Virus record (IMG/VR): IMGVR_UViG_3300009502_000025
Coordinates: 30,113-94,112 of that record
Direction: 5' to 3' (one strand)
DNA from: a virus
DNA length: 64,000 nucleotides
The notes below the pieces were generated by a model that was given only the letters and a program-made list of their open reading frames with translations, searched no databases and was not told where the DNA came from. Positions 1-64,000 of this stretch are shown in pieces. The position numbers were made by a program, and so were the translations under genes. How positions within the stretch are numbered: position 1 is the stretch's first letter; every line of letters starts with the position of its first letter.

Positions 1-75
1 CTAGAAAACGGAATTTTGTCCGTTATGATTCCTGCAAAGGAAGACACAAAGCCGATTAAAATAAATATCGGTTAA
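1..75 (+). CDS. Small heat shock protein (Hsp20), C-terminal fragment
   Basis: The gene enters from the left edge in frame 1 and stops at 73-75. The 24 visible residues read LENGILSVMIPAKED, then end KPIKINIG. An 'ENG-L-V-IP' strand followed by an I-x-I tail (here IKI) is the usual end of the alpha-crystallin domain of Hsp20 proteins, where the tail docks neighbouring subunits. Hsp20 chaperones bind unfolded proteins without ATP and occur in T4-like phages. Only the end is visible, so the family call rests on a short stretch. Confidence 0.6.
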   Translation, partial: LENGILSVMIPAKEDTKPIKINIG

Positions 76-80
76 AAAGA

Positions 81-110
81 AAGCCACTCTGAAAAGAGTG
101 GCTTTTATTT
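81..110 (+). terminator. Rho-independent terminator after the Hsp20 gene
   Basis: A 10-bp stem (AAGCCACTCT paired with AGAGTGGCTT) closes a GAAA tetraloop and is followed by TTATTTT. It lies six bases after the Hsp20 stop codon. The next gene (lipase) is convergent and ends at 114. Confidence 0.85.
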
Positions 111-113
111 TGC

Positions 114-821
114 TTAAATTATTACTGCGATATCATCGGGATAATTGCGATAAGCGTGATCTCCGAATAATTCTACGTCATGCATGTCTCTCGGTTGCCT
201 TCTCAAGGCCCACCAGATAGCTAAAAGAGTGTTGCCCAGTACCTGCAGTACTTTTCTTGGGCCAAAATGAAGCATTTGGATACCTTTATATCCGAATAGC
301 CTGGGCGGTACAAAGTGAACAATATCAGCACCATAATATATAGCTAAGAATCTCACTCTCTTCTCAAAGCTCTTAACAAAAGCCGCGTTGCCTACCCTCG
401 GGGAAGAGCCTGGCAAGCAAAATATACTACATCCATCAAAATTATACTGCACGTCTAGGCTACATATAGTTGCCAAGGCGCCACCATACGAATGGCCGGT
501 GACGACGACAGTACCTGCTGGTTTTCTATCGTAGAATTCTCGAGCCCGATTGAGAATCACATCTCTCACGCCACTCTGCTTGTATTGATCTAACCAACCG
601 AAATGAATGCGAACTTTTGAGTCCGTATTATCATAAGGTATAACTGCGGTATCGAAAAGCATATGATTCCACCAATCTAATGTTGAATCAGATGATCTGA
701 ATACTACAAAAAGGGATTCCTCGTCCTCTTTAAAAATAGCCTGTACGGTACCTTTATCAATGTCGGCCCTATCCGAAGACTCCGCAAATAATTCTTTGAA
801 AAACTTCAGATCATATGTCAT
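114..821 (-). CDS. Class 3 lipase-like alpha/beta hydrolase
   Basis: The protein (235 aa from the chosen start) has the nucleophile elbow GHSYGGALA with Ser near residue 111, preceded by a hydrophobic strand. An Asp in ADIVHFVPP and a His in GDHAYRNY sit where the rest of a Lipase_3 triad is expected. I chose ATG 821 because GGGGAT lies just upstream, preceded by an ACTAATTA motif; the longer reading from 869 has no ribosome site. Lipase_3 enzymes hydrolyse acyl esters. No signal peptide is seen, so the protein is probably cytoplasmic or virion-associated. Its substrate and role in the phage are unknown. Confidence 0.75.
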   Translation of the reverse strand: MTYDLKFFKELFAESSDRADIDKGTVQAIFKEDEESLFVVFRSSDSTLDWWNHMLFDTAVIPYDNTDSKVRIHFGWLDQYKQSGVRDVILNRAREFYDRKPAGTVVVTGHSYGGALATICSLDVQYNFDGCSIFCLPGSSPRVGNAAFVKSFEKRVRFLAIYYGADIVHFVPPRLFGYKGIQMLHFGPRKVLQVLGNTLLAIWWALRRQPRDMHDVELFGDHAYRNYPDDIAVII

Positions 822-834
822 TTTTATCCCCACA

Positions 835-842
835 TAATTAGT
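835..842 (-). promoter_or_regulatory. ACTAATTA motif upstream of the lipase
   Basis: The minus strand reads ACTAATTA 13 bases before the lipase ATG at 821. It is back-to-back with a plus-strand copy at 844-850, giving a small divergent promoter region. Confidence 0.5.
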
Positions 843-843
843 C

Positions 844-850
844 ACTAATT
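844..850 (+). promoter_or_regulatory. ACTAATT motif upstream of the 882 gene
   Basis: ACTAATT followed by TTATAT lies 31 bases before ATG 882; the AAGGAG ribosome site falls between them. Confidence 0.45.
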
Positions 851-881
851 TTATATCGCATGTACACAAAGGAGCTTCCCA

Positions 882-1145
882 ATGATGGCAATTACACTAC
901 ACGACTGGAAGACTATTCGAGAACTGAGACTATGTACTGCTGCTGGTTTATTAAATCCCATGGAATTCAAGATACTGCTAGCTCCTATGGTTTTTTTGGA
1001 TCAAGGAGACGCGGGCGATGATGAAGAGGATAGTATTGCTGACGACCTACGACAAATAAAAAAGAATAAAAAAAGCTCCTCTGAAAAAGAGGAGCTTCCA
1101 CCTGCTATAGGCTTTCATGTAGACTCAGAGGAAGAGGACGACTAA
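882..1145 (+). CDS. Hypothetical acidic small protein
   Basis: An 87-aa protein with a strong AAGGAG ribosome site eight bases before ATG. The first 40 residues look folded (MMAITLHDWKTIRELR...); the second half is highly charged, with an acidic stretch (GDAGDDEEDS), a Lys/Ser run and a terminal EEEDD. I do not recognise the family. Its last 70 bases contain the transcription terminator of the opposite-strand nrdJ operon, and its stop overlaps the end of that operon's last gene by four bases. It is transcribed divergently from the lipase. Confidence 0.6.
   Translation: MMAITLHDWKTIRELRLCTAAGLLNPMEFKILLAPMVFLDQGDAGDDEEDSIADDLRQIKKNKKSSSEKEELPPAIGFHVDSEEEDD
1056..1097 (-). terminator. Terminator of the nrdJ operon, inside the convergent gene
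   Basis: A perfect 10-bp stem (1073-1082 with 1088-1097) with a five-base loop. On the minus strand it is followed by a T-rich run (complement of 1056-1072), so it terminates leftward transcription about 45 bases after the nrdJ stop. On the plus strand there is no T run. Confidence 0.75.
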
Positions 1146-2734
1146 CATTTTGACCATCCACACATACACGTGACACATCCCTCTTTATACATAAAGCCAT
1201 CTTTACTACCACAAGAGGGACATTCCATAGATGTCTTTACTTGCTCGCCGTTCTTGATGTATCCTTTAAGAACTCTCGCTAAGGATTTTGACCAGGAACC
1301 GAAACCATCGCTTTTACCTAGCTGTTCAACGATGAACTCGATAGGTGTTCCGTGCCTCAGAGCTGTACTCAGTAGACGCGTTGGTCCTTCGTACTCGTGA
1401 TTGAATGTTTGGGCAATATTCTCAATTACGACCTTATCTACTCCGTTAGGAATAATGAGGTCGTAATTGCCTTTGCCCTTCTTACGAATGATACCTGTGT
1501 CTTTATCCTTTAGATAACTCCATTCTTCTCTTTGTTCAGATATGAATGTCTCATATATGGATCCGCTGTACTTGCCGATTAGAGTTAGAAACTTTTGTCC
1601 CTTAATAGAAGTGACATAAATATCACACTCCAAGTCCTTAGGTCTTTTTGGCGCACCAGACCTCTCAATGTACTCAGGTCTCTTATAGCATACTTCTTTC
1701 TTCACTGGCTTAGTAGATAATATTCCCTTCATACTTCCCTGTGGATTAAATGAAGTGAATCCTTTTAAGCCTTGCTTATAAGCAAACATGAAAAGATCTT
1801 TATAGGCCTCCAAAGTATATCCTTCGGGTAGGTTAGCTGTCTTAGATATAGAGTGATCTATGTATTTTTGAAAAGCAGCCTGTACTCTTACCCCATCATA
1901 AGGATTCACTTCATTTGAAGTTATGAAGTACTCGGGAATTTTAGGTTCAAGCCCCGTCGATGTCATATGTGCTTTTGTATCATCGTAAGGGGTGTGAAGA
2001 TATTCTAGCCAGGCCTTATCATACACAGTTTCTTTACGAGTCTCGTCTCCTTTTCCCGTCCTGATAGTTCTATCATACTGGAGAGCAAAGATGGGCTCAA
2101 TACCTGAAGAGCAATTATTACCAACTGTCAATGAAATTGTTCCTGTTGGCGCACAAGTTAATATACCTATGTTCCTTAGACCACTTGCCCATATATCTTC
2201 ATATAATTCCTCGGGGAGTGAGGTAATAAAAGAAGACTGATTAAGTCTTTTATCAAATGCAGGAAAGGTACCCTTTTCTCTCGCTAACTCAGCAGATTCA
2301 CTGTATGCTTCGTCACGGAGTATTCTACCTATTCCGTCTGCAAGATCTATACTTTCTTGGCTACCGTATTTTATTTTCATCATGGCACAGACGTCACCAA
2401 AACCCGTGAAGCCTAGTCCTATCCGCCTCCACTGTTTGGAAAAATCTTCTATCCTCTTAAGAGGATATTTAGTTACATCTAAAACGTCATCAAGAAATCT
2501 AACTGCTGTGCGAATAGTTTTCGATAGAAGATCCTGATTAATCATCGGGGAATCTCCAAAAGCCCCTGTCACAAAGGAAGGTAGGTTTAAGGATCCTAGA
2601 CAGCATAAACTATATGCTGGCATCGAAATTTCGCCACAATTTTTAATAACAGTGCCATTTGCATAAAAATTATGAGTATTCTCCACTGTTATATCATATA
2701 CATCTTCGTTATCAGATGTTTCTATAATTAGCAT
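1142..2734 (-). CDS. nrdJ: Class II ribonucleotide reductase, C-terminal part with split C-intein
   Basis: The first 32 residues are a C-intein: block F (DVYDITVENTHNF) and block G ending VIKN, followed by Cys. The rest is the C-terminal RNR body, beginning CGEISMPAYSLCCLGSLN, with CAPTGTISL further on and a C-terminal Cys-rich tail (CPSCG, CVTCMCGWSKC) typical of adenosylcobalamin-dependent NrdJ. After trans-splicing with the product of the gene just upstream, the junction becomes N-P-C-G-E, the active-site motif whose Cys becomes the thiyl radical. The enzyme reduces ribonucleotides for phage DNA synthesis. AGGAG lies upstream of ATG 2734. No nrdB-like gene is visible, consistent with class II. 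Confidence 0.9.
   Translation of the reverse strand: MLIIETSDNEDVYDITVENTHNFYANGTVIKNCGEISMPAYSLCCLGSLNLPSFVTGAFGDSPMINQDLLSKTIRTAVRFLDDVLDVTKYPLKRIEDFSKQWRRIGLGFTGFGDVCAMMKIKYGSQESIDLADGIGRILRDEAYSESAELAREKGTFPAFDKRLNQSSFITSLPEELYEDIWASGLRNIGILTCAPTGTISLTVGNNCSSGIEPIFALQYDRTIRTGKGDETRKETVYDKAWLEYLHTPYDDTKAHMTSTGLEPKIPEYFITSNEVNPYDGVRVQAAFQKYIDHSISKTANLPEGYTLEAYKDLFMFAYKQGLKGFTSFNPQGSMKGILSTKPVKKEVCYKRPEYIERSGAPKRPKDLECDIYVTSIKGQKFLTLIGKYSGSIYETFISEQREEWSYLKDKDTGIIRKKGKGNYDLIIPNGVDKVVIENIAQTFNHEYEGPTRLLSTALRHGTPIEFIVEQLGKSDGFGSWSKSLARVLKGYIKNGEQVKTSMECPSCGSKDGFMYKEGCVTCMCGWSKC
2639..2734 (-). other. Split intein, C-terminal fragment (32 aa)
   Basis: Residues 1-32 of the downstream NrdJ half, ending in Asn directly before the catalytic Cys (+1) of the extein. 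The size and the DVYDITV / HNFYANG / VIKN layout match natural split C-inteins of the NrdA-2/NrdJ-1 type. Confidence 0.9.
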
Positions 2735-2761
2735 TTTTAAACGTCTCCTCTGTTAATTCCT

Positions 2762-3868
2762 CTAGTCATGGATTAACTCATCAGTTGGTTGAAGGTGCTG
2801 TGCTTCTACCCATCCTCTATTTTTTGTAAGTATTTTGTGATCCGGAGTACATTTGATCTGATTGCCAGTGGAGGTATCTGTTATCCTGATTATTTTCGTA
2901 TTTTTTCTAGTGAGAAGAGCATTTGTTACTTTTTGGTATTCAGTTTGACGAGTCTCTTCGTTGAGAGACTTCGCAAATACTTCTTCCCCAGAAACTACCA
3001 ATTCTACTAAGTCCTTCATTCTTATTTTTTGATTTACGCCCTTGAAAGAAATATCTACAACGGTATCTCCTGTTACGCAAGGATTGACCGAATCTATATT
3101 AAAGGCGTACCAGCCGTTGTTATACCTATTTACTGTATCAATATTAAAGATGCCTGGTTCATTGTGCTCGAAGGCATTCTTGGCCAGGAGATCATAAAGA
3201 TACTTAGCTTTAACTATTTTATAAACTTGCCCTTCCCAAACAAGAGGCCATTCACTATCTTCTTCTACAGCCCTGATAAATTCGTCTGTGAGAACTACAG
3301 AGAGGTTGAATTGGTCTAAAGCTTTTTTCTCGTCTCCGTGTTTTACTGTAATGAACTCTTCGATGTCAGGGTGATCTATGTTCATCAGAGCAATATGAGC
3401 AGATCGACGACCTCCTCCAGTCTGTATGACTTTTGCAGACTCGTTGAATATTTTAAGGAAAGAAATAGGCCCGGATGACTTGCCTCCCTTTTTAATAGCA
3501 GCATCTTTAGGTCTCAAGTACGAAATATTAAAGCCAACGCCTCCCCCTGAAGCACTGATCATGGCATCATCGTGGAGAGCTCCGAAAATGCCCTCCATGC
3601 TATCTCCAACAGCTATAGTATAACAATTATTATAGTACTTCATTTTAGAATCCGGACGAGCATTAGCTAGGATTCTTCCACCGGGGATAAATAAGCCTTT
3701 TTCCATAATGTCAAGAAATTCGTGTTCCCACTGAGCTCTTACTTTCGGTTTTTCAGCCATCGCTATTTCAGTCGCAACACCCCTAAATACATCCTCAGGG
3801 GTTTTTTCGCCGTTAATCATATACTTCTGGCGAAAGATTTCTTCGGAGATAGATTGAGAGAACATCAT
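2762..3868 (-). CDS. nrdJ: Class II ribonucleotide reductase, N-terminal part with split N-intein
   Basis: Residues 1-263 are the RNR N-terminal domain and the start of the barrel: FIPGGRILANA, NNCYTIAVGDSMEGIF, SGGGVGFNIS, GGGRRSAH, and a final NIDSVNP. Residue 264 is Cys1 of a 105-residue N-intein that runs to the stop. Block A is CVTGDTVVDI and block B is CTPDHKILTKNRGW. Only 27 bases separate this stop from the start of the C half, with no endonuclease gene between. A GGAAGG ribosome site precedes ATG 3868. The two halves must associate and trans-splice to give active enzyme. Confidence 0.92.
   Translation of the reverse strand: MMFSQSISEEIFRQKYMINGEKTPEDVFRGVATEIAMAEKPKVRAQWEHEFLDIMEKGLFIPGGRILANARPDSKMKYYNNCYTIAVGDSMEGIFGALHDDAMISASGGGVGFNISYLRPKDAAIKKGGKSSGPISFLKIFNESAKVIQTGGGRRSAHIALMNIDHPDIEEFITVKHGDEKKALDQFNLSVVLTDEFIRAVEEDSEWPLVWEGQVYKIVKAKYLYDLLAKNAFEHNEPGIFNIDTVNRYNNGWYAFNIDSVNPCVTGDTVVDISFKGVNQKIRMKDLVELVVSGEEVFAKSLNEETRQTEYQKVTNALLTRKNTKIIRITDTSTGNQIKCTPDHKILTKNRGWVEAQHLQPTDELIHD
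2765..3079 (-). other. Split intein, N-terminal fragment (105 aa)
   Basis: It begins at Cys 3077-3079, right after extein N-P, and ends TDELIHD. It contains block A and the TxxH-type block B (CTPDH). Length and break point match known split N-inteins. Confidence 0.92.
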
Positions 3869-3899
3869 ATGGTTTTTACCTTCCTTTTATGCGTATGGC

Positions 3900-3907
3900 T
3901 AATTAGT
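3900..3907 (-). promoter_or_regulatory. ACTAATTA motif upstream of nrdJ
   Basis: On the minus strand ACTAATTA lies 31 bases before the N-half start at 3868, overlapping the stop codon of the upstream small gene. Confidence 0.4.
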
Positions 3908-4112
3908 TGATCATCTCCTTTTTAAAGAATTTACGATAGCTCTTGAGGTAGGGCGCTAGCTTTTCGTCCATCTCCTTAAAGATAGCTGTGATTTTAGCAG
4001 CCTCCTCAGAATTCAACTTTGATAAATCGATGCCTTCGACATGAGTCTCATCATGATTCATAACAATCACCTTCCTGGGCTCGTTATGATAAGTAAACTC
4101 CATTAACTTCAT
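3903..4112 (-). CDS. Hypothetical small protein
   Basis: 69 aa with AAGGAGAG directly before ATG 4112, overlapping the end of the nucleotidyltransferase gene by four bases, so the two are probably translated together. The N-terminal part reads like a small beta sheet (FTYHNEPRKVIVMNHDETHVEGIDLSK, broken here: strand, turn, then 'GIDLS'), and the C-terminal half is a charged helix rich in Lys. I do not recognise a named family. Confidence 0.6.
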   Translation of the reverse strand: MKLMEFTYHNEPRKVIVMNHDETHVEGIDLSKLNSEEAAKITAIFKEMDEKLAPYLKSYRKFFKKEMIN

Positions 4113-4571
4113 TTTCTCTCCTTTATTAGCTGTGTATTATAGTCTTCGATTTGTTTCGGGGAAAAGTCTTTAGATGGTAAGGTGAGTTTCATCATCGTTA
4201 CTAGACTCTCGAATAGTGCTATTTTCGCTGATCTATCAAGTATAGCCGTATCTTTGAGTATTGCTTTCACTGCTCTCGTCGCAAACACCCAGGCAGGAAA
4301 CTCTTGTGGATGCACTGGTATAAAATTAACTTTGCCAAACTTCAAATCTATCCAAAACCCTGAATTATAGTTCGAGGGAGCTCGAACGAGGCCGGTAGTC
4401 AAAGAGTTTATTTTACTATCATTATGCACACTGTATACAAGATCCCAATCACTGTCTGGGCGTTCCGTGCCAAACGCCCTACTTCCTGTTAGATAACACA
4501 GGTTTAAAAGGTCTTCAATTGGTATATCTTTATTTTTTTTTAATAAGACCTTCGAAAAGCTCATCAAACAT
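4109..4571 (-). CDS. Predicted nucleotidyltransferase, apparent +1 frameshift at an A9 run
   Basis: The core motif GSRAFGTERPDSDWDLVY is the GSx10DxD signature of the DNA polymerase beta-type nucleotidyltransferase fold, which transfers NMP groups to proteins, RNA or small molecules. The best start is ATG 4571, eight bases after GGAG. It opens MFDELFEGLIKK but hits a stop just after nine consecutive A (4533-4541 on the complement). The long frame instead continues NKDIPIEDLL. One A fewer, or slippage on the run, joins the two into a natural-looking protein. In the long frame alone the only nearby starts are TTG 4567 or ATG 4564, less well spaced. This may be a sequencing indel, programmed slippage, or a broken gene. 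Confidence 0.65.
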
Positions 4572-4585
4572 GATTTTCTCCTTTT

Positions 4586-4594
4586 TATAATATA
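4586..4594 (-). promoter_or_regulatory. TATATTATA promoter box upstream of the nucleotidyltransferase
   Basis: The minus strand reads TATATTATA, then AAAAGGAG and the start. Here a short leader with a ribosome site is present. Confidence 0.45.
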
Positions 4595-4606
4595 GCTAAA
4601 CCTCTC

Positions 4607-4614
4607 ACTAATTA
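4607..4614 (+). promoter_or_regulatory. ACTAATTA motif upstream of the 4633 gene
   Basis: ACTAATTA is followed by TGGTGAGGG (ribosome site) and ATG 4633, giving a leader of under 20 bases. Confidence 0.5.
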
Positions 4615-4632
4615 TGGTGAGGGACAAAAATA

Positions 4633-5085
4633 ATGCCTACACCTTCTTCTATGGAATACCTTAGTTTATTATACAAGGAATTGACTCGAAAACTGGAAAC
4701 TATTCATAAATACATAGATGCCATCGACAATCAGGTCGGTGACATATACCAGTCAGCTTATGAAGGCGTTTATATCTGTAAGCGCAAGTATGAGATCGTA
4801 GAAGACTATAAAGAAACAACTCCGAAGATTCATCCTCAAACTGAGTTCGCTTTTGAGCCGAGGCCCAATAAGCCTAAAAAAGGCGACACTGGACAGGATG
4901 TTCAGGAAACTATAGAAGACCTCAACGAAGATTTGAAATCTACCTTCGCTGAGATCAATTTCCGATTCTCTAAGCAGCAAGGAAACCTAGACAACCTAGG
5001 AAAGGTCCACTTAGAGTTACAGAATATTATTAATGAAATATTCCAAAATTGGAAAACCTTAAATGGAGATGAAGACAAGTTTTAA
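4633..5085 (+). CDS. Hypothetical coiled-coil protein
   Basis: 150 aa, mostly helical and charged. Two heptad-like regions (about residues 8-65 and 90-145) flank a Pro/Lys-rich linker (PRPNKPKKGDTG). GAGGG lies upstream of ATG. Its stop overlaps the stop of the polymerase N half on the other strand. No family recognised; it could be structural or a scaffold-like protein. Confidence 0.6.
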   Translation: MPTPSSMEYLSLLYKELTRKLETIHKYIDAIDNQVGDIYQSAYEGVYICKRKYEIVEDYKETTPKIHPQTEFAFEPRPNKPKKGDTGQDVQETIEDLNEDLKSTFAEINFRFSKQQGNLDNLGKVHLELQNIINEIFQNWKTLNGDEDKF

Positions 5086-7214
5086 CGCTTAATTACCAGG
5101 GTATCTGTTTCCTTTAGATTCCTCGCCTTCACTTCTTCTGTCTTCTCACCCCTTTTAACTTTTACTGTCTCGTCGGCAAAGAATACATATTCTTTGCCGT
5201 CTTGATTTATAATGACTTCATTAATTTCAAATTCTTTATTCCTGCAGAAGACATTCCAACCCGTCGTACTATGTACATCAGCGTTAGGATCTGTTTTATA
5301 GGCCTTCAGAAGGAACGCATCATTACCGTCCAAAGCTGCGAGCCTTAGTTGAAGCCCACTATAATCCATGGTTACTAGTTTACAGTGTTCTATATCAGGT
5401 ACACTTACAATTTCTTTGACCAGATCAGATCCCAACGAATGAGATGGCAAATTCGTCCAATTAGGTTCTCGACAAGTATTGCGCCCGGTTTCCGCACCCA
5501 TGACATTATATACAGGGTGGAGTTTGGACTTACCCAGATCCTCGTGAAACTTCAAGTGTTGTCTCCAACCCATATTCGTATCTGGTAGTCCTAAGAACGT
5601 CTTCTGCAACGTCTTGTATGCTCGGAGCTTCTTAAGAATAGTCGCTTCAGGTCTTCCCAATTGTTCCCACTGAGTTAACTGCTCGTCGCCTGTTAAATAA
5701 TAGCCAGACTTAGACATACCACAATTTTCCCACCCAAGCCACTTAAGTATTTCACCTAATTGCTTACCACTATTAAAATTAGACTCGGGGTCATCTTCAT
5801 CCGCGCAATCATCAAAGAAGCTATGAAAATCTAGACTCATTACCTTTAGTCCATGGCCGCCTAAGAATTCTTGTACCTTCAGCTTCTCGCTCAATTCTCT
5901 TTGAAGATCCTTCATCTCCTTATCTACATCGAGAGAATTCTTATCCCAAATATCCATGTCTACTTCGATACCCTGTATTTCAACAGGCACAAACATTTTC
6001 ATCGCTGGCATTCTTTTCTTTTCAAAGTACTCGCGCACAGTCCACCAACCCTCTACAGGCGGAGGCCAAGCGAGGTCAATCCAGTTTATTCTTTTCTCCA
6101 TCGCTTCATACACCTGGAAATTAATGATAGCGTCCATAGTCGCGTATTGTGATAAGATTTTTTCAGGTATGTCCAAGTACGTCTTTGGATTGTATCTTTT
6201 TTTATAGTCGTCTAAGTCTCTATCATAACCTCCAAATTGCGTATAATAGAAAGCTAAAGACTTCAAACTATTAGATCGAGACTCATTCAAAGTCTGTGCC
6301 ATGGGTAGAGTATCAATATCAATTTTCGCTGTAGATATGCCTGCATTCAAAAGAAACTTGACATCGAATTTTAAATTTTGTCCTATCTGGATCTTATTTC
6401 TAAAAAACTCGGTAAGTAGATTCTTATCTATTAGATACCAGGGAATATAGAAGCCTTCCCTGCCATCAAAAGACATCGTAATGCAACCTATGCGGTCATT
6501 AACAAAATCAAACCCTGATGTTTCCAAGTCCCAGCATACCTTACATGATACGGGAGTCCAAGCTTTAAGAAAATTATCAGCCTCATCTGCTTCCATAAGC
6601 TTGGTTATTTTTAAGCGCGTGGGACAAGGAGGTTCACTCAAGCCATCGTAATTTTTTAAAATCTTTTTGATTTGTATTTCTGCGAAATGCATTCTAAAAG
6701 AATCTCTGGGCAAAATTCCCATTGGAGTTATTTTAAATATGTCTTCTAGAGCGTCAATAGGAAATACGTTACACTCATATTCTCTCGAGTAAAAGTATGT
6801 TTGCGTGAACACTATGTCATAAAAACTATTTATGTGAATATTAGAATCGCCGGTTATACCATAAATGGCACGACCGGACGTTATCATGATAGTCTTGTCT
6901 GTCATGTATGAAAGAATATTCGCTGCGTTTCTCTTATAGTACTCCGCGACTCCCTCTTTTTTTATCTCTTCTGAAGTCTTGCTGTACTTCGAAAGACTCA
7001 CAATTCTATAATTGTAGCCTTGAGGTATCTGCCTGTCTAACCATTTTGTAAAGGCATCCAAGTGCCTTTGATTAGGGAATGTCTCTAAGACAATAATGAG
7101 ATGAGTCTCATCGTTACTATGAGCTCTCTCGTACAGAAGAGCTCCTTTTGTTTCCAAGCCGCTCCCCTTTTTAGAAGAGCCTAAAGATACATCGCCGAAT
7201 GTGAATGCTGCCAT
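5082..7214 (-). CDS. polA: DNA polymerase family A, N-terminal half (exonuclease plus motif A) with intein-like tail
   Basis: 710 aa. Residues 1-about 190 are not recognised. The 3'-5' exonuclease follows with Exo I (CWDLETSGF), Exo II (IGQNLKFDVKF) and Exo III (YATMDA). The polymerase domain starts with TGRNTCREPNWTNLP and motif A at D617 (DYSGLQLRLAA), then DVHSTTGWNVF. After Cys657 a 54-residue tail resembles the second half of an N-intein and ends KARNLKETDTLVIKR. Motifs B and C are absent and lie at 45401-46198. Motif A has Gln where family A normally has the steric-gate Glu. The start has no ribosome site; TATAAT lies five bases before ATG. Confidence 0.88.
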   Translation of the reverse strand: MAAFTFGDVSLGSSKKGSGLETKGALLYERAHSNDETHLIIVLETFPNQRHLDAFTKWLDRQIPQGYNYRIVSLSKYSKTSEEIKKEGVAEYYKRNAANILSYMTDKTIMITSGRAIYGITGDSNIHINSFYDIVFTQTYFYSREYECNVFPIDALEDIFKITPMGILPRDSFRMHFAEIQIKKILKNYDGLSEPPCPTRLKITKLMEADEADNFLKAWTPVSCKVCWDLETSGFDFVNDRIGCITMSFDGREGFYIPWYLIDKNLLTEFFRNKIQIGQNLKFDVKFLLNAGISTAKIDIDTLPMAQTLNESRSNSLKSLAFYYTQFGGYDRDLDDYKKRYNPKTYLDIPEKILSQYATMDAIINFQVYEAMEKRINWIDLAWPPPVEGWWTVREYFEKKRMPAMKMFVPVEIQGIEVDMDIWDKNSLDVDKEMKDLQRELSEKLKVQEFLGGHGLKVMSLDFHSFFDDCADEDDPESNFNSGKQLGEILKWLGWENCGMSKSGYYLTGDEQLTQWEQLGRPEATILKKLRAYKTLQKTFLGLPDTNMGWRQHLKFHEDLGKSKLHPVYNVMGAETGRNTCREPNWTNLPSHSLGSDLVKEIVSVPDIEHCKLVTMDYSGLQLRLAALDGNDAFLLKAYKTDPNADVHSTTGWNVFCRNKEFEINEVIINQDGKEYVFFADETVKVKRGEKTEEVKARNLKETDTLVIKR
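5085..5246 (-). other. Split-intein-like tail of the polymerase N half
   Basis: Codons 657-710. The end (KARNLKETDTLVIKR-stop) aligns by eye with the end of the NrdJ N-intein (EAQHLQPTDELIHD-stop), and an upstream DGKE / ETVKVKRG stretch occupies the block B region. A normal block A is missing and the whole piece is about half the usual length, so it may be a degenerate or atypical intein. Confidence 0.4.
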
Positions 7215-7219
7215 ACGAA

Positions 7220-7225
7220 ATTATA
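7220..7225 (-). promoter_or_regulatory. TATAAT box five bases before the polymerase start
   Basis: The minus strand reads TATAATTTCGTATG. A -10 box at this distance would start the mRNA at or next to the ATG (leaderless). Confidence 0.5.
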
Positions 7226-7280
7226 TGTTTTTTATTATGTAAATATTCGCTTGAAGAAAGATATGAGTTTCTAGATATTT

Positions 7281-7313
7281 GAATTTCGCATAACTAGAGG
7301 TTCGAATTTCGCA
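7281..7313 (+). repeat. Direct repeat pair GAATTTCGCA
   Basis: Two exact 10-base copies whose starts are 23 bases apart, next to an AT-rich tract. Iteron-like, but only two copies are seen. Confidence 0.5.
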
Positions 7314-7538
7314 CATCTATTAATATAAAAATAAGTAATATAAAATATATAAATATTAAGCCTTGCAGGCTAATTGTAAAAAGCCAGTATTAAGACCTAT
7401 CATTCTCTTCTTTTTGTATTATTATTCCGCGAAAAGGAACAGACCCGGACTTTTCGTAGGTATGATTTTTCCTATATACGCAGAAAAAAGAACAAAAGAA
7501 TCCGCAAAATACTTGCCACCGAGCACACAGCAAATGCT

Positions 7539-7553
7539 TATATTATATACGTA
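7539..7553 (+). promoter_or_regulatory. Promoter box TATATTATATACGTA of the GC-rich cassette
   Basis: Fifteen bases identical to 54736-54750, which precedes the J-domain gene. It lies 32 bases before an AAGGAG ribosome site region and ATG 7586. Confidence 0.6.
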
Positions 7554-7585
7554 AGCAAGAAACGAAGAACGCAAGGAGCCAAGAA

Positions 7586-7810
7586 ATGGCACGAATCGCA
7601 ATCGCGACCGGCAACAAAACCACGAATCACAGGACCGCACGGTCCGTCGTCACCCAGTACGACGTGAATTCGAAGGAGTGGCAGGACCGCATTACCAATC
7701 TTAATCGGGATCTCGATCGCAAGAACGACGGCTCGATTTCCAGGCTTCCCAACGGCAATACTCCGATGGTCGTCCCCGGCTACCGGACTCGAAGCATCTC
7801 CAGTTTCTGA
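7586..7810 (+). CDS. Hypothetical small basic protein
   Basis: 74 aa, ATG preceded by AAGGAG. First gene of the GC-rich cassette, with GC-rich third positions unlike the surrounding phage genes. The sequence is polar, rich in Asn, Arg and Thr, with no membrane segment and no recognised domain. Confidence 0.65.
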   Translation: MARIAIATGNKTTNHRTARSVVTQYDVNSKEWQDRITNLNRDLDRKNDGSISRLPNGNTPMVVPGYRTRSISSF

Positions 7811-7838
7811 ACCTGCACTCTAAAAGGAGAGTTTATAG

Positions 7839-8477
7839 ATGTCAATCAACGTGTGTTCCTATAAGATTACCGAGGCTGGTAGTCTTACGAATCCCGAGCC
7901 GGCTTCGTTTGCCGAGGTGTCCAAGCCCGACATGAGTCTCCGCAAGGGAATCACGGTTTACTTCGATACGAAGAAGTATACGGTTCTCGGTCAGGCGCCC
8001 ATCTACGCGCTTATCAGCGAGGCAGGGGAGGACGTGGCAATTCGAGTGCGCAAGAAGCACCTCTACGTCCCGAACGACGTTCTCAACGGCACCGCGATCG
8101 TGAAGATGGCGGCTCCTGCGAAAGTCAAGGTCGCCAAGGTCAAGGTCGAGAAGGCTCCTAAGGAGCCCAAGGCTCCGAAGGCGAAGAAGACACTCATTCC
8201 TGCTGTCGTGCAGGGTGCGTTCGAGACGCGCATGGCAGAGTTCCGTACCGACAGTGGTCGGAGCATCAAGGGCCTTCGCATCGAGAACACGGACGGTGCA
8301 TCCTTCCGCGTCATTGTCGTGGATCCTACTAAGTCTGGCTGGGTTCTCATGGCCTCAGATAAGTGGGACATTGGAGCCTACAAGTTCTACAACATCGATA
8401 CCATGGCGTCGAGAGATTTCGATCGCGCGGCCGATAAGCCGGGCCCTGGCGATTCCTCGATTGTGTGGCCGAAGTGA
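7839..8477 (+). CDS. Hypothetical protein with Lys/Pro/Ala linker
   Basis: 212 aa with AAAGGAGAG before ATG. An N-terminal domain (about 1-88, beta-rich) and a C-terminal domain (about 125-212) are joined by a repetitive Lys/Ala/Pro/Val linker (VKVAKVKVEKAPKEPKAPKA). Such linkers occur in nucleic-acid-binding or surface-display proteins, but no domain is recognised. GC-rich codon use is shared with its neighbours; a strong hairpin follows. Confidence 0.65.
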   Translation: MSINVCSYKITEAGSLTNPEPASFAEVSKPDMSLRKGITVYFDTKKYTVLGQAPIYALISEAGEDVAIRVRKKHLYVPNDVLNGTAIVKMAAPAKVKVAKVKVEKAPKEPKAPKAKKTLIPAVVQGAFETRMAEFRTDSGRSIKGLRIENTDGASFRVIVVDPTKSGWVLMASDKWDIGAYKFYNIDTMASRDFDRAADKPGPGDSSIVWPK

Positions 8478-8480
8478 AAT

Positions 8481-8505
8481 AGAGGGGGACCTTAGGTCCC
8501 CCTCT
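8481..8505 (+). terminator. Strong hairpin after the 7839 gene
   Basis: An 11-bp perfect stem (AGAGGGGGACC with GGTCCCCCTCT) and a TTA loop, three bases after the stop. There is no T run on either strand, so it could be a Rho-independent terminator of weak type or an mRNA-stabilising structure. Confidence 0.5.
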
Positions 8506-8522
8506 TAGGTGGAGAACATTAA

Positions 8523-8880
8523 ATGCGTAAGACGATTGACATTACGATGATGGACGGACAGGTGATCAAGGCTCCGCTGTGCCTGGTGTGGTGTGATATC
8601 AACGATACCCATACCGAACTCTATTTCGTATGGAAAACACCATATGGATGGATGCTTGTGTCTTAATGAAGACAGATATCCATCCCTATGGGACCACGCC
8701 GAGCCCATCGAGTTCCCGGACGTGTGGACGTTCGGCAAGGCGTGGGACGACGAACCAAATAATTTCGTATGGGGATATTTTAAGCTGGACGATAATGGCA
8801 ATTGGTTTCGCAAGAATAAGCGGGGTTCGTGGATCAACTTCACGCCCGGCCTCCCGCCCGCGACCATAGAGGGGGAATGA
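8523..8880 (+). pseudogene. Hypothetical protein gene split by an apparent frameshift
   Basis: From ATG 8523 the frame gives 47 residues (MRKTIDITMMDGQVIK ... TPYGWMLVS) and stops at 8664-8666. The next frame then continues as natural-looking protein (EDRYPSLWDHAEPIEFPDVW, then GKAWDDEPNNFVWGYFKLDD) to 8880. Joined near 8650-8665 they make a plausible protein of about 118 aa rich in Trp. The downstream part has no ribosome site of its own. It could be a real mutation, a sequencing indel, or two overlapping genes; family unknown. Confidence 0.45.
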
Positions 8881-9263
8881 TGGACAGGTACACCGAGACG
8901 GCGCGGAAGATAATTGGGATTATTGACTACAACCGTGACGAAGGAAGCTACACCGATCCATCAAAAGTAGCCGCCATCCTCCGCGAGGAGTTCCCCGAGC
9001 CCGCGCAGGACGCAATGGGTGTTGCTCGGCAGATAGCGCCTATATTTTGCTATCCTGTCGATTATCCCGGTATCGACGAAGCCGCCGCCCTCATCGAAGC
9101 CTACGCTCGCAAGCGCGTGGGGGGGGCGGCGGATAGGGCAGGGACATGGCTGAATACGCAATTCGGTGGTGGTGGGTTTGAAGATAATCCGGCAATCCAG
9201 CGGCTACGCAGCAGACAGCATATTTTCCTGCGCGCCGCGATCATCGGCAAGGAGGAAGTATGA
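8877..9263 (+). CDS. Hypothetical protein
   Basis: 128 aa starting at the ATG that overlaps the previous stop (ATGA) after AGAGGGGG. Helical, with PSKVAAILREEFP and a DEAAALIEAYARKR helix. The last 40 residues contain a Gly-rich turn (FGGGGFEDN) and a basic helix. Part of the GC-rich cassette; function unknown. Confidence 0.6.
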   Translation: MMDRYTETARKIIGIIDYNRDEGSYTDPSKVAAILREEFPEPAQDAMGVARQIAPIFCYPVDYPGIDEAAALIEAYARKRVGGAADRAGTWLNTQFGGGGFEDNPAIQRLRSRQHIFLRAAIIGKEEV

Positions 9264-9685
9264 CCAGGGATCAGATCGACAAGGTGCGCAATGCGATTGC
9301 ATACGGCAAATGTCTGTCGGAACGCGAAAATGGTGAGCGATGTACTGTTACAGAGCTTTTTACGGAGGCCCTCGCCCTCCTCGACGCTGAGGCCGCGCAG
9401 GACAACGTAGACCGACATGTCTACAAGCTGACTGTGCAGCAACGTGATCTTGCATGGACGCAACTCAGGACAGCCGAGGTTGTGGAACGAGAGCTTGAGG
9501 CAAGAATCAAGGATTGCGAGACCCGCGAGAAGGCGCTCAGGGAGGCGCTTGACAACGCGGCGGCACAAATCGAATCACTAGCGCTATCATTTCAAAGCCA
9601 CGGCATCATGGAGCATTACGACCGGGCTTTGAAATGCGCCTACGCTGCCCGTTCCGCCTTGCTCGGCCCAGGAGGCGAGGGATGA
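9260..9685 (+). CDS. Hypothetical coiled-coil protein
   Basis: 141 aa, ATGA overlap with the previous gene, AAGGAGG ribosome site. Residues about 60-110 form a long charged coiled coil (REKALREALDNAAAQIESLA), followed by an Ala-rich C-terminal helix. Similar helical proteins are common unknowns in accessory regions of phages. Last gene of the GC-rich cassette. Confidence 0.6.
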   Translation: MTRDQIDKVRNAIAYGKCLSERENGERCTVTELFTEALALLDAEAAQDNVDRHVYKLTVQQRDLAWTQLRTAEVVERELEARIKDCETREKALREALDNAAAQIESLALSFQSHGIMEHYDRALKCAYAARSALLGPGGEG

Positions 9686-9706
9686 TCAGATAGATACATA
9701 ACTTTC

Positions 9707-9738
9707 AAAAAGTCCTCTCTAAGAGAGGACTTTTTTTT
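9707..9738 (+). terminator. Rho-independent terminator closing the GC-rich cassette
   Basis: A long stem (AAAAGTCCTCTC with GAGAGGACTTTT), loop TAA, and eight T in a row. It separates the cassette from the primase region. Confidence 0.9.
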
Positions 9739-9823
9739 ATGCCCGTATAGCTCTCCAAAGCGCCTTAGGTCCTCTCGTTATAACTCAATTTTCCTAGTAA
9801 GAAGAGAGAATTTATGCCGTTAC

Positions 9824-9830
9824 ACTAATT
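9824..9830 (+). promoter_or_regulatory. ACTAATT motif upstream of the 9847 gene
   Basis: ACTAATTG, then AAGGAG, then ATG 9847: motif and ribosome site almost touch. Confidence 0.45.
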
Positions 9831-9846
9831 GATAAGGAGCCTCAGA

Positions 9847-10443
9847 ATGTATATCGATGAGTATCAACCTATGTCAGAAATGCACACATGGATGAAGGGA
9901 CGTGGAGTTGATGTAAATGTATACATATGCATTCAATCGGTGCTGAGTTTGGGAGACGAACGAAAAAAAGATCTTGACGTCTTTTTAAAAACATTCGGAG
10001 GACCATTCACTCTCCAGCATAATGGATCTTTTCATGAATACGATTGGAATATTTACACGAAGCCTAGCATAGGATACTATTACAATAAATACTTAGCCAG
10101 CGGCCCAGGGTATGATAATCCCGGAAAGCTTTACACTATAGATTTAAAAGATGGATCCTATGCATCAGAGCACACGCATGTTTTTATCAAAACAGCTTTA
10201 TATGAAGTTTTAAAAAGACATGAGGATCTTCATTGGTATATCGTCAATGATTTCATGGACTCAGACTCCGGACCCTCTAATTCTAAATTCAGAGGCCATG
10301 AAGTTCTATCGACGGAAGAAGTAAAACCGTTTCTTGAAGATGAGCTGGTCAAAGCGGTTGCGTCGTGGAAGATGAGCAAAGAGAATTATAATGAAGGTGG
10401 GGCCGGACAAATGCCAAGAATGATTAAGTTAGGCCTATTATGA
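9847..10443 (+). CDS. Hypothetical protein
   Basis: 198 aa from the ATG that follows AAGGAG by eight bases. A mixed alpha/beta sequence rich in Tyr and Trp in the middle (FHEYDWNIYTKPSIGYYYNK) with no recognised motif. It overlaps the next start by four bases (ATGA), so the pair is likely co-translated. The codon use returns to that of the main phage genome. Confidence 0.6.
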   Translation: MYIDEYQPMSEMHTWMKGRGVDVNVYICIQSVLSLGDERKKDLDVFLKTFGGPFTLQHNGSFHEYDWNIYTKPSIGYYYNKYLASGPGYDNPGKLYTIDLKDGSYASEHTHVFIKTALYEVLKRHEDLHWYIVNDFMDSDSGPSNSKFRGHEVLSTEEVKPFLEDELVKAVASWKMSKENYNEGGAGQMPRMIKLGLL

Positions 10444-10922
10444 TTGATGTAGATTTTCTATATGCAGTATTCCAGCCCTGCCCTCCTCGTAACATAGTAT
10501 GGTATTGGTTAGACCCTCAAAAACAAAGTTACAAACGAGTATCTAAAATTGATTCTTTCATAGAATTTGTTGAGAATAAAAATAGAAAAGTGCTACCTCA
10601 GATGAAGGAGGCCCTATGCACGTACTCTTTTTGGATGTGGAATCAAGTCGACAATAGGGTGATTTTATTACATCCTTCCGATGCACAAGACCGCACCTAT
10701 AGAGATCCGCTCGCCAGTTACTTTAAGAAGGGGCTAAAAGGGCAGGACCCCTTTGCACCAGAAGAGCAAGATCCTTTGAGTCACTTATATAAACTCGGCT
10801 TTCAGATGCCCAATGAAGATGATATTAAAAATCTCAGAGTCAGAATGACCCCTACAAAACAAAAATCTTTTTTGGCGCGCATAGGAAACATCTTACCAGG
10901 AAATACCTCGCGAAAAAAATAG
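10440..10922 (+). CDS. Hypothetical protein
   Basis: 160 aa. The N-terminal part is rich in aromatic residues (NIVWYWLDPQKQSYKR), the middle is acidic, and the C-terminus is basic (TPTKQKSFLARIG...SRKK). Directly upstream of the primase. No domain recognised. Confidence 0.6.
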   Translation: MIDVDFLYAVFQPCPPRNIVWYWLDPQKQSYKRVSKIDSFIEFVENKNRKVLPQMKEALCTYSFWMWNQVDNRVILLHPSDAQDRTYRDPLASYFKKGLKGQDPFAPEEQDPLSHLYKLGFQMPNEDDIKNLRVRMTPTKQKSFLARIGNILPGNTSRKK

Positions 10923-10923
10923 C

Positions 10924-10929
10924 TATATT
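10924..10929 (+). promoter_or_regulatory. TATATT box five bases before the primase start
   Basis: TATATTCTAGTATG: the start codon lies where transcription would begin, and there is no ribosome site. Confidence 0.5.
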
Positions 10930-10934
10930 CTAGT

Positions 10935-11915
10935 ATGAGGAATCATCCATATAGTACAGATCAAATAAAGTTAGCCCTGCGAAAACTCGGCGTCAAGTTT
11001 CCCTCGAGCATCGACTCTAAAGATAGAGCCATGGCTCATTGTCCTTTCCACTCTGACAGTACAGCTTCGATGTCTATCGATTTTACACGTGGAATCTTTC
11101 ACTGCTTCTCTTGTGACGCATCCGGCTCCATCAACACCTTATCTGAAAAAATGACAGGAAGAAAACTCGATGTTCTTCTAGGCGTCGATACTTCTTTCTC
11201 CATGTTTTCAGGTCATATAAAACAAGAGTACACCCCAAAACCAATTAATGAAGAAGATGTCACGATTGATGTGCGAGGCATCGTCGCTCCTTGGACCCAT
11301 GTGCCAGAAGCTATTGGGTATGTAAAATCTAGATTCATACCTCCAAGAATAGCAACGGCGATGCAAATGGGGTTCATCAAAGAAGCGTATGTGAATGGCA
11401 CGTACTATGAGGATCGCTTAGTGATTCCTATCTATGGAAAATCTGGCAAGCTTATCAATCTTGAAGGTAGGGACGTGACAGGAACTCATAAACTAAAGTG
11501 CTTATATCCTCACGGTATAACGAAGACAATCTATGAATGGTATAAGCTTGACAAAGAGAAGCCTTTATATGTCGTTGAGGGACTGACGAAGATGGCTTGT
11601 CTTCGCGGCGATGATTATTTTGCGAATTCGACCACTATCTTCGGGGCATCCGTAACCGCATATCAGATGGATTTACTTAGCGAATTTAAGAAGGTCGTGT
11701 TAATACCGGACAATGATGAGCCTGGAAAAAAGGTTATCGATACCTTTAAAAATAGATTAAGAACTAAATTCGATGTTATGAGAATACAGGATACAGCAGC
11801 AAAAGATATTGATGAGATTCCTCGTAAGCTTGGTCTCGGCGTCGAGGAATACAGAAAGAAGGGCGGATTTCTCATACAAGGTTTCACTTCTTTTCTTTTC
11901 GGGGAATTTGCCTGA
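10935..11915 (+). CDS. DNA primase, DnaG type
   Basis: 326 aa. A CHC2 zinc finger opens the protein (C36-PF-H39 and C57-FS-C60), which in DnaG binds template DNA. The RNA-polymerase/Toprim core follows, with VVEGLTKMACL (conserved Toprim Glu, about residue 214) and VVLIPDNDEPGKK (DxD motif, about 257-269). It makes RNA primers for lagging-strand synthesis, probably with the DnaB-type helicase at 53302. It is short compared with bacterial DnaG (about 580 aa) because the helicase-interaction domain is absent, as in many phage primases. Confidence 0.9.
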   Translation: MRNHPYSTDQIKLALRKLGVKFPSSIDSKDRAMAHCPFHSDSTASMSIDFTRGIFHCFSCDASGSINTLSEKMTGRKLDVLLGVDTSFSMFSGHIKQEYTPKPINEEDVTIDVRGIVAPWTHVPEAIGYVKSRFIPPRIATAMQMGFIKEAYVNGTYYEDRLVIPIYGKSGKLINLEGRDVTGTHKLKCLYPHGITKTIYEWYKLDKEKPLYVVEGLTKMACLRGDDYFANSTTIFGASVTAYQMDLLSEFKKVVLIPDNDEPGKKVIDTFKNRLRTKFDVMRIQDTAAKDIDEIPRKLGLGVEEYRKKGGFLIQGFTSFLFGEFA

Positions 11916-11921
11916 CTAATT
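11915..11921 (+). promoter_or_regulatory. ACTAATT motif upstream of the 11941 gene
   Basis: ACTAATTTAA overlaps the end of the primase stop region, followed by GAAGGAG and ATG 11941. Confidence 0.4.
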
Positions 11922-11940
11922 TAAATGAAGGAGATCAAAC

Positions 11941-12222
11941 ATGATCGAAGAGACTAAGATAGTCGAGCTCGTAGAGGTATTTGAGGACGCGTACGACAAA
12001 CAAGAATCTGCATCCGTCTTAACCAAGGAAGCAAGAGAGGAATTAAAAAGCTACGCAGAAAATAGTGAAATGGATCCTAAAGCCATTTCAGAGATTTATT
12101 CTACTTATGCAAAATGGAGGCGAGGTAAGTTTCACTGGGGTCCAGAAGGAGACGCAGACGACTTCACAGATATTCTTGTGGCCGTAATGGACAGAGTAAC
12201 TGGTGTAGATAAGGGAGTGTAA
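11941..12222 (+). CDS. Hypothetical small helical protein
   Basis: 93 aa with a GAAGGAG ribosome site. Acidic and helical, with 'A-EELKSYAE' then 'MDPKAISEIYSTYAKWRRG' and an acidic C-terminal helix. Length and helix layout recall the T4 DsbA double-stranded DNA-binding protein (89 aa), but the resemblance is only of pattern and I do not assign it. Confidence 0.55.
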   Translation: MIEETKIVELVEVFEDAYDKQESASVLTKEAREELKSYAENSEMDPKAISEIYSTYAKWRRGKFHWGPEGDADDFTDILVAVMDRVTGVDKGV

Positions 12223-12227
12223 CATAA

Positions 12228-12791
12228 ATGTTATGTGAAAAAATAGACTCGCAATCGTATATGGAGGATTTTAAAAAGAGGTTTGTAAACTTCGTAGAAA
12301 AATCTCCTGTTAAGCTAAGCATCATAATCACACCGACTGAAGTGCAAGTCATTGATGAGTATACACAACAAGGGCACGCGTTCACCTGGGACTTCTCAAT
12401 TCCGGTTAAGTCCTTTATTCACGGCATTAAGCAAATCCTAGTAGAAAGATGCTACCCGGTGATTCATAAGGTAGAACATATCGAGGTTCCTGTTTCTGAG
12501 AAGGAGCAGATTGAACTTGCAAGCAAGGGCTTGCCTCTCGATAATATTCCTACGCGAGTATACAAAAAGAGAGTAACGGAGTATCTCATAGACAAGGTAG
12601 TTATATACAAGGATATGTTTATTCTTGTGGACCGTGCAACAGGGCAATCCTATAGGTATAAATTAAATAAGAGCTCTGTGTTCTTCTTGAAGGATTTACG
12701 GAGTAAGAAGTTCAATAGGGAGACTGCAGGTGATTTCTTTTTTGCTAATGCAACTCTTATGAACGAGATTCACCAGAAAGAGAGTTTTTAG
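12228..12791 (+). CDS. Hypothetical protein
   Basis: 187 aa, beta-rich with several strands (KLSIIITPTEVQVIDEY; KVVIYKDMFILVDRATG). AAGGGAG lies about 10 bases before ATG 12228, inside the end of the previous gene; ATG 12261 is an alternative. It lies between the primase and the HNH-like gene. No recognised domain. Confidence 0.55.
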   Translation: MLCEKIDSQSYMEDFKKRFVNFVEKSPVKLSIIITPTEVQVIDEYTQQGHAFTWDFSIPVKSFIHGIKQILVERCYPVIHKVEHIEVPVSEKEQIELASKGLPLDNIPTRVYKKRVTEYLIDKVVIYKDMFILVDRATGQSYRYKLNKSSVFFLKDLRSKKFNRETAGDFFFANATLMNEIHQKESF

Positions 12792-13198
12792 TGGTGGCAA
12801 AAAGGTCCTCACAAGATCCAAAATGGGTAGAACTAAAAAAGAAAGTACGTAAGAGAGATAAGTCGTGTAGGTTGATGAAAATACTATCTGCAAAAGAAAT
12901 GATTCTTTTGGCGAAGCATGCTCCCCGAGCTCAGCTGATGACTTGCGACACTGCTCACTGCTTTGGTGTTGGACCATACCCCCATATGTGTTACAACATA
13001 GAGAATACAGTTCTCTTAAATAGATTCAGTCATGAGTGCTTAGATTCTTTTAAGAGTCCTGTCACTGGGGAGAAGATAGAGGAAAGAGAAGTTGAGCTTT
13101 GGTGGGGTCGAATTCTTGGTGGCGGTATTTATTTAAAATTAAAAGAGGAGTCGACCTCACATAAAGTTAAGGAGACCATAAATGAGAGTGAAGCATAA
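12791..13198 (+). CDS. HNH-like endonuclease or nuclease-related protein
   Basis: 135 aa, GTG start overlapping the previous stop. The order of conserved residues fits the HNH fold: an N-terminal 'WVELKKKVRKRDKSC' helix, the AH of CDTAHCFG, the N of IENTVLLNR, and the H of FSHECLDSF, then PVTGEKI and WWGRIL. HNH proteins cut DNA with a single metal; in phages they serve as free homing endonucleases, packaging nickases or recombination nucleases. One of the usual zinc Cys pairs is not evident. Family call moderately sure, role unknown. Confidence 0.6.
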   Translation: MVAKRSSQDPKWVELKKKVRKRDKSCRLMKILSAKEMILLAKHAPRAQLMTCDTAHCFGVGPYPHMCYNIENTVLLNRFSHECLDSFKSPVTGEKIEEREVELWWGRILGGGIYLKLKEESTSHKVKETINESEA

Positions 13199-13457
13199 GT
13201 TTGATGACAGCTTAGAATTAGAAGCGAGGCGGTATGCCGGCGGGGAGTTCGAGCCTGGCTTTCCCAAAGAATGGGTGCGCCTAGGTAATTTTGATTTTGG
13301 TCTAGATGGATCATATCTAATAGCGCCTGTATTCAATGGCAATATAAGAGTAGAGAAAGGAGATTGGATTCTTCACAATAGGGATGGTAATTTTCTTTTT
13401 ATGACGGATAGCGAATTCAAATTGCAGCACAATGAGGTAATGTATGGAACAGATTAA
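13182..13457 (+). CDS. Hypothetical small protein
   Basis: 91 aa, starting inside the end of the HNH-like gene with AAGGAG before ATG. The C-terminal half (VEKGDWILHNRDGNFLFMTD, then a final hydrophilic tail) resembles a common small phage protein pattern, 'GDW-I---dG----d-F'. No function known to me. Confidence 0.6.
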   Translation: MRVKHKFDDSLELEARRYAGGEFEPGFPKEWVRLGNFDFGLDGSYLIAPVFNGNIRVEKGDWILHNRDGNFLFMTDSEFKLQHNEVMYGTD

Positions 13458-13593
13458 AGAAACAGTGGTCCTTGACAATAAGGAAGTCACTAAGGACGAG
13501 CTTCAGGAAGCCAAAAAGCAAGATACTCCCACTCAGAAAATCTTGGAAGTGAACCCAGGTACCTTCAAGACTCTGAAGAGACTTCAGGAATAA
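13444..13593 (+). CDS. Hypothetical very small protein (49 aa)
   Basis: ATG 13444 follows GAGGT and overlaps the previous gene by 14 bases. The peptide is charged and starts MEQIKETVVLDNKEVTKDEL and ends FKTLKRLQE. Good ribosome site, phage-like codon use and tight packing support a real gene. Function unknown. Confidence 0.6.
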   Translation: MEQIKETVVLDNKEVTKDELQEAKKQDTPTQKILEVNPGTFKTLKRLQE

Positions 13594-13610
13594 CCGCTCA
13601 TATAATATCA

Positions 13611-13619
13611 TATATTATA
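13611..13619 (+). promoter_or_regulatory. TATATTATA box before the exonuclease
   Basis: TATATTATAGTTAAATG: the box ends five bases before ATG 13625 with no ribosome site. It overlaps a near-palindromic AT stretch (13600-13618). Confidence 0.5.
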
Positions 13620-13624
13620 GTTAA

Positions 13625-14590
13625 ATGATATTATATGATGTGTTAATTTTCGACAGTTTAAATTTTCTGTACCGAGTGAGAAGTGATAAGAATGTAGACT
13701 GCAGCAATCTTGTGAAGATAAGCAATAAGGTTGTTATGGTTGATCTCATTAGAGCCTACCTCGATACAGTCTTTTACTTAGAACAAAAATACCTGGCCTC
13801 TGATGGTCGGGTATTTTTGTTGTTTGATAATGCCACTAGTAGGGACGAACTCAAGAAGATGTTCGCTCCTCTTGCGCCCACTAAGTCAAGAAAAGAAGTA
13901 GATAATGCCTACAAGGAAAATAGAATGACGGAGTCGAGAGAGTTTTATAATACTCTCGATTTAATCAAATACTATTACATGGTGTCTTCTTCAAAGTATC
14001 GTACGGCTCGCATACAGGGACTGGAAGCAGATGACTTAGTTAAGCCTTGTATTGATTCTATTCCCAATAGTAAAATTTTAATGATTACTAATGACTCTGA
14101 TTGGGCGAGATACTTAGATAGCAACACCCATTATCTTCCTCACACATTCGAGCCTCCTGTAACTGATGTGATGTTTCAAGCTAAGCGAGGGTTCTATCCA
14201 ACTGAGGAGAAGATTATTTTAGATAAGATTCTTTTCGGTGACTCCGCTGATAATGTAAAAGAGGTCTTGCCTGAGCTACCGAAGGCTCTGAGAGAACAGA
14301 TTCGCAGCGATTTCGATTGCATTCAAAATTTTATTCTAAATTATGAATTATATACACCGTTAAAAGAATACGTGACCTTAGTGAGAGATAGACTACCAGA
14401 ATTGCGAATCGCATATCAGATGGTGGCTACAATTCCTGTAAGTGACAAGCACTTTTTTTACAGTTGTTCAATAGGCCGGGATTCTAAGGTTCAGCGAACA
14501 GCTATAGAATCTGTCTTGAAGATAAACAATGTTAATGTCACATTTGAGTTCGGCGATATAAAGGTTCCGAGGGTTAATCCAGTTGGGTAA
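13625..14590 (+). CDS. 5'-3' exonuclease / flap endonuclease (FEN/RNase H type)
   Basis: 321 aa. Metal-binding acidic clusters of the PIN/FEN fold are visible in order: LIFDSLNFLYR near the N-terminus, GLEADDLV (about 135-142), ITNDSDWARYL (about 155-165) and a helix-3-turn GDSADNVKEVLP (about 202-213). These enzymes remove RNA primers and 5' flaps during lagging-strand synthesis, like T4 RNase H. It overlaps gp47 by eight bases. The gene contains an internal hairpin at 13784-13819. Confidence 0.85.
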   Translation: MILYDVLIFDSLNFLYRVRSDKNVDCSNLVKISNKVVMVDLIRAYLDTVFYLEQKYLASDGRVFLLFDNATSRDELKKMFAPLAPTKSRKEVDNAYKENRMTESREFYNTLDLIKYYYMVSSSKYRTARIQGLEADDLVKPCIDSIPNSKILMITNDSDWARYLDSNTHYLPHTFEPPVTDVMFQAKRGFYPTEEKIILDKILFGDSADNVKEVLPELPKALREQIRSDFDCIQNFILNYELYTPLKEYVTLVRDRLPELRIAYQMVATIPVSDKHFFYSCSIGRDSKVQRTAIESVLKINNVNVTFEFGDIKVPRVNPVG

Positions 14591-15569
14591 GATAGTATGT
14601 TTTGGCGATCTTCATCTTAGCGATAATAGACCGTGGTCTTTGGATGTTGCCAAAGAAATAGTGAAGTATTTATGCTCCCTGGAACATAATAATGAAGATA
14701 ACACCGGTGTCTTTTTAGGTGACATGACAGAGTCCGTTATCAACTCGGGTGAGGTAGTACAGCAATTATTAGAGCTCTTAACTTGTTTAAGGCTCAAAGA
14801 AACGTATGTTATCATGGGTAACCATGATCTTAAAATGAAGAAAGGTAAGATGACCTCGCCTCTGTCTTTCCTGAATGAGAAGGGTTTAGTACCTAAGAAT
14901 ATTCACCTTGTTAGAACCATGAGCACTGTGGTACTAGAAGGAATGACAGTTCTTATGTTACCACATATTCATAATGACGGCATTCATTCAGTAAAAGATT
15001 ATGAAGACATTACCGCGTCAGTGCCTGTCGATATTGTCATGGGCCATTTTGCGGACGAGTCTGACAAGGCTATGAGGGAAATCCTAGTAAATATTAGCAA
15101 TATAAATCCTAAGTATAGGTGTTTGGGGCACATACACTCCGCTATAACGCCTTCGTACACCGGGTCTTTAGTACCTAACTCTGTGTCCGAGAAAGGTAGA
15201 AATCGACATATTAGAATTTATGAGAAAGACAGGGAGCCTATCAATGAAGCTATACCTGTCATATGTGACTACTATGATGTAGAATATCCTAAAGCACTGC
15301 CGAAAGTAGATGCTATTATACCTATATGGACTGTTTATAAATGTAAGGACCCCTTCATAGCAAGACAAACTTACGGAGATATTTTCATCAGAAAATGTGT
15401 ATATGATATAGGAATTGATCTCACGAATTTCCATGAGTACTGTTCTTTAGGAAAATCCACGAATAAGAAAACAGTTAAGGATCTCATAGAATCCTTCCTG
15501 GACGAAAATCCCGAGGAAACTCCGGACGAAATAAAAGCAAAAATCCTGGAGTACTGTCCCACATACTAA
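14583..15569 (+). CDS. SbcD-like metallophosphoesterase (gp47 recombination nuclease subunit)
   Basis: 328 aa with TTG start after GAGGG. The calcineurin-type motifs appear in order: GDLHLSDN, GDMTE, GNHDLK, MGHF and GHIHS. With the gp46/SbcC-like ATPase at 46240 it should form the Mre11-Rad50-like complex that resects DNA ends for recombination-dependent replication. In T4 genes 46 and 47 are adjacent; here they are about 31 kb apart. Confidence 0.9.
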   Translation: MGKIVCFGDLHLSDNRPWSLDVAKEIVKYLCSLEHNNEDNTGVFLGDMTESVINSGEVVQQLLELLTCLRLKETYVIMGNHDLKMKKGKMTSPLSFLNEKGLVPKNIHLVRTMSTVVLEGMTVLMLPHIHNDGIHSVKDYEDITASVPVDIVMGHFADESDKAMREILVNISNINPKYRCLGHIHSAITPSYTGSLVPNSVSEKGRNRHIRIYEKDREPINEAIPVICDYYDVEYPKALPKVDAIIPIWTVYKCKDPFIARQTYGDIFIRKCVYDIGIDLTNFHEYCSLGKSTNKKTVKDLIESFLDENPEETPDEIKAKILEYCPTY

Positions 15570-15572
15570 CTA
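15565..15572 (+). promoter_or_regulatory. ACTAACTA motif at the head of the late tail module
   Basis: A one-base variant of ACTAATTA, overlapping the gp47 stop and six bases before ATG 15579, which has no ribosome site. Confidence 0.4.
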
Positions 15573-15578
15573 TGAATA

Positions 15579-16655
15579 ATGGAAATCGTTGCCGATAGAT
15601 TCTTTGATCAATCTAAATTCGCCAGTACTATTGCCATAGTAAGAATGAACCTCGAACAATTCCTCGCAAATAATATCTTGCGAGAGGATGGTTCGAGGAT
15701 TTTTTATGCATCGAAGTCCTGGGCTTTTCGACAGAGAATCAATCTGCTGAATATGAACTCTAGTCCTGACTACTCCTCCCTGAATTTTCCTTTTTGTGCT
15801 TATTACCGGAATGGTAATTGGACAGTAGGTCCTGAAGTAGCGCCAGGCGTACCGGCAGCAGATGCTGCTATACTGGGCACAACCGATCTAGGACCTAATG
15901 TACGATTCTTCAATGCTCAGTTCCCTTTCAGCGTCGTCTTCTTTTTTAACAGAGAAGACGACGCTCAATTAGCCTACGAGGCCTTAATGTGGATTAAGCA
16001 TCCTAGGCCTATTCAAACAACAGCCCCTGGCTTGGTGTATAAGGACACAGCTATTGATATACCTATACGATATAAGATAGAAGATATTCAATTTGCTCCC
16101 GAGTATAAAGAAAAAAATTGGCTGGAAATGAATCGCGTATTCCCTATTGAGGTCTCCTTGAAGGTAGACTCAGTAATAATACGAGCTCAGCCTCAGACTC
16201 CGAATGCTTTATATCCTACAGACGACGATACTATTTACATTACGAAGAAGGTCATTTTAGATTTCTTGTCCTTCAAAAACGATATGCTAGTGGATTCGGA
16301 TGGGGTACAAGAGATTCTTTTGGGCTCTTTCATTCCAGACCCCGATTTAAATGGAACCTTCACAGCAGGAGTCTCAACAGACACAAGCGTAACTCTACAT
16401 TGGACCTATAATCCTCTGTGTACGGCCCTGTATGAGCCGAATGTGACTATTCTTTGCAATAATGGTACTTCTGTGCAAGTTCCAAAGACAGCGCTGACTG
16501 CAACCATAAGTGGATTGAATTTAGGCTCCACATATACATTTAAAATTCAATTTTTTGCTTTATCAGGAGCCATAAATCAATACTCAGTAACTGCGCTCAC
16601 AACTGGTAGTCAATCCAATCTCAATCTCAAGGGAATGATAGGATACACCTGGTAA
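15579..16655 (+). CDS. Tail structural protein with C-terminal Fn3 domain (tail terminator candidate)
   Basis: 358 aa. Residues 1-about 235 form an alpha/beta domain unrecognised in detail (MEIVADRFFDQSKFAS..., FPFSVVFFFNREDDAQ). Residues about 258-345 read as a fibronectin type III domain (TSVTLHWTYNP, TISGLNLGSTYTFKIQFFA). It is the first gene of the tail operon, directly before the sheath, the place of the T4 gp15 tail terminator or gp3. That role is inferred from position only. Two strong hairpins lie inside the coding sequence (15650-15705, 15930-15965). Confidence 0.55.
   Translation: MEIVADRFFDQSKFASTIAIVRMNLEQFLANNILREDGSRIFYASKSWAFRQRINLLNMNSSPDYSSLNFPFCAYYRNGNWTVGPEVAPGVPAADAAILGTTDLGPNVRFFNAQFPFSVVFFFNREDDAQLAYEALMWIKHPRPIQTTAPGLVYKDTAIDIPIRYKIEDIQFAPEYKEKNWLEMNRVFPIEVSLKVDSVIIRAQPQTPNALYPTDDDTIYITKKVILDFLSFKNDMLVDSDGVQEILLGSFIPDPDLNGTFTAGVSTDTSVTLHWTYNPLCTALYEPNVTILCNNGTSVQVPKTALTATISGLNLGSTYTFKIQFFALSGAINQYSVTALTTGSQSNLNLKGMIGYTW
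15650..15705 (+). terminator. Intragenic terminator-like hairpin in the first tail gene
   Basis: Outer stem CCTCGAAC with GTTCGAGG (15650-15657, 15691-15698), inner stem CTCGCAA with TTGCGAG, followed by ATTTTTT. It begins 71 bases into the gene. Confidence 0.45.
15930..15965 (+). repeat. Perfect 13-bp inverted repeat inside the first tail gene
   Basis: AGCGTCGTCTTCT pairs with AGAAGACGACGCT around a 10-base loop. No T run follows, so it is an RNA or DNA hairpin of unknown role. Confidence 0.6.
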
Positions 16656-16665
16656 TAGCCAGAAG

Positions 16666-16673
16666 ACTAATTA
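16666..16673 (+). promoter_or_regulatory. ACTAATTA motif upstream of the sheath gene
   Basis: Exact motif 37 bases before GTG 16711; a TATAAT and AGAGAGG lie between. Confidence 0.5.
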
Positions 16674-16710
16674 GATATGGTGTTATTTACTATAATAGAG
16701 AGGCTGCAAG

Positions 16711-18846
16711 GTGGAAAGTAATAGACTTATATTCACTACAGTTGATACAAGTGTATCAACGACCCAGAGTTCTAATAAAACGGGGTTGACAGTAGTTAAA
16801 GCTCCCAAGGGAACCTCGACTCCTATATTCTTTTCGAAGAATTCGTCTGACGCAATACAGTCAGTGATTGGATCCCCTTCTTCTACGTACCCGGGCATAA
16901 GAGAAGCCATAGAATTCAATCAAAATTATGGCTTATGGATTTCTGCTCCTGAAGGGGCAAAGACAAGTTACTCAAATTACTACGGCGGCGTTTATTTTAT
17001 CGCTCCTGGAATTATTAAGCCCTTCTACCAGGTGACGGATCCTACAACTCCGAATTTCTTGACTGAGGCTTTTTGTGCAGGAACCTCCCTTTTAGAGTCT
17101 ACATACAATGGCTCCGGCGTTATCACATCAACTGCTCAAGCTACTGTGACAGGAGCTTCTCCTAACACAGTAATTACTACCAGCAATGTGCCCACAGCCT
17201 ACTTCACAAAGTATACTCCTCTTTACGTCAATCTTTATTATCCAGGGAACGGAACAACAGTTCCCTCCGCGGGAAGAGTTTCTTTGAAATGCGTAGCCAA
17301 TGGGCCGGACTGGATTCTTAAGACTCCAACAAACAATATCGTAGTCGGATCCATTACAACAAGCACAGCAACTATTCAGATAACCGGCACTACTACAAAC
17401 CAGTCAGACCCTGAGGTTATGGTGGTTGGGTGGAATTTTAATGCTGCCTTAAATACTTATATCAAGTCAGGCACGGGAGGAGCTTTCACAGACAAGCTCT
17501 CCGGAGTCCCCGGAGCCACACTCAGCTGGGTACTACAAACTCAAACTGATACTCTGATGACCTTGTATCAGACTTCCCCCAGATCAAATGTTACCACTTT
17601 AACAGTAACCGATGTAAATGTTTTAGTGTCGCCTAATAACTTATTGTTTAACTCCGTAACATTCTCCATGTCAGAGACGGCTTACAGTAATGTCATAAGG
17701 ACACAAACTTTCACAGTAAGCCCAGACGTAAATGCGGTAGATGGTTACAACTCTTCATTGTATGTAGAAAACGTTCTATCAGGAAACTACTTCATTAACG
17801 GACTGTCTTACGGTAACTTCACAAGGACCTCAGGTTCCAGCCCAGGATATGATCCCTGGGAGCTTATTAACGGCTTGACAGGAGCTACTCCATTCATTAT
17901 AAGCCCCTATGGTTCACGGGTAATGGACGCCATAGTCTCAACAAATGATAGCGCAAGCCTAATAACGTCTCTTCTATCCGGCTGGACAGCTAGCTCTACT
18001 AGCTTATTCTCTGACGTATCGATATTCTTTAATCCAGAGTTGACAATGGGTGATTTCCAGATTGCTACGCAAATGGGAAATATGAGAACATCTACGTTCA
18101 AGAGAGCAACCTATATAGCAGGCTTGCGAGTAGCTGCTTCAGACGCCATTACTGCTATGAGTCAGTACGTAACGGCAAGATCATCTCTACCTAAGATAAC
18201 TGGCTTGGCATTCTACATCAATGAGTTCCTGGTTCAGACAGGAAGCACGAAGTTCTGGACAGTACCTATTGGTTCCGTAGCTACAATGCTTTGTCAGATT
18301 ATGGACATCAAGAGAGGCGGCGCTGCTCCCATGTGGGTCAACACCTCCGACGGATTAGGCGGCCAGATTAATACTTCAGTGTTGAAGGCAAAATACGACT
18401 TTACAGCCGATCAGCTAGACACTTTAGATTTAACTCTAGGACTTAATCCTATCATTAAGGATAACACATACGGTTTGATGATCACTAGTCAGCGAACCGC
18501 ACAAGATCCTCTAATGTTGACGGATTGGTCTAAGCTAGGTCATCAGATGTCCTTCGATCTCTTCATGAAGGACGTCAAGACAAATGTTATGACGCCTCAG
18601 ATCGGCAAGCCTATCAACGCGGATTACATGCGCTTGAGGAAACGACAAACTCAAGATATTCTTTCTCTAAGATTATCAGGGCCTACAGCAATATGGGATT
18701 CTGGCAAGGTACTTGTTGAGGAAGTCAATACTGATATAACAAGGGCAGCTAATACGTTCGTTATTAAGGTTCGGGTAAAAGTAAATCCATTTGCCGAGTA
18801 CGTTGAATTAATTTTTCAAAATGTAAGTCAGTCGGATACGGTGTAA
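16711..18846 (+). CDS. Contractile tail sheath protein
   Basis: 711 aa, GTG start after AGAGAGG. The N-terminus is typical of sheath proteins (TGLTVVKAPKGTSTPIFFSK, then a PGIREAIEF and SAPEGAK stretch), a long Ser/Thr-rich insertion follows (about 120-330), and the conserved C-terminal sheath domain lies at about 450-700 (AAMSQYV-like helix, TGLAFYINEF, YVEAIF-like end). Sheath subunits polymerise around the tail tube and contract during infection. Tube and baseplate genes follow in canonical order. Confidence 0.85.
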   Translation: MESNRLIFTTVDTSVSTTQSSNKTGLTVVKAPKGTSTPIFFSKNSSDAIQSVIGSPSSTYPGIREAIEFNQNYGLWISAPEGAKTSYSNYYGGVYFIAPGIIKPFYQVTDPTTPNFLTEAFCAGTSLLESTYNGSGVITSTAQATVTGASPNTVITTSNVPTAYFTKYTPLYVNLYYPGNGTTVPSAGRVSLKCVANGPDWILKTPTNNIVVGSITTSTATIQITGTTTNQSDPEVMVVGWNFNAALNTYIKSGTGGAFTDKLSGVPGATLSWVLQTQTDTLMTLYQTSPRSNVTTLTVTDVNVLVSPNNLLFNSVTFSMSETAYSNVIRTQTFTVSPDVNAVDGYNSSLYVENVLSGNYFINGLSYGNFTRTSGSSPGYDPWELINGLTGATPFIISPYGSRVMDAIVSTNDSASLITSLLSGWTASSTSLFSDVSIFFNPELTMGDFQIATQMGNMRTSTFKRATYIAGLRVAASDAITAMSQYVTARSSLPKITGLAFYINEFLVQTGSTKFWTVPIGSVATMLCQIMDIKRGGAAPMWVNTSDGLGGQINTSVLKAKYDFTADQLDTLDLTLGLNPIIKDNTYGLMITSQRTAQDPLMLTDWSKLGHQMSFDLFMKDVKTNVMTPQIGKPINADYMRLRKRQTQDILSLRLSGPTAIWDSGKVLVEEVNTDITRAANTFVIKVRVKVNPFAEYVELIFQNVSQSDTV

Positions 18847-18859
18847 GGAGTTTTAGAAA

Positions 18860-19525
18860 ATGGGTACAGGAATGATAACAACGCTCCTAAGTTCCGGAGC
18901 TGATACTTTTACTAATCTGTTTGATGTTGAGGTAACCTTCCCTACCTTCTTAGCGGACGATCCTATTATTATAGGGAATACGACGAATGCCATCACAATG
19001 TCTGTCAGGGCCCAGGGATTTACTCCTCCAACGGGATTTACGGTACCGGAATATGAAGTCAAGTATAAAGCAGTAACTATAAAAAAGCCCGGCGCGACCA
19101 TACAAGGCGACAGAACATTTTCTTTAAAATTCAGGGCCAACGCGACTCTGGGGCTATACGATTCTTTCATGAAATGGAAACATTTATTAGTTGATCCTTC
19201 GGGCGAAAGCAATCTAGCTTTAAATATTTTTTATACCAATCAATCCGGCGATGCTCGGGGGGGGAAGTACGTAGGTCACGTAGAAGTCAAAGCTCTTTTT
19301 CCAGATGACACTGCTTTTACAAGTGATCCTAATACCAGTGATTCCTGGATCTTTAGTAAAGTTCTTGTTTTAGATGTTACCTTAGATCCCTTCTCCAGGG
19401 ATGGAGGAAATACGCCTCAAACTTTTGATGTTAAATTTATGTATGTGTATATGTCTGAGCCTGGGCATAATCCCGATGTTAATGTAGATGATACCGTAGT
19501 TCCGGTCGTAGCTCTGAACTCCTAA
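18860..19525 (+). CDS. Tail tube protein (gp19-like)
   Basis: 221 aa with AAGGAG before ATG, directly behind the sheath. Size, beta-rich sequence (NLFDVEVTFP; TMSVRAQGFTPP; VPEYEVKYKA; FSLKFRANATLGLYDSF) and position match T4 gp19-type tube proteins, which stack as hexameric rings to form the DNA channel. A strong terminator follows. Confidence 0.8.
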   Translation: MGTGMITTLLSSGADTFTNLFDVEVTFPTFLADDPIIIGNTTNAITMSVRAQGFTPPTGFTVPEYEVKYKAVTIKKPGATIQGDRTFSLKFRANATLGLYDSFMKWKHLLVDPSGESNLALNIFYTNQSGDARGGKYVGHVEVKALFPDDTAFTSDPNTSDSWIFSKVLVLDVTLDPFSRDGGNTPQTFDVKFMYVYMSEPGHNPDVNVDDTVVPVVALNS

Positions 19526-19545
19526 TTAGAAACTTTTAAAAGTAA

Positions 19546-19581
19546 ATAACCCGAAGATGAATTTCTTCGGGTTATTTTTTG
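19546..19581 (+). terminator. Rho-independent terminator after the tail tube gene
   Basis: A 13-bp stem (AATAACCCGAAGA with TCTTCGGGTTATT) followed by a T run. It would reduce readthrough from sheath and tube into the baseplate genes. Confidence 0.9.
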
Positions 19582-19582
19582 A

Positions 19583-19590
19583 CTAATTAA
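19583..19590 (+). promoter_or_regulatory. ACTAATTA motif directly before the 19593 gene
   Basis: Sits between the terminator and ATG 19593 with only two bases to spare and no ribosome site, so a transcript starting here would be leaderless or lack the first codon. Confidence 0.5.
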
Positions 19591-19592
19591 CT

Positions 19593-20123
19593 ATGGCGAT
19601 AGCAGCTCTCAAAAACGAAACTTATAGTGTGGTAGGTAAGCTATCCACACTTATGTCCTGGAAGCCATCCTGGTCTAATTTATTTACGGTAGATATAGAT
19701 CCAAATAATACTGGCATAGCGGGGCTCCTAGTAAAGTCTATAGATTTTGGTGGATACTCCTTGGAATGGGAGTACAATCAGGCGATGAGAAAACATGCTT
19801 TGAAGCTAGCAAAGTATGACACTGAAGCTACTATGACGATACGAGAAACAGACGTATATGACGTCAAAAAATACTTCTATGATTGGTTTAGTCTTTTTTG
19901 GAACAATGGAATTTATCAGGCAGGAGATTCGGGGCCTTTAAAAAAGAAAAGAGACATAGAGATATATACTCCTAAAGGTGGAGTCTACGTCGCTTTCGCG
20001 AAATTGAATGGCTGTGTAATGACAAAGCAGCCAACACCGAAATTTTCCTGGGACAGCTCGGCTCCTATTGAATATACAATCTCTTTAAAAGTAGATTCTC
20101 AAACTTGGGAAACTTTAGCATGA
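19593..20123 (+). CDS. Second tail-tube-like protein (tube initiator candidate)
   Basis: 176 aa. The sequence (NLFTVDIDPN; LLVKSIDFGGYSLEWEYNQA; EATMTIRETDVYDVKKYFYDWF) has the strands and helix of the tail tube fold. In T4 the tube gp19 is paired with related baseplate proteins gp54 and gp48 that nucleate the tube. Lying between the tube and gp25, this protein probably has that role. The exact T4 counterpart is not certain. Confidence 0.65.
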   Translation: MAIAALKNETYSVVGKLSTLMSWKPSWSNLFTVDIDPNNTGIAGLLVKSIDFGGYSLEWEYNQAMRKHALKLAKYDTEATMTIRETDVYDVKKYFYDWFSLFWNNGIYQAGDSGPLKKKRDIEIYTPKGGVYVAFAKLNGCVMTKQPTPKFSWDSSAPIEYTISLKVDSQTWETLA

Positions 20124-20533
20124 TATATACTTATTTAAATACTCTTGTAGATTATGGAGATATCCATTACAAAGGGTATCTGACAACAGGTGGCACAACT
20201 CCCGATGGCCAACCATTCTTTCTTCAGCAAGAAGATGCAATTAATAACGCACTCAAGTTATACCTACTGAGCAAAAAAGGGGATTACGGTAGGTATGTGT
20301 CTAAAGGCGGCCCTCTCTTCGAGATCTTAAATTCTCCAGCAGACTTAAACACACAGGCTAAAATCAAAGAAGTTATTATAAAATCTTTGGCAATATACTC
20401 CAATATTCAAGTACAAGATGTCATTGTGACTACGGATGTCACTGGTGAAAAATGGAAAATTAAGGTTCAGTATATAGACCTTTATCATAAGATGACATCA
20501 TCCACTTCGATTACCCTAGTACAGAGGACTTAA
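20120..20533 (+). CDS. Baseplate wedge protein, gp25-like
   Basis: 137 aa from the ATG that overlaps the previous stop (ATGA); the longer TTG reading has no support. The gp25/GPW fold is seen in QEDAINNALKLYLLSKKGDY and GGPLFEIL followed by a strand-rich half (IQVQDVIVTTDVTGEKWKI). In T4 gp25 links the wedge to the sheath and helps start sheath assembly. Confidence 0.85.
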   Translation: MIYTYLNTLVDYGDIHYKGYLTTGGTTPDGQPFFLQQEDAINNALKLYLLSKKGDYGRYVSKGGPLFEILNSPADLNTQAKIKEVIIKSLAIYSNIQVQDVIVTTDVTGEKWKIKVQYIDLYHKMTSSTSITLVQRT

Positions 20534-20536
20534 ATA

Positions 20537-22651
20537 ATGAAGCAATTTGATCAAGCCAGCATTCAAACCAGACTTGAAACCTTTCTTAAAGCACAGCCCG
20601 GATTTGCCCAGGTACTGAAGGACTCTGCAGTAGAAAGTGTTCTTTACTCCGTATCGGAGTCCGAGGCAGAACTAGCCCGTTACTTTGAGTACCTTTTTCA
20701 AGAATCGAAGTGGGAAACCGCTCAGAATGTATCCTCACTTATTTCTGCAGGTAAATTCCTAGGATACTCTCCTAAACGTCAGATAAGTGCTATGGGAAAT
20801 ATTTATATATCCCATGATTCCTTATTGAGCCAAGCGGGAACCTCTCTCATATTTGATTCTTCTGATCTTGCAAATGCAGGCTTATCTTCTTACCCCAATA
20901 CAAGCTTTCTTATTCCCGCTCTAACAGCCGTAGTGTCATCCACAGGAATCCAATTCGTAACAATGTCTGACACCACGTATTATGGGCCAAATGACTTGTC
21001 TGGAAACGCAGCCTCAAAGTACGTAGAAGTACCAGTCATACAAGGTATCATACGAACTTTCAGGACCACATCTGGAGCAACTAGCACTGCATTTGAATCT
21101 ATTAAGATTCCTAATCCCGGGATCGAGGCCGCATACACTTCCCTATCATCTCCGTTTTTTCAGGTGACCATATATCCCTCAGGAAACTCCAATCTAAATT
21201 ATGCCTTGACCGAAGCTGCTGGAGATGTGGTCAGATACTCTGATATTAGACTGGCATCCGAAACAGAGTATGCCTACGACATTACTACCTTAGACGATTA
21301 CTCCGGAGTCATTATTCGATTCGGCGACGGGAATTCTGGTAGACTTCTGCCTCCAGGAGCTCTAGTAGCTGTTCGCTACTTGGAAACTTTAGGAACTAGT
21401 GGAAATCTTAATCAGAGATACTCCACAACGAGATTCGTAGTGCCCCTCTCCTCCACTCAAACTTTCTATGTTACCAATCTAGATCCTATTTTAGGTGGAT
21501 TAGGTAATGAGGGCATTGAAGAAATAAGAGTCAACGCTCCTAACGAGTATCTCATAGGTGGAAGCGTCATTACTACTGCTGACTACAAAGCCACCTTGAA
21601 ACAAATTCCTAATATCCTAAAATCAAATGCTTACGCAGGAGATTATACGGGGTCTGATAGTATAACTAGAAGAGTTATCTACTTGACAGCTTTGGATTCC
21701 ACACAGAATATTCCAGACGCAGCTACGTTAAATCAGAATATTTTAAATATTATTCTCGATAATAAATCTCCTTTGGATTTACTACAAGTTATAGACCCCA
21801 GTATCATAGAGTTAAAGCTACAAGCCAAAATAACATCTTCTGCTGATCAAGCATCCTTTTCTAATTTAGCAACAACTTTGGAAACAAGCACACTTAATTC
21901 CTTCGGAGTTCCTGCCTTTGATTTCACAAAGAGCTTCTATTCCTCTGATTTTATTACCTTGTTGAAGAACAATAAGACAGTACAGCAAGTATCACCCCTC
22001 CTCGAATCCGTTATAAATATCAAACCCAGTACCTTCCTTTCATCAGGAACTCACCCAGGATACTACTTCACTAACTTCACTTTTAATCCTATTCTGAGTC
22101 CTTTGTTAGATTTAAGTGGAACACGAAGCGACGGATACTGTTTAAAAATTAATATAATCTTTAATTGCGTAGCCTGCGAAGGTAGTAGTAGAACTTTAAT
22201 GGTTAGACAGGATCCGCTGCATCCTGGAGTTCCCATAGATATGCAAGCTTATTCTGCAGGAACTCATGGAGGACTCGTCCTTAAACAGTACGCGCACATC
22301 TCAAGTATAACAGACCAGAGTTTCATAACAAATTCAATTGACACTTCAATAGTCCCTGAAATATTGTCATCTGCAGGCGCAACATACATTCCATTCCTTC
22401 TAGACTTTACTTACTCCAATTTATCTAATTCTAGTAACTTAGGGCATGGAACTTTATACATTCCTCTCTACAAGAGCGACGGCACTTTGTATGCCGGCTT
22501 CACTTCTTTAGATTCTGTAACCTTGGATGAAACCATAACAGTGGAAATCATAGCTCAGCCAAGCTCAGCAAATATTACGCCTCAGAATGAAAATGAATTT
22601 ATAAAAGTAGGAACAAATGACGTTAGCGTTGAGGTGTATACAACACTATGA
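20537..22651 (+). CDS. Baseplate wedge protein, gp6-like (baseplate J family)
   Basis: 704 aa. The N-terminal helical part (QTRLETFLKAQPGFAQVL, SVSESEAELARYFEYL) and the central beta domain with GVIIRFGDGNSGRLLPPGA are hallmarks of gp6/GpJ proteins. ADYKATLKQIPNILKSNAYA is the conserved segment of the next domain. gp6 dimers form the inner ring of the baseplate. It follows gp25 exactly as in T4. Confidence 0.88.
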   Translation: MKQFDQASIQTRLETFLKAQPGFAQVLKDSAVESVLYSVSESEAELARYFEYLFQESKWETAQNVSSLISAGKFLGYSPKRQISAMGNIYISHDSLLSQAGTSLIFDSSDLANAGLSSYPNTSFLIPALTAVVSSTGIQFVTMSDTTYYGPNDLSGNAASKYVEVPVIQGIIRTFRTTSGATSTAFESIKIPNPGIEAAYTSLSSPFFQVTIYPSGNSNLNYALTEAAGDVVRYSDIRLASETEYAYDITTLDDYSGVIIRFGDGNSGRLLPPGALVAVRYLETLGTSGNLNQRYSTTRFVVPLSSTQTFYVTNLDPILGGLGNEGIEEIRVNAPNEYLIGGSVITTADYKATLKQIPNILKSNAYAGDYTGSDSITRRVIYLTALDSTQNIPDAATLNQNILNIILDNKSPLDLLQVIDPSIIELKLQAKITSSADQASFSNLATTLETSTLNSFGVPAFDFTKSFYSSDFITLLKNNKTVQQVSPLLESVINIKPSTFLSSGTHPGYYFTNFTFNPILSPLLDLSGTRSDGYCLKINIIFNCVACEGSSRTLMVRQDPLHPGVPIDMQAYSAGTHGGLVLKQYAHISSITDQSFITNSIDTSIVPEILSSAGATYIPFLLDFTYSNLSNSSNLGHGTLYIPLYKSDGTLYAGFTSLDSVTLDETITVEIIAQPSSANITPQNENEFIKVGTNDVSVEVYTTL

Positions 22652-25600
22652 GTAATTACGTTTGGTTAGAACCTAATAGTCTTTACGTCCCTGTAATCTC
22701 CGGTAGCGTTAATATTGCTAACACGTCTAGCATTGCCTGGACCCTAACTCTTACTATGGCCAACGCAACTGTTTATAATTTAGGCATTGCTGCTGCCTCT
22801 ACTGGAGCCGGTATTGTATCTCAAATAAATAGCGCTCTAAGTGGAGCTTTATTAAATAAGTATATTGCGGCCTCTCTTACTGCAACAACTAATCATTTAA
22901 CTTTTACAGGGACTACCTTAGGTTTAGTAGATAGTATTTATGGCTATGACCCGGTGACTACAATATCCACTGGTATAACTTTAACGGGAACAAACTTAAG
23001 TGCTTTGATGGATAATACTCCTGGTCCGTGGTTGTTATATGGTATTGCTACAGCTACGGATATAGAATTGTACTCCGTAGATGTCGTGGATGATAACACA
23101 AGGAACTTTACGACAGGCTTCGAATTCTACCCCACTATAAAAGGACCCGTCGAGAATCTGCACTCAATAATGCAAACTACGTTTTATAAACAATTGATGG
23201 ATTCTTTTAGAGAAGAATATCAGACATTCATAGATTATGTTCAACAATTGGGATCTTTATTTAAATTAGAGAACTTCCTGGGCGACTTAAATGAATTCAA
23301 TTCTCGAACAGGAAATATATCAAATTATATGGCTTTCGAAGTTCCGCTAGCTTTAAAAAATTACTTCCTTGATATAACTAGAGGTAATAATTGGGTAAGA
23401 GGTATCTTAGAATCTTTAGGCAAGCAAAGACAATGGGCCGGAAGTTCTTTAGCATACAGAATGCTACCGCATCTTCTTTTTAAGAGAGGATCTTATTTCT
23501 TAAAGTCAGTATATCCTACGGTAGCAGGATCATTGTATAGTGGTCAATCCTTCAAATATATTAATGGCGGAACGATTCCTAGAATTCTGCCTGGCACAGT
23601 GGACTCCATATACCCTACAAGCTCTACTATCTTTGGATGGCAAGATTTTAACATACTGCCTCCTAGTTATTATAAGTTCGATACGTTACATAAATTTGAT
23701 GAGTGGGTAAATCCACCTACGAATACTGTTCATAGTAAATTCGATACTGGTTTACCTATTCTCGACGCCGGCAAAGGACTTTTGGTTGAGTTAACTTTGG
23801 ACGAAATTTTAACGCACTATAATACTATAGCCACACATAGTTGTCTGATGGATTTACCTTGGTTAACTACGCTCGGTAACTTGACAGAAACTGTTGCCAG
23901 AGCCTCTGATAGAATATCCATAGGATCTCAGTTGAATCTCGTAGCATTAAACACAGGTTACTACAATCAAGCTGGCGATAATGCAACTTATACTCACCCC
24001 AATATTCAGGCTAACTTTAGACAATTTAGAAGCAACTACTCTCCTTCAAGCGCTTCGTATGTAAAAGTAGGTACGGGAACTCTCAGTTCCCCTACCCAGT
24101 ATTCCTCTACATTGAAAGATAATTCAAGCCAGGGGAATAACGGAACTTTAGTGGGGATGTCATCTGCTTCTATAGTGCCCAGAGGAGCCAATGCCTGCCT
24201 ATATAGCCCAGGAGGGAAAAAAGTTACGTTGCCTGCTGCTCTCAATAGAACCACGGCTTCTGCCTGGTCCGTGAGTATTTGGTTAAAAACAAACGCTTTA
24301 GGAAGCTTGCAATTCTTTCTCGGAGGAGCAGGAGACGGGTCTCATGGGGCTCTCTTAATAGATGCCTCCGGAGTTTTAAAATTCAGAGCAACAGGGGGAA
24401 CTTACGCAACTCTCGGACCTCCAGTCACGGCACTGACCTGGAATCATGTTGTTGTGAATTGCGATGCAGCCGGGAATATGACGGGGTATTTAAATGGGAC
24501 GCTTGGATCTACAGTCGCCGTAGGGACTACTGATACGATATTTACTACACTATTTCAAGGATACCTCAGCGGCACACTATATGAATTCATAGGATACTTA
24601 GACGAATTTAGATTATACAACAGAGTTCTGACATCCGCTGAGATAACTTCTCTGTATGCTATGTCTGACTTTACTTCGTCCGGAAATGGTCTCTTGGCGT
24701 GGTACTCAATGGATTTTGTCCCCACTGATATTGCAGCTCCAAAATTGAAGGCGGGTGTCGGCTCCTATGATACCTTTATAAACGGCCAGTTCTTAGGGAT
24801 AACACCAGTAGTACATTCATTACAGTCAACTTTAGCCATAACATCCCCTGTAACTTTGAATCCCAATTATTTCATAGGAGATAAAACCACAACTCCTCCT
24901 CAGACTACTATAGATCTCAATGGAAAAAATTTGTCCCCAGGCACACTGTCAGCAACTATAACCTTCAGCACGGGAACTACAACTCCAGGAAATATTATAC
25001 CTCGAAGACTGGTGGTAGGAGAGAAACTCAACGTAGCTTTAAGCTTATATGATCCTGTGATATCTTTATACGCTCAAACAGTTCCTCTTGTATCGGTGGC
25101 TTGGTCCTCTCCAACTGTATACAATGTTGGCGACGAAGTAGTATATTCTCCCACAGGAGTTTACTATACCTGCCTCATATACCATACATCCGGAACCTTT
25201 GCAACAGATTTGACAACTCACAAGTACTGGACAGAGTCTACCTGGTGGCCAACTCCATTTAGAAATTTCACGGATTATATCCAGACAACTGCTGATTATA
25301 CCTTACCTACAGAAAATTATATGCCATATATCTCTGGAGCAGGTCTAGATTTTCTTACGCTCTCAGGTAAATATGACTCTAATGGAAATAATCCGGTTGT
25401 GTACTTAGATAGAGCAAACGGTCTTTTGTATCTATCAATGCGTATCAGTTCTGACGGCGCTTTTCAAAATTTCGTCGCTATAGGTGGACCTAATTACGGA
25501 GACACATATCAATATAACGCCTCATTTTCATACTATTTAAATAGCAATAATAAAGGACAACATGTGGCTTTGACTGAGATCGGCCTATTTGATGTAAATG

Positions 25601-25689
25601 ACAACATGATGGCTTACGGAACCTTTCCACCTATCATATATGATTCTTATGTAAATCATTTATCCACGAATTTATTCTTGCAGATGTAA
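22648..25689 (+). CDS. Large baseplate protein, gp7-like position, with LamG and chitin-binding-like domains
   Basis: 1013 aa, ATGA overlap with gp6; length and position match T4 gp7 (1032 aa). About residues 5-110 form a repeat-like beta domain shared with other virion proteins here. Residues about 160-330 are helical (FRQ/FREEYQTFIDYVQQL). A LamG/concanavalin-like jellyroll lies at about 514-671 (WSVSIWLKTNALGS; WNHVVVNCDAAGNMTGYLNG; YLDEFRLYNRVLTSAEI). At about 817-864, YNVGDEVVYSPTGVYYTC resembles a small carbohydrate-binding (CBM5/12-type) module. The domains suggest glycan contact on the host surface. Confidence 0.65.
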   Translation: MSNYVWLEPNSLYVPVISGSVNIANTSSIAWTLTLTMANATVYNLGIAAASTGAGIVSQINSALSGALLNKYIAASLTATTNHLTFTGTTLGLVDSIYGYDPVTTISTGITLTGTNLSALMDNTPGPWLLYGIATATDIELYSVDVVDDNTRNFTTGFEFYPTIKGPVENLHSIMQTTFYKQLMDSFREEYQTFIDYVQQLGSLFKLENFLGDLNEFNSRTGNISNYMAFEVPLALKNYFLDITRGNNWVRGILESLGKQRQWAGSSLAYRMLPHLLFKRGSYFLKSVYPTVAGSLYSGQSFKYINGGTIPRILPGTVDSIYPTSSTIFGWQDFNILPPSYYKFDTLHKFDEWVNPPTNTVHSKFDTGLPILDAGKGLLVELTLDEILTHYNTIATHSCLMDLPWLTTLGNLTETVARASDRISIGSQLNLVALNTGYYNQAGDNATYTHPNIQANFRQFRSNYSPSSASYVKVGTGTLSSPTQYSSTLKDNSSQGNNGTLVGMSSASIVPRGANACLYSPGGKKVTLPAALNRTTASAWSVSIWLKTNALGSLQFFLGGAGDGSHGALLIDASGVLKFRATGGTYATLGPPVTALTWNHVVVNCDAAGNMTGYLNGTLGSTVAVGTTDTIFTTLFQGYLSGTLYEFIGYLDEFRLYNRVLTSAEITSLYAMSDFTSSGNGLLAWYSMDFVPTDIAAPKLKAGVGSYDTFINGQFLGITPVVHSLQSTLAITSPVTLNPNYFIGDKTTTPPQTTIDLNGKNLSPGTLSATITFSTGTTTPGNIIPRRLVVGEKLNVALSLYDPVISLYAQTVPLVSVAWSSPTVYNVGDEVVYSPTGVYYTCLIYHTSGTFATDLTTHKYWTESTWWPTPFRNFTDYIQTTADYTLPTENYMPYISGAGLDFLTLSGKYDSNGNNPVVYLDRANGLLYLSMRISSDGAFQNFVAIGGPNYGDTYQYNASFSYYLNSNNKGQHVALTEIGLFDVNDNMMAYGTFPPIIYDSYVNHLSTNLFLQM

Positions 25690-25699
25690 AGGAACAAAG

Positions 25700-27340
25700 A
25701 TGCCCACATATACAACTAATCTAGGCTCTCAGCAAGTAACCATATCATACCAGGAAGACATCACCGCTATAAATGCAAACCAATTATTCTTGGGTATGTC
25801 CCCGAAGGCAGATTCCTCTGGGCTTCCAAAATCTTTTGTACCAGCCTCAAGTATATCTGTGACAGTAGATACATCTAATATTAATGTCAGTATAAATGCT
25901 GGAACGACAATGATGTTCTTTAATACTGTCTCCTCCCAGCCCTTCTTGACAAAAGTATATCTCAATTCAACGGCCACTTTAACTTTATCTAAAACCAATT
26001 ATCTAGGTCAAGGCCCAATGAATATTTCGTCGGCAATAAATATTCTTGCCGACTGGGGATACTCCTCGGTTGATTCTACTGCCCATTATGCGGGATTCAG
26101 TGCTGTAGATGATGCTACAGCCGTGACAAGCATTTTAGCCGGCCAAGTTCTTCTCGGTAGATTTTTGAATCAAGGCGCTATGGTAGCAGACTATGTGGCG
26201 AATGGAATATCAAGCACATTAAATGTTTACCGAGCAGACTATTCAACAGTTGTCGGATTAAATACAGTAACTAATTCTAATGTTTCCCTACAGAATCTAA
26301 GGCCAGAGTTCAGAGGCGACGGAGCCGGGATTAATTTAACAGCCGGTAATCTCTGGATATCAGATACTGTATGCTATTGGGCAGCAACAGGCAATCAGAG
26401 TTACGCTACTTTAATACCCCCTCCTCCAAAACTGGGAGGAGCTGGAACTTACCAAGTAGACTTACTCAGACTTTACCTGGATGAAACTTCCAGTACTTAC
26501 TTTACCGCTGGGTGGTCTTCAAACGTAATTACCACAGGGAATACTTGGAACTTTGATTCTATGAATTTCTCTAGGGACGCTCTCATGTCATTTCTGAGCG
26601 GACAAGAGTTGAGTACATCCATAAGATATGGAATGATAGGAATAACACAATTCTCTGCTGTCGGTACAGCAATAACTGCAACCTCTGCCGCAGGATCAAC
26701 ATATACAGTAGGTGACTCTATTATATTGTCAGGATTCGTAGGCACAGAGCAGATCAAGCTTAATGGGCTATCTACGACTATTACTGCTGTCGGTACAGGA
26801 ACATTTTCATTCGTAGCTGGATCTTCTCTGGCAACTAATACATACACAACAGGAATGGGTGGATGCCTAAGATTGATGTCGGGTGGTACTATAGGAATAA
26901 CTAATTACACCGTTTCTTCCACGGGAATCACAGTAACTGCTAATACTCCTTCTAATGAAGTATCAGTAGGAGATGTAATTACTATATCAGGAGCAGTGGG
27001 AACAGAGCAGGCCAAACTAAATGGCGTATGGTCCGTAACCGCTACCGGAACTAATACTTTCACCTTCTTAGTTAATACTCAGGTGACCTCAGGAACCTAC
27101 AACTCTGCTTTAGGTACTTGTGTTAAATCAGTTCCTCTTGTTTCTGGGCCAGGGTATACTGTTCTCGTCGAAGTGAGATCGTGTAACAGTAACCCGGGCT
27201 CGGGTGATTACTTCATACCTGGAGTATGGCCTCAGAATACTTATGCCCCTGAAACTTTTACGCCCCGCATAGGGGAAGTAGAGCGATTAGCTAAATTCAA
27301 ACTGCCAGCATACGCCGGCATCACTACACAAGGAGCATAA
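25700..27340 (+). CDS. Baseplate or fibre protein with tandem beta repeats
   Basis: 546 aa after AGGAAC. Two tandem copies of a short beta module lie at about residues 330-375 and 410-470 (VGDSIILSGFVGTEQ-KLNG and VGDVITISGAVGTEQAKLNG, each followed by 'TFSFV' or 'TFTFLV'). The N-terminal 200 residues look like a baseplate attachment region. Position after gp7 suggests a wedge-to-fibre protein such as T4 gp8 to gp10, but no direct match is claimed. Confidence 0.6.
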   Translation: MPTYTTNLGSQQVTISYQEDITAINANQLFLGMSPKADSSGLPKSFVPASSISVTVDTSNINVSINAGTTMMFFNTVSSQPFLTKVYLNSTATLTLSKTNYLGQGPMNISSAINILADWGYSSVDSTAHYAGFSAVDDATAVTSILAGQVLLGRFLNQGAMVADYVANGISSTLNVYRADYSTVVGLNTVTNSNVSLQNLRPEFRGDGAGINLTAGNLWISDTVCYWAATGNQSYATLIPPPPKLGGAGTYQVDLLRLYLDETSSTYFTAGWSSNVITTGNTWNFDSMNFSRDALMSFLSGQELSTSIRYGMIGITQFSAVGTAITATSAAGSTYTVGDSIILSGFVGTEQIKLNGLSTTITAVGTGTFSFVAGSSLATNTYTTGMGGCLRLMSGGTIGITNYTVSSTGITVTANTPSNEVSVGDVITISGAVGTEQAKLNGVWSVTATGTNTFTFLVNTQVTSGTYNSALGTCVKSVPLVSGPGYTVLVEVRSCNSNPGSGDYFIPGVWPQNTYAPETFTPRIGEVERLAKFKLPAYAGITTQGA

Positions 27341-27346
27341 TTAATC

Positions 27347-28279
27347 ATGTCAAACCCCACTCCGATATGGAAATATACTTGGAACACGTCAGGATATGAG
27401 CCCGTAGCTGTAACTCTCAATACCCTAAACAATCAGATATCTGATGTTATAAAACTACCTCACTCCTTTTTTAAACAAGAAGGTTTCCAGGCATCGTACT
27501 TAACATCAGAGGGATTTTATGCTCCTTTGTCAGTGGGAGTGGAGGATTCTTTATCTAGAGTAGATATTCTTTTATTCGGATTAGAGTCGGAATTATCTAG
27601 ACTAGCGGGAGCCCAGATTTATTCTCGAATAAAACTTAATTCTCCTTTAGCTATAAACGCTAGCTTACAGATTTCCGTAGTGTATGTAGCAGACGCATTT
27701 GATCCCGCTGAATTTAATCAATCTCTAAACCAAGAAGCGAACGTTACTCATAAATCATTAACGGTATCTGACAGAATTATGACTTCGGAAATGGTAGCCG
27801 ATAGTGCAGAGGTAGACGAATTTATCGGAAGCTTCGGGAAAATAAACGCCACAGAGATTAATTTCATAAGTGGTAAGGCCTCTTTCGCAGGAGCACAGTT
27901 CTCGGAAGAAGGATGTTCAATACCAGGTTCTAAGTGGTCTTTTGGTACCATTAATTTACGAGCCAATCAGTACGGAAGATTGACAGTCGAAGACCCTAAT
28001 AATCATATATTTAAACCTTACGTTACTCTAGAGGAGATGAAAGACACTTCGTATATTCCTGTCGTTACAGCCAATAATCCTACTTCTTTGGCAGACAGTG
28101 GATTCATGTCGGTGGACTTGGATAATAAAAGAATATATGTAAACTCTATGCAAGTTAATCAAATTGTGTTGAGCGACGGAACATCTGGAATAGAGTTTAC
28201 TAAAGCTTTACTAGTATCTCTTTTGGATAGAATAGCTTCTTTAGAACAGAAAGTCTTAGCTCTAGAGTCTAAGCAATAA
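27347..28279 (+). CDS. Baseplate-fibre connector with C-terminal coiled coil
   Basis: 310 aa. The N-terminal half (KYTWNTSGYEPVAVTLNTL; SRVDILLFGLESELSRLAG) looks like a virion assembly domain; the middle is a beta section with WSFGTINLRANQYGRLTVED; the last 40 residues form a trimer-like coiled coil (LLDRIASLEQKVLALESKQ). It precedes two S74 fibre genes and probably joins them to the baseplate. Confidence 0.55.
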   Translation: MSNPTPIWKYTWNTSGYEPVAVTLNTLNNQISDVIKLPHSFFKQEGFQASYLTSEGFYAPLSVGVEDSLSRVDILLFGLESELSRLAGAQIYSRIKLNSPLAINASLQISVVYVADAFDPAEFNQSLNQEANVTHKSLTVSDRIMTSEMVADSAEVDEFIGSFGKINATEINFISGKASFAGAQFSEEGCSIPGSKWSFGTINLRANQYGRLTVEDPNNHIFKPYVTLEEMKDTSYIPVVTANNPTSLADSGFMSVDLDNKRIYVNSMQVNQIVLSDGTSGIEFTKALLVSLLDRIASLEQKVLALESKQ

Positions 28280-28292
28280 AAAAGGATAGCGT

Positions 28293-30314
28293 ATGAGCTT
28301 ATTATACTCCGACTTAAAAGTCCCAACATCCGCCTACAATCTAGATACTCCTACCACCTTAACCATAAGTGGTACTACAGTATCCAGAGCCACTATGGCA
28401 GGCACTGTAGCTTCTACTCCCCCTTTAACAGGGCAACAAATACACGATAACTTTTTAGTTGTTGCCTATGGAGTCAAGGCCGTAGAAACTCGAGCCACTG
28501 CCTTGGAAGCTTTGGGGCAAGTAACAGGGGCGGCTGCAACTGGATATTTAAAGTATAATGGCTTAGTGGATCTCGATGGAGCTATGTTCGGGGGATCTCC
28601 TTGGTCAGTCACAGGTTCAGTCGCTATAACTGGGGGCGCTCTTACTGTAGCTTCTGCTTTAAGTACCCAAGTTCAAGTGAACGGAGGTACTGTACTTGCC
28701 ACCTTATACTTGCCTGCAGCTACGTACTCAAGTACGGCAAACTATATTTCTAGTATATGGCTCAAAGGATCCTCAGTAAGCGTGACGGACGCCAATACCT
28801 TTACGATGACAGGAACTGTAAACTTATCTGGCGTAACAAAGACGGCCGGCTGGACTTTTACTGTATCTGTGAACGGCGGCGTTGCTACTACAGTGACTGT
28901 TACACTTTCGTCAGGCAGTGGAGCTACTAATATTGCCTCGGATATTCAATCGGCTATCACCGCCGCAGGAGCTGGAGTTAGTTCCTATCTATCGTGCGCT
29001 GCTTCAACAAACTTTATTAAGTTTACCGGTGCTGGAGGGGCGTATACAGTATCTATAGCGGGTACTGGAACTATACAAACAGTTATCAATGGAATAGCCG
29101 GGCCTTGGAACCTCTGGGACTTATCCTCTAGAATAACATTCTCAAATCCCTCAGCGAATTATGTGGCGATAAGCGGTTATGCTACGGTATCCTCTAACTT
29201 CATATTCACCAAGCCTGGCTCTAATGATTTGATGACAGCAATAGGTACTGTGGCTGGAATGGGATTCGTAGGAAATGTCACGCCGACAATTTATCATACT
29301 GTGAGGCTTGTTTCCTCCTCCACGAATCTAAACTTCAAAGCTAACTTATACGCGCCTTCGATAACTACGAATACGCTAACAATATCTTCTTTGGCTATTA
29401 CAGGCGGTCTCGCAGTAACCGGAAACGTTGTAGTAACAGGCGCAATATCTGCTACAACGGATATATCCGCTTCAGGCAACGTAACTGTAGGAGCATCTGT
29501 TTCTACTACTACACAGGTAACAGGATTATTTAAAGTCAAGTACCCCGGTTTCAACAATATTATTTCTGCAGACGCTTCTGGAAACTTAATTGTCGTAGAT
29601 ATATACGCAGCAGCAACGTATGGTTCCTTTATTGTTCAGCCTGGTTACTGGGGAGCCTTACCTTCATTATCTGTAGACGCTGCCGGAACTTTGAATGTTG
29701 GAAGCATAGGTGGGGTACCTGCAATGACAGTAAATGGTGCTGGATTACTGAAGACTAAAAATATTCAAGTCTTATCAGCTACTCCCTTAGCGGGAACTTC
29801 TTGCTTATTTCTCGCCACATCATACGCTGGTGCGGGATGGGCCGGGAGCTCTGATATCTTAGGATACTCTGGAGGTATTAAAGCAAATACCTTAGCTTCT
29901 GTATCTAACGCAACCTTCGGGGGCGTAACTACTCTTGGCGGTGGTTTAGTAGCGGCTACTCTTGGCACAGCTACTACTGGCACGACTCTCATTGTTGACG
30001 GCTCAGGAAATATTAGACCAACAAGTTCTGATATTCGATTAAAGAAGAATATACAGCCTATCAATTATGGGCTGAAAGACTTATTAAATATCCGCGGAGT
30101 AACCTTTAATTGGAAAGATCCTACTGAAGGGCAGGAAACTTTAAGGAACTTGGGTTTTATTGCTCAGGAAGTTAGAGAGATATTCCCTGAAGTAGTATTC
30201 GGAGATGAAAGTAAAGAGATGCTTTCTATTAACGCTACTTACCTCATTCCCGTCATTGTCGAGGCAATAAAAACACTAAATAATAAGATTGAAGAGCTAA
30301 AAAGCCTTCAGTAA
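28293..30314 (+). CDS. Tail fibre protein with C-terminal S74 chaperone/peptidase
   Basis: 673 aa. A long Thr/Ser/Gly/Ala-rich shaft is followed by an intramolecular chaperone from about residue 575: SSDIRLKKNIQPINYGLKDL, then RNLGFIAQEVREIFPEVV and a coiled coil end. In S74 domains the Ser and the following Lys form the autocleavage dyad; both are present. The chaperone trimerises the fibre and is cut off during maturation. The N-terminus does not look like the other fibre, so the two attach differently. Confidence 0.85.
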   Translation: MSLLYSDLKVPTSAYNLDTPTTLTISGTTVSRATMAGTVASTPPLTGQQIHDNFLVVAYGVKAVETRATALEALGQVTGAAATGYLKYNGLVDLDGAMFGGSPWSVTGSVAITGGALTVASALSTQVQVNGGTVLATLYLPAATYSSTANYISSIWLKGSSVSVTDANTFTMTGTVNLSGVTKTAGWTFTVSVNGGVATTVTVTLSSGSGATNIASDIQSAITAAGAGVSSYLSCAASTNFIKFTGAGGAYTVSIAGTGTIQTVINGIAGPWNLWDLSSRITFSNPSANYVAISGYATVSSNFIFTKPGSNDLMTAIGTVAGMGFVGNVTPTIYHTVRLVSSSTNLNFKANLYAPSITTNTLTISSLAITGGLAVTGNVVVTGAISATTDISASGNVTVGASVSTTTQVTGLFKVKYPGFNNIISADASGNLIVVDIYAAATYGSFIVQPGYWGALPSLSVDAAGTLNVGSIGGVPAMTVNGAGLLKTKNIQVLSATPLAGTSCLFLATSYAGAGWAGSSDILGYSGGIKANTLASVSNATFGGVTTLGGGLVAATLGTATTGTTLIVDGSGNIRPTSSDIRLKKNIQPINYGLKDLLNIRGVTFNWKDPTEGQETLRNLGFIAQEVREIFPEVVFGDESKEMLSINATYLIPVIVEAIKTLNNKIEELKSLQ

Positions 30315-30333
30315 GTAACACATCGGAGATATA

Positions 30334-33300
30334 ATGGCCTACGTTCCCGAAAACCAAGATGTCTGGTTAGATACTAACAGAGCTCATATGCGCTACAGAT
30401 TAGGAAGTACCAATTATGGTATTACTCCTAACGTCTGGTATACTGTATGCTCAAAAGCGGGCTCCTCTGTTGCAGCCGGAGACATTTTAAGCGTCATAGA
30501 CCAGGGATGGGCAACTTCCCTGGGAAGCTCCACTTATGCTGGGCAAGTCTTGCAGACTGATAACACAGTAATTGGCGCCACTATAGGAGTGGCTCTTCAC
30601 GCAGCTACTGCTGGACAGCCTGTTGAAGTTCAAACAAGCGGAATGTATACCTGGCCTTCAGGAAAAGATACAGACTTAGGAACCTCCGATATAGGAAAAG
30701 TAGTTTATGTTCTCAATAATACTTCAACTACGAGCACGATCTTAGGATTAACAACTGATAGAAATATTGCTGGAGCCGTGGGTGCCCCTATCATTCTCGG
30801 AAAGATTATAGCATGCACACCTTCAATGGCCGGACCACTTACTATCATCCTAGATCCCACGGGAGACAGCAGAGCTGCTTCTAGTCTTTCTCAGGCTATC
30901 TACATCGCCGGAGAAGCTATAACAATAACTGCTGCACAGGGATTTCCTGTAGTTTCAGAAGATGCCACGGATGGTAAAATATACGTAGCCGATAGAAGAA
31001 AGTCTCCTATGTCTTTCTTTGTGTCTGCGACAGGAACTGTAGGCACAATTTCTGGAGGTGGTCCTTGGACAGCAACTGTTTCAGGTTTAACTAACGTAAC
31101 TAATATATCAATCGGCGCTACCCTTTCGGCTACAGCTGGAGTTGGTACTCTTTATGGTGGATCTCCAACTTCAGTAGCTGTAACAGGATTTACTTCGACG
31201 TCAATAACTTACCAGGTAACAGGCGGAACCACTCCTACTGCAGGAAGTATCACCAATCTAACTGCCACCGACTATAAAAATCGACACAGAGTAGTAGGTT
31301 TCTGTATCGCGAACTCTACAGTTCCTCAAACCACATATCCTATTACCATAACTGCAGGTCAGCAAGTCGTAGTTGAAAGACTAGGCCCTATTACCCTAGG
31401 AACAGGAATTACTCTCACCTCCGGAAAGCAGCTATACGTAGATACGCTAGGAGCCGTTGTTCAGGATGACTCAACTTTCTCTGCTACAGACTGGAGATTA
31501 ATAGTAGGTATTGCTACTTCTCCCTTAGGAACAGCAACTACAAACCCAGGCACAGCTTTAGTTCAAATAGCTCCACCAGCGACACCCTTGCCTGACGCCG
31601 TTCCTGTGGGCACTGTACAGGCTATTGGAAATTATGGTTGGGCATACGATTATGGTTTCTACCCTTGTATCACGAATGGTTCCGGAGGTTTAGTAGTAAC
31701 GGGTTCAGGAGCTAATCAAGCGGGACAGCTATCTGCATATAATCCCGCAACAGTAGTAACTGCGCCAACCTCAAATCCCGCGGCTAACGGTACTTTTGAT
31801 TTTACTACCTTATACCAAGCTATAAATACAACGTATGGAGGATATACAGTTTGGTACGTAGCTGGAGCAGGCACTGCATCTGGGACCGTAAAGATCAACG
31901 GTGTAACCTACACGATGGCAGGCACAGAAAATTCTACCTCCCTAGTAGCAGCAAGAATCCAGTCTCAAATGGCATCTACGCAGGCAGGCTATGTTTGTTA
32001 TAATCCCTCAACATTCTATGTAGCTATATCTAATGATAGCTCTCATGCTCCTCCTCTTATCGACGCTTCCGGTTTAGTTAATTACACTGTGAATGCGACA
32101 ACTGCTTCTACCAATGGAGGAGCTAACGCCGGCGTCAGCAATATTTGCTCTACTTTTAGTCTTCCAAGTCTTTACACAGTAAATCCCCACATTCAAATCA
32201 AGTACAAGAATTGGCAGTATCTACCTCTATCCAATGGAGCTCAATTAATAAAGACCACTCCTGTGGATTGGACACCATGGTCTAGTAACCCCGGACTGAA
32301 TTGGACTAACACGTCATTACAGAATATTTTGACGAATACTACTTGGGCTAATACTCCTCCGAATGGTATTGAGGACCTTGTATTTTCTCTCTATGTCAGG
32401 AGCAACGCTACTCCAAGTAAAGTATGGAAAATAGAGCCTCTGCCTTCTTCTCATTATTCCGGCGGAGAAACTTTATACGGTTACCAGTGCTACATAGACA
32501 CGTCAACCCAGTATCTCTATATTAACTTCATGCCCGGTGGATTGGCAATCTTTGACACCCCCGGCTCAGGACCAACTGTTATTCCTACGAATTCAACTTG
32601 GTCTTGGAAATTCGTCGTACAGAAGACAGACAGGTTCAATCGCTTTATAGATTACTCTTCTGATGATAAGAATCTACAGGCTTGGAAAGTTCTATATGGC
32701 GACTCCTCTTCTTACTCAATCAATTATGATCCTCTTACGGCAGTAACTGCAGGAAGATTCAATAGGCAGGTGTCAACAGCCCCTCTCATTGGAAATACTA
32801 CTAGGTTAAATTACGAAGGTGACTTGTATGTTACTGATCTCGTAGTAACTAATAACGTAACTAACACAGGTGTCGCTAATGTTTCCGGCAAAGCAGATGG
32901 ATCAGGATACAATAGAATTCGTGGTTCCTTGAATCTAAGAAACACTGCGGATGGCGCAGACGTAATTTATACTGACAATACTGGTAATCTTACTATGGTG
33001 GGAACTCTCACTGTAGGCGCGTCTGGCAATTCGTACATTAGAACAGCTCAAGCCGCAGGATCTTTGTTTGATACAGTTGCTACCACAATAAATATTGGTG
33101 GCGTTGTCGCAAGTACCACTCTTAATTTATTAGGATCTACTGCAACTGGGGTCGTGAATGTAAATTCTACTTTAGATGCATCAAGCACAATTGCAGCTGG
33201 ATTCGTAGTCAAGGGCGGAGTAGGTGTTGCAGGTAAGATGTACGTTGGAACAGGGACGGGAGTCTTATACGTAGGAGCTACTGCAGGAACAATAGATACT

Positions 33301-36210
33301 ACTGGAGGAGCAAGCACCGCGTACCTGTTTAATACTAACGCCACGACAATCAATGCTTTCGGCGCAACCACGACTCTTCAAGCAGGTACATCTGCCCAAG
33401 GCTTCGGGTATACTGGAACAACGACAAACATAGCGAATTCCACAACTGCCCAAATAATCAATATTGGAACAGGTGCCACAACTTCTACATCTGTGAAAGA
33501 AATAAACATTGGCACTAACACCGGCGCCAATGCCTTTACGAATGTTACCATTGGAAGTTCCACCGGTACAACCACAATAACTTTTAACGGGCCTACTTCT
33601 TTCACTAACACAAATAGTATTTATATAATCAGCCCTGTAACAGGGGGCAATGGAGTCACAGGAGTTGCTAACTCTTTCGGTACCCTTCACATAACTCCTT
33701 ACGCCTACCTTAAGGTTATAAATAGCACAGGAACAAATACAAACGTCGCTAAGTTCAATCTATCTACCTTGCCAACTGATGGCTGGTCCATAGGAACTAC
33801 GGATAGTACGGGAACCAACGCAAGAACTTTATCCCTGACAACAGGACACATAGCTCTCACAGGCAACGCTTCTACGTTCATAACCTCAGCGACGGGAACA
33901 GTAGGTTCTATTACTACTCTCGACACTGCTATCTGGTCCGCTATAGTATCTGGCTTATCAAGCACAGCAGGAGTTGTCGTAGGATCTACTATTTCGGCAA
34001 CAACAGGAGCAGGAACCTTATACGGCGGCTCTCCTACCTCTGTAACGGTTATAAGTTTTACATCAAACACTATTACCTACAGAGTTGTCGGTGGCACTAT
34101 TCCTACAGCAGGTTCTGTAACTAATATTACTGTTTCTGGATCTACGCTAGTTCTTCCCACAGGATCATTGACTCTACCGGCTCTTGCTGCAATCGGAGAT
34201 ATCCCTTATGCTTCGTCAACAACTGTTCTAAGTAAAATAACTGCTGTCGCAGTTGGTAACGCCTTTATTTCCCGCGGAGTCGGCACTGTCCCTGCATGGA
34301 GTAAAATCGGTCTAGATACATCAGGAACAGAAAGCGTCAAGCATGTCGATGGAGTCTTGCAGATTGTAAATGGCGGCTTAGGATTATCCTCAACTGTAGC
34401 CAACACCGTTTATAAAACTAATGCAGGCAATACTGCTTTTGTAGCATCTAATATAACAGACGACGGCAATATACACTTCAATAGCGTTTCTCTAGATACT
34501 ATAAAGTCTGTGACGATTCCTTATGTTTCTGGTGTAACTAATCAAATCAATATTACCAACACGGACACCATTAATAACACCACTGCTATTAATATCAGTA
34601 AAACGAATTCGCCAGGTGGTGCGTACAATGTTTATGGTTTGCAGGTTGCTCTCAATACAACAGGCGGTACAAACGCTTACGGAACTTACTATAACGTCAT
34701 TGGTACAGTAACTAACAAGTATGCTATATACATTGCGGCAGGTTTAATCAATTCGGCTGACGCAACGGAAGCTAGTCAAGGCGCAGGATCGCTGATCCTA
34801 GCTGGCGGTATGTACATCGTTAAGAAAGCATATTGTGACGGCGGCGTATATCTACTAAACAATGCCGCGTACTACACAGCATTGGTTGGAGCCTCTGGAG
34901 CTTCCGGTCAATCTACAATAACTCTTAACGCCAATAGTGGAAGCAGAACAATTTCTCTATCAGGAAGCTTAACGGTAGGCACCGGCGGAATCACATTAAC
35001 TCCTAATGCGGCAGGGACCACATTAAGTATTACTAATACTGCGTTGACTTTCAATTCTACTTTAGGTAACACAGGAGTTCTCATTGCTTCTTCCGCAAAT
35101 ACTATAGACACAGAAGCTCAACTATCGATAACTCGAGGCGGAACAGGCACAAGCACTTTCACGGGAACCGGTAAAAATGTATTCGACAATGGCCCTATAT
35201 TGATTACTCCCACTCTCGGGGTTGCATCCGCAACCTCTATCAACGGATTAACTATATCATCATCTACAGGAACCTTGACGATAACAAATCTTAAAACACT
35301 CTCTGTAAGTAATACGCTTACTCTAGCTGGAACTGATGGTAAAGCAGCAACATTCAATGATAACTTTACCACAGGAACTTTAACTAGCGGCTATGTCATA
35401 TACGCTTCAGCAGCGAATACAATTGCATCGGAAGCGATTTTATCTACTTCTCGGGGTGGAACTGGAAACGGATTTACTAAATTCTCTGGTCCTGCGTCAG
35501 CAGAAAAAACAAAAACTTTGAGAGACGCCTCTGATACTATTCTTGAATTGGGAGGCTCTTATACCCCAACAGGAACTTGGAATTGGGGCAGTGCCACTAT
35601 TTCAAACCTAACAGCTAGTGCTGTCGGCGCGGCCAATATCACAGGAACAACCTTGTCCTCAACGGTTACGTCGTCTAGCTTGACGTCCTTTGGAGCTTCA
35701 ATTGCTCTAGGCACTCCAGCTTCGGGCACTCTAACTAACTGCTCATTCCCAACATTAAATCAAAGCACTACAGGTCAGGCAGGCAGCGTGGCTAATAACT
35801 TGAATTTTACCAATACCTTTTCCTCCGGAGGAACAACTGCTTACAATGGTGCTGCAGTTCGAACAATATATGTTCCAGGACAAAACTTAGAGACAGGGGC
35901 TACGGTGACATTCTCTACAGTTACCGCCGCTTCCTTCAACTCAACTTCCTTGAGGGCATTGAAGAAAAATATCAATGATTTTACTCAGTCCTCCTTAGAT
36001 ATTATTGACACAGTGAAGGTAGTGTCCTTCAATATGAAAGACGACGATGTCTATCACGTAGGCTTTATCGCTGACGATACACATGAGTACTTAGCAACTA
36101 GGGATCACAACAAGATGGATTTGGGAAACTCAGTAGGTTTGTTGATAAAAGGTATGCAAGAGCTTAGGGAAGAAAATAGAAAATTAAAGTCACTATTAGG
36201 AGTGGTGTAA
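30334..36210 (+). CDS. Giant tail fibre protein (1958 aa) with S74-type C-terminal domain
   Basis: The longest gene in the window. The N-terminus (MAYVPENQDVWLDTNRAHMR) is followed by short beta modules. One module of about 80 residues occurs twice (about 230-312 and 1183-1270; each has GTLYGGSPTSV). From about 850 the sequence becomes a long Thr/Ser/Gly/Asn shaft with hexapeptide-like repeats (ATTINI, STTLNL). It ends with a chaperone domain: STSLRALKKNINDF, VYHVGFIADD and a coiled coil. Ser and Lys of the S74 dyad are kept, but the domain is shorter than that of the neighbouring fibre. Confidence 0.82.
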   Translation: MAYVPENQDVWLDTNRAHMRYRLGSTNYGITPNVWYTVCSKAGSSVAAGDILSVIDQGWATSLGSSTYAGQVLQTDNTVIGATIGVALHAATAGQPVEVQTSGMYTWPSGKDTDLGTSDIGKVVYVLNNTSTTSTILGLTTDRNIAGAVGAPIILGKIIACTPSMAGPLTIILDPTGDSRAASSLSQAIYIAGEAITITAAQGFPVVSEDATDGKIYVADRRKSPMSFFVSATGTVGTISGGGPWTATVSGLTNVTNISIGATLSATAGVGTLYGGSPTSVAVTGFTSTSITYQVTGGTTPTAGSITNLTATDYKNRHRVVGFCIANSTVPQTTYPITITAGQQVVVERLGPITLGTGITLTSGKQLYVDTLGAVVQDDSTFSATDWRLIVGIATSPLGTATTNPGTALVQIAPPATPLPDAVPVGTVQAIGNYGWAYDYGFYPCITNGSGGLVVTGSGANQAGQLSAYNPATVVTAPTSNPAANGTFDFTTLYQAINTTYGGYTVWYVAGAGTASGTVKINGVTYTMAGTENSTSLVAARIQSQMASTQAGYVCYNPSTFYVAISNDSSHAPPLIDASGLVNYTVNATTASTNGGANAGVSNICSTFSLPSLYTVNPHIQIKYKNWQYLPLSNGAQLIKTTPVDWTPWSSNPGLNWTNTSLQNILTNTTWANTPPNGIEDLVFSLYVRSNATPSKVWKIEPLPSSHYSGGETLYGYQCYIDTSTQYLYINFMPGGLAIFDTPGSGPTVIPTNSTWSWKFVVQKTDRFNRFIDYSSDDKNLQAWKVLYGDSSSYSINYDPLTAVTAGRFNRQVSTAPLIGNTTRLNYEGDLYVTDLVVTNNVTNTGVANVSGKADGSGYNRIRGSLNLRNTADGADVIYTDNTGNLTMVGTLTVGASGNSYIRTAQAAGSLFDTVATTINIGGVVASTTLNLLGSTATGVVNVNSTLDASSTIAAGFVVKGGVGVAGKMYVGTGTGVLYVGATAGTIDTTGGASTAYLFNTNATTINAFGATTTLQAGTSAQGFGYTGTTTNIANSTTAQIINIGTGATTSTSVKEINIGTNTGANAFTNVTIGSSTGTTTITFNGPTSFTNTNSIYIISPVTGGNGVTGVANSFGTLHITPYAYLKVINSTGTNTNVAKFNLSTLPTDGWSIGTTDSTGTNARTLSLTTGHIALTGNASTFITSATGTVGSITTLDTAIWSAIVSGLSSTAGVVVGSTISATTGAGTLYGGSPTSVTVISFTSNTITYRVVGGTIPTAGSVTNITVSGSTLVLPTGSLTLPALAAIGDIPYASSTTVLSKITAVAVGNAFISRGVGTVPAWSKIGLDTSGTESVKHVDGVLQIVNGGLGLSSTVANTVYKTNAGNTAFVASNITDDGNIHFNSVSLDTIKSVTIPYVSGVTNQINITNTDTINNTTAINISKTNSPGGAYNVYGLQVALNTTGGTNAYGTYYNVIGTVTNKYAIYIAAGLINSADATEASQGAGSLILAGGMYIVKKAYCDGGVYLLNNAAYYTALVGASGASGQSTITLNANSGSRTISLSGSLTVGTGGITLTPNAAGTTLSITNTALTFNSTLGNTGVLIASSANTIDTEAQLSITRGGTGTSTFTGTGKNVFDNGPILITPTLGVASATSINGLTISSSTGTLTITNLKTLSVSNTLTLAGTDGKAATFNDNFTTGTLTSGYVIYASAANTIASEAILSTSRGGTGNGFTKFSGPASAEKTKTLRDASDTILELGGSYTPTGTWNWGSATISNLTASAVGAANITGTTLSSTVTSSSLTSFGASIALGTPASGTLTNCSFPTLNQSTTGQAGSVANNLNFTNTFSSGGTTAYNGAAVRTIYVPGQNLETGATVTFSTVTAASFNSTSLRALKKNINDFTQSSLDIIDTVKVVSFNMKDDDVYHVGFIADDTHEYLATRDHNKMDLGNSVGLLIKGMQELREENRKLKSLLGVV

Positions 36211-37335
36211 ATGTCAGAAGGATTTAAGACATATATATCAGGTTCTTACTGGGTATTAAGTACAGTATTTGAGCCTAAGAATGCAGACGCCACTACACCA
36301 AACTCCACTATTGGTAATCATTTTATGGATGGAGGATCCCCTATATACAACCTCTATTTAGCAAGGAATACAGCATCAGTAGGCGATAGTGTGGGTCTGG
36401 TTCAAGCAGCTAATGTAGGGTTCACTTATCAAGGCACTGATATTTCCGCTTATTTTCAAAAAGTGGGGTATGGCCCCGGAACCACCATTGTTCATCAAGC
36501 TACCTCTGCTGGTTCCACCGTCTATTCCTGTCCCGGGCCCGGGCCCGGAACAAATAAAAAAGTTCGCCATGCCTTTTTCATTGCGGGTGGAGGAGGTGGA
36601 GGTGGGGCAGGTGGTGATAATGCTGGAACCTATGGAGGTGGAGGTGGAGGTGGAGGTGGGGCTGCGGGATATTATAATTCTGGTGTAGTTGACTTACCCA
36701 GCGGTAGTATTAGTATTACTGTAGGTGCTGCCGGTACTGGGGGGACCACGCCCTCAGCAACGGGGGTAGCTGGGGGGTATTCAGCTATAGAAGGATACTA
36801 TAATGTAAATGGGGGAACTGGAGGCGTGGGAGGCTATAGTGGACTTCCGGGTAGTGGGGGATATGGTGGAGTTGGAGGGTTTGGTGGTGGTCTAGGAAAT
36901 TACATTGCATATGATACCTCACAATCTAGGGCTGTTCAAGGACAACCATCCTCTACAACTAATACAGCAACAATAACTGTAAGGAACTCAGCTACCATTA
37001 CCAATACCTCTGGGGTTGGAGGACTTGGAGGCCAGAATGGAAGAGGAACCATTGTTATAATACAAGAGTCTGAGGCTTATAGAACTCCGGGGGGAGGAGG
37101 GGGGGGAGGAGGGGGAGGATGCCTTGTTGGCTCAAACTCTGGTGGTGCTGGTGGGGCTGGGGGTAATGATAGATTTAATGGGCCGTGGGGGTCATCCACA
37201 GGAGGAGCAGGAGGTACACCTACTAACTTTGGAGGAGGTGGAGGAGGTGGAGGGGGTGCAGGAGATGATCCTTCTCGTCGATATGGTGGTAATGGCGGGA
37301 ATGGATATTGTGGATGTGTATACATATATTACTAA
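36211..37335 (+). CDS. Glycine-rich tail fibre tip / adhesin
   Basis: 374 aa beginning right after the fibre stop, with AGGAG before ATG. The N-terminal 100 residues look like an attachment domain. From about 125 to the end there are several poly-Gly blocks (GGGGGGGAGG and similar) alternating with short polar loops. Such Gly-rich tips, like T2/T6 gp38, form polyglycine-II sandwiches whose loops bind the receptor. Position behind the long fibre fits. The GC palindrome at 36533-36549 encodes CPGPGPG. Confidence 0.75.
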   Translation: MSEGFKTYISGSYWVLSTVFEPKNADATTPNSTIGNHFMDGGSPIYNLYLARNTASVGDSVGLVQAANVGFTYQGTDISAYFQKVGYGPGTTIVHQATSAGSTVYSCPGPGPGTNKKVRHAFFIAGGGGGGGAGGDNAGTYGGGGGGGGGAAGYYNSGVVDLPSGSISITVGAAGTGGTTPSATGVAGGYSAIEGYYNVNGGTGGVGGYSGLPGSGGYGGVGGFGGGLGNYIAYDTSQSRAVQGQPSSTTNTATITVRNSATITNTSGVGGLGGQNGRGTIVIIQESEAYRTPGGGGGGGGGGCLVGSNSGGAGGAGGNDRFNGPWGSSTGGAGGTPTNFGGGGGGGGGAGDDPSRRYGGNGGNGYCGCVYIYY

Positions 37336-37338
37336 CTA
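37331..37338 (+). promoter_or_regulatory. ACTAACTA motif upstream of the 37357 gene
   Basis: One-base variant of the late motif, overlapping the adhesin stop; TAGGAGAG and TTG 37357 follow. Confidence 0.4.
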
Positions 37339-37356
37339 AAAATAGGAGAGAATAAA

Positions 37357-37770
37357 TTGGCATTATTGGCGTATAGTTTTGATACAGGCTATGCAGAAAA
37401 ACTTGATAATATCTATCTAAAGATAGTTAATATCTCTTTTAACTCATATAATACCCAAGTTCTTATTGATATGCAAGCTTGGCTAACTAAAGAATCTAGA
37501 GAACAGGCTAAAAAAGTTGATGAAATAGAACTAAGATTAAAGTTAGGAAAAAAAGAAAATCAGACAGACGAAGAATGGATAGAATTTGAGAACAATGCAA
37601 AGATAATGTATAGGCCTCAACCACTAGCTACTTGGCAGACGGGGTGTAGAGCGGTAGATATAGATGTACACTCTATTGATTTACTTGATCCTAACAGTAT
37701 GTTAAGTTCTGCTTATCAATATTTAAAAGATAATTTCAAACCTGAGATACATAATTTTAAGGATGTTTAA
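37357..37770 (+). CDS. Hypothetical protein in the fibre cluster
   Basis: 137 aa with TTG start eight bases after AGGAGAG. Helical with a charged middle (KESREQAKKVDEIELRLKLG). AT-rich codon use shared with the next gene and different from the fibre genes, so the pair was probably acquired together. It could be a fibre assembly chaperone by position, but no family is recognised. Confidence 0.6.
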   Translation: MALLAYSFDTGYAEKLDNIYLKIVNISFNSYNTQVLIDMQAWLTKESREQAKKVDEIELRLKLGKKENQTDEEWIEFENNAKIMYRPQPLATWQTGCRAVDIDVHSIDLLDPNSMLSSAYQYLKDNFKPEIHNFKDV

Positions 37771-38492
37771 TGTCTATTTCCATTATAATTCCCTGTTATA
37801 ATCAAAGTGAGTTTTTATTAGAAGCAATAAATAGTTGTATTAATCAATCTAAGAAAGCTGATGAAATCATTGTTTTATTAATGGACAAAAGAAGTTGGGA
37901 ATTAAAGGAATATCTGGAATCACTTAACATAATATGTATAGTAAGCCCTCAATTATCTCTTACTAAGGCAAGAAATATGCTTATTGCAAATACAAAATCT
38001 ACATATATCATACCATTAGATGCTGATGATTATCTTCCTTTGAATTTCATTGAGGAGACATCTAAAATAGATAGTGACATTGTCTATGTGGATAGCAGGG
38101 TGCTAGGTAATGGTATGGATATAATCACTAGGACTCCTGATATTGTTCAAAAAAGGCATTTTACTTCAAAGCATCCATTAATACGAACTACAGCACTTTT
38201 TAAGAAAACTGTATGGTTTGATATCGGTGGTTATAATGAAGATTTTACTTATGGACACGAATGCTGGGAATTTTGGTATAGAGCATTTTTTCTAGGAAAA
38301 TCTTTTAAAAAATGCCATACTACTTATTATATATATAAACAATATCCTACTAACGGAAGAGCTTATATCGCTCGTGATAATTTTCAGATAATAAGAAAAC
38401 AATTAAAAGAATTGTATCCCGGAGATTTTGAAGTGATCAGCCGTAGAAATATCCCACCAAAAGAAAGAAAGAATTTCGCGAATCTAAAGTAA
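37770..38492 (+). CDS. Family 2 glycosyltransferase
   Basis: 240 aa. The GT-A fold is clear: SIIIPCYNQSEFLLEAINSC at the N-terminus, LTKARNMLIAN, and the metal-binding DADDYLP (the D-x-D motif) at about 92-98, then GGYNEDFTYGHECWEFWYRA, the usual acceptor-site stretch. It transfers a sugar from a nucleotide sugar. In a fibre operon it may glycosylate the adhesin or alter host surface sugars. AT-rich, suggesting recent transfer. Confidence 0.88.
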   Translation: MSISIIIPCYNQSEFLLEAINSCINQSKKADEIIVLLMDKRSWELKEYLESLNIICIVSPQLSLTKARNMLIANTKSTYIIPLDADDYLPLNFIEETSKIDSDIVYVDSRVLGNGMDIITRTPDIVQKRHFTSKHPLIRTTALFKKTVWFDIGGYNEDFTYGHECWEFWYRAFFLGKSFKKCHTTYYIYKQYPTNGRAYIARDNFQIIRKQLKELYPGDFEVISRRNIPPKERKNFANLK

Positions 38493-38506
38493 GCAGTATA
38501 CATAGG

Positions 38507-38513
38507 ACTAATT
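38507..38513 (+). promoter_or_regulatory. ACTAATT motif upstream of the membrane protein gene
   Basis: ACTAATTTCTAAT, then AGAGAGG, then TTG 38536. Confidence 0.45.
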
Positions 38514-38535
38514 TCTAATAGAGAGGAATACTCCA

Positions 38536-39234
38536 TTGGATTTTATAGGCCTCACCTTTTTTATACCTTCCACCTTGTTAGTTATATGGGGAACCTTTAT
38601 AGCTACCAAGTATTACCTGTCGGAGAAGACGCGATTTGAAGACTATTATCTTCTCCTGGCGATAGCGAGTTTTTTTGGCAAATTTTTACTGCAATCTTTC
38701 ATCCTAGTAACTAATAATTTAAGTCCCAGCCTCGTTTTCATGGTCCAGGCTTTACAAACTTGGACCTATTGGTTTTTGTTGATCTTCCTATTCAAAAGAA
38801 ATTTTTTCGAAGCCAAATTAAAAAGAGTCTTATGGATTCTTTTGACCTTGATTATAGTGATAGGTAGCACCATCCTCATAGCCAGCAGTTCTTTCCAAAT
38901 AGATCCCGTCGTATACGTAGCGAAGTATCCAACTCTAATGAAGATGGACTATCTCTTAGATGATAGCTTTGTTAATACAACTCAGTACTTAAGAGTATTC
39001 ATGCTAGGCCTTTGCGTGTGGTTCTCTTGGAGACTACTGAAAAAGCCATCCTGGATGTTTTTCGGCGCCTCCTTTCTTTTTCTAGTTGAACTTTTTACAT
39101 TCTATAATAATCTACCCTGGAAATTTCTTCCTTCATGCTTTATATTCAGAATAATCCAAGTATTTGAATTAATTTCTATCATATGCATATCTTTAGATAT
39201 GAAGTTATATTTTGGTAAAAGAGATTCTAAATGA
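38536..39234 (+). CDS. Polytopic membrane protein
   Basis: 232 aa, TTG start nine bases after GAGAGG. About six to seven hydrophobic segments are visible (residues near 4-24, 38-57, 67-85, 97-117, 150-165, 171-190, 200-218), with basic cytoplasmic loops. No enzyme motif. It overlaps the next gene by four bases and heads a three-gene membrane cluster that could be a lysis or host-envelope module. Confidence 0.65.
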   Translation: MDFIGLTFFIPSTLLVIWGTFIATKYYLSEKTRFEDYYLLLAIASFFGKFLLQSFILVTNNLSPSLVFMVQALQTWTYWFLLIFLFKRNFFEAKLKRVLWILLTLIIVIGSTILIASSSFQIDPVVYVAKYPTLMKMDYLLDDSFVNTTQYLRVFMLGLCVWFSWRLLKKPSWMFFGASFLFLVELFTFYNNLPWKFLPSCFIFRIIQVFELISIICISLDMKLYFGKRDSK

Positions 39235-40259
39235 CTGAAGCTCCTGCTAGTGCAGTAACGCCTGCTGTCGTGTCTTTATTACACGACATAATCAGCAAAC
39301 CTTTTTGGGAATCCGCTGTGCTGATAGTCCTAGCAGGTCTTGTGACATTTTTTGTTGTAGGCGGTCTTGCGTTCGCCCTATCGCGAATTCGAGGGGAGGT
39401 AGATATAGATTTCTTATCTTTGTTCCGTATAGGTAAGAAAAGAGAAGAACTAACTTCTAGAAATGATATCAATATCGTAGTAAATAATACCCCACCCTCA
39501 ACTTCCGCTGAATTCGTTAAAGAGGAGAATAAGCTTTTGAATGAAATGATAGGGGCAGAAGACATGGTTGAAAAAGATGAGATTATCGCGGAGAAAACTC
39601 CTGGTGATCCCGATAACGTCTTGCTTATGGTTATTAGCAAGAGCGTTAGATTCGGATCGGATATCTCCAAATACAAAGAAGTGTACTTAATAAAATCTCA
39701 GATGGCTGCTGCGGAGTTGAGGTCGAATATTATTGAAAATATTCTTATAAAAGATTACATGGAGGTAATATATAAGAAAAATTCAAAAATCAACATTCAA
39801 GATGACCAGTCCTATCGAATCTTTGAAGAGATAGTCCATAACCAGGCCCATAGAAATATCTTAGCAGTCTTGCGTAGATTGTTCAAAGACAATCATTTAA
39901 CTCAATACGACGAAGAAGGCTTCAATGAGTACTCAAGTGTACAATGCGAAAGAATAATAACGCAAATGAAGTTATCTATAAATGGGTCTATTCCTAGTTT
40001 TCTTGATCCGGGTCGAGAAGCAGTAAATATAATCCTTGATCGCTCGAATCAAGCGCTCTTAGAAACCTTCAAAGATATTTTTTCTGAAGCCCGTGTTTTA
40101 GCTTTCAGAACAGAGTCAGTTATACGTAAAAAAGAAAAAGACTTCGACGATGAGATAAAGAAGCTCACGGGAATTTCAGAAGCTCATAAAAGGGCTGATA
40201 TCGCTTCTGAAGATCCCTATGCTATAAACTATAAAACAAGGGAATTAAAATATGAGTGA
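39231..40259 (+). CDS. Single-pass membrane protein with large cytoplasmic domain
   Basis: 342 aa. One transmembrane helix near residues 28-52 (SAVLIVLAGLVTFFVVGGLA), then a basic stop-transfer stretch (GKKREELTSR) and a soluble helical domain of about 270 residues. No recognised domain. It overlaps the holin-like gene by eight bases, so the two are co-translated. It may be a spanin-unlike lysis regulator or a virion membrane anchor. Confidence 0.6.
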   Translation: MTEAPASAVTPAVVSLLHDIISKPFWESAVLIVLAGLVTFFVVGGLAFALSRIRGEVDIDFLSLFRIGKKREELTSRNDINIVVNNTPPSTSAEFVKEENKLLNEMIGAEDMVEKDEIIAEKTPGDPDNVLLMVISKSVRFGSDISKYKEVYLIKSQMAAAELRSNIIENILIKDYMEVIYKKNSKINIQDDQSYRIFEEIVHNQAHRNILAVLRRLFKDNHLTQYDEEGFNEYSSVQCERIITQMKLSINGSIPSFLDPGREAVNIILDRSNQALLETFKDIFSEARVLAFRTESVIRKKEKDFDDEIKKLTGISEAHKRADIASEDPYAINYKTRELKYE

Positions 40260-40548
40260 TACTACTGTAGTAAATACAAGCGTTACTGTAAATACAAAGC
40301 CTTTGGGATTCTTTAGAGACCCCTCAGGAGACTTGAGTTCAGGAAGGCTTGTAAAGATAGGCTCTTTTTTCGCAGCCATTGTTATTGGCTTAGCAGGATT
40401 AGGTGTATTAAGTTACGCCGCAATCTATCCTGCGGCAACAGTTAACGCAGCCTTGACACCACTTTCCAGCTACTGCTTAGGAATTGCTGGAATGTTTTTA
40501 GGCGTCGCCGGCGGATCTGAGATCGTACAGAAAGTTACTAAAAGTTAA
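40252..40548 (+). CDS. Small membrane protein, holin candidate
   Basis: 98 aa with two transmembrane segments (about 38-58, FFAAIVIGLAGLGVLSYAAI; about 70-88, YCLGIAGMFLGVAGG) and short polar ends. Size and topology fit a class II-like holin that would let the amidase (60185) reach peptidoglycan. The N-terminal FFRDPSGDLSSGR is typical of small phage membrane proteins of unknown role. Holin is an inference from size and neighbours. Confidence 0.5.
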   Translation: MSDTTVVNTSVTVNTKPLGFFRDPSGDLSSGRLVKIGSFFAAIVIGLAGLGVLSYAAIYPAATVNAALTPLSSYCLGIAGMFLGVAGGSEIVQKVTKS

Positions 40549-40567
40549 GTCCCACTGGAGGACACAC

Positions 40568-40575
40568 ACTAATTA
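40568..40575 (+). promoter_or_regulatory. ACTAATTA motif upstream of the 40618 structural gene
   Basis: Exact motif 42 bases before ATG 40618, which has a strong AAAGGAG ribosome site. Confidence 0.5.
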
Positions 40576-40617
40576 TAGAGTTAGGAGCCTCATAGAGGTA
40601 AATACAAAGGAGATCAT

Positions 40618-42474
40618 ATGGCAACTATTAAGAAATCCCTGAAGAAGGGCGGCGAGGCTCGTTGGACGTTCCGAGGAGCTCAGTCGGGAGATTTTTTCAC
40701 AATTCCAAACGGATTCCGAGTCGCTACCGACGGCGTTGTTTTAGAGAACAATACAACCGTTCCAGTAGAAGGAACCATTTCTATCGGTAAGGGCAGCGTT
40801 CCTATTTTTGGAGCTTATGCCTTCACACTCAGCACTCTTACGACTGCTACCACAGGTACTATTACTGCTGGTGGTGCGTTGAGCTTCACCACAGCTCTGA
40901 CTGCTGCTCAGGTTACCGCAGTTAACGCTCTCGGTAACACAGCGGCTGGATTAGCTCTCTTCGCATCTTCTCTTGTAGGTAATATCAATGCAACAGCGGC
41001 AGGAGCGGCTGCAGCAGCAGCAGCAACTACCAATCCTGGATACCTATCCCCTTGGACAGTATCTTCTTCTGGTGCAGTTATTACCTTCGTGGCCCCTGTT
41101 CCAGGCACTGTCAACACAGCACCTACCTTCACGGGCTCAGCTGGTGTAACAATCAGTGCAGCTGTTAACACGGCAGTTGGAGCAAACGACGTTTCTGTTC
41201 TATCTGGTTACTCTGTAGCCTCCTTGGCCCCAGGAGCAATAACTCAGGTTACTTTGCCTGCGCCTATCTACAACGACGTGGCTACCGGTGGAAGACTTAA
41301 TACTGTTTTCACAGGTACAACTTCAGGCTCTGCGGGATCATATGTTCTCTGTGGAAAGACAGTAAGTATTCCAACATCTACCACGGCCCTTCAAACCGGA
41401 GTCGTACTAGGCGGACGTTCTATTTATGTCTCTACGATATCTGGTTACGTAGGTACAGCAGGTATCACTGTTAACGGCGTCGCTGTTACGGCTCTTGCTT
41501 CTTCTCTCGCCGGTATCGTTAACGGCATCGCAAATACTAACGTTCCAGGATGGACTATATTCTCTGACGGCGCAACAATCTTTACAATGATTGCTAACTT
41601 GCCCGGTCCGACATCAATGCCTGTTATAGTGACTGCAGGTCAGTTCACTAACACACCATCTACCCAGACTGTGGGCTTCAATCTTCCTGGTTATATCGCT
41701 GACACTTCTACTCCGATCGCAACTACAATTACTTTAAACGGTAACGCTGGTGCATTAGCTTCTGCTGTAATCGGTGGAAATTATGTCGCAGCTCCTTATC
41801 TCGCTGCATTGACTTATACTCCTACTATAATGGCCCCCGTCTTTGCTGGATGTGCGTGGTACCAGGGAGTTATGACTGGTGCGCCAACTGCAACTACTCA
41901 GATAGTTATTGATGGTGTTTCTTCGATCGCTTGTGGTGCAACTTCTCTAGCTTCCCTGATGACTGCCATGGCTGGTCTATCAGGCGTTAACTGGATTATC
42001 ACAAACGTAGCAGGCGGCTCCTTCCTGATGGTTAACACCGTCCCAGGATATCACGCTCCTCCTGTGATTTCTTTCACCAACAACAACAACGCTGCTGTGG
42101 GTACTATTACTTCTGGTCCAGGATTTACTCTTTCTGGCTACACCCAGACTTACACGGCAACGACCGCAGTGTTTACTTCTCAGGCTACTACTTATGCGCC
42201 TGGAATGTCTTTCTACCCCGTGGTAGCTCCTACTACTCAGACTTGGATTAAGAATGCGGCTTACAGCGGCTCTACTGGTGGCGTTATTGTATCTAACGAT
42301 ATTGTAAACACCGTGGGCTACTCGGCTCCAACTCTCACAGTAGGAAGTACAATCGGTACTCAGACCTATGTGAATACCCTCACTTCAACTGATACTCCTT
42401 ACTTCTTTACCTTCTCTCGTTCTGAGATGCATGGTAAGACCAATGTGTCAGTTCTTCTAAAGAAGTGGTCGTAA
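40618..42474 (+). CDS. Abundant repetitive structural protein (head or tail surface)
   Basis: 618 aa. The first 60 residues (KKSLKKGGEARWTFRGAQSG, ... NGFRVATDGVVLENNT) and last 25 (PYFFTFSRSEMHGKTNVSVL) look like a capsid-type or decoration-type frame. Between them are about three copies of a beta module with 'VNGVAVTALASSLAGI-NGI' then 'GWTI-SDGA-FT'. The ORF has a near-consensus ribosome site, its own promoter motif and a strong terminator, and regular GC-balanced codons, so it is probably highly expressed. I do not claim it is the major capsid protein. Confidence 0.6.
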   Translation: MATIKKSLKKGGEARWTFRGAQSGDFFTIPNGFRVATDGVVLENNTTVPVEGTISIGKGSVPIFGAYAFTLSTLTTATTGTITAGGALSFTTALTAAQVTAVNALGNTAAGLALFASSLVGNINATAAGAAAAAAATTNPGYLSPWTVSSSGAVITFVAPVPGTVNTAPTFTGSAGVTISAAVNTAVGANDVSVLSGYSVASLAPGAITQVTLPAPIYNDVATGGRLNTVFTGTTSGSAGSYVLCGKTVSIPTSTTALQTGVVLGGRSIYVSTISGYVGTAGITVNGVAVTALASSLAGIVNGIANTNVPGWTIFSDGATIFTMIANLPGPTSMPVIVTAGQFTNTPSTQTVGFNLPGYIADTSTPIATTITLNGNAGALASAVIGGNYVAAPYLAALTYTPTIMAPVFAGCAWYQGVMTGAPTATTQIVIDGVSSIACGATSLASLMTAMAGLSGVNWIITNVAGGSFLMVNTVPGYHAPPVISFTNNNNAAVGTITSGPGFTLSGYTQTYTATTAVFTSQATTYAPGMSFYPVVAPTTQTWIKNAAYSGSTGGVIVSNDIVNTVGYSAPTLTVGSTIGTQTYVNTLTSTDTPYFFTFSRSEMHGKTNVSVLLKKWS

Positions 42475-42497
42475 TTTAAACGAATTTTCGAAAAATA

Positions 42498-42528
42498 AAG
42501 GAGGCTGAAAAGCCTCCTTTTTAATTTA
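42498..42528 (+). terminator. Rho-independent terminator after the 40618 gene
   Basis: Stem AAGGAGGCT with AGCCTCCTT, loop GAAA, then TTTAATTT. Confidence 0.9.
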
Positions 42529-42539
42529 ATTAGAGATGT

Positions 42540-42546
42540 ACTAATT
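42540..42546 (+). promoter_or_regulatory. ACTAATT motif before the 42554 gene
   Basis: Only seven bases separate ACTAATT from ATG 42554; no ribosome site. Confidence 0.45.
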
Positions 42547-42553
42547 TGGAACG

Positions 42554-42997
42554 ATGTACCAAAACCCCAGAACTCTATTTCAGCAGCGTATAAATGGTCT
42601 TCTAAAAGATCCGGAATGTTCTCCTATGTTTGAGGATATCTTTAAATTGCTGCAGTTATATGCCTTAGAAAAATTAACGCCCAATAAGCCTGATGAGTCA
42701 AACTGGAAAACTCTGTTGCTTATGTACGAAGAACTAGGCCCATCTGGGATGGCTAAGCTCGTGTCCTTGGCTAAAGGCAAAGCCATAACTTTCCCTACAG
42801 AAGAAGAGTTTCAAGACTCTGTAATAACTACTTTAAGTTATTACTATAAGGAAGTAGAGAATAAGAATTGGGACGAAATTAAAAAGATACTGAATCAGCC
42901 GGATCTGAATACTATTAAGTTCGGCATTCGCGTACGGAATTTCTCGACGTTTATAAATGAACAGTTGTTGAAAAAATTCAAGAAGGTAGAAATATGA
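42554..42997 (+). CDS. Hypothetical helical protein
   Basis: 147 aa, helical and acidic in the middle (EDIFKLLQLYALEKL; TEEEFQDSVITTLSYYYKEVE), with a basic C-terminus (LLKKFKKVEI). It overlaps the next gene by four bases. No family recognised. Confidence 0.6.
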   Translation: MYQNPRTLFQQRINGLLKDPECSPMFEDIFKLLQLYALEKLTPNKPDESNWKTLLLMYEELGPSGMAKLVSLAKGKAITFPTEEEFQDSVITTLSYYYKEVENKNWDEIKKILNQPDLNTIKFGIRVRNFSTFINEQLLKKFKKVEI

Positions 42998-43470
42998 AAA
43001 ACAAAGATTTAGAGGACGCAAAAAACATGTTAACTGCTACGTTGGTGGAATCCACTAAAACACCAACCTTATACGACCCTTCTACAGAAGTAGAGAGATC
43101 ATTATCTAGCTTTCTTCAACATAGGCTGACCAAATTGCAGGAGGACGCTTCAAGAGAAGAAACTATATGGGAGGCTATAACAGAGAGAGTCTCTGAGTTC
43201 AATCCTGATCAGCTAATGAGGCTTCTAAATATTCTACAAGAGAATAGTAACTCAGGCGTTGAAAAAATCCTGAGTCCTTTCATTCCGAGAGCAGGGGAAA
43301 GAATTCCCCTCTTGCCTGACAACTCAAAGAAGAGTAAGGATATCGTCGAAGAGACAATATTCAATGAGTCTGGTAAAGATTTGATGGAGGCCTTTTCCGA
43401 ATTGAACTCCCTAGTGAGGGAAATGGCTAAGACAAGAGAAACTGAGGATATAAAGAAAGTACTGTCGTAA
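42994..43470 (+). CDS. Hypothetical coiled-coil protein
   Basis: 158 aa with AAGGTAG before ATG. Helical and charged (SSFLQHRLTKLQEDASREET; DQLMRLLNILQENSNSGVEK), with a Pro-rich link (SPFIPRAGERIPLLPDNS) near the middle. Length and helices would allow a small terminase or scaffold protein, but nothing in the sequence decides this. Confidence 0.55.
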   Translation: MKNKDLEDAKNMLTATLVESTKTPTLYDPSTEVERSLSSFLQHRLTKLQEDASREETIWEAITERVSEFNPDQLMRLLNILQENSNSGVEKILSPFIPRAGERIPLLPDNSKKSKDIVEETIFNESGKDLMEAFSELNSLVREMAKTRETEDIKKVLS

Positions 43471-43472
43471 AA

Positions 43473-43591
43473 TATACTTTTCTGTATCTTTAGAAAGGAG
43501 GTGATCCTAATCTAAAGGTGACGAAAATGTACAAAAATAAAAGGTAGGAATATGCTAAGAGGCTCTCTGAAAAGAGAGCCTCTTTTTTATA
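43473..43591 (+). ncRNA. Candidate small RNA with 17-base complement to the 16S rRNA 3' tail
   Basis: A TATACT box (43473-43478) is followed by TAGAAAGGAGGTGATCC (43491-43507), the exact complement of 16S rRNA 3' ends that read GGATCACCTCCTTTCTA. Only a six-codon open frame (ATG 43527, stop 43545) follows, then a terminator hairpin at 43557-43591. The whole unit would be an RNA of about 105 bases. It could sequester 30S subunits, or it may be the leader of the minimal open frame. The call is inference; the complementarity is direct observation, given that 16S ends are known. Confidence 0.3.
43557..43591 (+). terminator. Rho-independent terminator, plus strand
   Basis: A 12-bp stem (AAGAGGCTCTCT with AGAGAGCCTCTT), GAAA loop and a T run that contains the stop codon of the convergent helicase gene. 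Confidence 0.9.
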
Positions 43592-45404
43592 CACTACTCA
43601 TCTCAAATATCATCTTCGCTGTATTACGATCTAAGTACTGTTGAGTACCGAACTTTTTAGTTGTGAAGTCCTTATCTTCCAAATTCATATCTCGAACACA
43701 ATCTAAGGAGTTATCAATAATTAGGAGATAGGTGTACACCGTCTTCTGTTGCCCAATACGATGAATACGAAATATAGATTGGTTATACTCTGTATAATTC
43801 CAGGTTCTATCAAAGTAAATAGCTATATTAGCCTCAACAATAGTCACGCTGCTATTAAGAACCTGTATGCCCGCAATAAGAATATTGCGATCTTTCGAGG
43901 CTTGAAAATCTGCTATGATATCTGCCTTGAATTCATCCAGGGTCCTCCCCTTCGGTACTTTGACTTCCCCGTTGATGAGATAGGGCTGCCTCTTTTCTAA
44001 GATTACCGCCAGTTCTTGACCGACTGTAGGATGAGAGCACCATATAATAATTTTTTCGTTAGGATGCTTTTCTAAGAGATCATCCAAAGCTCCCATCTTA
44101 CAGTGATTAGAGAACTTAAATTTTTCGACCTTGCGAATAAGATTGTCTGGTAACTTTGTTTCATGGTTTAAAAGTAAGCTTGGATTATCGATGGCTAAGG
44201 AGAGATAGGGGAAAGAATTAAACACAGCTCGAGAGTCTATGCCTCCGTAAAATTCTTGTATGGCTCGTAGTTTTTCTACAACGATTCCTTGGTAGATTTC
44301 CTTCTGCTCATCAGATAGCTCCACATAAATCTTCTGTATGAAGTGCTCAGGCAACTCCAAAACGTCGTCAGCAAATCTTCGAGTAGACACTGATTTTACA
44401 ATATCAGCCATCTCTATAAGTTTATTGGGTTTGAAGTAATTGATAGCATATAAAGAAAATCTATTGCCAGTATCTGCATACTCTTGTAGCCACTCGAAGT
44501 AAGAGAAATTCTTTACTAAGGCGGGATCTAAGAACTTCAGCTGTGAGTAGTACTTCTCTTCTCTGTCTGCAGGAGTTCCTGTTGCAATGTATCTATACTG
44601 AAAGAAGGGAGCGGCAAGGTGTATGGCCTTAGATTGCCTGGCTTGAGGATTCGCGATATTATGTGATTCGTCCAGGATAATGATGCCAACATCTCCCTGA
44701 AGCCAATCTCGAAAGGGAATAGGACACTTACGATAATTCTTTGAATTGGATATCTCTTCCTGATACTCATCAGATACTAAGAGGAAAGATCGGTAGCTGC
44801 AGATGACAACATGAGATTTCACGTCGTCAAAAGGTCGCCGGTTTTTAATTCCCCCAACTCTAACATCTGATGAGTCATAGTTAGAAAATCTCCCCAGTTC
44901 TCTCTTGATATTGTAAGTGCCAGACCCTGAGGTAATGATAAGTACTTTTCTGACGTCTTTGTATTTACGGAGTAATTCAAGGGTGTTACATAGTATCCAG
45001 CTCTTCCCGGTACCTTGTTCATTAAAAAGAGCATATCGGTTGTAACTGGAGCATTTAGATAGGTCTTCGAGTTGGAAATATTCATGCGGCGCCTTCCCCA
45101 TAATGGGTTGTACTTTTAAATCATCTTTAGTAAAAGGAATTCTTTGAAATTCGATCGATCTCTTGGGAGTCTTCAATATCTCTATCTGAGACCATACTTC
45201 GTTTGTAATATAAAGTTCTTCTACGTCTCCCAAAGCGTCTATGACAGAGTCATAAACAGACGTCGGAATACACCACTGTTTACTCTTTGGTTCAAACTGA
45301 CATCGATATCTCTTATATATAGTAAGATCTGTATCGAAGGCGTTGACCGAGAATAATTGACTGGCATATATTTTATCGTCGCGAACTAGAATCTGAATGC
45401 TCAT
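43587..45404 (-). CDS. SNF2-family DNA helicase
   Basis: 605 aa. Helicase motifs in order: I NEQGTGKSW (about 126-134), II LDESHN (about 243-248), III ATGTPADR, a C-terminal IIIWCSH, and motif VI RIHRIGQQKTVYTYLL. The QxxRxxRxGQ-type motif VI is specific to SNF2-like translocases. Such proteins remodel protein-DNA complexes or stalled forks; phage versions (for example of the UvsW/UL9 group in role) help recombination. The start overlaps the stop of the polymerase C half by four bases, so the two are co-translated. Confidence 0.88.
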   Translation of the reverse strand: MSIQILVRDDKIYASQLFSVNAFDTDLTIYKRYRCQFEPKSKQWCIPTSVYDSVIDALGDVEELYITNEVWSQIEILKTPKRSIEFQRIPFTKDDLKVQPIMGKAPHEYFQLEDLSKCSSYNRYALFNEQGTGKSWILCNTLELLRKYKDVRKVLIITSGSGTYNIKRELGRFSNYDSSDVRVGGIKNRRPFDDVKSHVVICSYRSFLLVSDEYQEEISNSKNYRKCPIPFRDWLQGDVGIIILDESHNIANPQARQSKAIHLAAPFFQYRYIATGTPADREEKYYSQLKFLDPALVKNFSYFEWLQEYADTGNRFSLYAINYFKPNKLIEMADIVKSVSTRRFADDVLELPEHFIQKIYVELSDEQKEIYQGIVVEKLRAIQEFYGGIDSRAVFNSFPYLSLAIDNPSLLLNHETKLPDNLIRKVEKFKFSNHCKMGALDDLLEKHPNEKIIIWCSHPTVGQELAVILEKRQPYLINGEVKVPKGRTLDEFKADIIADFQASKDRNILIAGIQVLNSSVTIVEANIAIYFDRTWNYTEYNQSIFRIHRIGQQKTVYTYLLIIDNSLDCVRDMNLEDKDFTTKKFGTQQYLDRNTAKMIFEMSSV

Positions 45405-46198
45405 TGGAGATTATGCTCCTTGAAATATTTTCTCCAGTCTACGCCGCCTTTATAGTACTCCCCCTCACGAGGATCTGCGATAACAATATCTACTGTCAAA
45501 GGAACACCCTTCTGCCAGGGTTCCATTCTTTCAAATATTTCTTTGATCTTGGCTATCACCTCTTTCATTTCATTATCCCAGATAATGAAATCTACAGAGT
45601 CGTGAACCATACCTTGTATATAGGATTTAATATTATTGGCTTCTTTCCAGATTTGGAAATCGACCATGCAACCCATTACTTTACAAGCCTCATCATTTTG
45701 AATAGTCGTGTTGGCTAAGATATTATAAAGGCCCGCTACTTCTTTTCTATCCTCATCCTTACCTTTTAGCATAAGAACTGGCGTTCTGCGAATTGCTCCG
45801 TGGTAAGAACGAACATATCCCTGCTCCTCGCCTATCTGCTTATTACGCTCAATGCGATCAGCAAGTCCTTTATATGTCTTAAAGAATTGGTCTCGAATAT
45901 AATCAGCGACCGTAATGTAGCCCCACATTTTAGGTTCTACATCTTTATACTTCTTAGCAATATTAAATTTCTTGTCGTAGAGCTGAAATTCCTCTATGAA
46001 GTCGTCGACCTGCTCTTGCGTCCATTTTACAGATAAAGTAGTCTCGGCGAATGTTATGGAAGCCATACCGAATAAAAATCCGAAGTTAACTGCTTTCGCC
46101 ATTTGTCTGTATACATCGTAAATGTTATCTTTCTGGCGCAGTCTCTTAAATTCAATTTCTGTTATGGGCCTCATGACTTTTCTATGTGTGATTTTCAT
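45401..46198 (-). CDS. polA: DNA polymerase family A, C-terminal half (motifs B and C)
   Basis: 265 aa from ATG 46198 (281 aa if TTG 46246 is used). It carries motif B, YRQMAKAVNFGFLFGM, with the catalytic Arg, Lys and Phe, and motif C, MVHDSVDF. The end, PLTVDIVIADPREGEYYKGG, is the usual palm/thumb closing region. The exonuclease and motif A are in the other half at 5082-7214. Motif C has Ser where most family A enzymes have Glu (HDE to HDS). No C-intein motif (HN followed by Cys, Ser or Thr) is seen before residue 50. No ribosome site; TATATT lies six bases before ATG 46198. Confidence 0.88.
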   Translation of the reverse strand: MKITHRKVMRPITEIEFKRLRQKDNIYDVYRQMAKAVNFGFLFGMASITFAETTLSVKWTQEQVDDFIEEFQLYDKKFNIAKKYKDVEPKMWGYITVADYIRDQFFKTYKGLADRIERNKQIGEEQGYVRSYHGAIRRTPVLMLKGKDEDRKEVAGLYNILANTTIQNDEACKVMGCMVDFQIWKEANNIKSYIQGMVHDSVDFIIWDNEMKEVIAKIKEIFERMEPWQKGVPLTVDIVIADPREGEYYKGGVDWRKYFKEHNLQ

Positions 46199-46204
46199 AT
46201 AGAG

Positions 46205-46210
46205 AATATA
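46205..46210 (-). promoter_or_regulatory. TATATT box six bases before the polymerase C half
   Basis: Minus strand TATATTCTCTATATG. Together with the plus-strand box at 46227-46232 it forms a very compact divergent promoter of about 40 bases. Confidence 0.5.
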
Positions 46211-46226
46211 TGAATCAGCCTTTGTA

Positions 46227-46232
46227 TATATT
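46227..46232 (+). promoter_or_regulatory. TATATT box seven bases before gp46
   Basis: TATATTGGTCCATATG with no ribosome site before ATG 46240; the longer reading from 46210 would start inside the promoter and adds a non-conserved leader. Confidence 0.5.
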
Positions 46233-46239
46233 GGTCCAT

Positions 46240-48327
46240 ATGACAATACTAAAACTTGAGCTTGAAAACTTCATGAACATAGCTAAAGCCGACCTAGATT
46301 TTAAAAACGGCATAAATGTTATTTCGGGAAAAAATGGAGCAGGAAAAAGTGCTGTGCTTGAAGCTATCGCTTTCTGCATGGTTGAACGCAGAAGAGGGGA
46401 CTCTTGGAAAGACTACATCAGGTCCGGAACAACAGGATTTAAAATCCACCTACTCATACAAAAGAGTGCGGCAAAAGCGGATGTCGTTGAATTCAGATAT
46501 GAAGGTAATATAAAGCAAGGCGCGACCAGTAAGCAAATTATCTACCAGGGTAAGACCTATGTGAATTCGGAGTGCTCTGATTTTATAAAGGACACCTTTG
46601 ACTCCGAAATGTTGGAGAATATTATTTTTACCCTACAGGATAGTAAACCAGTCACTCACCAGACTCCTCTGGAGCGTAGGACCATATTTAAGAAAATATT
46701 CAATTCTAATTTCACAACCGCTGTTGAGAAAATTAAAGCGGATATTGAACAAAAAGAGGCTGAAAGCACAACCTTAGCATACGAGATAAATGCCATTAAA
46801 TCCAAAACTTATCCTAAGGTGAGATTAGAGAGTATGGATCCTCAGGAATTGAGTGTCTATCTTACAGAGCAATCTAAGATAGAAGATAAGATGAAAGAAT
46901 CTACGTTCGATAATGAATTTAATACCCTCTACCTGAGCAACCGAGAAGTCTTCGAAAAGTATGTGTTGCCTTCGTACCTAAATACTAGGGATGATGTAAC
47001 GAAGCTTGAGAAAGAAATCGGAGATTCTCTAGTGAAAACAGAATTCTGCGAACGCGACATACGAGCTGGTGAAGCACGGCTTAATACTTTAGATATAAAT
47101 ATCAGTGGGCTCAAGCTCAAAATAGAAGCTCTTGAAAAATCTCTGGACTCTGAGAGTGATTCTATAGGAGACCTTGAAAAAACTTTACAAGGTTTGAGAG
47201 CCCGTATCCGGGAAGCTCAGGTGCTTAGGTCCATCTCCAATACACATTTGGAAACACATAAGAAAGGTAAGTGCGATGCTTGTGGGCAAGATTGTGATAT
47301 AACAAGGATCCAGGAGTTAGAGACCGGGGTTAAAGTTATTTCTAGGCACATTCAGGATTTAATTTCTGATGAAAATCAGGTTACGGCCCAGCATACTTCC
47401 TGTGTAGCGCGTGTTAAAGAGATCGGTAAAACCTTAGATGACTTAAGGAATACTCTTTATCGTGAGAATGTGGGGGTCGAGAAAACAACAAAAAATCTTG
47501 AAAATAATCGACGTGAAATTACCCAGGATAGGCTATCTACGCAGAGTCTACAAACGATTTTACAAGAGAAAACAAGAGAATTATGTAGAATAGAACCCGA
47601 GGTCGATCAGAAAGAAACATGGCTCAAAGAGAACGAATCTCGATGGCAGGCCTTAGAAACTTCTGATCCAGCTATTTATGAAGAACAACTGAAAGGCATA
47701 CGCGCTAAGATTCAGGATTATAATCAAAGATTGACATCTAGGTTAGAGCGAGAAGCTTTCAACAAGAAGCTAGATGAGCAGATTCAAAAAGATTCTGACC
47801 AGGTGCAAAAGCTATCTGAGAAGATAAATACTCTAGACTTAGAAATCAAAAATCTCGAGTTCGTTAAGATGTTCTACGAGACTACGTTTCCCAATTTTAT
47901 CAACTCAAAGGCCTGTACCTTACTGGAGTCTTATATGAATAACTTCCTCAGCACAACTAAGGAGGGATTCCAATTTAAACTTTTGTCCACGAAGAAAGGT
48001 ATAGACTTTTTATATAAGGCAGACCCCGCGTCAGAATGGTTGAATGTTAAGTTAGCCTCTGGTTTTGAAACTTCGGTATCTAATCTAGCTTTTAAATGTG
48101 CCGTGGCTTTTTCATACCAGTCTGGACTTTTGGTTCTCGACGAGCCTGACGCATACAGTTCTGAGTCTAATAGCGAGCGGTTATTTGAAACCTTGACCAG
48201 TATTAACGACGGATTTGAGCAGATGATTATCATTACGCATAAGACTCAGGCTATGGAATTCTTAAAGGAGAACGGCGCCAATATTTATAAAGTTACTGAT
48301 GGAGTCTTCGAGCAATCTGCTGACTAA
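46240..48327 (+). CDS. SbcC/Rad50-like ATPase (gp46 recombination subunit)
   Basis: 695 aa. Walker A SGKNGAGKSAVLEAI (about 28-42) opens the ABC-type head. Two long coiled-coil arms meet at a zinc hook, CDACGQDC, near residue 347. The signature and Walker B are at the C-terminus (SNLAFKCAVAFSYQ; LLVLDEPDAYSSE). With gp47 it forms the nuclease complex that starts recombination-dependent replication. I chose ATG 46240 because the peptide then starts MTILKLELENFMNIAKADLD, the standard Rad50-type beginning. Confidence 0.9.
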   Translation: MTILKLELENFMNIAKADLDFKNGINVISGKNGAGKSAVLEAIAFCMVERRRGDSWKDYIRSGTTGFKIHLLIQKSAAKADVVEFRYEGNIKQGATSKQIIYQGKTYVNSECSDFIKDTFDSEMLENIIFTLQDSKPVTHQTPLERRTIFKKIFNSNFTTAVEKIKADIEQKEAESTTLAYEINAIKSKTYPKVRLESMDPQELSVYLTEQSKIEDKMKESTFDNEFNTLYLSNREVFEKYVLPSYLNTRDDVTKLEKEIGDSLVKTEFCERDIRAGEARLNTLDINISGLKLKIEALEKSLDSESDSIGDLEKTLQGLRARIREAQVLRSISNTHLETHKKGKCDACGQDCDITRIQELETGVKVISRHIQDLISDENQVTAQHTSCVARVKEIGKTLDDLRNTLYRENVGVEKTTKNLENNRREITQDRLSTQSLQTILQEKTRELCRIEPEVDQKETWLKENESRWQALETSDPAIYEEQLKGIRAKIQDYNQRLTSRLEREAFNKKLDEQIQKDSDQVQKLSEKINTLDLEIKNLEFVKMFYETTFPNFINSKACTLLESYMNNFLSTTKEGFQFKLLSTKKGIDFLYKADPASEWLNVKLASGFETSVSNLAFKCAVAFSYQSGLLVLDEPDAYSSESNSERLFETLTSINDGFEQMIIITHKTQAMEFLKENGANIYKVTDGVFEQSAD

Positions 48328-48330
48328 TTA
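48323..48330 (+). promoter_or_regulatory. ACTAATTA motif upstream of the ssDNA-binding protein
   Basis: Overlaps the gp46 stop (TGACTAATTA). A second possible box, TATAAT, is at 48353-48358, so this gene may have both kinds of promoter. Confidence 0.4.
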
Positions 48331-48370
48331 AATAACGCGAGCGAGTTAGCTCTATAATAAACGTAATCAA

Positions 48371-48384
48371 GGGTATAGTTACCC
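48371..48384 (+). promoter_or_regulatory. Short hairpin in the leader of the ssDNA-binding protein
   Basis: GGGTA-TAGT-TACCC, a 5-bp stem 41 bases before ATG 48426. T4 gene 32 is autoregulated through a structured leader; a similar role is only suggested. Confidence 0.3.
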
Positions 48385-48425
48385 ATTTGATAAAAAGTAC
48401 CGTAGTGTACAAAAAGGAGAAATGT

Positions 48426-49712
48426 ATGGCAGTTTCAGATGATGCATTCAAGCAGTTTGCAGTAAAAACCGAACAGGAAGAAAGGGATCGCGCAGCTAAA
48501 GCCTCTAGCGGGGGCTATCAGCGAGATTTTGAAAATGTAAAATATTCCGGCCTTGAGAAAGGCGTAATGAAGATCATTCGTGGTCTCGGCGGAGTTCCTA
48601 ATTCAGGCCAAGATAAGTTTACTTCTCGCACTGTGAGACATTCTCAGATCGTTGCAGATGATGGTAAGCGCATTCGAGTCATTCTTCCTCTCAAGACAGA
48701 GAACCCAGCTTTTATTCTATGGAAGATCATAGATAGGGTTACTGAGGTTGAGTGGGTCAATAAGGCGAAGGTATTCGTTAACGAGAGGAAGCATTCTGAT
48801 ATCTTTAGGATGGTGTCTGTTAATGGGTACGCAGAGGGAACTAATCAGGCTAAGTACGACAAGGGTTGGGCTGGTCGCGATTACTTCGTGATGAATTGTA
48901 TCGATCGTTCGATGATGGATTGGCACAAGGAAAATAAGCATTCAGTTATTCTTTCGAAGCAGATCAACACAGTAAATACCGATGACGGTAAGGTACTGGA
49001 GTTTGCTGAAGAAGGTGTACCTGCTTATGGTTTCACTAATCTCTTGGCTTTGAATATCTTCAAGTTCTACGGTGATTGGTGTAATTATGATCTTGGCGTG
49101 GAGAAGCTCGGTCTTATGCAGAGCCCATTCCGACTCATTAATGCTTCGAAGCATGAGGAAGAGGTGCCTGAGGATCTTCGCGATCTCATTAAGTCTGGTC
49201 CTTTGACTGATGAAGAGAAGTCTTGGGAGTTGTACGACCTCGATAAGATTTTCGGTGTAACTTCGTACACAAAGCTTTTCAATAAGCTGAAGTTGTCAAT
49301 CGCAAAGATTGATATGGCCCTCGGTAGTCATTACCTAGATGAGCTGAAGAGTCTCGCAGACCTAGAGGCTGCAAAGAGGAAGGAGCAGAATGAGCAAGCT
49401 GAAGCGGAGAAGGGTGCGAAAGATCCAGATGGATCCGAGTCAGCGGGTCTTAATCCTGATCCTGTACCGGAAGCTCGTCCGGCGAAGCGCCCACAGATGC
49501 AGGATGTGCCTGCTGATGTAGTTGAGCCTAAAGGATTTGCTACATTAACTCCTTCTGAGCTAAGTGGAATCACTAGTTGGGTTCCTGTAGACGGAAAGAA
49601 GTGGAATATCAAGTATAACGTTCCTGGAAAGCAGTATGAGTGTCCCCAGTGTGAAACTCCTGCCCCCGAAACTTATGCTCATTGCCCTGGTTGCGGCATG
49701 TCTTTTGCGTGA
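48426..49712 (+). CDS. Putative ssDNA-binding protein with C-terminal zinc ribbon
   Basis: 428 aa from the ATG seven bases after AGGAG. The N-terminal region is polar and the core (about 60-300) has strand-rich blocks (KRIRVILPLKTENPAFILWK; GRDYFVMNCIDRSMMDWHKE) compatible with an OB-type gp32-like fold. An acidic Pro-rich linker leads to a C-terminal zinc ribbon with CPQC and CPGC. It sits among replication genes with a long leader and well-adapted codons, as expected for an abundant helix-destabilising protein. Family assignment is moderate. Confidence 0.55.
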   Translation: MAVSDDAFKQFAVKTEQEERDRAAKASSGGYQRDFENVKYSGLEKGVMKIIRGLGGVPNSGQDKFTSRTVRHSQIVADDGKRIRVILPLKTENPAFILWKIIDRVTEVEWVNKAKVFVNERKHSDIFRMVSVNGYAEGTNQAKYDKGWAGRDYFVMNCIDRSMMDWHKENKHSVILSKQINTVNTDDGKVLEFAEEGVPAYGFTNLLALNIFKFYGDWCNYDLGVEKLGLMQSPFRLINASKHEEEVPEDLRDLIKSGPLTDEEKSWELYDLDKIFGVTSYTKLFNKLKLSIAKIDMALGSHYLDELKSLADLEAAKRKEQNEQAEAEKGAKDPDGSESAGLNPDPVPEARPAKRPQMQDVPADVVEPKGFATLTPSELSGITSWVPVDGKKWNIKYNVPGKQYECPQCETPAPETYAHCPGCGMSFA

Positions 49713-49727
49713 GAAGGATAATCACAA

Positions 49728-49973
49728 ATGAGAGTATACGATAGAAACAATAAAGAGATTACTGTAGGCACAGAGATTGTGTGGGCTTCAAAGCACGGTT
49801 GTCGGGCGGTATTGAAGCGAGGAATCGTCGAACAGATATCTATGGAGGGTATCAAGGCGAGAATCTCTAATTTCTCCTGGGGGAGAAATGAGGGAGTATA
49901 TCTTGCCAGACTTCCTTTCTCTCTATGGCGTAAGCCTGAGGATGATATTCGTACCGAAGCCGAAGTGATCTAA
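49728..49973 (+). CDS. Hypothetical small beta protein
   Basis: 81 aa with GAGAAGGATA before ATG. The opening resembles an SH3-like barrel (VYDRNNKEITVGTEIVWASK; KRGIVEQISMEGIKARIS). It lies between the ssDNA-binding protein and a terminator. No named family. Confidence 0.6.
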   Translation: MRVYDRNNKEITVGTEIVWASKHGCRAVLKRGIVEQISMEGIKARISNFSWGRNEGVYLARLPFSLWRKPEDDIRTEAEVI

Positions 49974-49994
49974 AGAGAAATAAAGACTTTTACA

Positions 49995-50028
49995 ATAGCC
50001 GTTCGAAAGAACGGCTATATTTATTTAT
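49995..50028 (+). terminator. Rho-independent terminator before queE
   Basis: Stem ATAGCCGTTC with GAACGGCTAT, GAAA loop, then ATTTATTTAT. Confidence 0.85.
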
Positions 50029-50044
50029 AAGAGAGGTGTCGACA

Positions 50045-51907
50045 ATGGAGTTGAATGTAGCTGAGATGTTCGGTCCCGTGCTTCAGGGAGAAGGCAAGTC
50101 TCTCGGCGAGCCAGCTTTCTTTCTGAGGCTATCGAATTGTAATCTTATGTCCATAGGGTATAATCGAGGAATTTCTCAGCCAAAGATATGGATGAATAAA
50201 GGTGGAGAGAAAAATATACAAGATGTAAAGCCTGATGATGTAATCTGGGCCACAAATGAAAACGGAAATCTCGTTGAAACAAAAGTTCTATCAGTATTCG
50301 AATACGACATCAAAGATAGAGTTGAGCTAATAGTCGAAGGGATAGATCACCCTGTTTACTGCTCAGGGGAGCACCCCTGGCTAACAAATCAAGGGTGGAA
50401 GAGAGCTGACGAGCTTCTTAAAGACGATGAAATAATGCATTTTTCTAAGAAGCAGATTCAATCAGAAAGAATGAAAAAGTATAACCCTATTCATGATCCA
50501 GATACTATGAAAAGACATATTGAAAATACGAACTGGACAACTCAGGGAGAAAAAATTAAAGGTGATATTCAAAGAAGGAAAGCTGCAGACACTTATGTAG
50601 ACGCCGTTACTTCCATGAGACGCAATAATCCAGAAAAGTATGCAGAGATGAATAAAAATACCTCAGTAAGAATGACAACTAATAATCCAATGTTTAATCA
50701 GGAAGTAGTTAAAAAAAGTAGAGGGACCCACCAGAATATAAATCAATATTACCCCTTTATGTCCAAATCAGAGAAAGATTTTTCTAATATTGCTATGAAA
50801 ATGGGGCTGCCAGTTAAGTATATTGGAAGATTTGATCTTCAGATTAAACACAAGAGTAAAACATACTACCCTGATTTTATAATTGAGGGGACAAATAGAC
50901 TTCTGGAAATATACTACTCAAAAGGGAAATTATATTCTCACAGGAATGAACAGTGGAAAAAAGAAAGGCTGGAGGCCTTCGAGGCTAATGGCTATTCCTG
51001 CACGTTTGTAAATTGTTCCGAGAGCAATATTAATGATATTAAAGATTTAATATCCACCGAAATAAAAATGCAGAACGGGGTAAAGATTATATCTGTAACA
51101 AAAGTTAATCAATTTAAAACCCATTATGAGGGAGAAAAATCGTTATCTAATTCCGATACCCAGTTCAATATTACCACTAAGCCGATGAGAGCAATTGATA
51201 TTATGTGTTACCCTTATCATAATTTCATAGTTGATGGAATGGTTACGCATAATTGCGGCGGTCATAACGGTGAGAAAGTTCGCGATGGGTCCGCTACTTG
51301 GTGGTGTGACTCTGAAAAGATTTGGCGAGAAAGTAAATCGTATACTCCTGGTGAAATTATTGAATATATTAAGGACGCGGGTGAGCTTGATAATATTAGA
51401 TCTGGATCTACTCACTTAGTTATTACTGGCGGCGAGCCTCTCTTACGCAGGAATATCGATCCGCTAAAACTACTTATTGAAATGCTGAGGTATGATAATC
51501 TCGCAGATCAGACATTCTATCCTTATATTGAGGTTGAGACGAACGGCACTTGCTCAACAGAAGACTTCTTGGATACGTATGTTGATCAGGTTAATTGTAG
51601 CCCTAAACTAGCTAATAGTGGTGTGCCTCGAGAGCAAAGAATTAAGCAGGATGCTATTGAGGAGATAAAGAATCATCTTAACTCTTGGTTCAAATTCGTT
51701 GTTAGCAAACCTGAAGATTGGAATGAGATCGAGAAAGATTTCTTGCCACTTATATTTAAGGATCAGATCATACTGATGCCTGCGGGAGCATCTCGCGAGG
51801 ATCTTTTAGTTACGAGTCCTATTGTATGGGAGATGGCTTGCAAGCATAACGTCAAGGCTACAACAAGACTGCAGACCATAACTTGGGATAAGAGAGTTGG
51901 CGTATGA
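50045..51907 (+). CDS. queE: QueE-like radical SAM enzyme (7-carboxy-7-deazaguanine synthase) interrupted by an intein
   Basis: The host protein parts are residues 1-35 (NVAEMFGPVLQGEGKSLGEP; FLRLSNCNLM) and 404-end (CGGHNG...WWCDSE; VITGGEPLL; VETNGT; CSPKL; TTRLQTITWD). Joined they restore CNLMCGG...WWC, the iron-sulphur Cys set of QueE. Between them is a 368-residue intein with a nuclease domain. QueE makes CDG from carboxy-tetrahydropterin for queuosine or phage 7-deazaguanine DNA modification. ATG 50045 follows GAGAGGTG. No other genes of the pathway are in the window. ATGA overlap with the next gene. Confidence 0.85.
   Translation: MELNVAEMFGPVLQGEGKSLGEPAFFLRLSNCNLMSIGYNRGISQPKIWMNKGGEKNIQDVKPDDVIWATNENGNLVETKVLSVFEYDIKDRVELIVEGIDHPVYCSGEHPWLTNQGWKRADELLKDDEIMHFSKKQIQSERMKKYNPIHDPDTMKRHIENTNWTTQGEKIKGDIQRRKAADTYVDAVTSMRRNNPEKYAEMNKNTSVRMTTNNPMFNQEVVKKSRGTHQNINQYYPFMSKSEKDFSNIAMKMGLPVKYIGRFDLQIKHKSKTYYPDFIIEGTNRLLEIYYSKGKLYSHRNEQWKKERLEAFEANGYSCTFVNCSESNINDIKDLISTEIKMQNGVKIISVTKVNQFKTHYEGEKSLSNSDTQFNITTKPMRAIDIMCYPYHNFIVDGMVTHNCGGHNGEKVRDGSATWWCDSEKIWRESKSYTPGEIIEYIKDAGELDNIRSGSTHLVITGGEPLLRRNIDPLKLLIEMLRYDNLADQTFYPYIEVETNGTCSTEDFLDTYVDQVNCSPKLANSGVPREQRIKQDAIEEIKNHLNSWFKFVVSKPEDWNEIEKDFLPLIFKDQIILMPAGASREDLLVTSPIVWEMACKHNVKATTRLQTITWDKRVGV
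50150..51253 (+). mobile_element. Intein with Vsr-like (PD-(D/E)xK / EDxHD-type) endonuclease domain
   Basis: 368 codons from Ser (50150) to Asn (51251-51253), followed by extein Cys. N-terminal splicing block B is GEHPWLTNQGWKRADEL; C-terminal blocks are DIMCYPYHNFIVDG and VTHN. The middle (about intein residues 200-300) reads MSKSEKDFSNIAMKMGLPV, then YYPDFIIEGTNRLLEIYYSK and a long basic helix ending GYSCTFVN: the strand-rich PD...E layout of Vsr-like homing nucleases. It uses Ser1, not Cys1. Probably able to splice; activity cannot be judged from sequence. Confidence 0.8.
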
Positions 51908-52302
51908 TATTGGACAACGTATTCGTATTACCTATCATTCGAAGAAATTATCCCTCTTCCATAAAGGGAGAACTTTCACAAGAATTTCCTATTCAGGAGG
52001 ACACTCGAGTTTTCTTGGGAGACTTTGCTTACGATAGAATGGAGATTTCTGGAGGATGGTATCATTCTTTCCTGAAGGGATGGAAATGGGATCCCTGGCA
52101 ACTAATCAATGTAAAAGGGAAAGTTTCTAGATATGAGTCTAAGGGATTATTTAATCTAATACCAACTACTTTAACGTCCACAGAAATTATTGACACTTGT
52201 GATTCTATCGCCGACGAGCTCCCAGAGCCTATTCGTATTGCCTGGGAGCTTCGATGCGAAGTGTATAACAATGCACATCCGGAGATAAAGATAAATGAGT
52301 AA
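51904..52302 (+). CDS. Hypothetical protein behind queE
   Basis: 132 aa, ATGA overlap with queE. Rich in aromatic residues in the middle (YHSFLKGWKWDPWQLINVKG), with a C-terminal helix (ADELPEPIRIAWELRCEVYN). Translational coupling to queE suggests a linked role, but no family is recognised. Confidence 0.6.
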   Translation: MILDNVFVLPIIRRNYPSSIKGELSQEFPIQEDTRVFLGDFAYDRMEISGGWYHSFLKGWKWDPWQLINVKGKVSRYESKGLFNLIPTTLTSTEIIDTCDSIADELPEPIRIAWELRCEVYNNAHPEIKINE

Positions 52303-52528
52303 AATGATGGGTTTCGAATGCGTTGTGCGCGGCTTACGTATCGAGAGGCTGATGAAGAGAACATCGTGGCCAGATAATATATACATTACTTTCAAAGATA
52401 AAGAAGTTCGTCAGTATGCTATTCAGGAAGATGGGCATGATATGCATCAGCAATATATGGCATCTGGAGAAGATATATTAGCTACAGACTGGGAGATTTC
52501 TCCACGTGATCCTAGTTACAGAGGTTAA
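52295..52528 (+). CDS. DUF2829/Tad2-like small protein (candidate anti-Thoeris)
   Basis: 77 aa overlapping the previous gene. The pattern 'GFECVVRGLRIERLMKRTSW' near the N-terminus and 'MASGEDILATDWEI' near the C-terminus follows the DUF2829 layout (L--G--v-R--W ... S--DilA-DWe). Tad2, a DUF2829 protein of phage SPO1, binds and sequesters the signal molecule of the Thoeris defence. Many residues of the middle are missing here, so this is a shortened version or a distant relative. Confidence 0.5.
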   Translation: MSKMMGFECVVRGLRIERLMKRTSWPDNIYITFKDKEVRQYAIQEDGHDMHQQYMASGEDILATDWEISPRDPSYRG

Positions 52529-53305
52529 ATGAAAGACTTCATACAATGCAGAACATGCGCAAAAAAGCCTGGACCTAAAAATATGCCAGGCTTTTTTTAC
52601 GTAGACTTAGAAAATGGACAGCAAGCCATAGCAGAGTGTTCTTGCCACAAGAGATTTGTCAAGGAAGAACTTAATAGAATCAAAGCAAGTAAGGCTGGGC
52701 TTTGGTACTCTGATTATACTCCGGCGAATGATTATGTGGGAACTAAAAGTTTACAGAATGTAGAACACTTAGAAGAGTATATCAGATTTTTTAAATCTCC
52801 TGCCTACTCTAGTTCCATCATATATATGCACGGCCCCAATGGATCCCAAAAGACGACGTTAGCTCAGTGGGTCGGTTTGAGCCTTCTTCGTAAGGGATTT
52901 AAGGTCAAATATATTCTTATGCAGTATCTTGTATCGAAGTTAGCTAACGAGAACTTTGAGACTGATGAAGAGGCTATTAAAGAACTCGAGGATCTGAAGA
53001 ATGTAGATTGTCTCATTATAGACGAGGCCTTAGATAAAAATAAGGTGACCCTGTATAAGTCAGGATACCAGTTGCCCTTCTTGGAGTCTTTCATTAGAGA
53101 TAGAGTAGATTATAGGAAAAAAGGCATTGTATTCGTTAGCAACGTAGCGCCTAGTGATATTGAGAGCCAAGGATTCGGCAAATCTATACAAGACTTTATA
53201 GTTAGGAACACTGTTCCCAAAGAAACAGATCTTTTATTTAAAGATGTGTATCATCAGGTTAAGTCCTCTTTTGATGTTGATAAGTTGTTTAAGGGGAATA
53301 AATGA
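52529..53305 (+). CDS. DnaC-like helicase loader (AAA+ ATPase)
   Basis: 258 aa. A Cys-rich N-terminus (CRTCAKK ... CSCHKR) may bind zinc. The AAA+ core has a Walker A MHGPNGSQKTTLAQW (about 100), where the usual second Gly is Gln, Walker B CLIIDEALD (about 150), and sensor-1-like FVSNVAP. Length and the DnaB gene directly downstream (ATGA overlap) fit a DnaC/DnaI-type loader. A perfect intrinsic terminator lies inside codons 11-24 (52561-52597). Confidence 0.8.
   Translation: MKDFIQCRTCAKKPGPKNMPGFFYVDLENGQQAIAECSCHKRFVKEELNRIKASKAGLWYSDYTPANDYVGTKSLQNVEHLEEYIRFFKSPAYSSSIIYMHGPNGSQKTTLAQWVGLSLLRKGFKVKYILMQYLVSKLANENFETDEEAIKELEDLKNVDCLIIDEALDKNKVTLYKSGYQLPFLESFIRDRVDYRKKGIVFVSNVAPSDIESQGFGKSIQDFIVRNTVPKETDLLFKDVYHQVKSSFDVDKLFKGNK
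52561..52597 (+). terminator. Intragenic terminator at the start of the helicase-loader gene
   Basis: A perfect 12-bp stem (AAAAAAGCCTGG at 52561-52572 with CCAGGCTTTTTT at 52586-52597), loop of 13 bases, and a seven-T run (52592-52598). It is bidirectional in form. It would truncate transcripts heading into loader and DnaB genes unless translation or antitermination prevents it. Confidence 0.7.
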
Positions 53306-54693
53306 AAAGATCTAATCAAGACTTCATAGTACCGGCAGAATTTCAAGTACTGAAAATCCTTATTGACAACGAAGTCGATTGCCAGATTCTAAATGAGGGA
53401 ATGTTTCCTCATGAGGAAGCTAAAGCTCTCTTTCAGTCAGTAATGAAATTGAAAGACAAGGGCGAGTCTATAACTGAAGGATCTTTACTACGAGAAGCTA
53501 ACTTCCTCAACGACGATATCGACTTGCCTATGATCAAGAGTCTGATGGATCATAAGGCCGACCTCTCTAATTGGTTTCCGGCTATAGAGACCTTGCGGAA
53601 AGCTAGTATTAAGTATCAGTTGAACTTAGCTTTCAATAAGTTAGCCGAGACGACTAGTTTACCGGACGACTTAGAGTCTACTGGTATAAGTAACTCTCTA
53701 TACGAAGCTCAACAGGTTTTGTCTCGCGGTAGTAAAGCTACTGAGTCTAAGACTTTGGAAGAATGCTTAGACGATTATAAAGACGTTCTGGAAATGAGAC
53801 GTTTAGGAAAGTACTATCCTTTCGGCGATCAGTTCCTTGATTCTCATTTGACGAAGAAGGCAGCGCCCGGGCAAGTCATCATGGTTGCTGGTTCGACAGG
53901 CACAGGTAAATCAGCGTACGCTTTAAATATTCTAAATGGTATGATTAACTTAGGTCAGCCATGTATGTACTTCTCCTTGGAAATGGATACGGAGTCGACC
54001 TTCGATAGACTATTAGCAATGAGAACTAGCGTGCCTGTTGAAGGCTGGTATACATCTGGCAATCAAATAAATCCTCTTCTGCGAAAGCTTGAAGAGGAGC
54101 GAAAGCTCTTAGAGAATAAGCCGTTCAGGTTTATCGATGATCCCAATGTCGATCTCGGTACTATACAATCTCTCATTCGAGAATTCAAGATGGTATATAG
54201 GGTCGATTACATTTTTGTCGTTATTGACTTGGTGACTATGGTGAAGGAATTCTCTATGATGACCGGACAAAAGTCTTTAGCGAATGCTATAGAATTCGCG
54301 GTTAATAGGCTGAATGCTATGGCCAAGACAGAGAACGTGTGTTTCATGTGTGTGGCTCAGATGAATAGAGAGGCGGATAAAGAAAAGATAACTGAAATTG
54401 AAGATATTGATAAATTGAAGCCTACGCTAAACCATATCAAGAATAGTAATGCTATGGCAGAGCGAGCGAGAACAGTGCTATCTATATTTAGGGGCAAGTA
54501 TTACGCGGACAGATATTTTCCAGATGACGAGGCAGTAGAGTATATGGACGATATCATGGAAGTATCTATTTTGAAGCAAAGCCAAGGAAGAGTTGGCTCT
54601 ATAGGTAAGTATTTGTTCGAAGGTGAGTGTTTTCAATTGAAGCCTTACATAGAAGCAGACCACATTGATACTAATTCTGTAGGCGAATACTGA
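53302..54693 (+). CDS. Replicative DNA helicase, DnaB type
   Basis: 463 aa. A short N-terminal helical domain precedes the RecA-fold: H1/Walker A MVAGSTGTGKSAYAL (about 195-208), CMYFSLEMDTESTFDRLLA, Walker B YIFVVIDLVTMV, the H3/H4 stretch ENVCFMCVAQMNREAD, and the arginine-finger end MEVSILKQSQGRVG. It unwinds the fork as a hexamer and would be loaded by the upstream DnaC-like protein and work with the DnaG-type primase at 10935. Confidence 0.92.
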   Translation: MKRSNQDFIVPAEFQVLKILIDNEVDCQILNEGMFPHEEAKALFQSVMKLKDKGESITEGSLLREANFLNDDIDLPMIKSLMDHKADLSNWFPAIETLRKASIKYQLNLAFNKLAETTSLPDDLESTGISNSLYEAQQVLSRGSKATESKTLEECLDDYKDVLEMRRLGKYYPFGDQFLDSHLTKKAAPGQVIMVAGSTGTGKSAYALNILNGMINLGQPCMYFSLEMDTESTFDRLLAMRTSVPVEGWYTSGNQINPLLRKLEEERKLLENKPFRFIDDPNVDLGTIQSLIREFKMVYRVDYIFVVIDLVTMVKEFSMMTGQKSLANAIEFAVNRLNAMAKTENVCFMCVAQMNREADKEKITEIEDIDKLKPTLNHIKNSNAMAERARTVLSIFRGKYYADRYFPDDEAVEYMDDIMEVSILKQSQGRVGSIGKYLFEGECFQLKPYIEADHIDTNSVGEY

Positions 54694-54706
54694 AAAAATC
54701 AGCAAA

Positions 54707-54728
54707 ATAAGCGCCACCTAAGCGCTTC
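54707..54728 (+). terminator. Weak hairpin after the DnaB gene
   Basis: AAGCGC pairs with GCGCTT around CACCTAA, followed by CTTC rather than a T run. Possibly a weak terminator. Confidence 0.35.
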
Positions 54729-54735
54729 TTCGCCG

Positions 54736-54750
54736 TATATTATATACGTA
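54736..54750 (+). promoter_or_regulatory. Promoter box TATATTATATACGTA of the J-domain gene
   Basis: Identical over 15 bases to 7539-7553. A GAGGTGA ribosome site and ATG 54763 follow within 15 bases. Confidence 0.6.
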
Positions 54751-54762
54751 CGAGGTGACAAG

Positions 54763-55257
54763 ATGCGGTGGTGGTTGTGGAAAGGATTCCCTTTCAGACG
54801 GTTCGAGTGCTGGCCAGGTCAGTACGCCGCTACCGAAGAGCGCTGGCCTGGTGAGATTGGCCGGTTTCCGGAAAGTCCTGCGGAAAAACAGGCCAGAATG
54901 GAAAGTCACACCTATCGTTGCGACGATGGAACAATTTACGTATACGGGGTGTACCAGGGTAGGTGGAAGCCAGCGGAAACCAAGAAAGAGGAGCCCAGGC
55001 CGTCATTTACCTATTCCTACAGCGAGAAACCTCGCCCCTCGGAATCTAAGATTCTAGCCCAGTACCGGGAGGATTACGCTAATCTCGGCCTATCTTACGG
55101 TGCGTCGTATAATCAGGCCCACGAGGCCTACAGGGCTCTCTTGAAGCGCTACCATCCCGATGTCAATCCTGGAAAGGGTTCTACGGAAATGACGCAAAAA
55201 ATAAATACTTCCTGGAGGAATATAGAGAGGTACTTAAAAAGTTACCAAGCAGCCTGA
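54763..55257 (+). CDS. J-domain (DnaJ-like) protein
   Basis: 164 aa, ATG after GAGGTGA. The C-terminal 60 residues are a J domain: helix II AHEAYRALLKRY, the invariant HPD loop (YHPDVNPGKG), then helices III and IV. The N-terminal 100 residues are unusual (MRWWLWKGFPFRRFECWPG...) and unrecognised. J domains stimulate Hsp70 (DnaK) ATPase, so the phage protein may direct the host DnaK to a phage or host target. GC-rich codon use, its own promoter and terminator mark it as a moron-like insertion. Confidence 0.85.
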   Translation: MRWWLWKGFPFRRFECWPGQYAATEERWPGEIGRFPESPAEKQARMESHTYRCDDGTIYVYGVYQGRWKPAETKKEEPRPSFTYSYSEKPRPSESKILAQYREDYANLGLSYGASYNQAHEAYRALLKRYHPDVNPGKGSTEMTQKINTSWRNIERYLKSYQAA

Positions 55258-55276
55258 TCTGAATCTCAAATAACCC

Positions 55277-55308
55277 AATAGCCGGTTTGATCGACCGGCT
55301 ATTATTTT
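55277..55308 (+). terminator. Rho-independent terminator after the J-domain gene
   Basis: Stem AATAGCCGGT with ACCGGCTATT, a seven-base loop, then ATTTTTAT. Confidence 0.8.
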
Positions 55309-55328
55309 TATGTTCGAAGGAGAATTTT

Positions 55329-55847
55329 ATGTTGAAAAAAGTAGCAATTTTAAGTTATGTTTTTTTTGTTCTAGTCGCTAATGTTTATGCTGTGCCGCCC
55401 GGGTTTGATCCTCATCTTTTAGGATACATAGATTCTGTGTGTGCTAAGAATAAAATTCCCCCTGTTGTAGTCTATGCGATTATAGAGGTGGAATCCAAGT
55501 GGAATGCACGAGCATGTGGGCGAGGGACTGATTTCGGGTTGATGCAGTTGAATGTAAACTACATACCCGAGTTCATAGATAAATATGGAAACGCTGGTTA
55601 CAAGTATAGCCCGAAAAGTGATCCGTATGATAATGTTGTGATAGGTATCCGCCATTTAAGACGTCTGTTAGATTTATTTCAGGGAGATTACTTTAAAGCC
55701 ATCATCGCTTATAACTGTGGATACTCAAGAGTCATAGAAAGTAAAATCCCCTTATCTTCTATCGATTATCTCGAGAAAGTGCTGATGAACGTTTCTTTTA
55801 CTGAGACTGAAATAAGAAATAAGAGCTCTTGGAGGAAATTCTACTAA
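55329..55847 (+). CDS. Exported lytic transglycosylase (SLT domain)
   Basis: 172 aa from ATG after AAGGAGA. A typical signal peptide (MLKKVAILSYVFFVLVANVYA, cut after VYA) is followed by a goose-type lysozyme/SLT fold: catalytic Glu in YAIIEVESKWNA, TDFGLMQLN, and AIIAYNCGYS. It cleaves glycan strands to 1,6-anhydro ends. An exported transglycosylase separate from the amidase may help DNA entry, envelope expansion or lysis. Confidence 0.85.
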   Translation: MLKKVAILSYVFFVLVANVYAVPPGFDPHLLGYIDSVCAKNKIPPVVVYAIIEVESKWNARACGRGTDFGLMQLNVNYIPEFIDKYGNAGYKYSPKSDPYDNVVIGIRHLRRLLDLFQGDYFKAIIAYNCGYSRVIESKIPLSSIDYLEKVLMNVSFTETEIRNKSSWRKFY

Positions 55848-55850
55848 TTA
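55843..55850 (+). promoter_or_regulatory. ACTAATTA motif upstream of the sigma-like gene
   Basis: Overlaps the transglycosylase stop; GAAGGATATCC and ATG 55871 follow. A sigma gene under its own motif would allow positive feedback. Confidence 0.45.
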
Positions 55851-55870
55851 AGGATATTGAAGGATATCCT

Positions 55871-56617
55871 ATGGCCGTAACAGCTTTTGATAGATATGTT
55901 TCTGGTAGAGACCTACAAGACGCTTTAAAATATGCCCAGGTAACTCCTTTCGAGAAAGTCCTCGCGGATGCTCGAAATGGGGATATCCGGGCTATTAATT
56001 TTATATTTTACTCGAGCCGAAAACAAATAGCGGCAGCTTTCTGGAAGTATTTTATGGGCGGAAAGAAAGCTCCCCCTAAAAAGGCGATGCAGAGAATTAA
56101 AGCAGGACATGCTGACGTATTTGCGGCTGAGGTATACGGCATGCTAGCAGATCCGGAAGATTCTGCTAACCCCTTAAAAACATATGATAATTCTAAGTTC
56201 AAGAACGAGCCTGAGTACGAACAATTAAATAAACTCGGGTATTATATTTATAGATATTGTCAGAATCTTGCTTTCAAAATGCTACGAGAAAATCCTGAAG
56301 AATACAGTTATGGTAATCCTAATGAAAAAGCTCTTCCTCAGGAACAGGTAGCCTCTTCCTTTGATCAGCACATAGAGAATGGTAATGACTTAGCTGATGC
56401 TAACGCAGACTTTGCTCAGGATGTTGAGATAAGTGATACAGAGCAAAGATTCCTTCTTCTTCTGCAAACCAAATATCCTAAGCTATACCCCGTTATTAAA
56501 ATGAGAACAGAGGGGAAGAACACTCAGGATATTGCTGTTGTCCTTGGTAAGTCTGACTGGGTTATAAATAAGTACACTGCTTTAGCTAAAGAAGTATTCA
56601 AGGAATGGATGCAGTGA
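55871..56617 (+). CDS. Sigma-factor-like protein (candidate late sigma)
   Basis: 248 aa from ATG after GAAGGATAT. Residues about 28-75 (ADARNGDIRAINFIFYSSRK) resemble sigma region 2.1-2.2, and the last 65 residues (KLYPVIKMRTEGKNTQDIAVVLGKSDWVINK...) read as a region 4 helix-turn-helix. The middle is acidic and less typical. Phages with their own late promoter usually encode such a factor (T4 gp55). It is the best candidate to recognise ACTAATTA. Alternative: a helix-turn-helix regulator without sigma function. Confidence 0.5.
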   Translation: MAVTAFDRYVSGRDLQDALKYAQVTPFEKVLADARNGDIRAINFIFYSSRKQIAAAFWKYFMGGKKAPPKKAMQRIKAGHADVFAAEVYGMLADPEDSANPLKTYDNSKFKNEPEYEQLNKLGYYIYRYCQNLAFKMLRENPEEYSYGNPNEKALPQEQVASSFDQHIENGNDLADANADFAQDVEISDTEQRFLLLLQTKYPKLYPVIKMRTEGKNTQDIAVVLGKSDWVINKYTALAKEVFKEWMQ

Positions 56618-57147
56618 GAACATTCCAGGCCCGCCTAACTAGTCGCTTAAACTCTCTTCATAGGAAATTAGCGGATAACGCTATCTCTTGGATGGGAGTG
56701 TCTACTGATTGTATTCGCATTACTTTGAAGAAAGATAATGTGGGTGATATAGTAAGTAGGACAGTAGATGGCTTGGATGTAGTCGAGGTCATATTCCCCA
56801 ATATCATTGACGTACCTATGTGGCGGTTTATATCCTCTGATGGAACAGTGGAGAAGCGCGCGACTGTTATTAATGATCCAGAGTCTCCTTTAGAACCTTT
56901 TGAATGTTACGCCCCCGCTACCTCTAAAATAGACCAAGATGATCTCCTCATTAAATTCTTTGATAATCCCGCTAATGAAAACCCCTTGGTGATTGTTCTA
57001 CAGGTCAAGGATGTTTTGGGGTCTTTTGGTCAGCGATCTATTTTATTTATGAAATTAAAAGCCACATACTACGATGGTAATTTACCTGAATTCATAGTTA
57101 ATAGTGTATTAGATATGGCGACTAGAAGGGCTACCTTAAAGTGGTAG
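56605..57147 (+). CDS. Hypothetical protein
   Basis: 180 aa overlapping the sigma-like gene by 13 bases; AAGGA lies upstream of the start, and GTG 56614 is an alternative. Beta-rich in the second half (FIVNSVLDMATRRATLKW end; VVEVIFPNIIDVPMWRF). No recognised domain. It could be a small virion protein. Confidence 0.55.
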   Translation: MDAVRTFQARLTSRLNSLHRKLADNAISWMGVSTDCIRITLKKDNVGDIVSRTVDGLDVVEVIFPNIIDVPMWRFISSDGTVEKRATVINDPESPLEPFECYAPATSKIDQDDLLIKFFDNPANENPLVIVLQVKDVLGSFGQRSILFMKLKATYYDGNLPEFIVNSVLDMATRRATLKW

Positions 57148-57158
57148 CCTGTGCTCGA

Positions 57159-57165
57159 ACTAATT
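57159..57165 (+). promoter_or_regulatory. ACTAATT motif upstream of the 57187 gene
   Basis: ACTAATTGTATATTAG, then AAGGAATATGTT and ATG 57187. TATATT is also present here. Confidence 0.4.
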
Positions 57166-57186
57166 GTATATTAGAAGGAATATGTT

Positions 57187-59727
57187 ATGCCAGAAAAATT
57201 TAAGAAGATGGTACGGGGTATAGAGAAGTCAGGTAAGCCTGAGGATCAAGCTTATGCCATCGCAACGAGTGCCTGGGAGAAGTCTCATGGCGGCAAGACT
57301 CCAAAAGAATCTGTCAATGAATCTTATGATGTTCTTTCTACCAAAGTAGGCGATCGTTGGGAAGAGACTAAGGCCTCTCTTCTTGCCCTAGGCATGGCAG
57401 AAAGTGATCCTAAGTTTTACTCCACTTTGCTAAAGGAAGTGAAGAAGTCTTTGAAGGAAGATACCTTTAATTCTGACTTCGATCCGGACGCTTGTCAGCG
57501 CGAAGATGATCCTAAAACAGTGTCTGGAGAGGATATGACTCCGGGCGAGAGGACTTTCAACAATCCTGAAACATACACACAGTATGATCCTGATGATGAG
57601 AATACTTTAGATCCCGATTATATTCATAACGATACTGGCGACACAACTCCCGAAGGCGCTGGCGATCCCAAGGTTAAAGAATCCGTGATTCGCGAAGCCG
57701 CAGATTCCCAAGAATGGGAGTGGAGAGGTCGCTCGACAGTGCGGACTGCCGTGGCTTGGGCTGAGCTCGATGCCGCTAGAATTTTTCAATTTAGATTTGC
57801 CTTATCTCGATCAAAAGAATCTCATTGGTGGAAAGCCTGGGATCCTCTTGCTGCAAAGGGCGTAAATTCTATAGTATCTTTAAGTATAAAGAAAGTCGGT
57901 TCAGATTTGGTTAAGTCCGATAATCCTAAGCCTTACATAGTAGATACTGTAGGCGAAGAAGATATTCCGGACTTGCTACCTGTGGCTAAAAAGATAGTCG
58001 CGGATTACTTGAAAGTATTTAATGCAAAAAAGTTATTTCAATACCTCTGCCTACGAGCTAACGGCACTGATAAGACCCGCATTAAGTTTTATGGCTTGCT
58101 GAGTGGCGAACTCAGTAGTTTAGGGCTAAAGAGAGACCTAGAGTCCGAGCAGAAATGCGAGAATCATATTAGAATTTATCAGCAGGCGGTTATGTTCCTT
58201 CTAGAAAATTCTAGTGGACCTAAGGAAAAACCCGTCACAGAACGCGTTGGAGACTCCTTGACAGGCAGAAATACTCCTTCTATTATAAATACGCATCCTG
58301 GAATAACAGGGCAGAACTTAGCTAAGGCTCCTGCGGAGAATCCCGACTTTACTCACGAAAGACCTTCGGCTCAAGTGTACTCGCAAGAGATAGTGATGGT
58401 TAGGGAAGACGAGATGAATGTTGCTACTCCCAAGCAACAGAAAGATACTGGCAGATTCCGGGCTAAAGCTCAGGCCTTGGCTGACACGAAGGCTACTGGC
58501 AGGAACTTTAAGAAAATTATACAGGATAAAGAAGGACTTTTAGGAGGCCTAGGTAAAGTAGCCAATATGGTACACCCCACCTCAGGTCAAACAGAATCTA
58601 CATTATCTTTTGCCGCGGTTGTACAAGAGATGATGGATAATGGTTATGCTTTCAACGAGGCCGTTGCTTATACGTCTAAGCAGTATAAAATCCCTATGTC
58701 AGAAATTCTAGAAGACTGTGATGCAGTTGGTATGATTGATGAGGAAGTAACCTCTTCTTCCTTCGGGGGCCCAGGCGGCGGATTTTTGCCAGCAGACGCT
58801 AAGCACGATTGGAAGAAAGATTGGGCGGAGCATAAGGGCGGATCGAAGCAGATGGAGTCCACTGAGCTAGCAAATTGTCCTAACTGCAACATGGATACTG
58901 GAGTACAGGATTCCACGTATGGCGATTATACTTGCATTAATTGTGACCATTCCTGGGGTCCTATCGGTACAAGTGACTCCAGGTCCGCTGGATTGTTATC
59001 TGACATAGACTGTGATGACAGCTCCAAGAATGCGATGGATGCTGCTGAGTCTTTTGAAAGACAAAAGGAAGGCATTGTTGGCCGTGAATTTAACTACCAG
59101 AGACCCACGGACGATAACGACGACATTGATTGGCCACAAGATGTGCGCGAGCCAATGTATAATATGGATCCCGAATTAGATACTGACTGGGATGAAGATA
59201 TCGACCCCGAGGAACGACAAGAAGAACGCCCAGAAGTAGTTAGAGCTTTATGGAAAAACTTGGCAGATAATCTTACTACTCTGGGAGTAACTCAGGAGAG
59301 CCTTAACGGGCTTTCTATGACTATCCTAGCGAGAGCTTTGGATCTTTGTTATGGTGGAAGATACTGGGAAGCAGCTGATATTCTTGAGGCTTCCATAAGG
59401 TCTGATGAACCAAAGTTGGGTCGAGAAGATATGCCGATGCCTGGTTACCGAGAATCCTATGATGATACTATGAAGGAATTGAAATCAGGACTTCTTTCAT
59501 TTGAGAATCACCTGAAGAGATTAAAAGCACGAAGAGCAGATCCTCAGGAGATAAGAGAACGGGAGAAAGAGATAGAATATTTAAAGCAGGATATTAAAGA
59601 TCAGGAAAAAGCCGGATCAGATTTAAACGAAGAGGTCGACGGCGCAGCTATGGAAACTGGCGGTAGCGGTGATGGTGGTCAAGACGGATACGACGTAGAT
59701 GGAGAATCCTCAGGAGGGATTGTATAA
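57187..59727 (+). CDS. Large acidic protein with zinc ribbon
   Basis: 846 aa. The N-terminal 40 residues (MPEKFKKMVRGIEKSGKPED... AYAIATSAWEK) are a helix-hairpin found at the start of many phage proteins. A folded section lies at about 170-350, and a zinc ribbon at about 563-584 (CPNCN ... CINC). Acidic Asp/Glu-rich stretches and a Gly/Asp-rich tail follow. It may be a head-associated, DNA-associated or injected virion protein. Function unknown. Confidence 0.6.
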   Translation: MPEKFKKMVRGIEKSGKPEDQAYAIATSAWEKSHGGKTPKESVNESYDVLSTKVGDRWEETKASLLALGMAESDPKFYSTLLKEVKKSLKEDTFNSDFDPDACQREDDPKTVSGEDMTPGERTFNNPETYTQYDPDDENTLDPDYIHNDTGDTTPEGAGDPKVKESVIREAADSQEWEWRGRSTVRTAVAWAELDAARIFQFRFALSRSKESHWWKAWDPLAAKGVNSIVSLSIKKVGSDLVKSDNPKPYIVDTVGEEDIPDLLPVAKKIVADYLKVFNAKKLFQYLCLRANGTDKTRIKFYGLLSGELSSLGLKRDLESEQKCENHIRIYQQAVMFLLENSSGPKEKPVTERVGDSLTGRNTPSIINTHPGITGQNLAKAPAENPDFTHERPSAQVYSQEIVMVREDEMNVATPKQQKDTGRFRAKAQALADTKATGRNFKKIIQDKEGLLGGLGKVANMVHPTSGQTESTLSFAAVVQEMMDNGYAFNEAVAYTSKQYKIPMSEILEDCDAVGMIDEEVTSSSFGGPGGGFLPADAKHDWKKDWAEHKGGSKQMESTELANCPNCNMDTGVQDSTYGDYTCINCDHSWGPIGTSDSRSAGLLSDIDCDDSSKNAMDAAESFERQKEGIVGREFNYQRPTDDNDDIDWPQDVREPMYNMDPELDTDWDEDIDPEERQEERPEVVRALWKNLADNLTTLGVTQESLNGLSMTILARALDLCYGGRYWEAADILEASIRSDEPKLGREDMPMPGYRESYDDTMKELKSGLLSFENHLKRLKARRADPQEIREREKEIEYLKQDIKDQEKAGSDLNEEVDGAAMETGGSGDGGQDGYDVDGESSGGIV

Positions 59728-60188
59728 TGAGAGAAGCAAGAGAGACTTCTATAGACTCTGAAGAATATCAGTCAGAGAATGGCTATATCGACTCTATTTA
59801 TGGTGCTATTGATGATGCCATTAGTGCCGGTGCACAAGACTCAGAGATCGTAGATATGCTCATAGATAGCTTTGATCTCGATGCACAGACAGCTCGTGAG
59901 ATGGTTGCTCCCACCGTAGAAGAAGATTCTGATGGGACCGCTGACAACTTTGTACAAGGCCGCCGAAATCACCATGGCGAGAGCGTTATTAAACTGACAT
60001 CTGAGGATGTCCTATACGCTATTCTTGAGGACAAAATTTCCTTAGCAGAGGCTCGCTTAGCTATGGAAGAAGCCGTCGCTGTTCCCGCTGAGAAAGAAGA
60101 GGAAGAGAAGCCAGCACCAAAGCCGCCTTTCGCTGATTTCCCTAAGAAAATCGCTAAGAAGGTTAATAAAGAGAACCCAAAGAAATGA
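59727..60188 (+). CDS. Hypothetical acidic protein
   Basis: 153 aa, TAATG overlap with the previous gene. Two short helical repeats-like segments (SIYGAIDDAISAGAQDSEIV; DVLYAILEDKISLAEARLAM) and a basic Pro-rich C-terminus (PAPKPPFADFPKKIAKKVN). It overlaps the amidase start. No recognised family; probably a partner of the 57187 protein. Confidence 0.55.
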   Translation: MREARETSIDSEEYQSENGYIDSIYGAIDDAISAGAQDSEIVDMLIDSFDLDAQTAREMVAPTVEEDSDGTADNFVQGRRNHHGESVIKLTSEDVLYAILEDKISLAEARLAMEEAVAVPAEKEEEEKPAPKPPFADFPKKIAKKVNKENPKK

Positions 60189-60757
60189 ACATCATCGAGG
60201 ATTTTATAACTATCAACCCTTATAGCAGGGGAGGCAGTAAGCTAATCAAAGTGCAGGCTATTGTTTTACATTGGACAGCTAACCCAGGCCTCTCTGCTAA
60301 AGGTAATAGAAACTTCTATGAAGGCCGAAAGCTAGGAAATGACGGCTATGGCTCTGCAACATATATCATAGGATATGATGGAGAGATTGAACAGTGTATG
60401 CCCGAGAATGAGAGAGCATATCATTGTGGTACTTCACAAATCGACCCCGCTTCAGGTAAGTACTACACAGATTGGGCTCGCGAAAAGTTCGGCTCGTACG
60501 CTATTGATCATGTCAATAGCTCTCCTAATAGTGTGACTATTGGAATTGAAATGTGTCCTGTGGATCTTGATGGAACTTATAATGATGCTACCTGGCAAGC
60601 GGGCCTTGACTTGACTGCTTACCTGTTGAAGAAGTACGAACTAACCATAGATGATGTATGTACACATGAACAGATCGTAGGATGGAAACCATGTCCTATG
60701 CTATTCCATAAAAACCCCGAGAAGCTTGATGAATTTAAACAAGCAATAAGCTTATAG
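60185..60757 (+). CDS. N-acetylmuramoyl-L-alanine amidase (endolysin)
   Basis: 190 aa, ATGA overlap with the preceding gene. Amidase_2/PGRP fold: zinc His in IVLHWTANPG, GYGSATYIIGYDGEIEQCMP, RAYHCGTS, SVTIGIEMCP, and the second His and Cys in THEQIVGWKPCP. No signal peptide and no binding domain, so release needs a holin, for which 40252-40548 is a candidate. It cuts the bond between glycan and peptide in peptidoglycan. Confidence 0.9.
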   Translation: MNIIEDFITINPYSRGGSKLIKVQAIVLHWTANPGLSAKGNRNFYEGRKLGNDGYGSATYIIGYDGEIEQCMPENERAYHCGTSQIDPASGKYYTDWAREKFGSYAIDHVNSSPNSVTIGIEMCPVDLDGTYNDATWQAGLDLTAYLLKKYELTIDDVCTHEQIVGWKPCPMLFHKNPEKLDEFKQAISL

Positions 60758-60760
60758 AAT

Positions 60761-60798
60761 AAAAAACCGCATCTAAAGATGTGGTTTTTTATTTTTTT
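60761..60798 (+). terminator. Rho-independent terminator after the amidase
   Basis: AAAAAACCGCATC with GATGTGGTTTTTT (one G-U pair), TAAA loop and a long T run. It ends the block that precedes the insertion sequence. Confidence 0.9.
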
Positions 60799-60811
60799 CA
60801 TCGCAAGAAAA

Positions 60812-60834
60812 CCTCGAAATCTTTAGTTTCGAGG
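60812..60834 (+). repeat. Left-end hairpin of the insertion sequence
   Basis: 8-bp stem with seven-base loop TCTTTAG, shared with the right end. Y1 transposases recognise such subterminal hairpins. Confidence 0.75.
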
Positions 60835-60845
60835 ATGAATTGCGA

Positions 60846-61007
60846 TCATCCCTGAGATTCAATATACTTTCTAATGGTTTCATCAGAAGCCTCTCCTATT
60901 GAACACGCAAAGAATCCATCTGACCAAAAGGTTCTCTCATTCCAGAACTGCTTTTTCAAATAACCTTCATGGTCTTCCCAAAGTCGAGGTGAACTTTTAG
61001 AGAAGTC
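60846..61007 (-). pseudogene. tnpA: TnpA (Y1 transposase) C-terminal remnant
   Basis: On the minus strand a 53-residue open stretch reads ...QFWNERTFWSDGFFACSIGE then SDETIRKYIESQG and a stop. This is the C-terminal end of IS200/IS605 TnpA (W---FW--G-F--T-G--t-e-i--YI). The N-terminal two thirds, including the catalytic Tyr and HUH motif, are gone and an in-frame stop precedes. It is divergent from tnpB, as in many IS605 elements. The element therefore cannot transpose on its own. Confidence 0.75.
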
Positions 61008-61049
61008 TTATGGCTCATACAACACCTATAACCTTTCTAAATTAGTGCT

Positions 61050-61057
61050 ACTAATTA
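61050..61057 (+). promoter_or_regulatory. ACTAATTA motif at the tnpB start
   Basis: Exact copy of the phage motif, three bases before ATG 61061. May be chance or may make tnpB transcription follow the phage late programme. Confidence 0.35.
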
Positions 61058-61060
61058 AAT

Positions 61061-62308
61061 ATGAGCGGAACGATACATAGAGCATTGAAAATAAGACTCT
61101 ATCCCAATAGAATACAAGAGACTCAAATACTGAAGACGCTCGGTTCTTGTCGTTTCCTCTATAATCAAATGCTCGCTGAGAGGATCAAAACCTATGATGA
61201 ATGGAAAGCCTCTGGCGAAGATGTAAGAAAACTCTATGAATATCAATATAAGACAGAAAAGCAATATAAGCAAGAATTTGAATGGCTTTCTGAACCCGAT
61301 TCAATCAGCCTCCAACAATCTCGAATCGATCTCTCAATGGCTTATCAGAACTTCTTCAAATCTCAATCGGGTAAAAGAAAAGGAAAATCAGGATTTCCAA
61401 AGTTCCATAAACGAGGTCAAAAAGACTCATATCGAACTCTCAATCTTGGAACCAACATAGCAATCAACTACGACACTCGAAAAGTGAGACTACCTAAACT
61501 TGGTTGGATTACTTTTCGTGACCTTCGCTGTAATACACAAGGAGCAATCAAACAAGCTACTGTAAGTCGTAGCAAAACAGGAAAATACTTTGTATCTATT
61601 CTATTTGAGCAAGAACTCGAATTAGAAGGAGTTGAAATCAATCAGGATCTGAAAACCAAGGGTCTTGATATGAGCTTAGCGAACTTCTATGTAGATGATG
61701 AAGGAAATTCTCCTGCATACGAACGTATCTACCGCAAAAATGAACCACGGTTGAAGTGGTTGCAAAAACAAGTCAGTAAGAAGCAGAAAGGTTCAAACAA
61801 CCGAAAGAAAGCTCAATTAAGGGTGAACCAAGTATTTGAGAGAATTACGAATTCCAGGAAGGATTTCTCTCAGAAACTATCTACAAAACTCATTCAAGAA
61901 AATGATGTAATTGTAGTTGAAACTCTTAATTTAAGAGCAATGGCTCAGTGTTTGAAACTTGGCAAATCGATCAACGACCTTGGTTATGGTGAATTCCTAA
62001 GACAGCTTCAATACAAGAGCCTTTGGAATAATAAGACCTTGATTGAAGCCGATAAATGGTTTGCCTCTTCTAAAACCTGTTCAAGATGCGGATACGTTCA
62101 CAAACAACTACAGCTGGATGATCGAATTTTCAATTGTCCGAGCTGTGGCTTCGAGATTGATCGAGACCAGAATGCAGGAATCAATCTCAAAAATTATGGT
62201 CTAAAAGAATTAGGGCTGGGACAGCCCGAAATTAAGTCTGTGGAGACATCGATGCACAAGGTCGAGTCTGTGAAGCAGGAAGCCCTGAAATCTTTAGTTT
62301 CAGGGTAG
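61061..62308 (+). CDS. tnpB: TnpB RNA-guided endonuclease (IS605 family)
   Basis: 415 aa, full length. N-terminal RALKIRLYPNRIQETQIL and GSCRFLYNQML; RuvC-like catalytic residues: D in KGLDMSLANF (about 211), E in DVIVVETLNL (about 288), D in IDRDQNAGINL (about 370). A zinc ribbon lies between (CSRCGYVH ... CPSCGFEI). Active TnpB proteins cut DNA guided by an omega RNA encoded at the 3' end of the element. All visible catalytic residues are intact. The right-end hairpin forms part of the last codons. Confidence 0.92.
   Translation: MSGTIHRALKIRLYPNRIQETQILKTLGSCRFLYNQMLAERIKTYDEWKASGEDVRKLYEYQYKTEKQYKQEFEWLSEPDSISLQQSRIDLSMAYQNFFKSQSGKRKGKSGFPKFHKRGQKDSYRTLNLGTNIAINYDTRKVRLPKLGWITFRDLRCNTQGAIKQATVSRSKTGKYFVSILFEQELELEGVEINQDLKTKGLDMSLANFYVDDEGNSPAYERIYRKNEPRLKWLQKQVSKKQKGSNNRKKAQLRVNQVFERITNSRKDFSQKLSTKLIQENDVIVVETLNLRAMAQCLKLGKSINDLGYGEFLRQLQYKSLWNNKTLIEADKWFASSKTCSRCGYVHKQLQLDDRIFNCPSCGFEIDRDQNAGINLKNYGLKELGLGQPEIKSVETSMHKVESVKQEALKSLVSG
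62283..62305 (+). repeat. Right-end hairpin of the insertion sequence
   Basis: CCCTGAAA-TCTTTAG-TTTCAGGG, overlapping the last codons of tnpB. The omega RNA would end here and its guide would be read from the bases just beyond about 62309. Confidence 0.75.
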
Positions 62309-62313
62309 TTCAC

Positions 62314-64000
62314 TTAACAGATCCCTGTCAATCCGGAGTCACTTAATACAACGGTGAGATTATTTTGATACCAGGTATTATTTAGAGCACATAGATAATT
62401 GACTTGATACGTACCTGCAGAAACCATGGGCAATAGGCCAGGATTGCTAGGTATGCATAGCCACCCCACTTCATTGATATCATTTTCCATTCGAGAAGAA
62501 TGTAATTCTCCCAAGTACTTTTCTGTTACGTCTATACAGAAAGCTTTAGTCATCGACACATCTATGTAACAGGGTAAAGTAGATACTTTAATAGTCAAAT
62601 CATTTCCTGTGCAAAGTCCAACTATACGGCTTGAGCTTACTTTATATCTTCCGTCATAACTGAACCTAACAGGAATAGGGGGATTCCCTATATAGATGGT
62701 GTATTGACCACTAACTCCCGAGCTTGAATCGGTTGTACTAGAGTAAGGGCCTGGACTATCAGCATTATACATGAGAATCTTCTTTTGAGATCCTGGCACC
62801 GCTGTTTGATGCAAGTACAGGGGCTTATCGAAGGAAGGATTTAAAGTTTGAATAGAAGATATAGATGTATAATCTATATAAGGCGCCCCAGTATACGCTC
62901 CATTGTATGATACAAAAGCCTCTGAGGTAAATCCAATAGCGTTAAGCATTAACGGTAAATTATTACCTATAGGTAAATCATTCCAATCCGCTAAACGCCA
63001 GCCAGGATATGTTGTTGATACGATATTGATCCAATTAGCATTTGAGTAGGCCGGTAAATCAGTTAATTTGAATTGAAATACATTAAATGTAGGTACATCA
63101 CCTGCTATAAATCCCGGTACATCAACAGGTGTATCAGATACGACAAAAGAATTCTTAAATACTTTTTTAGCCGCCACTGTATAAATACCCTTAGTTACTT
63201 TCTGTACAGTAGTTGTAAAGTTCCAGGTTCCATTGGTGCTGAGAAGAATAGATATATCTGTGTTCGCCGAAGTAGATCCCTTACCTGAGAAAGGAGAAAT
63301 GCCTATATCGGTAGGAGTACACGTCCAGGAGTAAGTAACGGGCAAGTCAAATAAAGAAGACTCCACTCCAGATAAAGGAGGTGTTACTACTTTATAAGTT
63401 AACTGTGTAGGTCTTGCATAATGTGCAGAGAATCCTGGACTTATGGATGCAGCCATTGATGGAAGAGCTGGTTCGTTTGCTTTATCTAAAATAGCAGATA
63501 AGTTAGTTGTAAAAGCGGAATTATCCAAGCCGCCCCAAGCAACTACAATCAGACCGGAGAACTGATTATTTAAAGCTGCCTTTATTTGAGGGGAGGAATA
63601 ACTAGCAGTTAAGGAGTCAATCAGGTGTTGTACTCCACCAGACTCATAAGAAATATTAAACATATAAATGCCAGTAGTCGCTAAGGCAGAGGCAAATTGT
63701 TTAATTATATCCACTACTTGATGTATGAGAACCACGAGGGCTTTAACTTTATCGATGATAGCTTGTATGAGTGCCAGTACTGCTGCTTCGGTTGCCTTGG
63801 CGACATTTAGCATAAAATCAACGAGGCGGAAACAAGCGTCTAAAACTTCTTGGAGGATGCCTAAGTTCTCAGGACTAAAAGTTTCCCAATGAGCTCGAGA
63901 CTCCGCGGCATTTAAATCATTGACAAGAGATACTTGTAACTTCCTAATATTGTCGTTAGAGTCTTTTATATCCTTCACCACCTGAGGCTTCTCGTCGCCT
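62314..64000 (-). CDS. Structural protein, start beyond the window
   Basis: The frame is open to the right edge (visible 562 codons), so the gene is incomplete; GTG 63981 is possible but no ribosome site supports it. The N-terminal visible part is helical and hydrophobic (LGILQEVLDACFRLVDFMLN; ALIQAIIDKVKALVVLIHQV), with two long amphipathic helices. The rest is beta-rich and Ser/Thr/Pro-rich (TYSWTCTPTDIGISPFSG; GYKVSSSRIVG-like), with several Cys near the end. A virion or baseplate/fibre protein with membrane-active helices is likely; function unknown. It runs into the insertion sequence and converges with tnpB. Confidence 0.6.
   Translation of the reverse strand, partial: GDEKPQVVKDIKDSNDNIRKLQVSLVNDLNAAESRAHWETFSPENLGILQEVLDACFRLVDFMLNVAKATEAAVLALIQAIIDKVKALVVLIHQVVDIIKQFASALATTGIYMFNISYESGGVQHLIDSLTASYSSPQIKAALNNQFSGLIVVAWGGLDNSAFTTNLSAILDKANEPALPSMAASISPGFSAHYARPTQLTYKVVTPPLSGVESSLFDLPVTYSWTCTPTDIGISPFSGKGSTSANTDISILLSTNGTWNFTTTVQKVTKGIYTVAAKKVFKNSFVVSDTPVDVPGFIAGDVPTFNVFQFKLTDLPAYSNANWINIVSTTYPGWRLADWNDLPIGNNLPLMLNAIGFTSEAFVSYNGAYTGAPYIDYTSISSIQTLNPSFDKPLYLHQTAVPGSQKKILMYNADSPGPYSSTTDSSSGVSGQYTIYIGNPPIPVRFSYDGRYKVSSSRIVGLCTGNDLTIKVSTLPCYIDVSMTKAFCIDVTEKYLGELHSSRMENDINEVGWLCIPSNPGLLPMVSAGTYQVNYLCALNNTWYQNNLTVVLSDSGLTGIC

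Follow-up and report, generated by a model that had tools for sequence, protein, structure and literature searches.

A family A DNA polymerase encoded by two distant phage genes, with a putative splicing-dead split-intein remnant at the site of fracture

The stretch of viral DNA analysed here, called the window (64,000 nucleotides; positions 30,113 to 94,112 of IMG/VR record IMGVR_UViG_3300009502_000025), encodes a family A DNA polymerase (PolA) as two minus-strand genes located about 38 kb apart, and the question is what brings the two products together. A preliminary description of this locus had offered three alternatives: a new, reduced type of splicing intein, a decayed intein which only holds the polymerase together, or a plain split polymerase without any link.

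Two genes for one polymerase

The features of the two genes are as follows:

5082..7214, minus strand: gene for the PolA N half, 710 aa (Pfam PF01612 and PF00476; relatives), with N-terminal region, 3'-5' exonuclease, thumb, the part of the palm with motif A, and a C-terminal tail
45401..46198, minus strand: gene for the PolA C half, 265 aa, fingers and palm with motifs B and C (Pfam PF00476; relative L027)
5334..5375, minus strand: motif A, VTMDYSGLQLRLAA, with catalytic D617 (residue conservation in N halves)
46064..46108, minus strand: motif B, RQMAKAVNFGFLFGM (alignments)
45590..45613, minus strand: motif C, GMVHDSVD, with H199 and D200 (invariant in two alignments)

Both the open reading frames and Pfam agreed with the earlier proposal that the polymerase is broken into an N gene with exonuclease and motif A and a C gene with motifs B and C. 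The N half matched DNA_pol_A_exo1 (E 2.8e-14) and positions 29-198 of DNA_pol_A (E 6.8e-19), and the C half matched positions 200-376 of DNA_pol_A over two stretches (E 5.2e-18). The C half is 44% identical to the stand-alone relative L027; its gene starts at ATG 46198, with a longer frame from TTG 46246. The polymerase motif residues found were D617, RQMAKAVNF and VHD, and the exonuclease motifs found in the N half were DLE, NLKFD and YATMD; D617, Q622 and R624 were invariant in all 13 N-half sequences. The AF2 model of the N half (pTM 0.68) gave a Foldseek match to Klenow/Pol I (E 2e-14). With all three polymerase motifs (A, B and C) and the 3'-5' exonuclease motifs present, the protein belongs by sequence to the family A DNA polymerases.

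A second assembly, IMGVR_UViG_3300025162_000021, encodes N and C halves which are both 100% identical to those of the window. At 170,592 bp the longer of the two, it carries an exact repeat of 127 bp at its ends, and the contig of the window crosses the terminal-repeat junction at 100% identity. The second assembly therefore appears to be a complete circular or terminally redundant genome of about 170.5 kb. No intact PolA was found in it, and the two pieces described above are its only family A pieces, which disposes of an uninterrupted polymerase elsewhere in the genome, a possibility raised in the preliminary description.

Distribution of the fracture among relatives

The polymerase is broken at the same site in nine or more lineages, for the most part at 30-45% identity; the split of PolA is old. 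These fractured relatives were recovered solely by alignment-based searches. Single-protein queries of IMG/VR and of GenBank phages returned the same phage or distant polymerases of about 20-27% identity, without an insert. A single match to a degenerate DNA pattern for DxHxxTG[WYF]NxF, in L023, proved unrelated.

The halves of the relatives are adjacent, in reversed order, or 4 to about 80 kb apart, layouts which fit the earlier suggestion of rearrangement after the fracture. Other close relatives have an uninterrupted polymerase gene without any insert at the fracture site. None of the relatives recovered has an intact intein at the fracture site, and we therefore infer, rather than observe, an ancestral intein.

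L118 and L119 share the fracture, and the ends of their N halves are not recognised by the tail profile described below; their motif A is eroded (GDSGTEYNLAEF) and DxHS is absent. A cut located before motif A and followed by a block-B-like tail was considered for these two and rejected, since the alignment gave the same split site and an eroded motif A.

The polymerases of L120/G012 and L199 have an additional, apparently genuine split intein at motif B, resulting in three-gene polymerases, and trans-splicing at that motif is likely. In L199 a gene for a TnsA-like endonuclease sits between the genuine intein halves. In L196 the exonuclease domain is broken as well, and the tail at that further fracture is weakly similar; in L112 a GIY-YIG gene adjoins the C half. 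No homing endonuclease gene adjoining the halves was seen in the window when neighbouring ORFs were scanned.

Homology of the tail to split N-inteins

Three features were annotated at the end of the N half:

5082..5246, minus strand: tail, residues 657-710, putative truncated and splicing-dead split N-intein remnant, proposed docking clamp (conservation in nine lineages, profile matches to N-intein ends, four predicted strands)
5154..5201, minus strand: degenerate intein block B, DGKEYVFFADETVKVK, with TxxH changed to FADE (alignment with six genuine split N-inteins)
5094..5132, minus strand: block N4-like motif, VKARNLKETDTLV (the same pattern closes genuine N-inteins)

The N halves of at least nine fractured lineages terminate in this tail, in which A697, L700 and D704 (A40, L43 and D47 of the aligned tail) were invariant in 9/9 sequences. 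The tail is not recognised by Pfam or NCBIfam. A profile built from it picked up genuine split N-inteins at their ends, with E-values of about 1e-6 to 1e-4: in a search of 19,559 ORFs, the best non-training matches were split N-intein ends (NrdA of this phage, E 2.7e-5; NrdA of L109, E 8.6e-5). On whole records its matches were confined to PolA N ends and to genuine split N-inteins of NrdA and SbcC; three phages with a continuous polymerase gene gave none. Profile-profile comparison (hhalign) aligned tail columns 10-49 with the last 45 of 104 N-intein columns at a probability of 91.7%. The resemblance to split N-inteins noted in the preliminary description is thus real; the comparison sequence EAQHLQPTDELI, labelled NrdJ there, comes from this phage itself, where it closes the NrdA N-intein.

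In the AF2 model of the window's N half the tail formed four strands with pLDDT mostly 81-86, and the incomplete palm had pLDDT mostly 39-68. Block N4 and homology to the distal half of N-inteins were both found in the tail, which identifies it, as far as profiles and predicted structure go, as the distal half of a split N-intein, comprising blocks B and N4.

Between L110 and L111 the tail differs by 10 synonymous and 2 nonsynonymous changes (dN/dS 0.04, P 4e-6). The N core (dN/dS about 0.04) and the C half (about 0.02) of the same pair are under strong purifying selection. Given its presence in at least nine lineages and the purifying selection on it, the tail is a retained module, and the word "decayed" used for it previously needs qualifying.

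The head of the C half and its predicted pairing with the tail

One feature of the C half is the proposed counterpart of the tail:

46172..46198, minus strand: head MKITHRKVM, C half residues 1-9, proposed strand pairing with the tail (heads of similar form on other C halves and none in continuous relatives; strand predicted in L199)

Tail and head are both missing from the unsplit relatives L117, L113, L116 and L122. The head's likeness to a C-intein extends to the first strand at best, and heads of this length do not permit homology to be tested by sequence. Structure prediction was made on L199, whose two genes abut in frame, so that tail and head could be tethered in cis via read-through of one stop codon; the head carried no alignment information. 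The AF2 model had a pLDDT of 80 and a pTM of 0.61, with the head as a strand (residues 64-72). The first 43 PDB matches of this model in Foldseek were all inteins or Hedgehog Hint domains, with TM up to 0.71; the E-values are modest (4.9e-3 at best) owing to the small size of the module. Tail and head are thus predicted, on relative L199 only, to form a Hint fold of about half a complete Hint domain, and the Hint-like pairing supposed in the preliminary description is supported for that relative.

Absence of the splicing machinery

Were tail and head a new, extremely reduced split intein, they would still trans-splice the two polymerase halves. The tail is related to genuine split inteins, and the likely trans-splicing at motif B in L120/G012 and L199 points the same way. 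The intein blocks (nomenclature as in PMC6892783) argue against this. Block A, which holds the residue-1 nucleophile directly after the N-extein, and block N2 are absent from the N half, confirming for block A what had been described earlier: the polymerase sequence extends to NVF and leaves only about 15 residues before block B, the corresponding number being about 70 in this phage's NrdA N-intein. The Thr and His of block B, which reads TxxH or SxxH in six genuine split N-inteins, were replaced in all eight aligned tails (FADE in the window, and FGGE, YADE, QEKD, LGGQ, LGGE, LSEQ and YEDQ).

On the other side, the C half is indeed without a C-intein recognisable by sequence: blocks F and G are absent and about 9 residues lie ahead of the polymerase sequence. 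There is no conserved terminal Asn, the junction residue being other than Asn in the window and variable among relatives, and position +1 is mostly R, L or V. The residue following the N-extein is C, A, Y or S, and neither junction has a conserved nucleophile. Tail and head amount to about 63 residues, versus about 130 for a complete splicing domain. With block A, N2, the block B Thr and His, blocks F and G and the C-extein nucleophile all absent, trans-splicing of the PolA halves is judged very unlikely from these sequences, and so is the first of the alternatives given above, a reduced intein that still splices.

Discussion

Of the three alternatives, a decayed intein that only holds the polymerase together is the best supported, with the qualification already made. 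We consider it quite probable that a split intein was reduced to its fragment-docking core and retained as a non-covalent clamp joining the PolA halves. The replicative polymerase would then be a two-subunit enzyme, whose gene was broken between motifs A and B at a former split-intein site. The intein would have shed all its extein-adjacent parts, losing block A and N2 from the N side and F and G from the C side, and kept those through which the fragments of a split intein recognise one another: the tail of 54 residues would be what was the N fragment's distal half, from block B to N4, and the 9-residue head what was the C fragment's first strand. In genuine split inteins the region corresponding to the tail is the fragment-association part (PMC11923092). 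Tail and head may fold as a small Hint-like beta clamp which joins the halves without a peptide bond, the polymerase core completing itself once they are joined; we infer both the binding in the cell and the assembly of active enzyme that would result.

That the halves join via the native polymerase interface alone, the tail being a leftover without a role in assembly, is unlikely, even though split polymerases and split NrdA of T4-like phages re-assemble without splicing (PMC2988022). The tail is conserved across lineages whose N halves are only 30-40% identical, is under purifying selection, keeps its predicted fold and accompanies the fracture everywhere except in L118/L119; a plain unlinked split leaves this conserved tail unaccounted for. 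There is a slim chance that the tail binds a partner other than the head, such as DNA, clamp or helicase. It is predicted to fold alone, and the position of the block B His always holds E, Q or D, which hints at a newly acquired, conserved role; against this, it occurs only at the fracture, facing a C half with an extra head of its own, its region is the one used for fragment association in genuine split inteins, and tail and head are predicted as a single Hint-like unit. It is scarcely probable that the polymerase is dead or being lost, with the phage using that of the host or another one, as the eroded motif A and missing DxHS of L118/L119 might suggest: the window retains an intact set of exonuclease motifs and of motifs A, B and C, divided between the halves, the strong purifying selection on the L110/L111 N core and C half speaks for function, and a search for family A found no other such polymerase in the genome. 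Although the sequences are metagenomic assemblies, an artefact in which two phages were joined, as the preliminary description had allowed for, or one gene was cut has negligible probability, since two contigs with different breakpoints, one of them closed, agree at 100% in both halves and the same fracture occurs in independent phages.

The clamp proposed here can be compared with several known systems. Phage genes fractured at a split intein (PolB1 of Aeromonas phages Aes123/Aes508, PolB of MIJ3 and this phage's NrdA) are likewise divided into two ORFs, with an N fragment that closes with block B and N4 at the same end point as the tail. Their inteins retain all six blocks (A, N2, B, N4, F and G) and either splice or are presumed to do so, whereas the PolA remnant has lost A, N2, F and G and has other residues in block B.

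The NrdA of phage Aeh1 is, similarly, an essential enzyme in two unspliced pieces, and the window's PolA, too, has extra tails on both cut ends which are absent from unsplit relatives. According to Crona and co-workers (2011), the cut-end tails of Aeh1 NrdA are reportedly derived from a mobile element and are interaction domains essential for activity; we know of no Hint-like origin for them. Searched with the tail profile as candidates for the same module, they were negative (E above 700). The Aeh1 gene differs in having been cut by the homing endonuclease gene mobE, which its two genes flank. Split NrdA of Aeh1 is functional as two non-spliced polypeptides, and gp43A and gp43B of phage 25 co-purify with polymerase activity (PMC2988022). 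The split gp43 (PolB) of Aeromonas phages 25 and 44RR is also a replicative phage polymerase in two polypeptides, but of family B and with no intein remnant reported. In OM43 phages MEP401 and MEP402 the DNA polymerase gene is in two pieces (PMC10580990), which differ from the halves described here in being neighbours with a small ORF between them; we know of no intein or clamp described for them.

The Hedgehog Hint domain is, like the proposed clamp, a Hint-derived module with a job other than splicing, and bacterial intein-like domains have a Hint fold and do not splice. Such non-splicing Hint domains are complete and chemically active, whereas the PolA module is half-sized, spread over two genes and without catalytic residues. 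No report of a splicing-dead split intein serving as a clamp was found in the open-licence literature. It seems reasonably likely that there is a natural family of splicing-dead, miniaturised split inteins, long kept as a heterodimer clamp at a gene fracture, making an essential enzyme obligately two-subunit and freeing the genes to separate.

Split inteins are known for repairing the damage that they cause by ligating the halves. In PolA the ligation chemistry is lost in every lineage seen and the fragment-recognition part is conserved, and the element thus seems to have turned into a permanent protein connector. If this is true, exaptation of the docking half of an intein would be a concrete path from a selfish element to a multi-subunit enzyme, and would offer a natural and very small (about 54 + 9 residues) intein-derived non-covalent pairing module. 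It also opens to experiment the question of how a replicative polymerase, though essential, persists in split form over long evolutionary times with its genes tens of kilobases apart.

The polymerase is encoded by two distant genes

The window, which corresponds to bases 30113-94112 of a 94,112-bp viral contig, encodes one family A DNA polymerase (PolA) as complementary parts in two minus-strand ORFs:

5082-7214, minus strand: PolA N half, 710 aa, exonuclease and PF00476 positions 29-198
45401-46198, minus strand: PolA C half, 265 aa from the ATG at 46198, PF00476 positions 200-376

These ORFs and their complementary PF00476 parts confirm the split into two genes about 38 kb apart noted in the preliminary description. 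A second, independent assembly of the same phage (IMGVR_UViG_3300025162_000021, 170,592 bp) contained both halves at 100% identity. The first 127 bp of this assembly recur exactly at its end, and the window's contig spans the junction at 100% identity, so that the phage genome appears to be closed. No PolA match beyond the two halves was found in the whole 170,592-bp contig. An assembly artefact and a hidden intact copy, the two explanations considered beforehand, were excluded because the independent, closed-looking assembly agrees and carries only the same two PolA pieces.

An SNF2-type helicase gene (43587-45404, minus strand) has its start overlapped by the C half, which also lies just upstream of the homologous helicase in loci L027, L168/L169 and L171. 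Within the phage genome, 61061-62308 (plus strand) encodes a phrog_506-family transposase (E 1.6e-109).

Fractured and continuous relatives

Relatives of the polymerase were recovered by alignment-based searches. In the continuous polymerases (loci L026/L117, L113-L115, L116 and L122) the DxHS helix of the N half runs into the first C-half segment with nothing between, as in L026: HSMTAQAVLKRDISLNEFFKL. Fracture at the same site was found in the window phage, L190, L109, L110/L111, L112, L120, L195, L196, L199 (a locus in a Fusobacteriaceae MAG) and L118/L119; L027 has a stand-alone C half, 44% identical. The C gene is directly upstream of the N gene in L195, N precedes C by ~4 kb in L112, and the halves are separated by ~32 kb in L110/L111, 38 kb in the window phage and ~80 kb in L120 (record G012). 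Fractured and continuous forms make up one clade (100/100), in which L199, though fractured, is placed among the continuous forms; hence the site was fractured on two or more occasions, or a fracture there was reversed once. These comparisons indicate that the fracture is old and common to several lineages.

Motif A (5334-5375, minus strand) reads DxxxxQxR here and in the aligned relatives, the Gln being invariant in the clade. The glutamate of DYSQIELR is the steric gate of Pol I; the invariant Gln occupies its place in the alignment and might affect ribonucleotide discrimination. In L118 (5162-7180) and L119 (6621-8639), which have the same fracture, motif A is eroded (GDSGTEYNLAEF) and DxHS is missing. 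Purifying selection nevertheless acts on their gene. Possible explanations are an inactive polymerase or a motif A located elsewhere.

The tail of the N half resembles the distal part of split N-inteins

A recognisable tail of ~50 residues terminates every N half except those of L118/L119. A profile built from eight tails was run on 19,559 ORFs from all loci collected. Outside the training set it matched best the ends of two genuine split N-inteins, those in NrdA of the window phage (E 2.7e-5) and in NrdA of L109 (8.6e-5); the L195 tail came next (E 0.015). Weak scores were obtained for the N-intein in the middle gene of L199 (0.78) and for the split PolB N-intein of Aes123 (8). On whole records the profile also detected the genuine SbcC split N-intein of L109's phage (E 1.3e-4), and it found no match in three phages with a continuous polymerase gene. 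Profile-profile comparison with five genuine N-inteins gave 91.7% probability, the tail aligning to the distal 45 of 104 columns. Among PDB sequences, the window tail matched the Aes123 split intein alone (9hth, E 0.013). By the intein block nomenclature of PMC6892783, the tail has blocks B and N4 and is without A and N2. Judged by sequence, the tail represents one half of a split N-intein, which bears out the resemblance and the missing block A described previously.

Between L110 and L111 the tail showed 10 synonymous and 2 nonsynonymous changes (dN/dS 0.04; binomial P 4e-6, for one phage pair), similar to the N core (0.04) and the C half (0.02). This pattern indicates that the tail is kept by selection, for which its conservation across lineages is broader evidence than this single pair.

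The residues for splicing are absent

Block B reads TPDH, TPDH, SADH, TEDH, SWAH and TADH in six genuine split N-inteins, and FADE, FGGE, YADE, QEKD, LGGQ, LGGE, LSEQ and YEDQ in the eight tails. No conserved nucleophile was present at the start of the aligned tails. The C half begins with ~9 extra residues (the head), MKITHRKVM, followed by polymerase sequence; other heads are MNIERVTVN in L027 and MITIKKEKKN in L120's phage. In the C halves blocks F and G and a conserved Asn are absent and position +1 is mostly R, L or V, in line with the earlier view that the C half has no recognisable C-intein.

The same phage provides an internal control in its NrdA, which is interrupted by a complete split intein showing all those features:

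1142-3868, minus strand: NrdA, ribonucleotide reductase large subunit, two almost abutting genes; N-intein of ~105 aa with TPDH, C-intein of ~33 aa ending KN|C

A whole-genome search for the intein splicing domain matched only NrdA, QueE and one further large ORF, and revealed no loose intein fragment able to complement the PolA remnant. Splicing of the PolA tail and head by known chemistry would be very unlikely.

The QueE-like 7-carboxy-7-deazaguanine synthase gene (50036-51907, plus strand) is interrupted by a full intein, and may point to deazapurine-modified phage DNA. Outside the window, at bases 8284-11451 of its contig, locus L021 is a ~1400-aa frame, terminase-like by eye, with seemingly two inteins carrying LAGLIDADG-like segments. 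In L109's phage the SbcC-like ATPase (L223; 1153-1608, 1642-2760, 2681-3103) has a genuine split intein at the Walker A motif, and a TnsA-like endonuclease gene lies between the SbcC halves.

Predicted fold of tail and head

The N gene of L199 is followed directly and in frame by the next gene, so tail, linker and head could be modelled in one chain by reading the intervening TAG as a residue; this read-through tethers the tail to the head. The AlphaFold2 model had pLDDT 80 and pTM 0.61, and the head (MKIKNIEVK) was predicted as a strand, although without alignment support. The first 43 Foldseek matches in the PDB were all inteins or Hedgehog Hint domains (TM up to 0.71); the small size of the module keeps the E-values modest (best 4.9e-3). 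In the model of the window N half the tail formed four strands (pLDDT mostly 81-86) and the palm, there without its other half, was mostly at 39-68.

Additional fractures in relatives

The C half of L120's phage and of L199 carries a further break inside motif B, made by a complete-looking split intein with C at position 1 and a C-intein ending HN|C or GQ|C.

G012 C1:14568-15260, 22404-22505 and about 96-98 kb: pieces of the three-gene polymerase of L120's phage

Both thus have a three-gene polymerase, which would be clamped at the motif A/B joint and spliced at the motif B joint. In L196 the exonuclease domain is also cut. The tail there is weakly similar (E 0.7), the head is MIKIIERVEDTK, and the pieces are separated by an ORF with DUF7487.

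A putative non-covalent clamp

Three alternatives were initially proposed: a new or highly reduced split intein, a decayed intein whose halves hold the polymerase together, and a split polymerase with unlinked halves. The second is the best supported. Split-intein fragments are first drawn together by charge, the distal lobe of the N fragment pairing with the C fragment; collapse into the Hint fold follows (PMC11923092). The tail derives from this distal lobe, and the counterpart of the head would be the strand with which the C fragment begins. Most heads are basic, and most tails are acidic or neutral. An ancestral split intein would have lost blocks A/N2 and F/G and retained its docking core as a non-covalent clamp; the polymerase would then be a heterodimer with its halves joined by the clamp.

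Assembly of the split NrdA of Aeh1 reportedly needs tails derived from a mobile element; these tails do not match the module described here. Split phage enzymes able to work without splicing have precedents (PMC2988022). Fragmented enzymes assembled by mobile-element-derived tails are a kind already known, to which this polymerase would belong; no description of a dead split intein reused as a protein connector was found in the literature searched.

What the first reader, a model, noticed from the sequence alone, without database searches (positions are those of the whole stretch)
43473..43591. Possible phage small RNA complementary to the 3' end of 16S rRNA
TAGAAAGGAGGTGATCC is a 17-base perfect complement of the 16S tail GGATCACCTCCTTTCTA, far longer than any normal ribosome site. 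It has no substantial gene behind it: only a six-codon frame and then a terminator. A TATACT box lies upstream. A transcript of about 105 bases could bind and hold 30S subunits, or block initiation on host mRNAs. The sequence also hints that the host 16S ends in CCTTTCTA.
Basis: partly seen in the sequence, partly recalled or inferred. Interest (0 to 1): 0.75.

Follow-up and report, generated by a model that had tools for sequence, protein, structure and literature searches.

The report
Gene-less extended ribosome site in phage 3'UTR
A 170-kb bacterial virus carries, just after the last gene of a short operon, a 17-letter perfect complement of the ribosome's 16S RNA tail with no properly spaced gene behind it; the sequence is real and unlikely by chance, but nothing shows that it is a separate small RNA, and its function is unproven.

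Summary
TAGAAAGGAGGTGATCC (43491-43507) is exact, occurs once in the complete 170-kb circular phage genome, and is an outlier: the next longest 16S-tail complement is 11 nt, gene starts use at most 8, and extrapolated chance is about 2e-4 per genome. No start codon lies at working distance (GTG 16 nt and ATG 25 nt after GGAGG; genuine sites with the same 16-mer have mostly 6-11).

The TATACT box has no -35 and is not enriched before genes in this phage. The phage's likely promoter motif, ACTAATT (35 of 172 genes, 3.2 expected), is absent here but sits before the two-gene unit upstream. The site is therefore most simply the 3'UTR of that mRNA, ending at the terminator 43557-43588, between convergent genes.

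New: the site is embedded in a long hairpin (-17.6 kcal/mol) with GGUGA exposed in the loop; the duplex with the 16S tail (-31.1) would win.

Best reading: a gene-less extended Shine-Dalgarno that docks 30S subunits at an mRNA's 3' end, like a displaced STAB-SD. Rivals: a translation signal for a tiny frame (MYKNKR), chance, or a trans-acting 30S trap. No relative of the element or its neighbours was found, so conservation is untested.

The parts
43491..43507 (+). 17-nt perfect complement of the 16S tail GGATCACCTCCTTTCTA (extended Shine-Dalgarno without a gene)
   Evidence: Exact and unique in window and genome; extrapolated chance about 2e-4 per genome
43475..43531 (+). Hairpin around the site: outer stem 43475-43482/43523-43531, middle stem 43485-43494/43511-43520, inner AGGA 43496-43499/UCCU 43505-43508, loop GGUGA 43500-43504
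   Evidence: MFE -17.6 kcal/mol, z -3.5, 0 of 200 shuffles; with the 17-mer held fixed and flanks shuffled, 25 of 5000 fold as well
43557..43588 (+). Intrinsic terminator, 12-bp stem, 4-nt loop, T run; + strand only
   Evidence: fold
43471..43588 (+). Inferred 118-nt 3'UTR of the two-gene transcript that covers 42554-43470
   Evidence: Gene order, no promoter here, terminator; transcript itself inferred
43527..43547 (+). Six-codon frame MYKNKR (in-frame GTG at 43518 gives MTKMYKNKR); ATG 25 nt after GGAGG; own weak SD-like AAAGGTGA at 43514-43521
   Evidence: sequence
42540..42546 (+). ACTAATT promoter-like motif in front of the two-gene unit
   Evidence: motif in 35 of 172 upstream regions, 3.2 expected; 14 nt before the 147-aa gene
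42554..42997 (+). 147-aa phage protein, unknown function
   Evidence: weak match to phrog_5945
42994..43470 (+). 158-aa phage protein, unknown function; its stop codon is 20 nt before the site
   Evidence: no family match
43587..45404 (-). Convergent SNF2-type helicase; its stop codon overlaps the terminator's T run
   Evidence: PF00176, PF00271; phrog_62

Best explanation
It is a gene-less extended Shine-Dalgarno site in the 3'UTR of a two-gene phage mRNA (genes 42554-43470, terminator to 43588), displayed in a hairpin. The exposed loop GGUGA can nucleate on UCACC of the 16S tail; the hairpin then opens into a 17-bp duplex, docking a 30S subunit near the mRNA's 3' end without productive initiation. 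The most likely consequence is local: the docked 30S and the terminator shield the transcript end from nucleases, or leave a stable 3' fragment. Shown: the sequence, its rarity, the lack of a spaced start codon, predicted hairpin and duplex energies, and the terminator. Inferred: transcription from upstream, 30S docking, and the protective effect.
For: Exact 17-mer, a strong outlier. No start codon in range: 16 and 25 nt after GGAGG here, while sites sharing the 16-mer that precede ORFs have starts mostly 6-11 nt after GGAGG; the published distance from the 16S 3' end to the start in B. subtilis is 13-24 nt (PMC5427494), here 27 and 36. Hairpin with exposed GGUGA loop; duplex -31.1 versus hairpin -17.6 kcal/mol. 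3'UTR placement: promoter-like motif upstream of the two genes and none at the site. Precedent: strong SDs without a start codon stabilise Bacillus mRNAs (review PMC3997798). The 16-mer is about 10-fold commoner in viral DNA than a permuted control (91 versus 9 stretches), and some hits elsewhere also lack an obvious ORF.
Against: No relative carries it: neighbouring genes match only the same virus and a scan for the loop sequence finds only coding, RBS or unrelated sites. Known STAB-SD sites are in 5' leaders; at a 3' end only about 80 nt lie downstream. AGGA of the core is paired in the predicted fold. The hairpin is only moderately significant given the core (25 of 5000). Many of the other 16-mer hits are coding (RKEVI), so the enrichment is not specific to gene-less sites. 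No RNA or ribosome data.
Confidence: 0.35

Rival explanations
1. It is a translation signal for a very short frame, live or decayed: MYKNKR or MTKMYKNKR, with the long site acting as a standby site or as the leftover ribosome site of a lost gene; if live, it could act like a lambda bar-type minigene that causes peptidyl-tRNA drop-off.
For: Tiny frames behind the same 16-mer occur in other phages, e.g. MAKGKGKGKGGKC in L057/L065 with 7-nt spacing. AAAGG at 43514-43518 is well placed for ATG 43527. S. aureus uses extended SDs and many unannotated small ORFs (PMC13009471).
Against: Spacing from the long site to GTG or ATG is out of range. The ATG lies in the predicted outer stem. No conservation evidence.
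Confidence: 0.28
2. Chance: an unselected sequence, perhaps inside a hairpin that serves as a weak terminator for the convergent helicase transcript on the - strand.
For: On the - strand the same hairpin is followed by TATATTTTACG, next to the opposite gene's stop; its T-run score (4.09 at best) is near the 4.41 scored for the tail of the + terminator. First-stage readers screen many windows, so an event of this rarity can turn up. No conservation found.
Against: About 2e-4 per genome (extrapolated). The - strand hairpin is AU-rich and interrupted and was not called a terminator. The 17-mer occurs in 20 viral stretches against 0 for the reversed control, though that control contains CTAG, which is often rare in bacterial DNA.
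Confidence: 0.27
3. One reading: a free-standing phage small RNA of about 105 nt that binds 30S subunits in trans and holds them or blocks host initiation.
For: A 17-bp duplex of -31.1 kcal/mol with the whole free 16S tail; compact fold with terminator (z -6.2 for 43471-43588, partly due to the terminator); no gene.
Against: No promoter: none called at the site, TATACT not enriched, ACTAATT absent. Titrating abundant 30S subunits needs very high RNA levels and would hurt the phage's own translation, which uses the same SDs. No Rfam match at threshold. My literature searches turned up no such phage RNA.
Confidence: 0.08
4. The - strand sequence is a captured piece of a ribosomal RNA operon (16S 3' end plus the first bases of the spacer), for instance a recombination or attachment remnant.
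For: On the - strand the match runs past the mature 16S end: TCACCTCCTTTCTAAAGATA occurs at the 16S-spacer junction of eight Acidobacteria and Chloroflexi MAGs.
Against: The match ends within the 16S tail on one side and a few bases into the spacer on the other, with no further homology; the spacer-like bases also belong to the hairpin arm.
Confidence: 0.02

Closest known systems
STAB-SD of Bacillus thuringiensis cryIIIA (cry3A) and related 5' stabilisers (review PMC3997798)
   Same: A strong Shine-Dalgarno without an associated start codon, thought to affect RNA stability through ribosome binding
   Different: Known ones are near the 5' end and protect a long downstream mRNA; this one is in a 3'UTR, is 17 nt, and sits in a hairpin; host unknown
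Extended SD sites of Staphylococcus aureus and Bacillus (PMC13009471, PMC5427494)
   Same: Pairing with 16S tail nucleotides beyond the CCUCC core
   Different: Those place a start codon in the P site; here no start codon is in range
Lambda bar minigenes
   Same: SD plus a very short frame in phage RNA
   Different: bar has a two-codon frame at normal spacing (own knowledge); here the spacing is wrong and the frame has six codons

Membership tests
STAB-SD mRNA stabiliser | Strong SD complementary to the 16S tail without an associated start codon | tested here: met
   17-nt complement, starts at 16 and 25 nt after GGAGG, out of range
STAB-SD mRNA stabiliser | Located in the 5' leader or at a processed 5' end of the mRNA it protects | tested here: not met
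   Lies after the last gene, 81 nt before the end of the terminator
STAB-SD mRNA stabiliser | 30S binding blocks 5'-3' exonuclease | not testable with these tools
   needs RNA half-life and toeprint data
Ordinary ribosome binding site | Start codon at working distance with an ORF | tested here: not met
Stand-alone phage small RNA | Own promoter | tested here: not met
   No sigma-70-like promoter, no ACTAATT motif, TATACT not enriched; an unusual promoter cannot be excluded
Stand-alone phage small RNA | Own terminator and stable fold | tested here: met
Any Rfam family | Score above gathering threshold | tested here: not met
   none in window; best sub-threshold Phe_leader 26.4 against 55 bits
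Lambda bar-type minigene | SD at normal spacing to a very short frame | tested here: inconclusive
   The long site is too far; the weak AAAGGTGA site is correctly spaced to a six-codon frame

The most novel reading that the evidence does not exclude
A phage RNA element that displays a complement of the entire free 16S tail in a hairpin and captures 30S subunits, either in cis at an mRNA's 3' end or in trans after release as a 3'UTR-derived RNA.
Probability: 0.12. Interest if true: 0.75.

Novelty: new variant of a known kind. Interest (0 to 1): 0.32.

Why it matters
If it docks 30S subunits, it would extend the idea of start-less Shine-Dalgarno sites from 5' leaders to 3'UTRs and give a phage a simple way to protect or process late transcripts, or to touch host initiation. 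If it does not, it is a useful warning that a long perfect 16S complement alone does not make a small RNA.

Tried and rejected
Relatives via helicase, 158-aa protein and RNR in viral contigs: only the same virus, apart from two RNR relatives at 33-44% identity. DNA similarity to known phages: nothing significant. tblastn of two structural proteins: none. A second, imperfect copy of the site in the window (3908-3924, -) is the 3' end of a coding sequence (...FFKKEMIN) and was dismissed. TAG read-through making a longer protein from the six-codon frame: a CTA-anticodon tRNA is present, but TAG ends 14 long genes, so not adopted. The 30-aa frame 43552-43644 runs through the terminator and antisense to the helicase; dismissed. 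A phage bS21, which would fit Bacteroidota-type regulation of extended SDs: not found. Rfam on the region and on parallel loci: nothing relevant. Loop-sequence scan for hairpin homologues: coding, RBS or unrelated sites only.

Full report
Check of the observation. The 17-mer TAGAAAGGAGGTGATCC lies at 43491-43507 on the + strand, 20 nt after the stop of a 158-aa gene. It is the exact complement of GGATCACCTCCTTTCTA, the free tail of many bacterial 16S RNAs. It is unique in the window and in the whole phage genome. The window lies in a 94-kb record; a second record of 170,592 bases is 99.999-100% identical over all shared sequence and closes by a 127-base end overlap to a 170,465-bp circle. Against the genome's own background the 17-mer is an outlier: the next longest match is 11 nt, and an order-3 Markov model extrapolates to about 2e-4 such sites per genome. 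Genes of this phage do use Shine-Dalgarno sites (AAAGGAG, GAGGTGA), but with at most 8 contiguous matches among 141 genes tested.

Is it a ribosome site? In viral contigs the 17-mer occurs in 20 stretches and the 16-mer AGAAAGGAGGTGATCC in 91, against 0 for the reversed 17-mer and 9 for a permuted 16-mer. The hits are mostly coding (peptide RKEVI) or true ribosome sites; sites in front of ORFs have their start mostly 6-11 nt after GGAGG; a minority have no obvious gene. At our site the nearest starts are 16 nt (GTG 43518) and 25 nt (ATG 43527) away, out of range also by the published distance rule. So it is not an ordinary ribosome site for the six-codon frame, although that frame has its own weak SD-like sequence.

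Is it a separate small RNA? The TATACT box has no -35 and the promoter scan finds nothing there. TATACT is not enriched before genes in this phage (10 seen, 10.1 expected). A different motif is: ACTAATT in 35 of 172 upstream regions, 3.2 expected, most often 11-50 nt before the start. It precedes the 147-aa gene at about 42540, just after a terminator-like hairpin, and is missing at the site. The simplest transcript therefore starts near 42540, covers the 147-aa and 158-aa genes and ends at the + terminator 43557-43588, so the site is in its 3'UTR. That the motif is a promoter is an inference.

Structure. The region 43475-43531 folds into a long hairpin of -17.6 kcal/mol; with the 17-mer fixed and the flanks shuffled, 25 of 5000 shuffles fold as well. 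GGUGA (43500-43504) is in the loop, AGGA is paired with UCCU, and UAGA is in the stem. A duplex with the 16S tail is worth -31.1 kcal/mol, so strand invasion from the loop is favourable. On the - strand the same hairpin is followed by a modest T run and could be a weak terminator of the helicase transcript.

Match beyond the mature 16S end. On the - strand the sequence continues as TTTCTAAAGATA, found at the 16S-spacer junction of eight Acidobacteria and Chloroflexi MAGs. A pre-16S beginning AAGGATA (Bacillus type, own knowledge) would pair with one G-U. This is as likely a by-product of the hairpin arm as a signal, and it does not identify the host.

Comparative evidence is the main gap. The helicase and the 158-aa protein find only the same virus in viral contigs, and RNR adds only two relatives at 33-44% identity; known phages give only distant helicase and polymerase relatives and no match for two structural proteins.

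Verdict. The most economical functional reading is a start-less extended Shine-Dalgarno in a 3'UTR that docks a 30S subunit, resembling the STAB-SD of Bacillus leaders in kind (PMC3997798) but not in place. A tiny-frame signal and plain chance are close rivals; the trans-acting 30S trap is possible but the least supported of the functional readings.

Noticed in passing
window 2762-3868 (-) and 1142-2734 (-): Ribonucleotide reductase large subunit in two neighbouring genes with the two halves of an intein at the junction (PF14890 positions 6-93 at the end of the first, 128-155 at the start of the second): a likely trans-splicing split intein.
   Followed up: partly
window 5082-7214 (-) and 45401-46246 (-): Family A DNA polymerase in two genes about 38 kb apart, breaking within the polymerase domain (PF00476 29-198 and 237-376); no intein match at the break.
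   Followed up: partly
upstream of 35 of 172 genes in G001; e.g. window 42540-42546: Phage-wide motif (G/T/C)ACTAATTA, about 11-fold enriched before genes, a candidate phage-specific promoter element.
   Followed up: partly
G001 71461-90261 and 95716-95791 (L028, L029): 26 tRNA genes, among them one with a CTA anticodon called as tRNA-Pyl, while TAG still ends 14 long genes.
   Followed up: no
L026:4921-7050 (-): RecA/UvsX-type gene interrupted by a LAGLIDADG homing-endonuclease domain, probably a full intein.
   Followed up: no
L051, L053, L072, L077, L098 around AGAAAGGAGGTGATCC: In an unrelated phage group, a conserved intergenic element of about 120 nt: terminator, palindrome GTTGCGATATCGCAAC, the same 16-mer, a conserved stretch ending in GCCTCC, then a terminator-like end; tiny conserved frame or RNA, no Rfam match.
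   Followed up: partly
L057 and L065: A 13-residue frame MAKGKGKGKGGKC behind a perfect extended SD with correct spacing in other phage contigs.
   Followed up: no
window 50036-51907 (+): 623-aa protein with a QueE-like radical SAM domain at its C terminus.
   Followed up: no

Follow-up and report, generated by a model that had tools for sequence, protein, structure and literature searches.

A gene for QueE in a tailed phage is interrupted, in frame, by 368 residues. The insert raises three questions: what kind of element it is, which nuclease it carries, and whether that nuclease could still drive homing. Here, we analyze the insert in its 64,000-nucleotide window, the whole stretch of DNA under study (positions 30113 to 94112 of the 94,112-bp virus record IMGVR_UViG_3300009502_000025). 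It is very probably a class 1 cis-splicing intein (Ser1, Cys+1) with a nested homing-type nuclease of a phage family marked by E/YYPDF/E[IV]K, and most likely a homing intein that is active or recently decayed.

Virus and genome setting

A second IMG/VR assembly (170,592 bp) matches 7,042 bp around the QueE intein at 100%. Both ends of this assembly have a 127-bp direct repeat in common, which suggests that the viral genome is a circle of about 170.5 kb. From the baseplate, tail, and capsid proteins that it encodes, the virus is a tailed phage; no isolate in the phage collection is close to it, with capsids about 22 to 25% identical. Besides QueE, the virus encodes QueC and QueD, so that QueE sits in a plausible pathway, one of base modification; a GTP cyclohydrolase was searched for in the virus and not found. 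The window also holds a TnpB-type RNA-guided nuclease gene (61061 to 62308, plus strand), matched by NF038281 with 350 bits (below cut-off) and by guided_TnpB NF040570 with 284 bits (above cut-off).

QueE gene and intein junction

The open reading frame at 50036 to 51907 (plus strand, 623 amino acids) runs stop-free through QueE and the insert, with a likely ATG start at 50045 and a GTG at 50036 as the alternative. Its parts are as follows:

50045 to 50149, plus strand: QueE N-extein, with the first radical SAM Cys in CNLM; placed by alignment to intein-free QueE
50150 to 51253, plus strand: intein, 368 amino acids, Ser1 to His367-Asn368, followed by Cys
51254 to 51907, plus strand: QueE C-extein, beginning with Cys+1, a residue that doubles as second Cys of CNLMC

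The intein lies exactly at CNLM/C, within the radical SAM Cys set. When the exteins are joined (...FLRLSNCNLM/CGGHNG...), the junction aligns without a gap to QueE of HCTV-1, HVTV-1, and Cellulophaga and Chryseobacterium phages, the intein-free references being drawn from haloviruses and Bacteroidota phages. Removal of the in-frame insert thus restores a conserved QueE, as it does for an intein. In an alignment scan of 80 viral QueE loci, read from match spans, the insert was absent from 79, with this virus as the sole exception. The intein has a GC content of 35%, against 42% for the QueE C-extein, which is consistent with a later arrival of the intein, though not proof of it. The intein is known from one virus population, and homing is not readable from allele comparison because the nearest intein-free QueE relative has only about 46% identity. 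A full-text literature search found no paper combining an intein with QueE. In HCTV-1 and HCTV-16 (loci L004 and L006), HNH endonuclease genes adjoin the intein-free queE, on its upstream side in one virus and on its downstream side in the other.

As Cys+1 doubles as a Cys of the radical SAM motif, the intein might have been domesticated, with splicing regulating QueE (for example, via Cys+1 as a cluster ligand) in place of homing. We regard this as highly improbable, since no sign of regulation was seen and insertion at active-site motifs is usual for inteins (PMC7765530). In a homing intein, the reading that we prefer, splicing would join CNLM to Cys+1 and so rebuild the radical SAM Cys motif, and the element would be protected from loss because unspliced QueE should be inactive.

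Hint domain and linker

Within the intein, four parts were delimited:

50150 to 50440, plus strand: Hint N-terminal part, with Ser1 and SxxH (Ser72, His75); Hint matches
50441 to 50749, plus strand: linker, helices in the AF2 model, with NUMOD-like motifs NPIHDPDTMK and NPMFNQEVVKKS
50750 to 51073, plus strand: PD-(D/E)xK nuclease domain, residues 201 to 308; profile score of 43.8 bits, AF2 fold, and structure matches
51083 to 51253, plus strand: Hint C-terminal part, with Asp350, His357, and His367-Asn368

The intein was matched by PF14890 (E = 6.1e-7, residues 15 to 368; 29.8 bits, below the curated cut-off of 35.8), by NF038136 (intein-containing radical SAM; E = 3.3e-10), and by DnaB and RecA inteins of known structure (E = 5e-4 to 7e-3). 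These Hint matches and the gap-free extein junction bear out an earlier note, made from the DNA alone, which had described an intein that starts with Ser and splits QueE within its radical SAM Cys set. By sequence and alignment, the class 1 Hint blocks are all in place: Ser1, S72xxH75 (Ser for Thr), D350, H357, H367-N368, and Cys+1. A class 3 intein was considered, Trp77, Cys354, and Thr366 being present, and was rejected because the F-block position is Asp350, which argues for class 1. In the full-length AF2 model, the Hint N-terminal part was modeled and the C-terminal part was left unplaced (pLDDT below 50); Foldseek gave weak matches to domains of the BIL, hedgehog, and intein types.

An intein in a deoxyhypusine synthase-like gene of a Nealsonbacteria metagenome-assembled genome (JACQQI010000007.1; L363 1102-3321) resembles the QueE intein in its Hint match (E = 3e-10) and its Hint C end, D-[FI]-MCYPYHNF (DFMCYPYHNF in Nealsonbacteria), but differs from it in an apparent HNH domain and a Cys start, both read from the sequence. 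The inteins of phage G, phi673, and Vibrio 103E44.1 were rejected as full-length relatives, having only the Hint part in common with it.

The linker is presumed to act as a DNA-binding arm. Its motif NPMFNQEVVKKS resembles a NUMOD repeat, a resemblance without statistical support (6.0 bits for the best domain, against as much as 11.6 for shuffles).

Sequence family of the nuclease domain

LAGLIDADG is the commonest nuclease of inteins (PMC7765530). PD-(D/E)xK and EDxHD, though alike in their active sites, are described as distinct homing families (PMC3943268). Searched as a single sequence against family libraries, the middle domain matched only DUF7487 in Pfam (E = 0.073) and nothing in PHROGs, and among annotated phages its matches were only chance-like. 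One match, in an Erwinia phage, is part of a longer protein and was dismissed as unrelated.

The DNA pattern YYPDF-x8-hydrophobic-E-[IV] was found in at least 120 viral stretches. Nearly all of the stretches that were read code for proteins of a single type, in which an upstream part, often with zinc-finger or NUMOD-like repeats, is followed by E...YYPDF...E[IV]K. A profile of 84 such viral sequences scored 43.8 bits against the intein domain. Because the motif used to gather this family had been taken from the QueE intein itself, a motif-preserving shuffle control was run, in which 2,000 shuffles gave a mean of 13.0 (standard deviation, 5.0) and a maximum of 32.9. An EDxHD profile of 108 viral proteins, with the signature LDIYxP...IExNGxYWH, by comparison gave the intein domain 0.8 bits, the level of shuffles (mean, 1.2), versus 157 for the virus's own free-standing EDxHD-type enzyme. 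In the EDxHD family, GxYWH occurs in 108 of 108 proteins, though the search pattern included it; the intein domain lacks this motif in register. The contrast between 43.8 and 0.8 bits places the domain in the E/YYPDF/E[IV]K family.

Run against solved structures, the E/YYPDF/E[IV]K profile matched T7 endonuclease I (E = 5.5e-8) and I-Bth0305I (E = 4.5e-4). Judged by sequence, then, the intein domain belongs to a large phage family that has T7 endonuclease I as a relative and a weaker relationship to I-Bth0305I. T7 endonuclease I, the best of these matches, aligns at E, PDF, and E; unlike the QueE intein, it is a junction resolvase, not a homing enzyme, and has its ExK (ETK).

The free-standing EDxHD-type endonuclease of the virus has 566 amino acids, with zinc-finger and DUF7487 repeats (G001:C1 37164-38864, minus strand; L110:7165-8865). 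It was rejected as a relative of the intein domain, there being no BLAST relation and no profile match.

Predicted fold of the nuclease domain

An AF2 model of the domain, built with 66 aligned sequences, has the order helix-strand-strand-strand-strand-helix-strand-helix (mean pLDDT, 76); over model residues 41 to 150, the means of 10-residue blocks are 79 to 93, with one block at 61. The alpha-beta-beta-beta-alpha-beta core of PD-(D/E)xK enzymes is present in this predicted model. In structural comparison, the closest solved folds were I-Bth0305I (3r3p; Z = 10.4 over 96 residues), a DUF559-like protein (3hrl; Z = 9.4), and Vsr (1cw0; Z = 8.4), and most other members of the PD-(D/E)xK superfamily gave Z scores of 6 to 7. 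Foldseek with the domain model yielded no match below 1e-3 in the PDB; against viral models, the matches listed include DUF559, TnsA-N, Vsr-like, and homing endonucleases.

The profile score and the predicted fold agree with the earlier note in making the middle domain a nuclease of PD-(D/E)xK type and not LAGLIDADG. That note had also called it Vsr-like or EDxHD. Given the nearest structures, "Vsr-like" is fair as a statement about the fold; membership in the EDxHD sequence family did not hold up.

It is correspondingly improbable that the domain is a genuine homing nuclease of the EDxHD (Vsr) type in which 4 extra residues precede LYSH, a motif to be compared with LYWH. This reading would fit the closest solved fold, that of the EDxHD enzyme I-Bth0305I, as well as the likeness of LYSH to LYWH and the residue other than Lys at Glu+2, but the profile score at the level of shuffles and the out-of-register GxYWH speak against it. 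I-Bth0305I itself differs from the intein domain: it is named "Mobile intron protein" in the PDB and is not intein encoded, and its active site is an EDxHD site in which Asn stands at Glu+2, accompanied by GxYW.

Active site

We return to the intein domain as a diverged nuclease of the E/YYPDF/E[IV]K family, in which four positions stand out:

50771 to 50773, plus strand: Glu208, invariant in the family (84 of 84), at a position not in the search pattern
50873 to 50875, plus strand: Asp242 of YYPDF, in the search pattern and therefore invariant by selection
50906 to 50914, plus strand: Glu253-Ile254-Tyr255, with Tyr in place of the (D/E)xK lysine found in 78 of 84 family members
50966 to 50968, plus strand: Arg273, a conserved basic position (K or R in 84 of 84)

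The conserved acidic residues, Glu208, Asp242, and Glu253, are thus all kept. The canonical PD...(D/E)xK site, in contrast, is incomplete: PD and E remain, and Lys is replaced by Tyr255. By profile and fold, the domain is therefore a diverged relative rather than a canonical member, and its cleavage activity is uncertain and cannot be assumed. (D/E)xK is broken in both registers (E253-I-Y255 and Y256-S-K258); Lys258 reaches the lysine column only via a 3-residue gap, and in the few relatives with Lys at +5, position +3 is occupied by Glu, as against Tyr in the QueE intein.

In the homing intein that we favor, the nuclease would cut intein-free queE, and repair would then copy the intein in. 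With Tyr for Lys, the domain may have become less active, may rely on another residue in place of the lysine (Lys258, His264, or Arg273), or may have died recently. The last of these points to a rival that we rate as a serious possibility, though somewhat short of even: a catalytically dead nuclease whose lysine was lost after fixation and whose domain is kept solely as a structural brace for the Hint halves. The absence of (D/E)xK in either register favors it, as does a pattern scan of the viral collection in which E[IV]Y[YF] was found only in this virus; decay of intein nucleases after fixation is, moreover, expected (PMC6801210). Against it, Glu208, Asp242, Glu253, and Arg273 are kept and the frame is intact. 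Nor does loss of the Lys prove inactivity, because I-Bth0305I likewise has Asn, not Lys, at Glu+2, and the literature nevertheless describes this enzyme as a homing endonuclease (PMC3943268). Tyr at the position of the catalytic lysine makes the QueE intein a test case for decay versus rewiring of a nuclease site.

Relation to fractured phage genes

Split forms with the same type of nuclease were found in UvsX and UvsW. In IMGVR_UViG_3300035698_007621 (L121), the recombinase gene UvsX is split over two open reading frames (462-1394 and 1459-3402), of which the first ends in IntN and the second encodes NUMOD-like repeats, a nuclease of the same family with its EVK intact, an in-frame IntC, and the C-extein. 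The nuclease stands beside IntC, as in the QueE intein; the UvsX intein differs in being split between IntN and the nuclease, in its intact EVK, in its clear NUMOD-like repeats, and in its host gene.

In Straboviridae (Proteus phage PM2 and Salmonella phage SEA1), a fractured UvsW consists of helicase-IntN, a 292-amino-acid "hypothetical protein," and IntC-helicase:

NC_055727.1 101056-103788 and OQ927978.1 108953-111682: fractured UvsW loci, each with an IntN frame, a frame for NUMOD3-like and nuclease parts (E-I-R), and an IntC frame

The middle frames of PM2 and SEA1 score 37.5 and 30.6 bits with the E/YYPDF/E[IV]K profile and about 1 or less with the EDxHD profile, and the SEA1 IntN aligns to the Hint N-terminal part of the QueE intein (BLAST E = 1.8e-8). 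Nuclease family and Hint N-terminal part are thus alike, whereas UvsW has a split intein with a separate nuclease frame and E-I-R, and QueE has one chain and E-I-Y. The proposed link to fractured phage genes was well founded, as the free frame in Straboviridae UvsW encodes a nuclease of the same family. With nuclease and Hint of the same types in split UvsX and UvsW, the QueE intein is, on sequence comparison, the contiguous counterpart of the modules in fractured genes.

A stronger version, in which a contiguous intein with a T7-endonuclease-I/I-Bth0305I-like nuclease working via E-I-Y was the unsplit source of the IntN, nuclease, and IntC modules by stop-start separation, appears doubtful to us. 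What the counterpart adds is a nuclease type seen mainly as a free phage protein, here nested in a contiguous intein with QueE as host gene. Now that a single type of module is at hand in one-piece, IntC-fused, and fully separated versions, the origin of fractured genes is directly testable.

Other inteins in the same virus

A split intein lacking a nuclease had been reported for this genome and was confirmed in an RNR-like gene:

2639 to 3079, minus strand: split intein without nuclease, with IntN at 3079-2765, an in-frame stop, and IntC from ATG 2734 to 2639

The suggestion that the QueE nuclease might act in trans on other alleles found no support; the gene that hosts the split intein, for RNR, is an unrelated one. 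Outside the window, the frame for the terminase large subunit (1,413 amino acids; G000:C1, about 8100-12340, minus strand; L356) contains two apparent LAGLIDADG inteins, which are without the usual first nucleophile and have Trp, Cys, and Thr positions suggestive of class 3.
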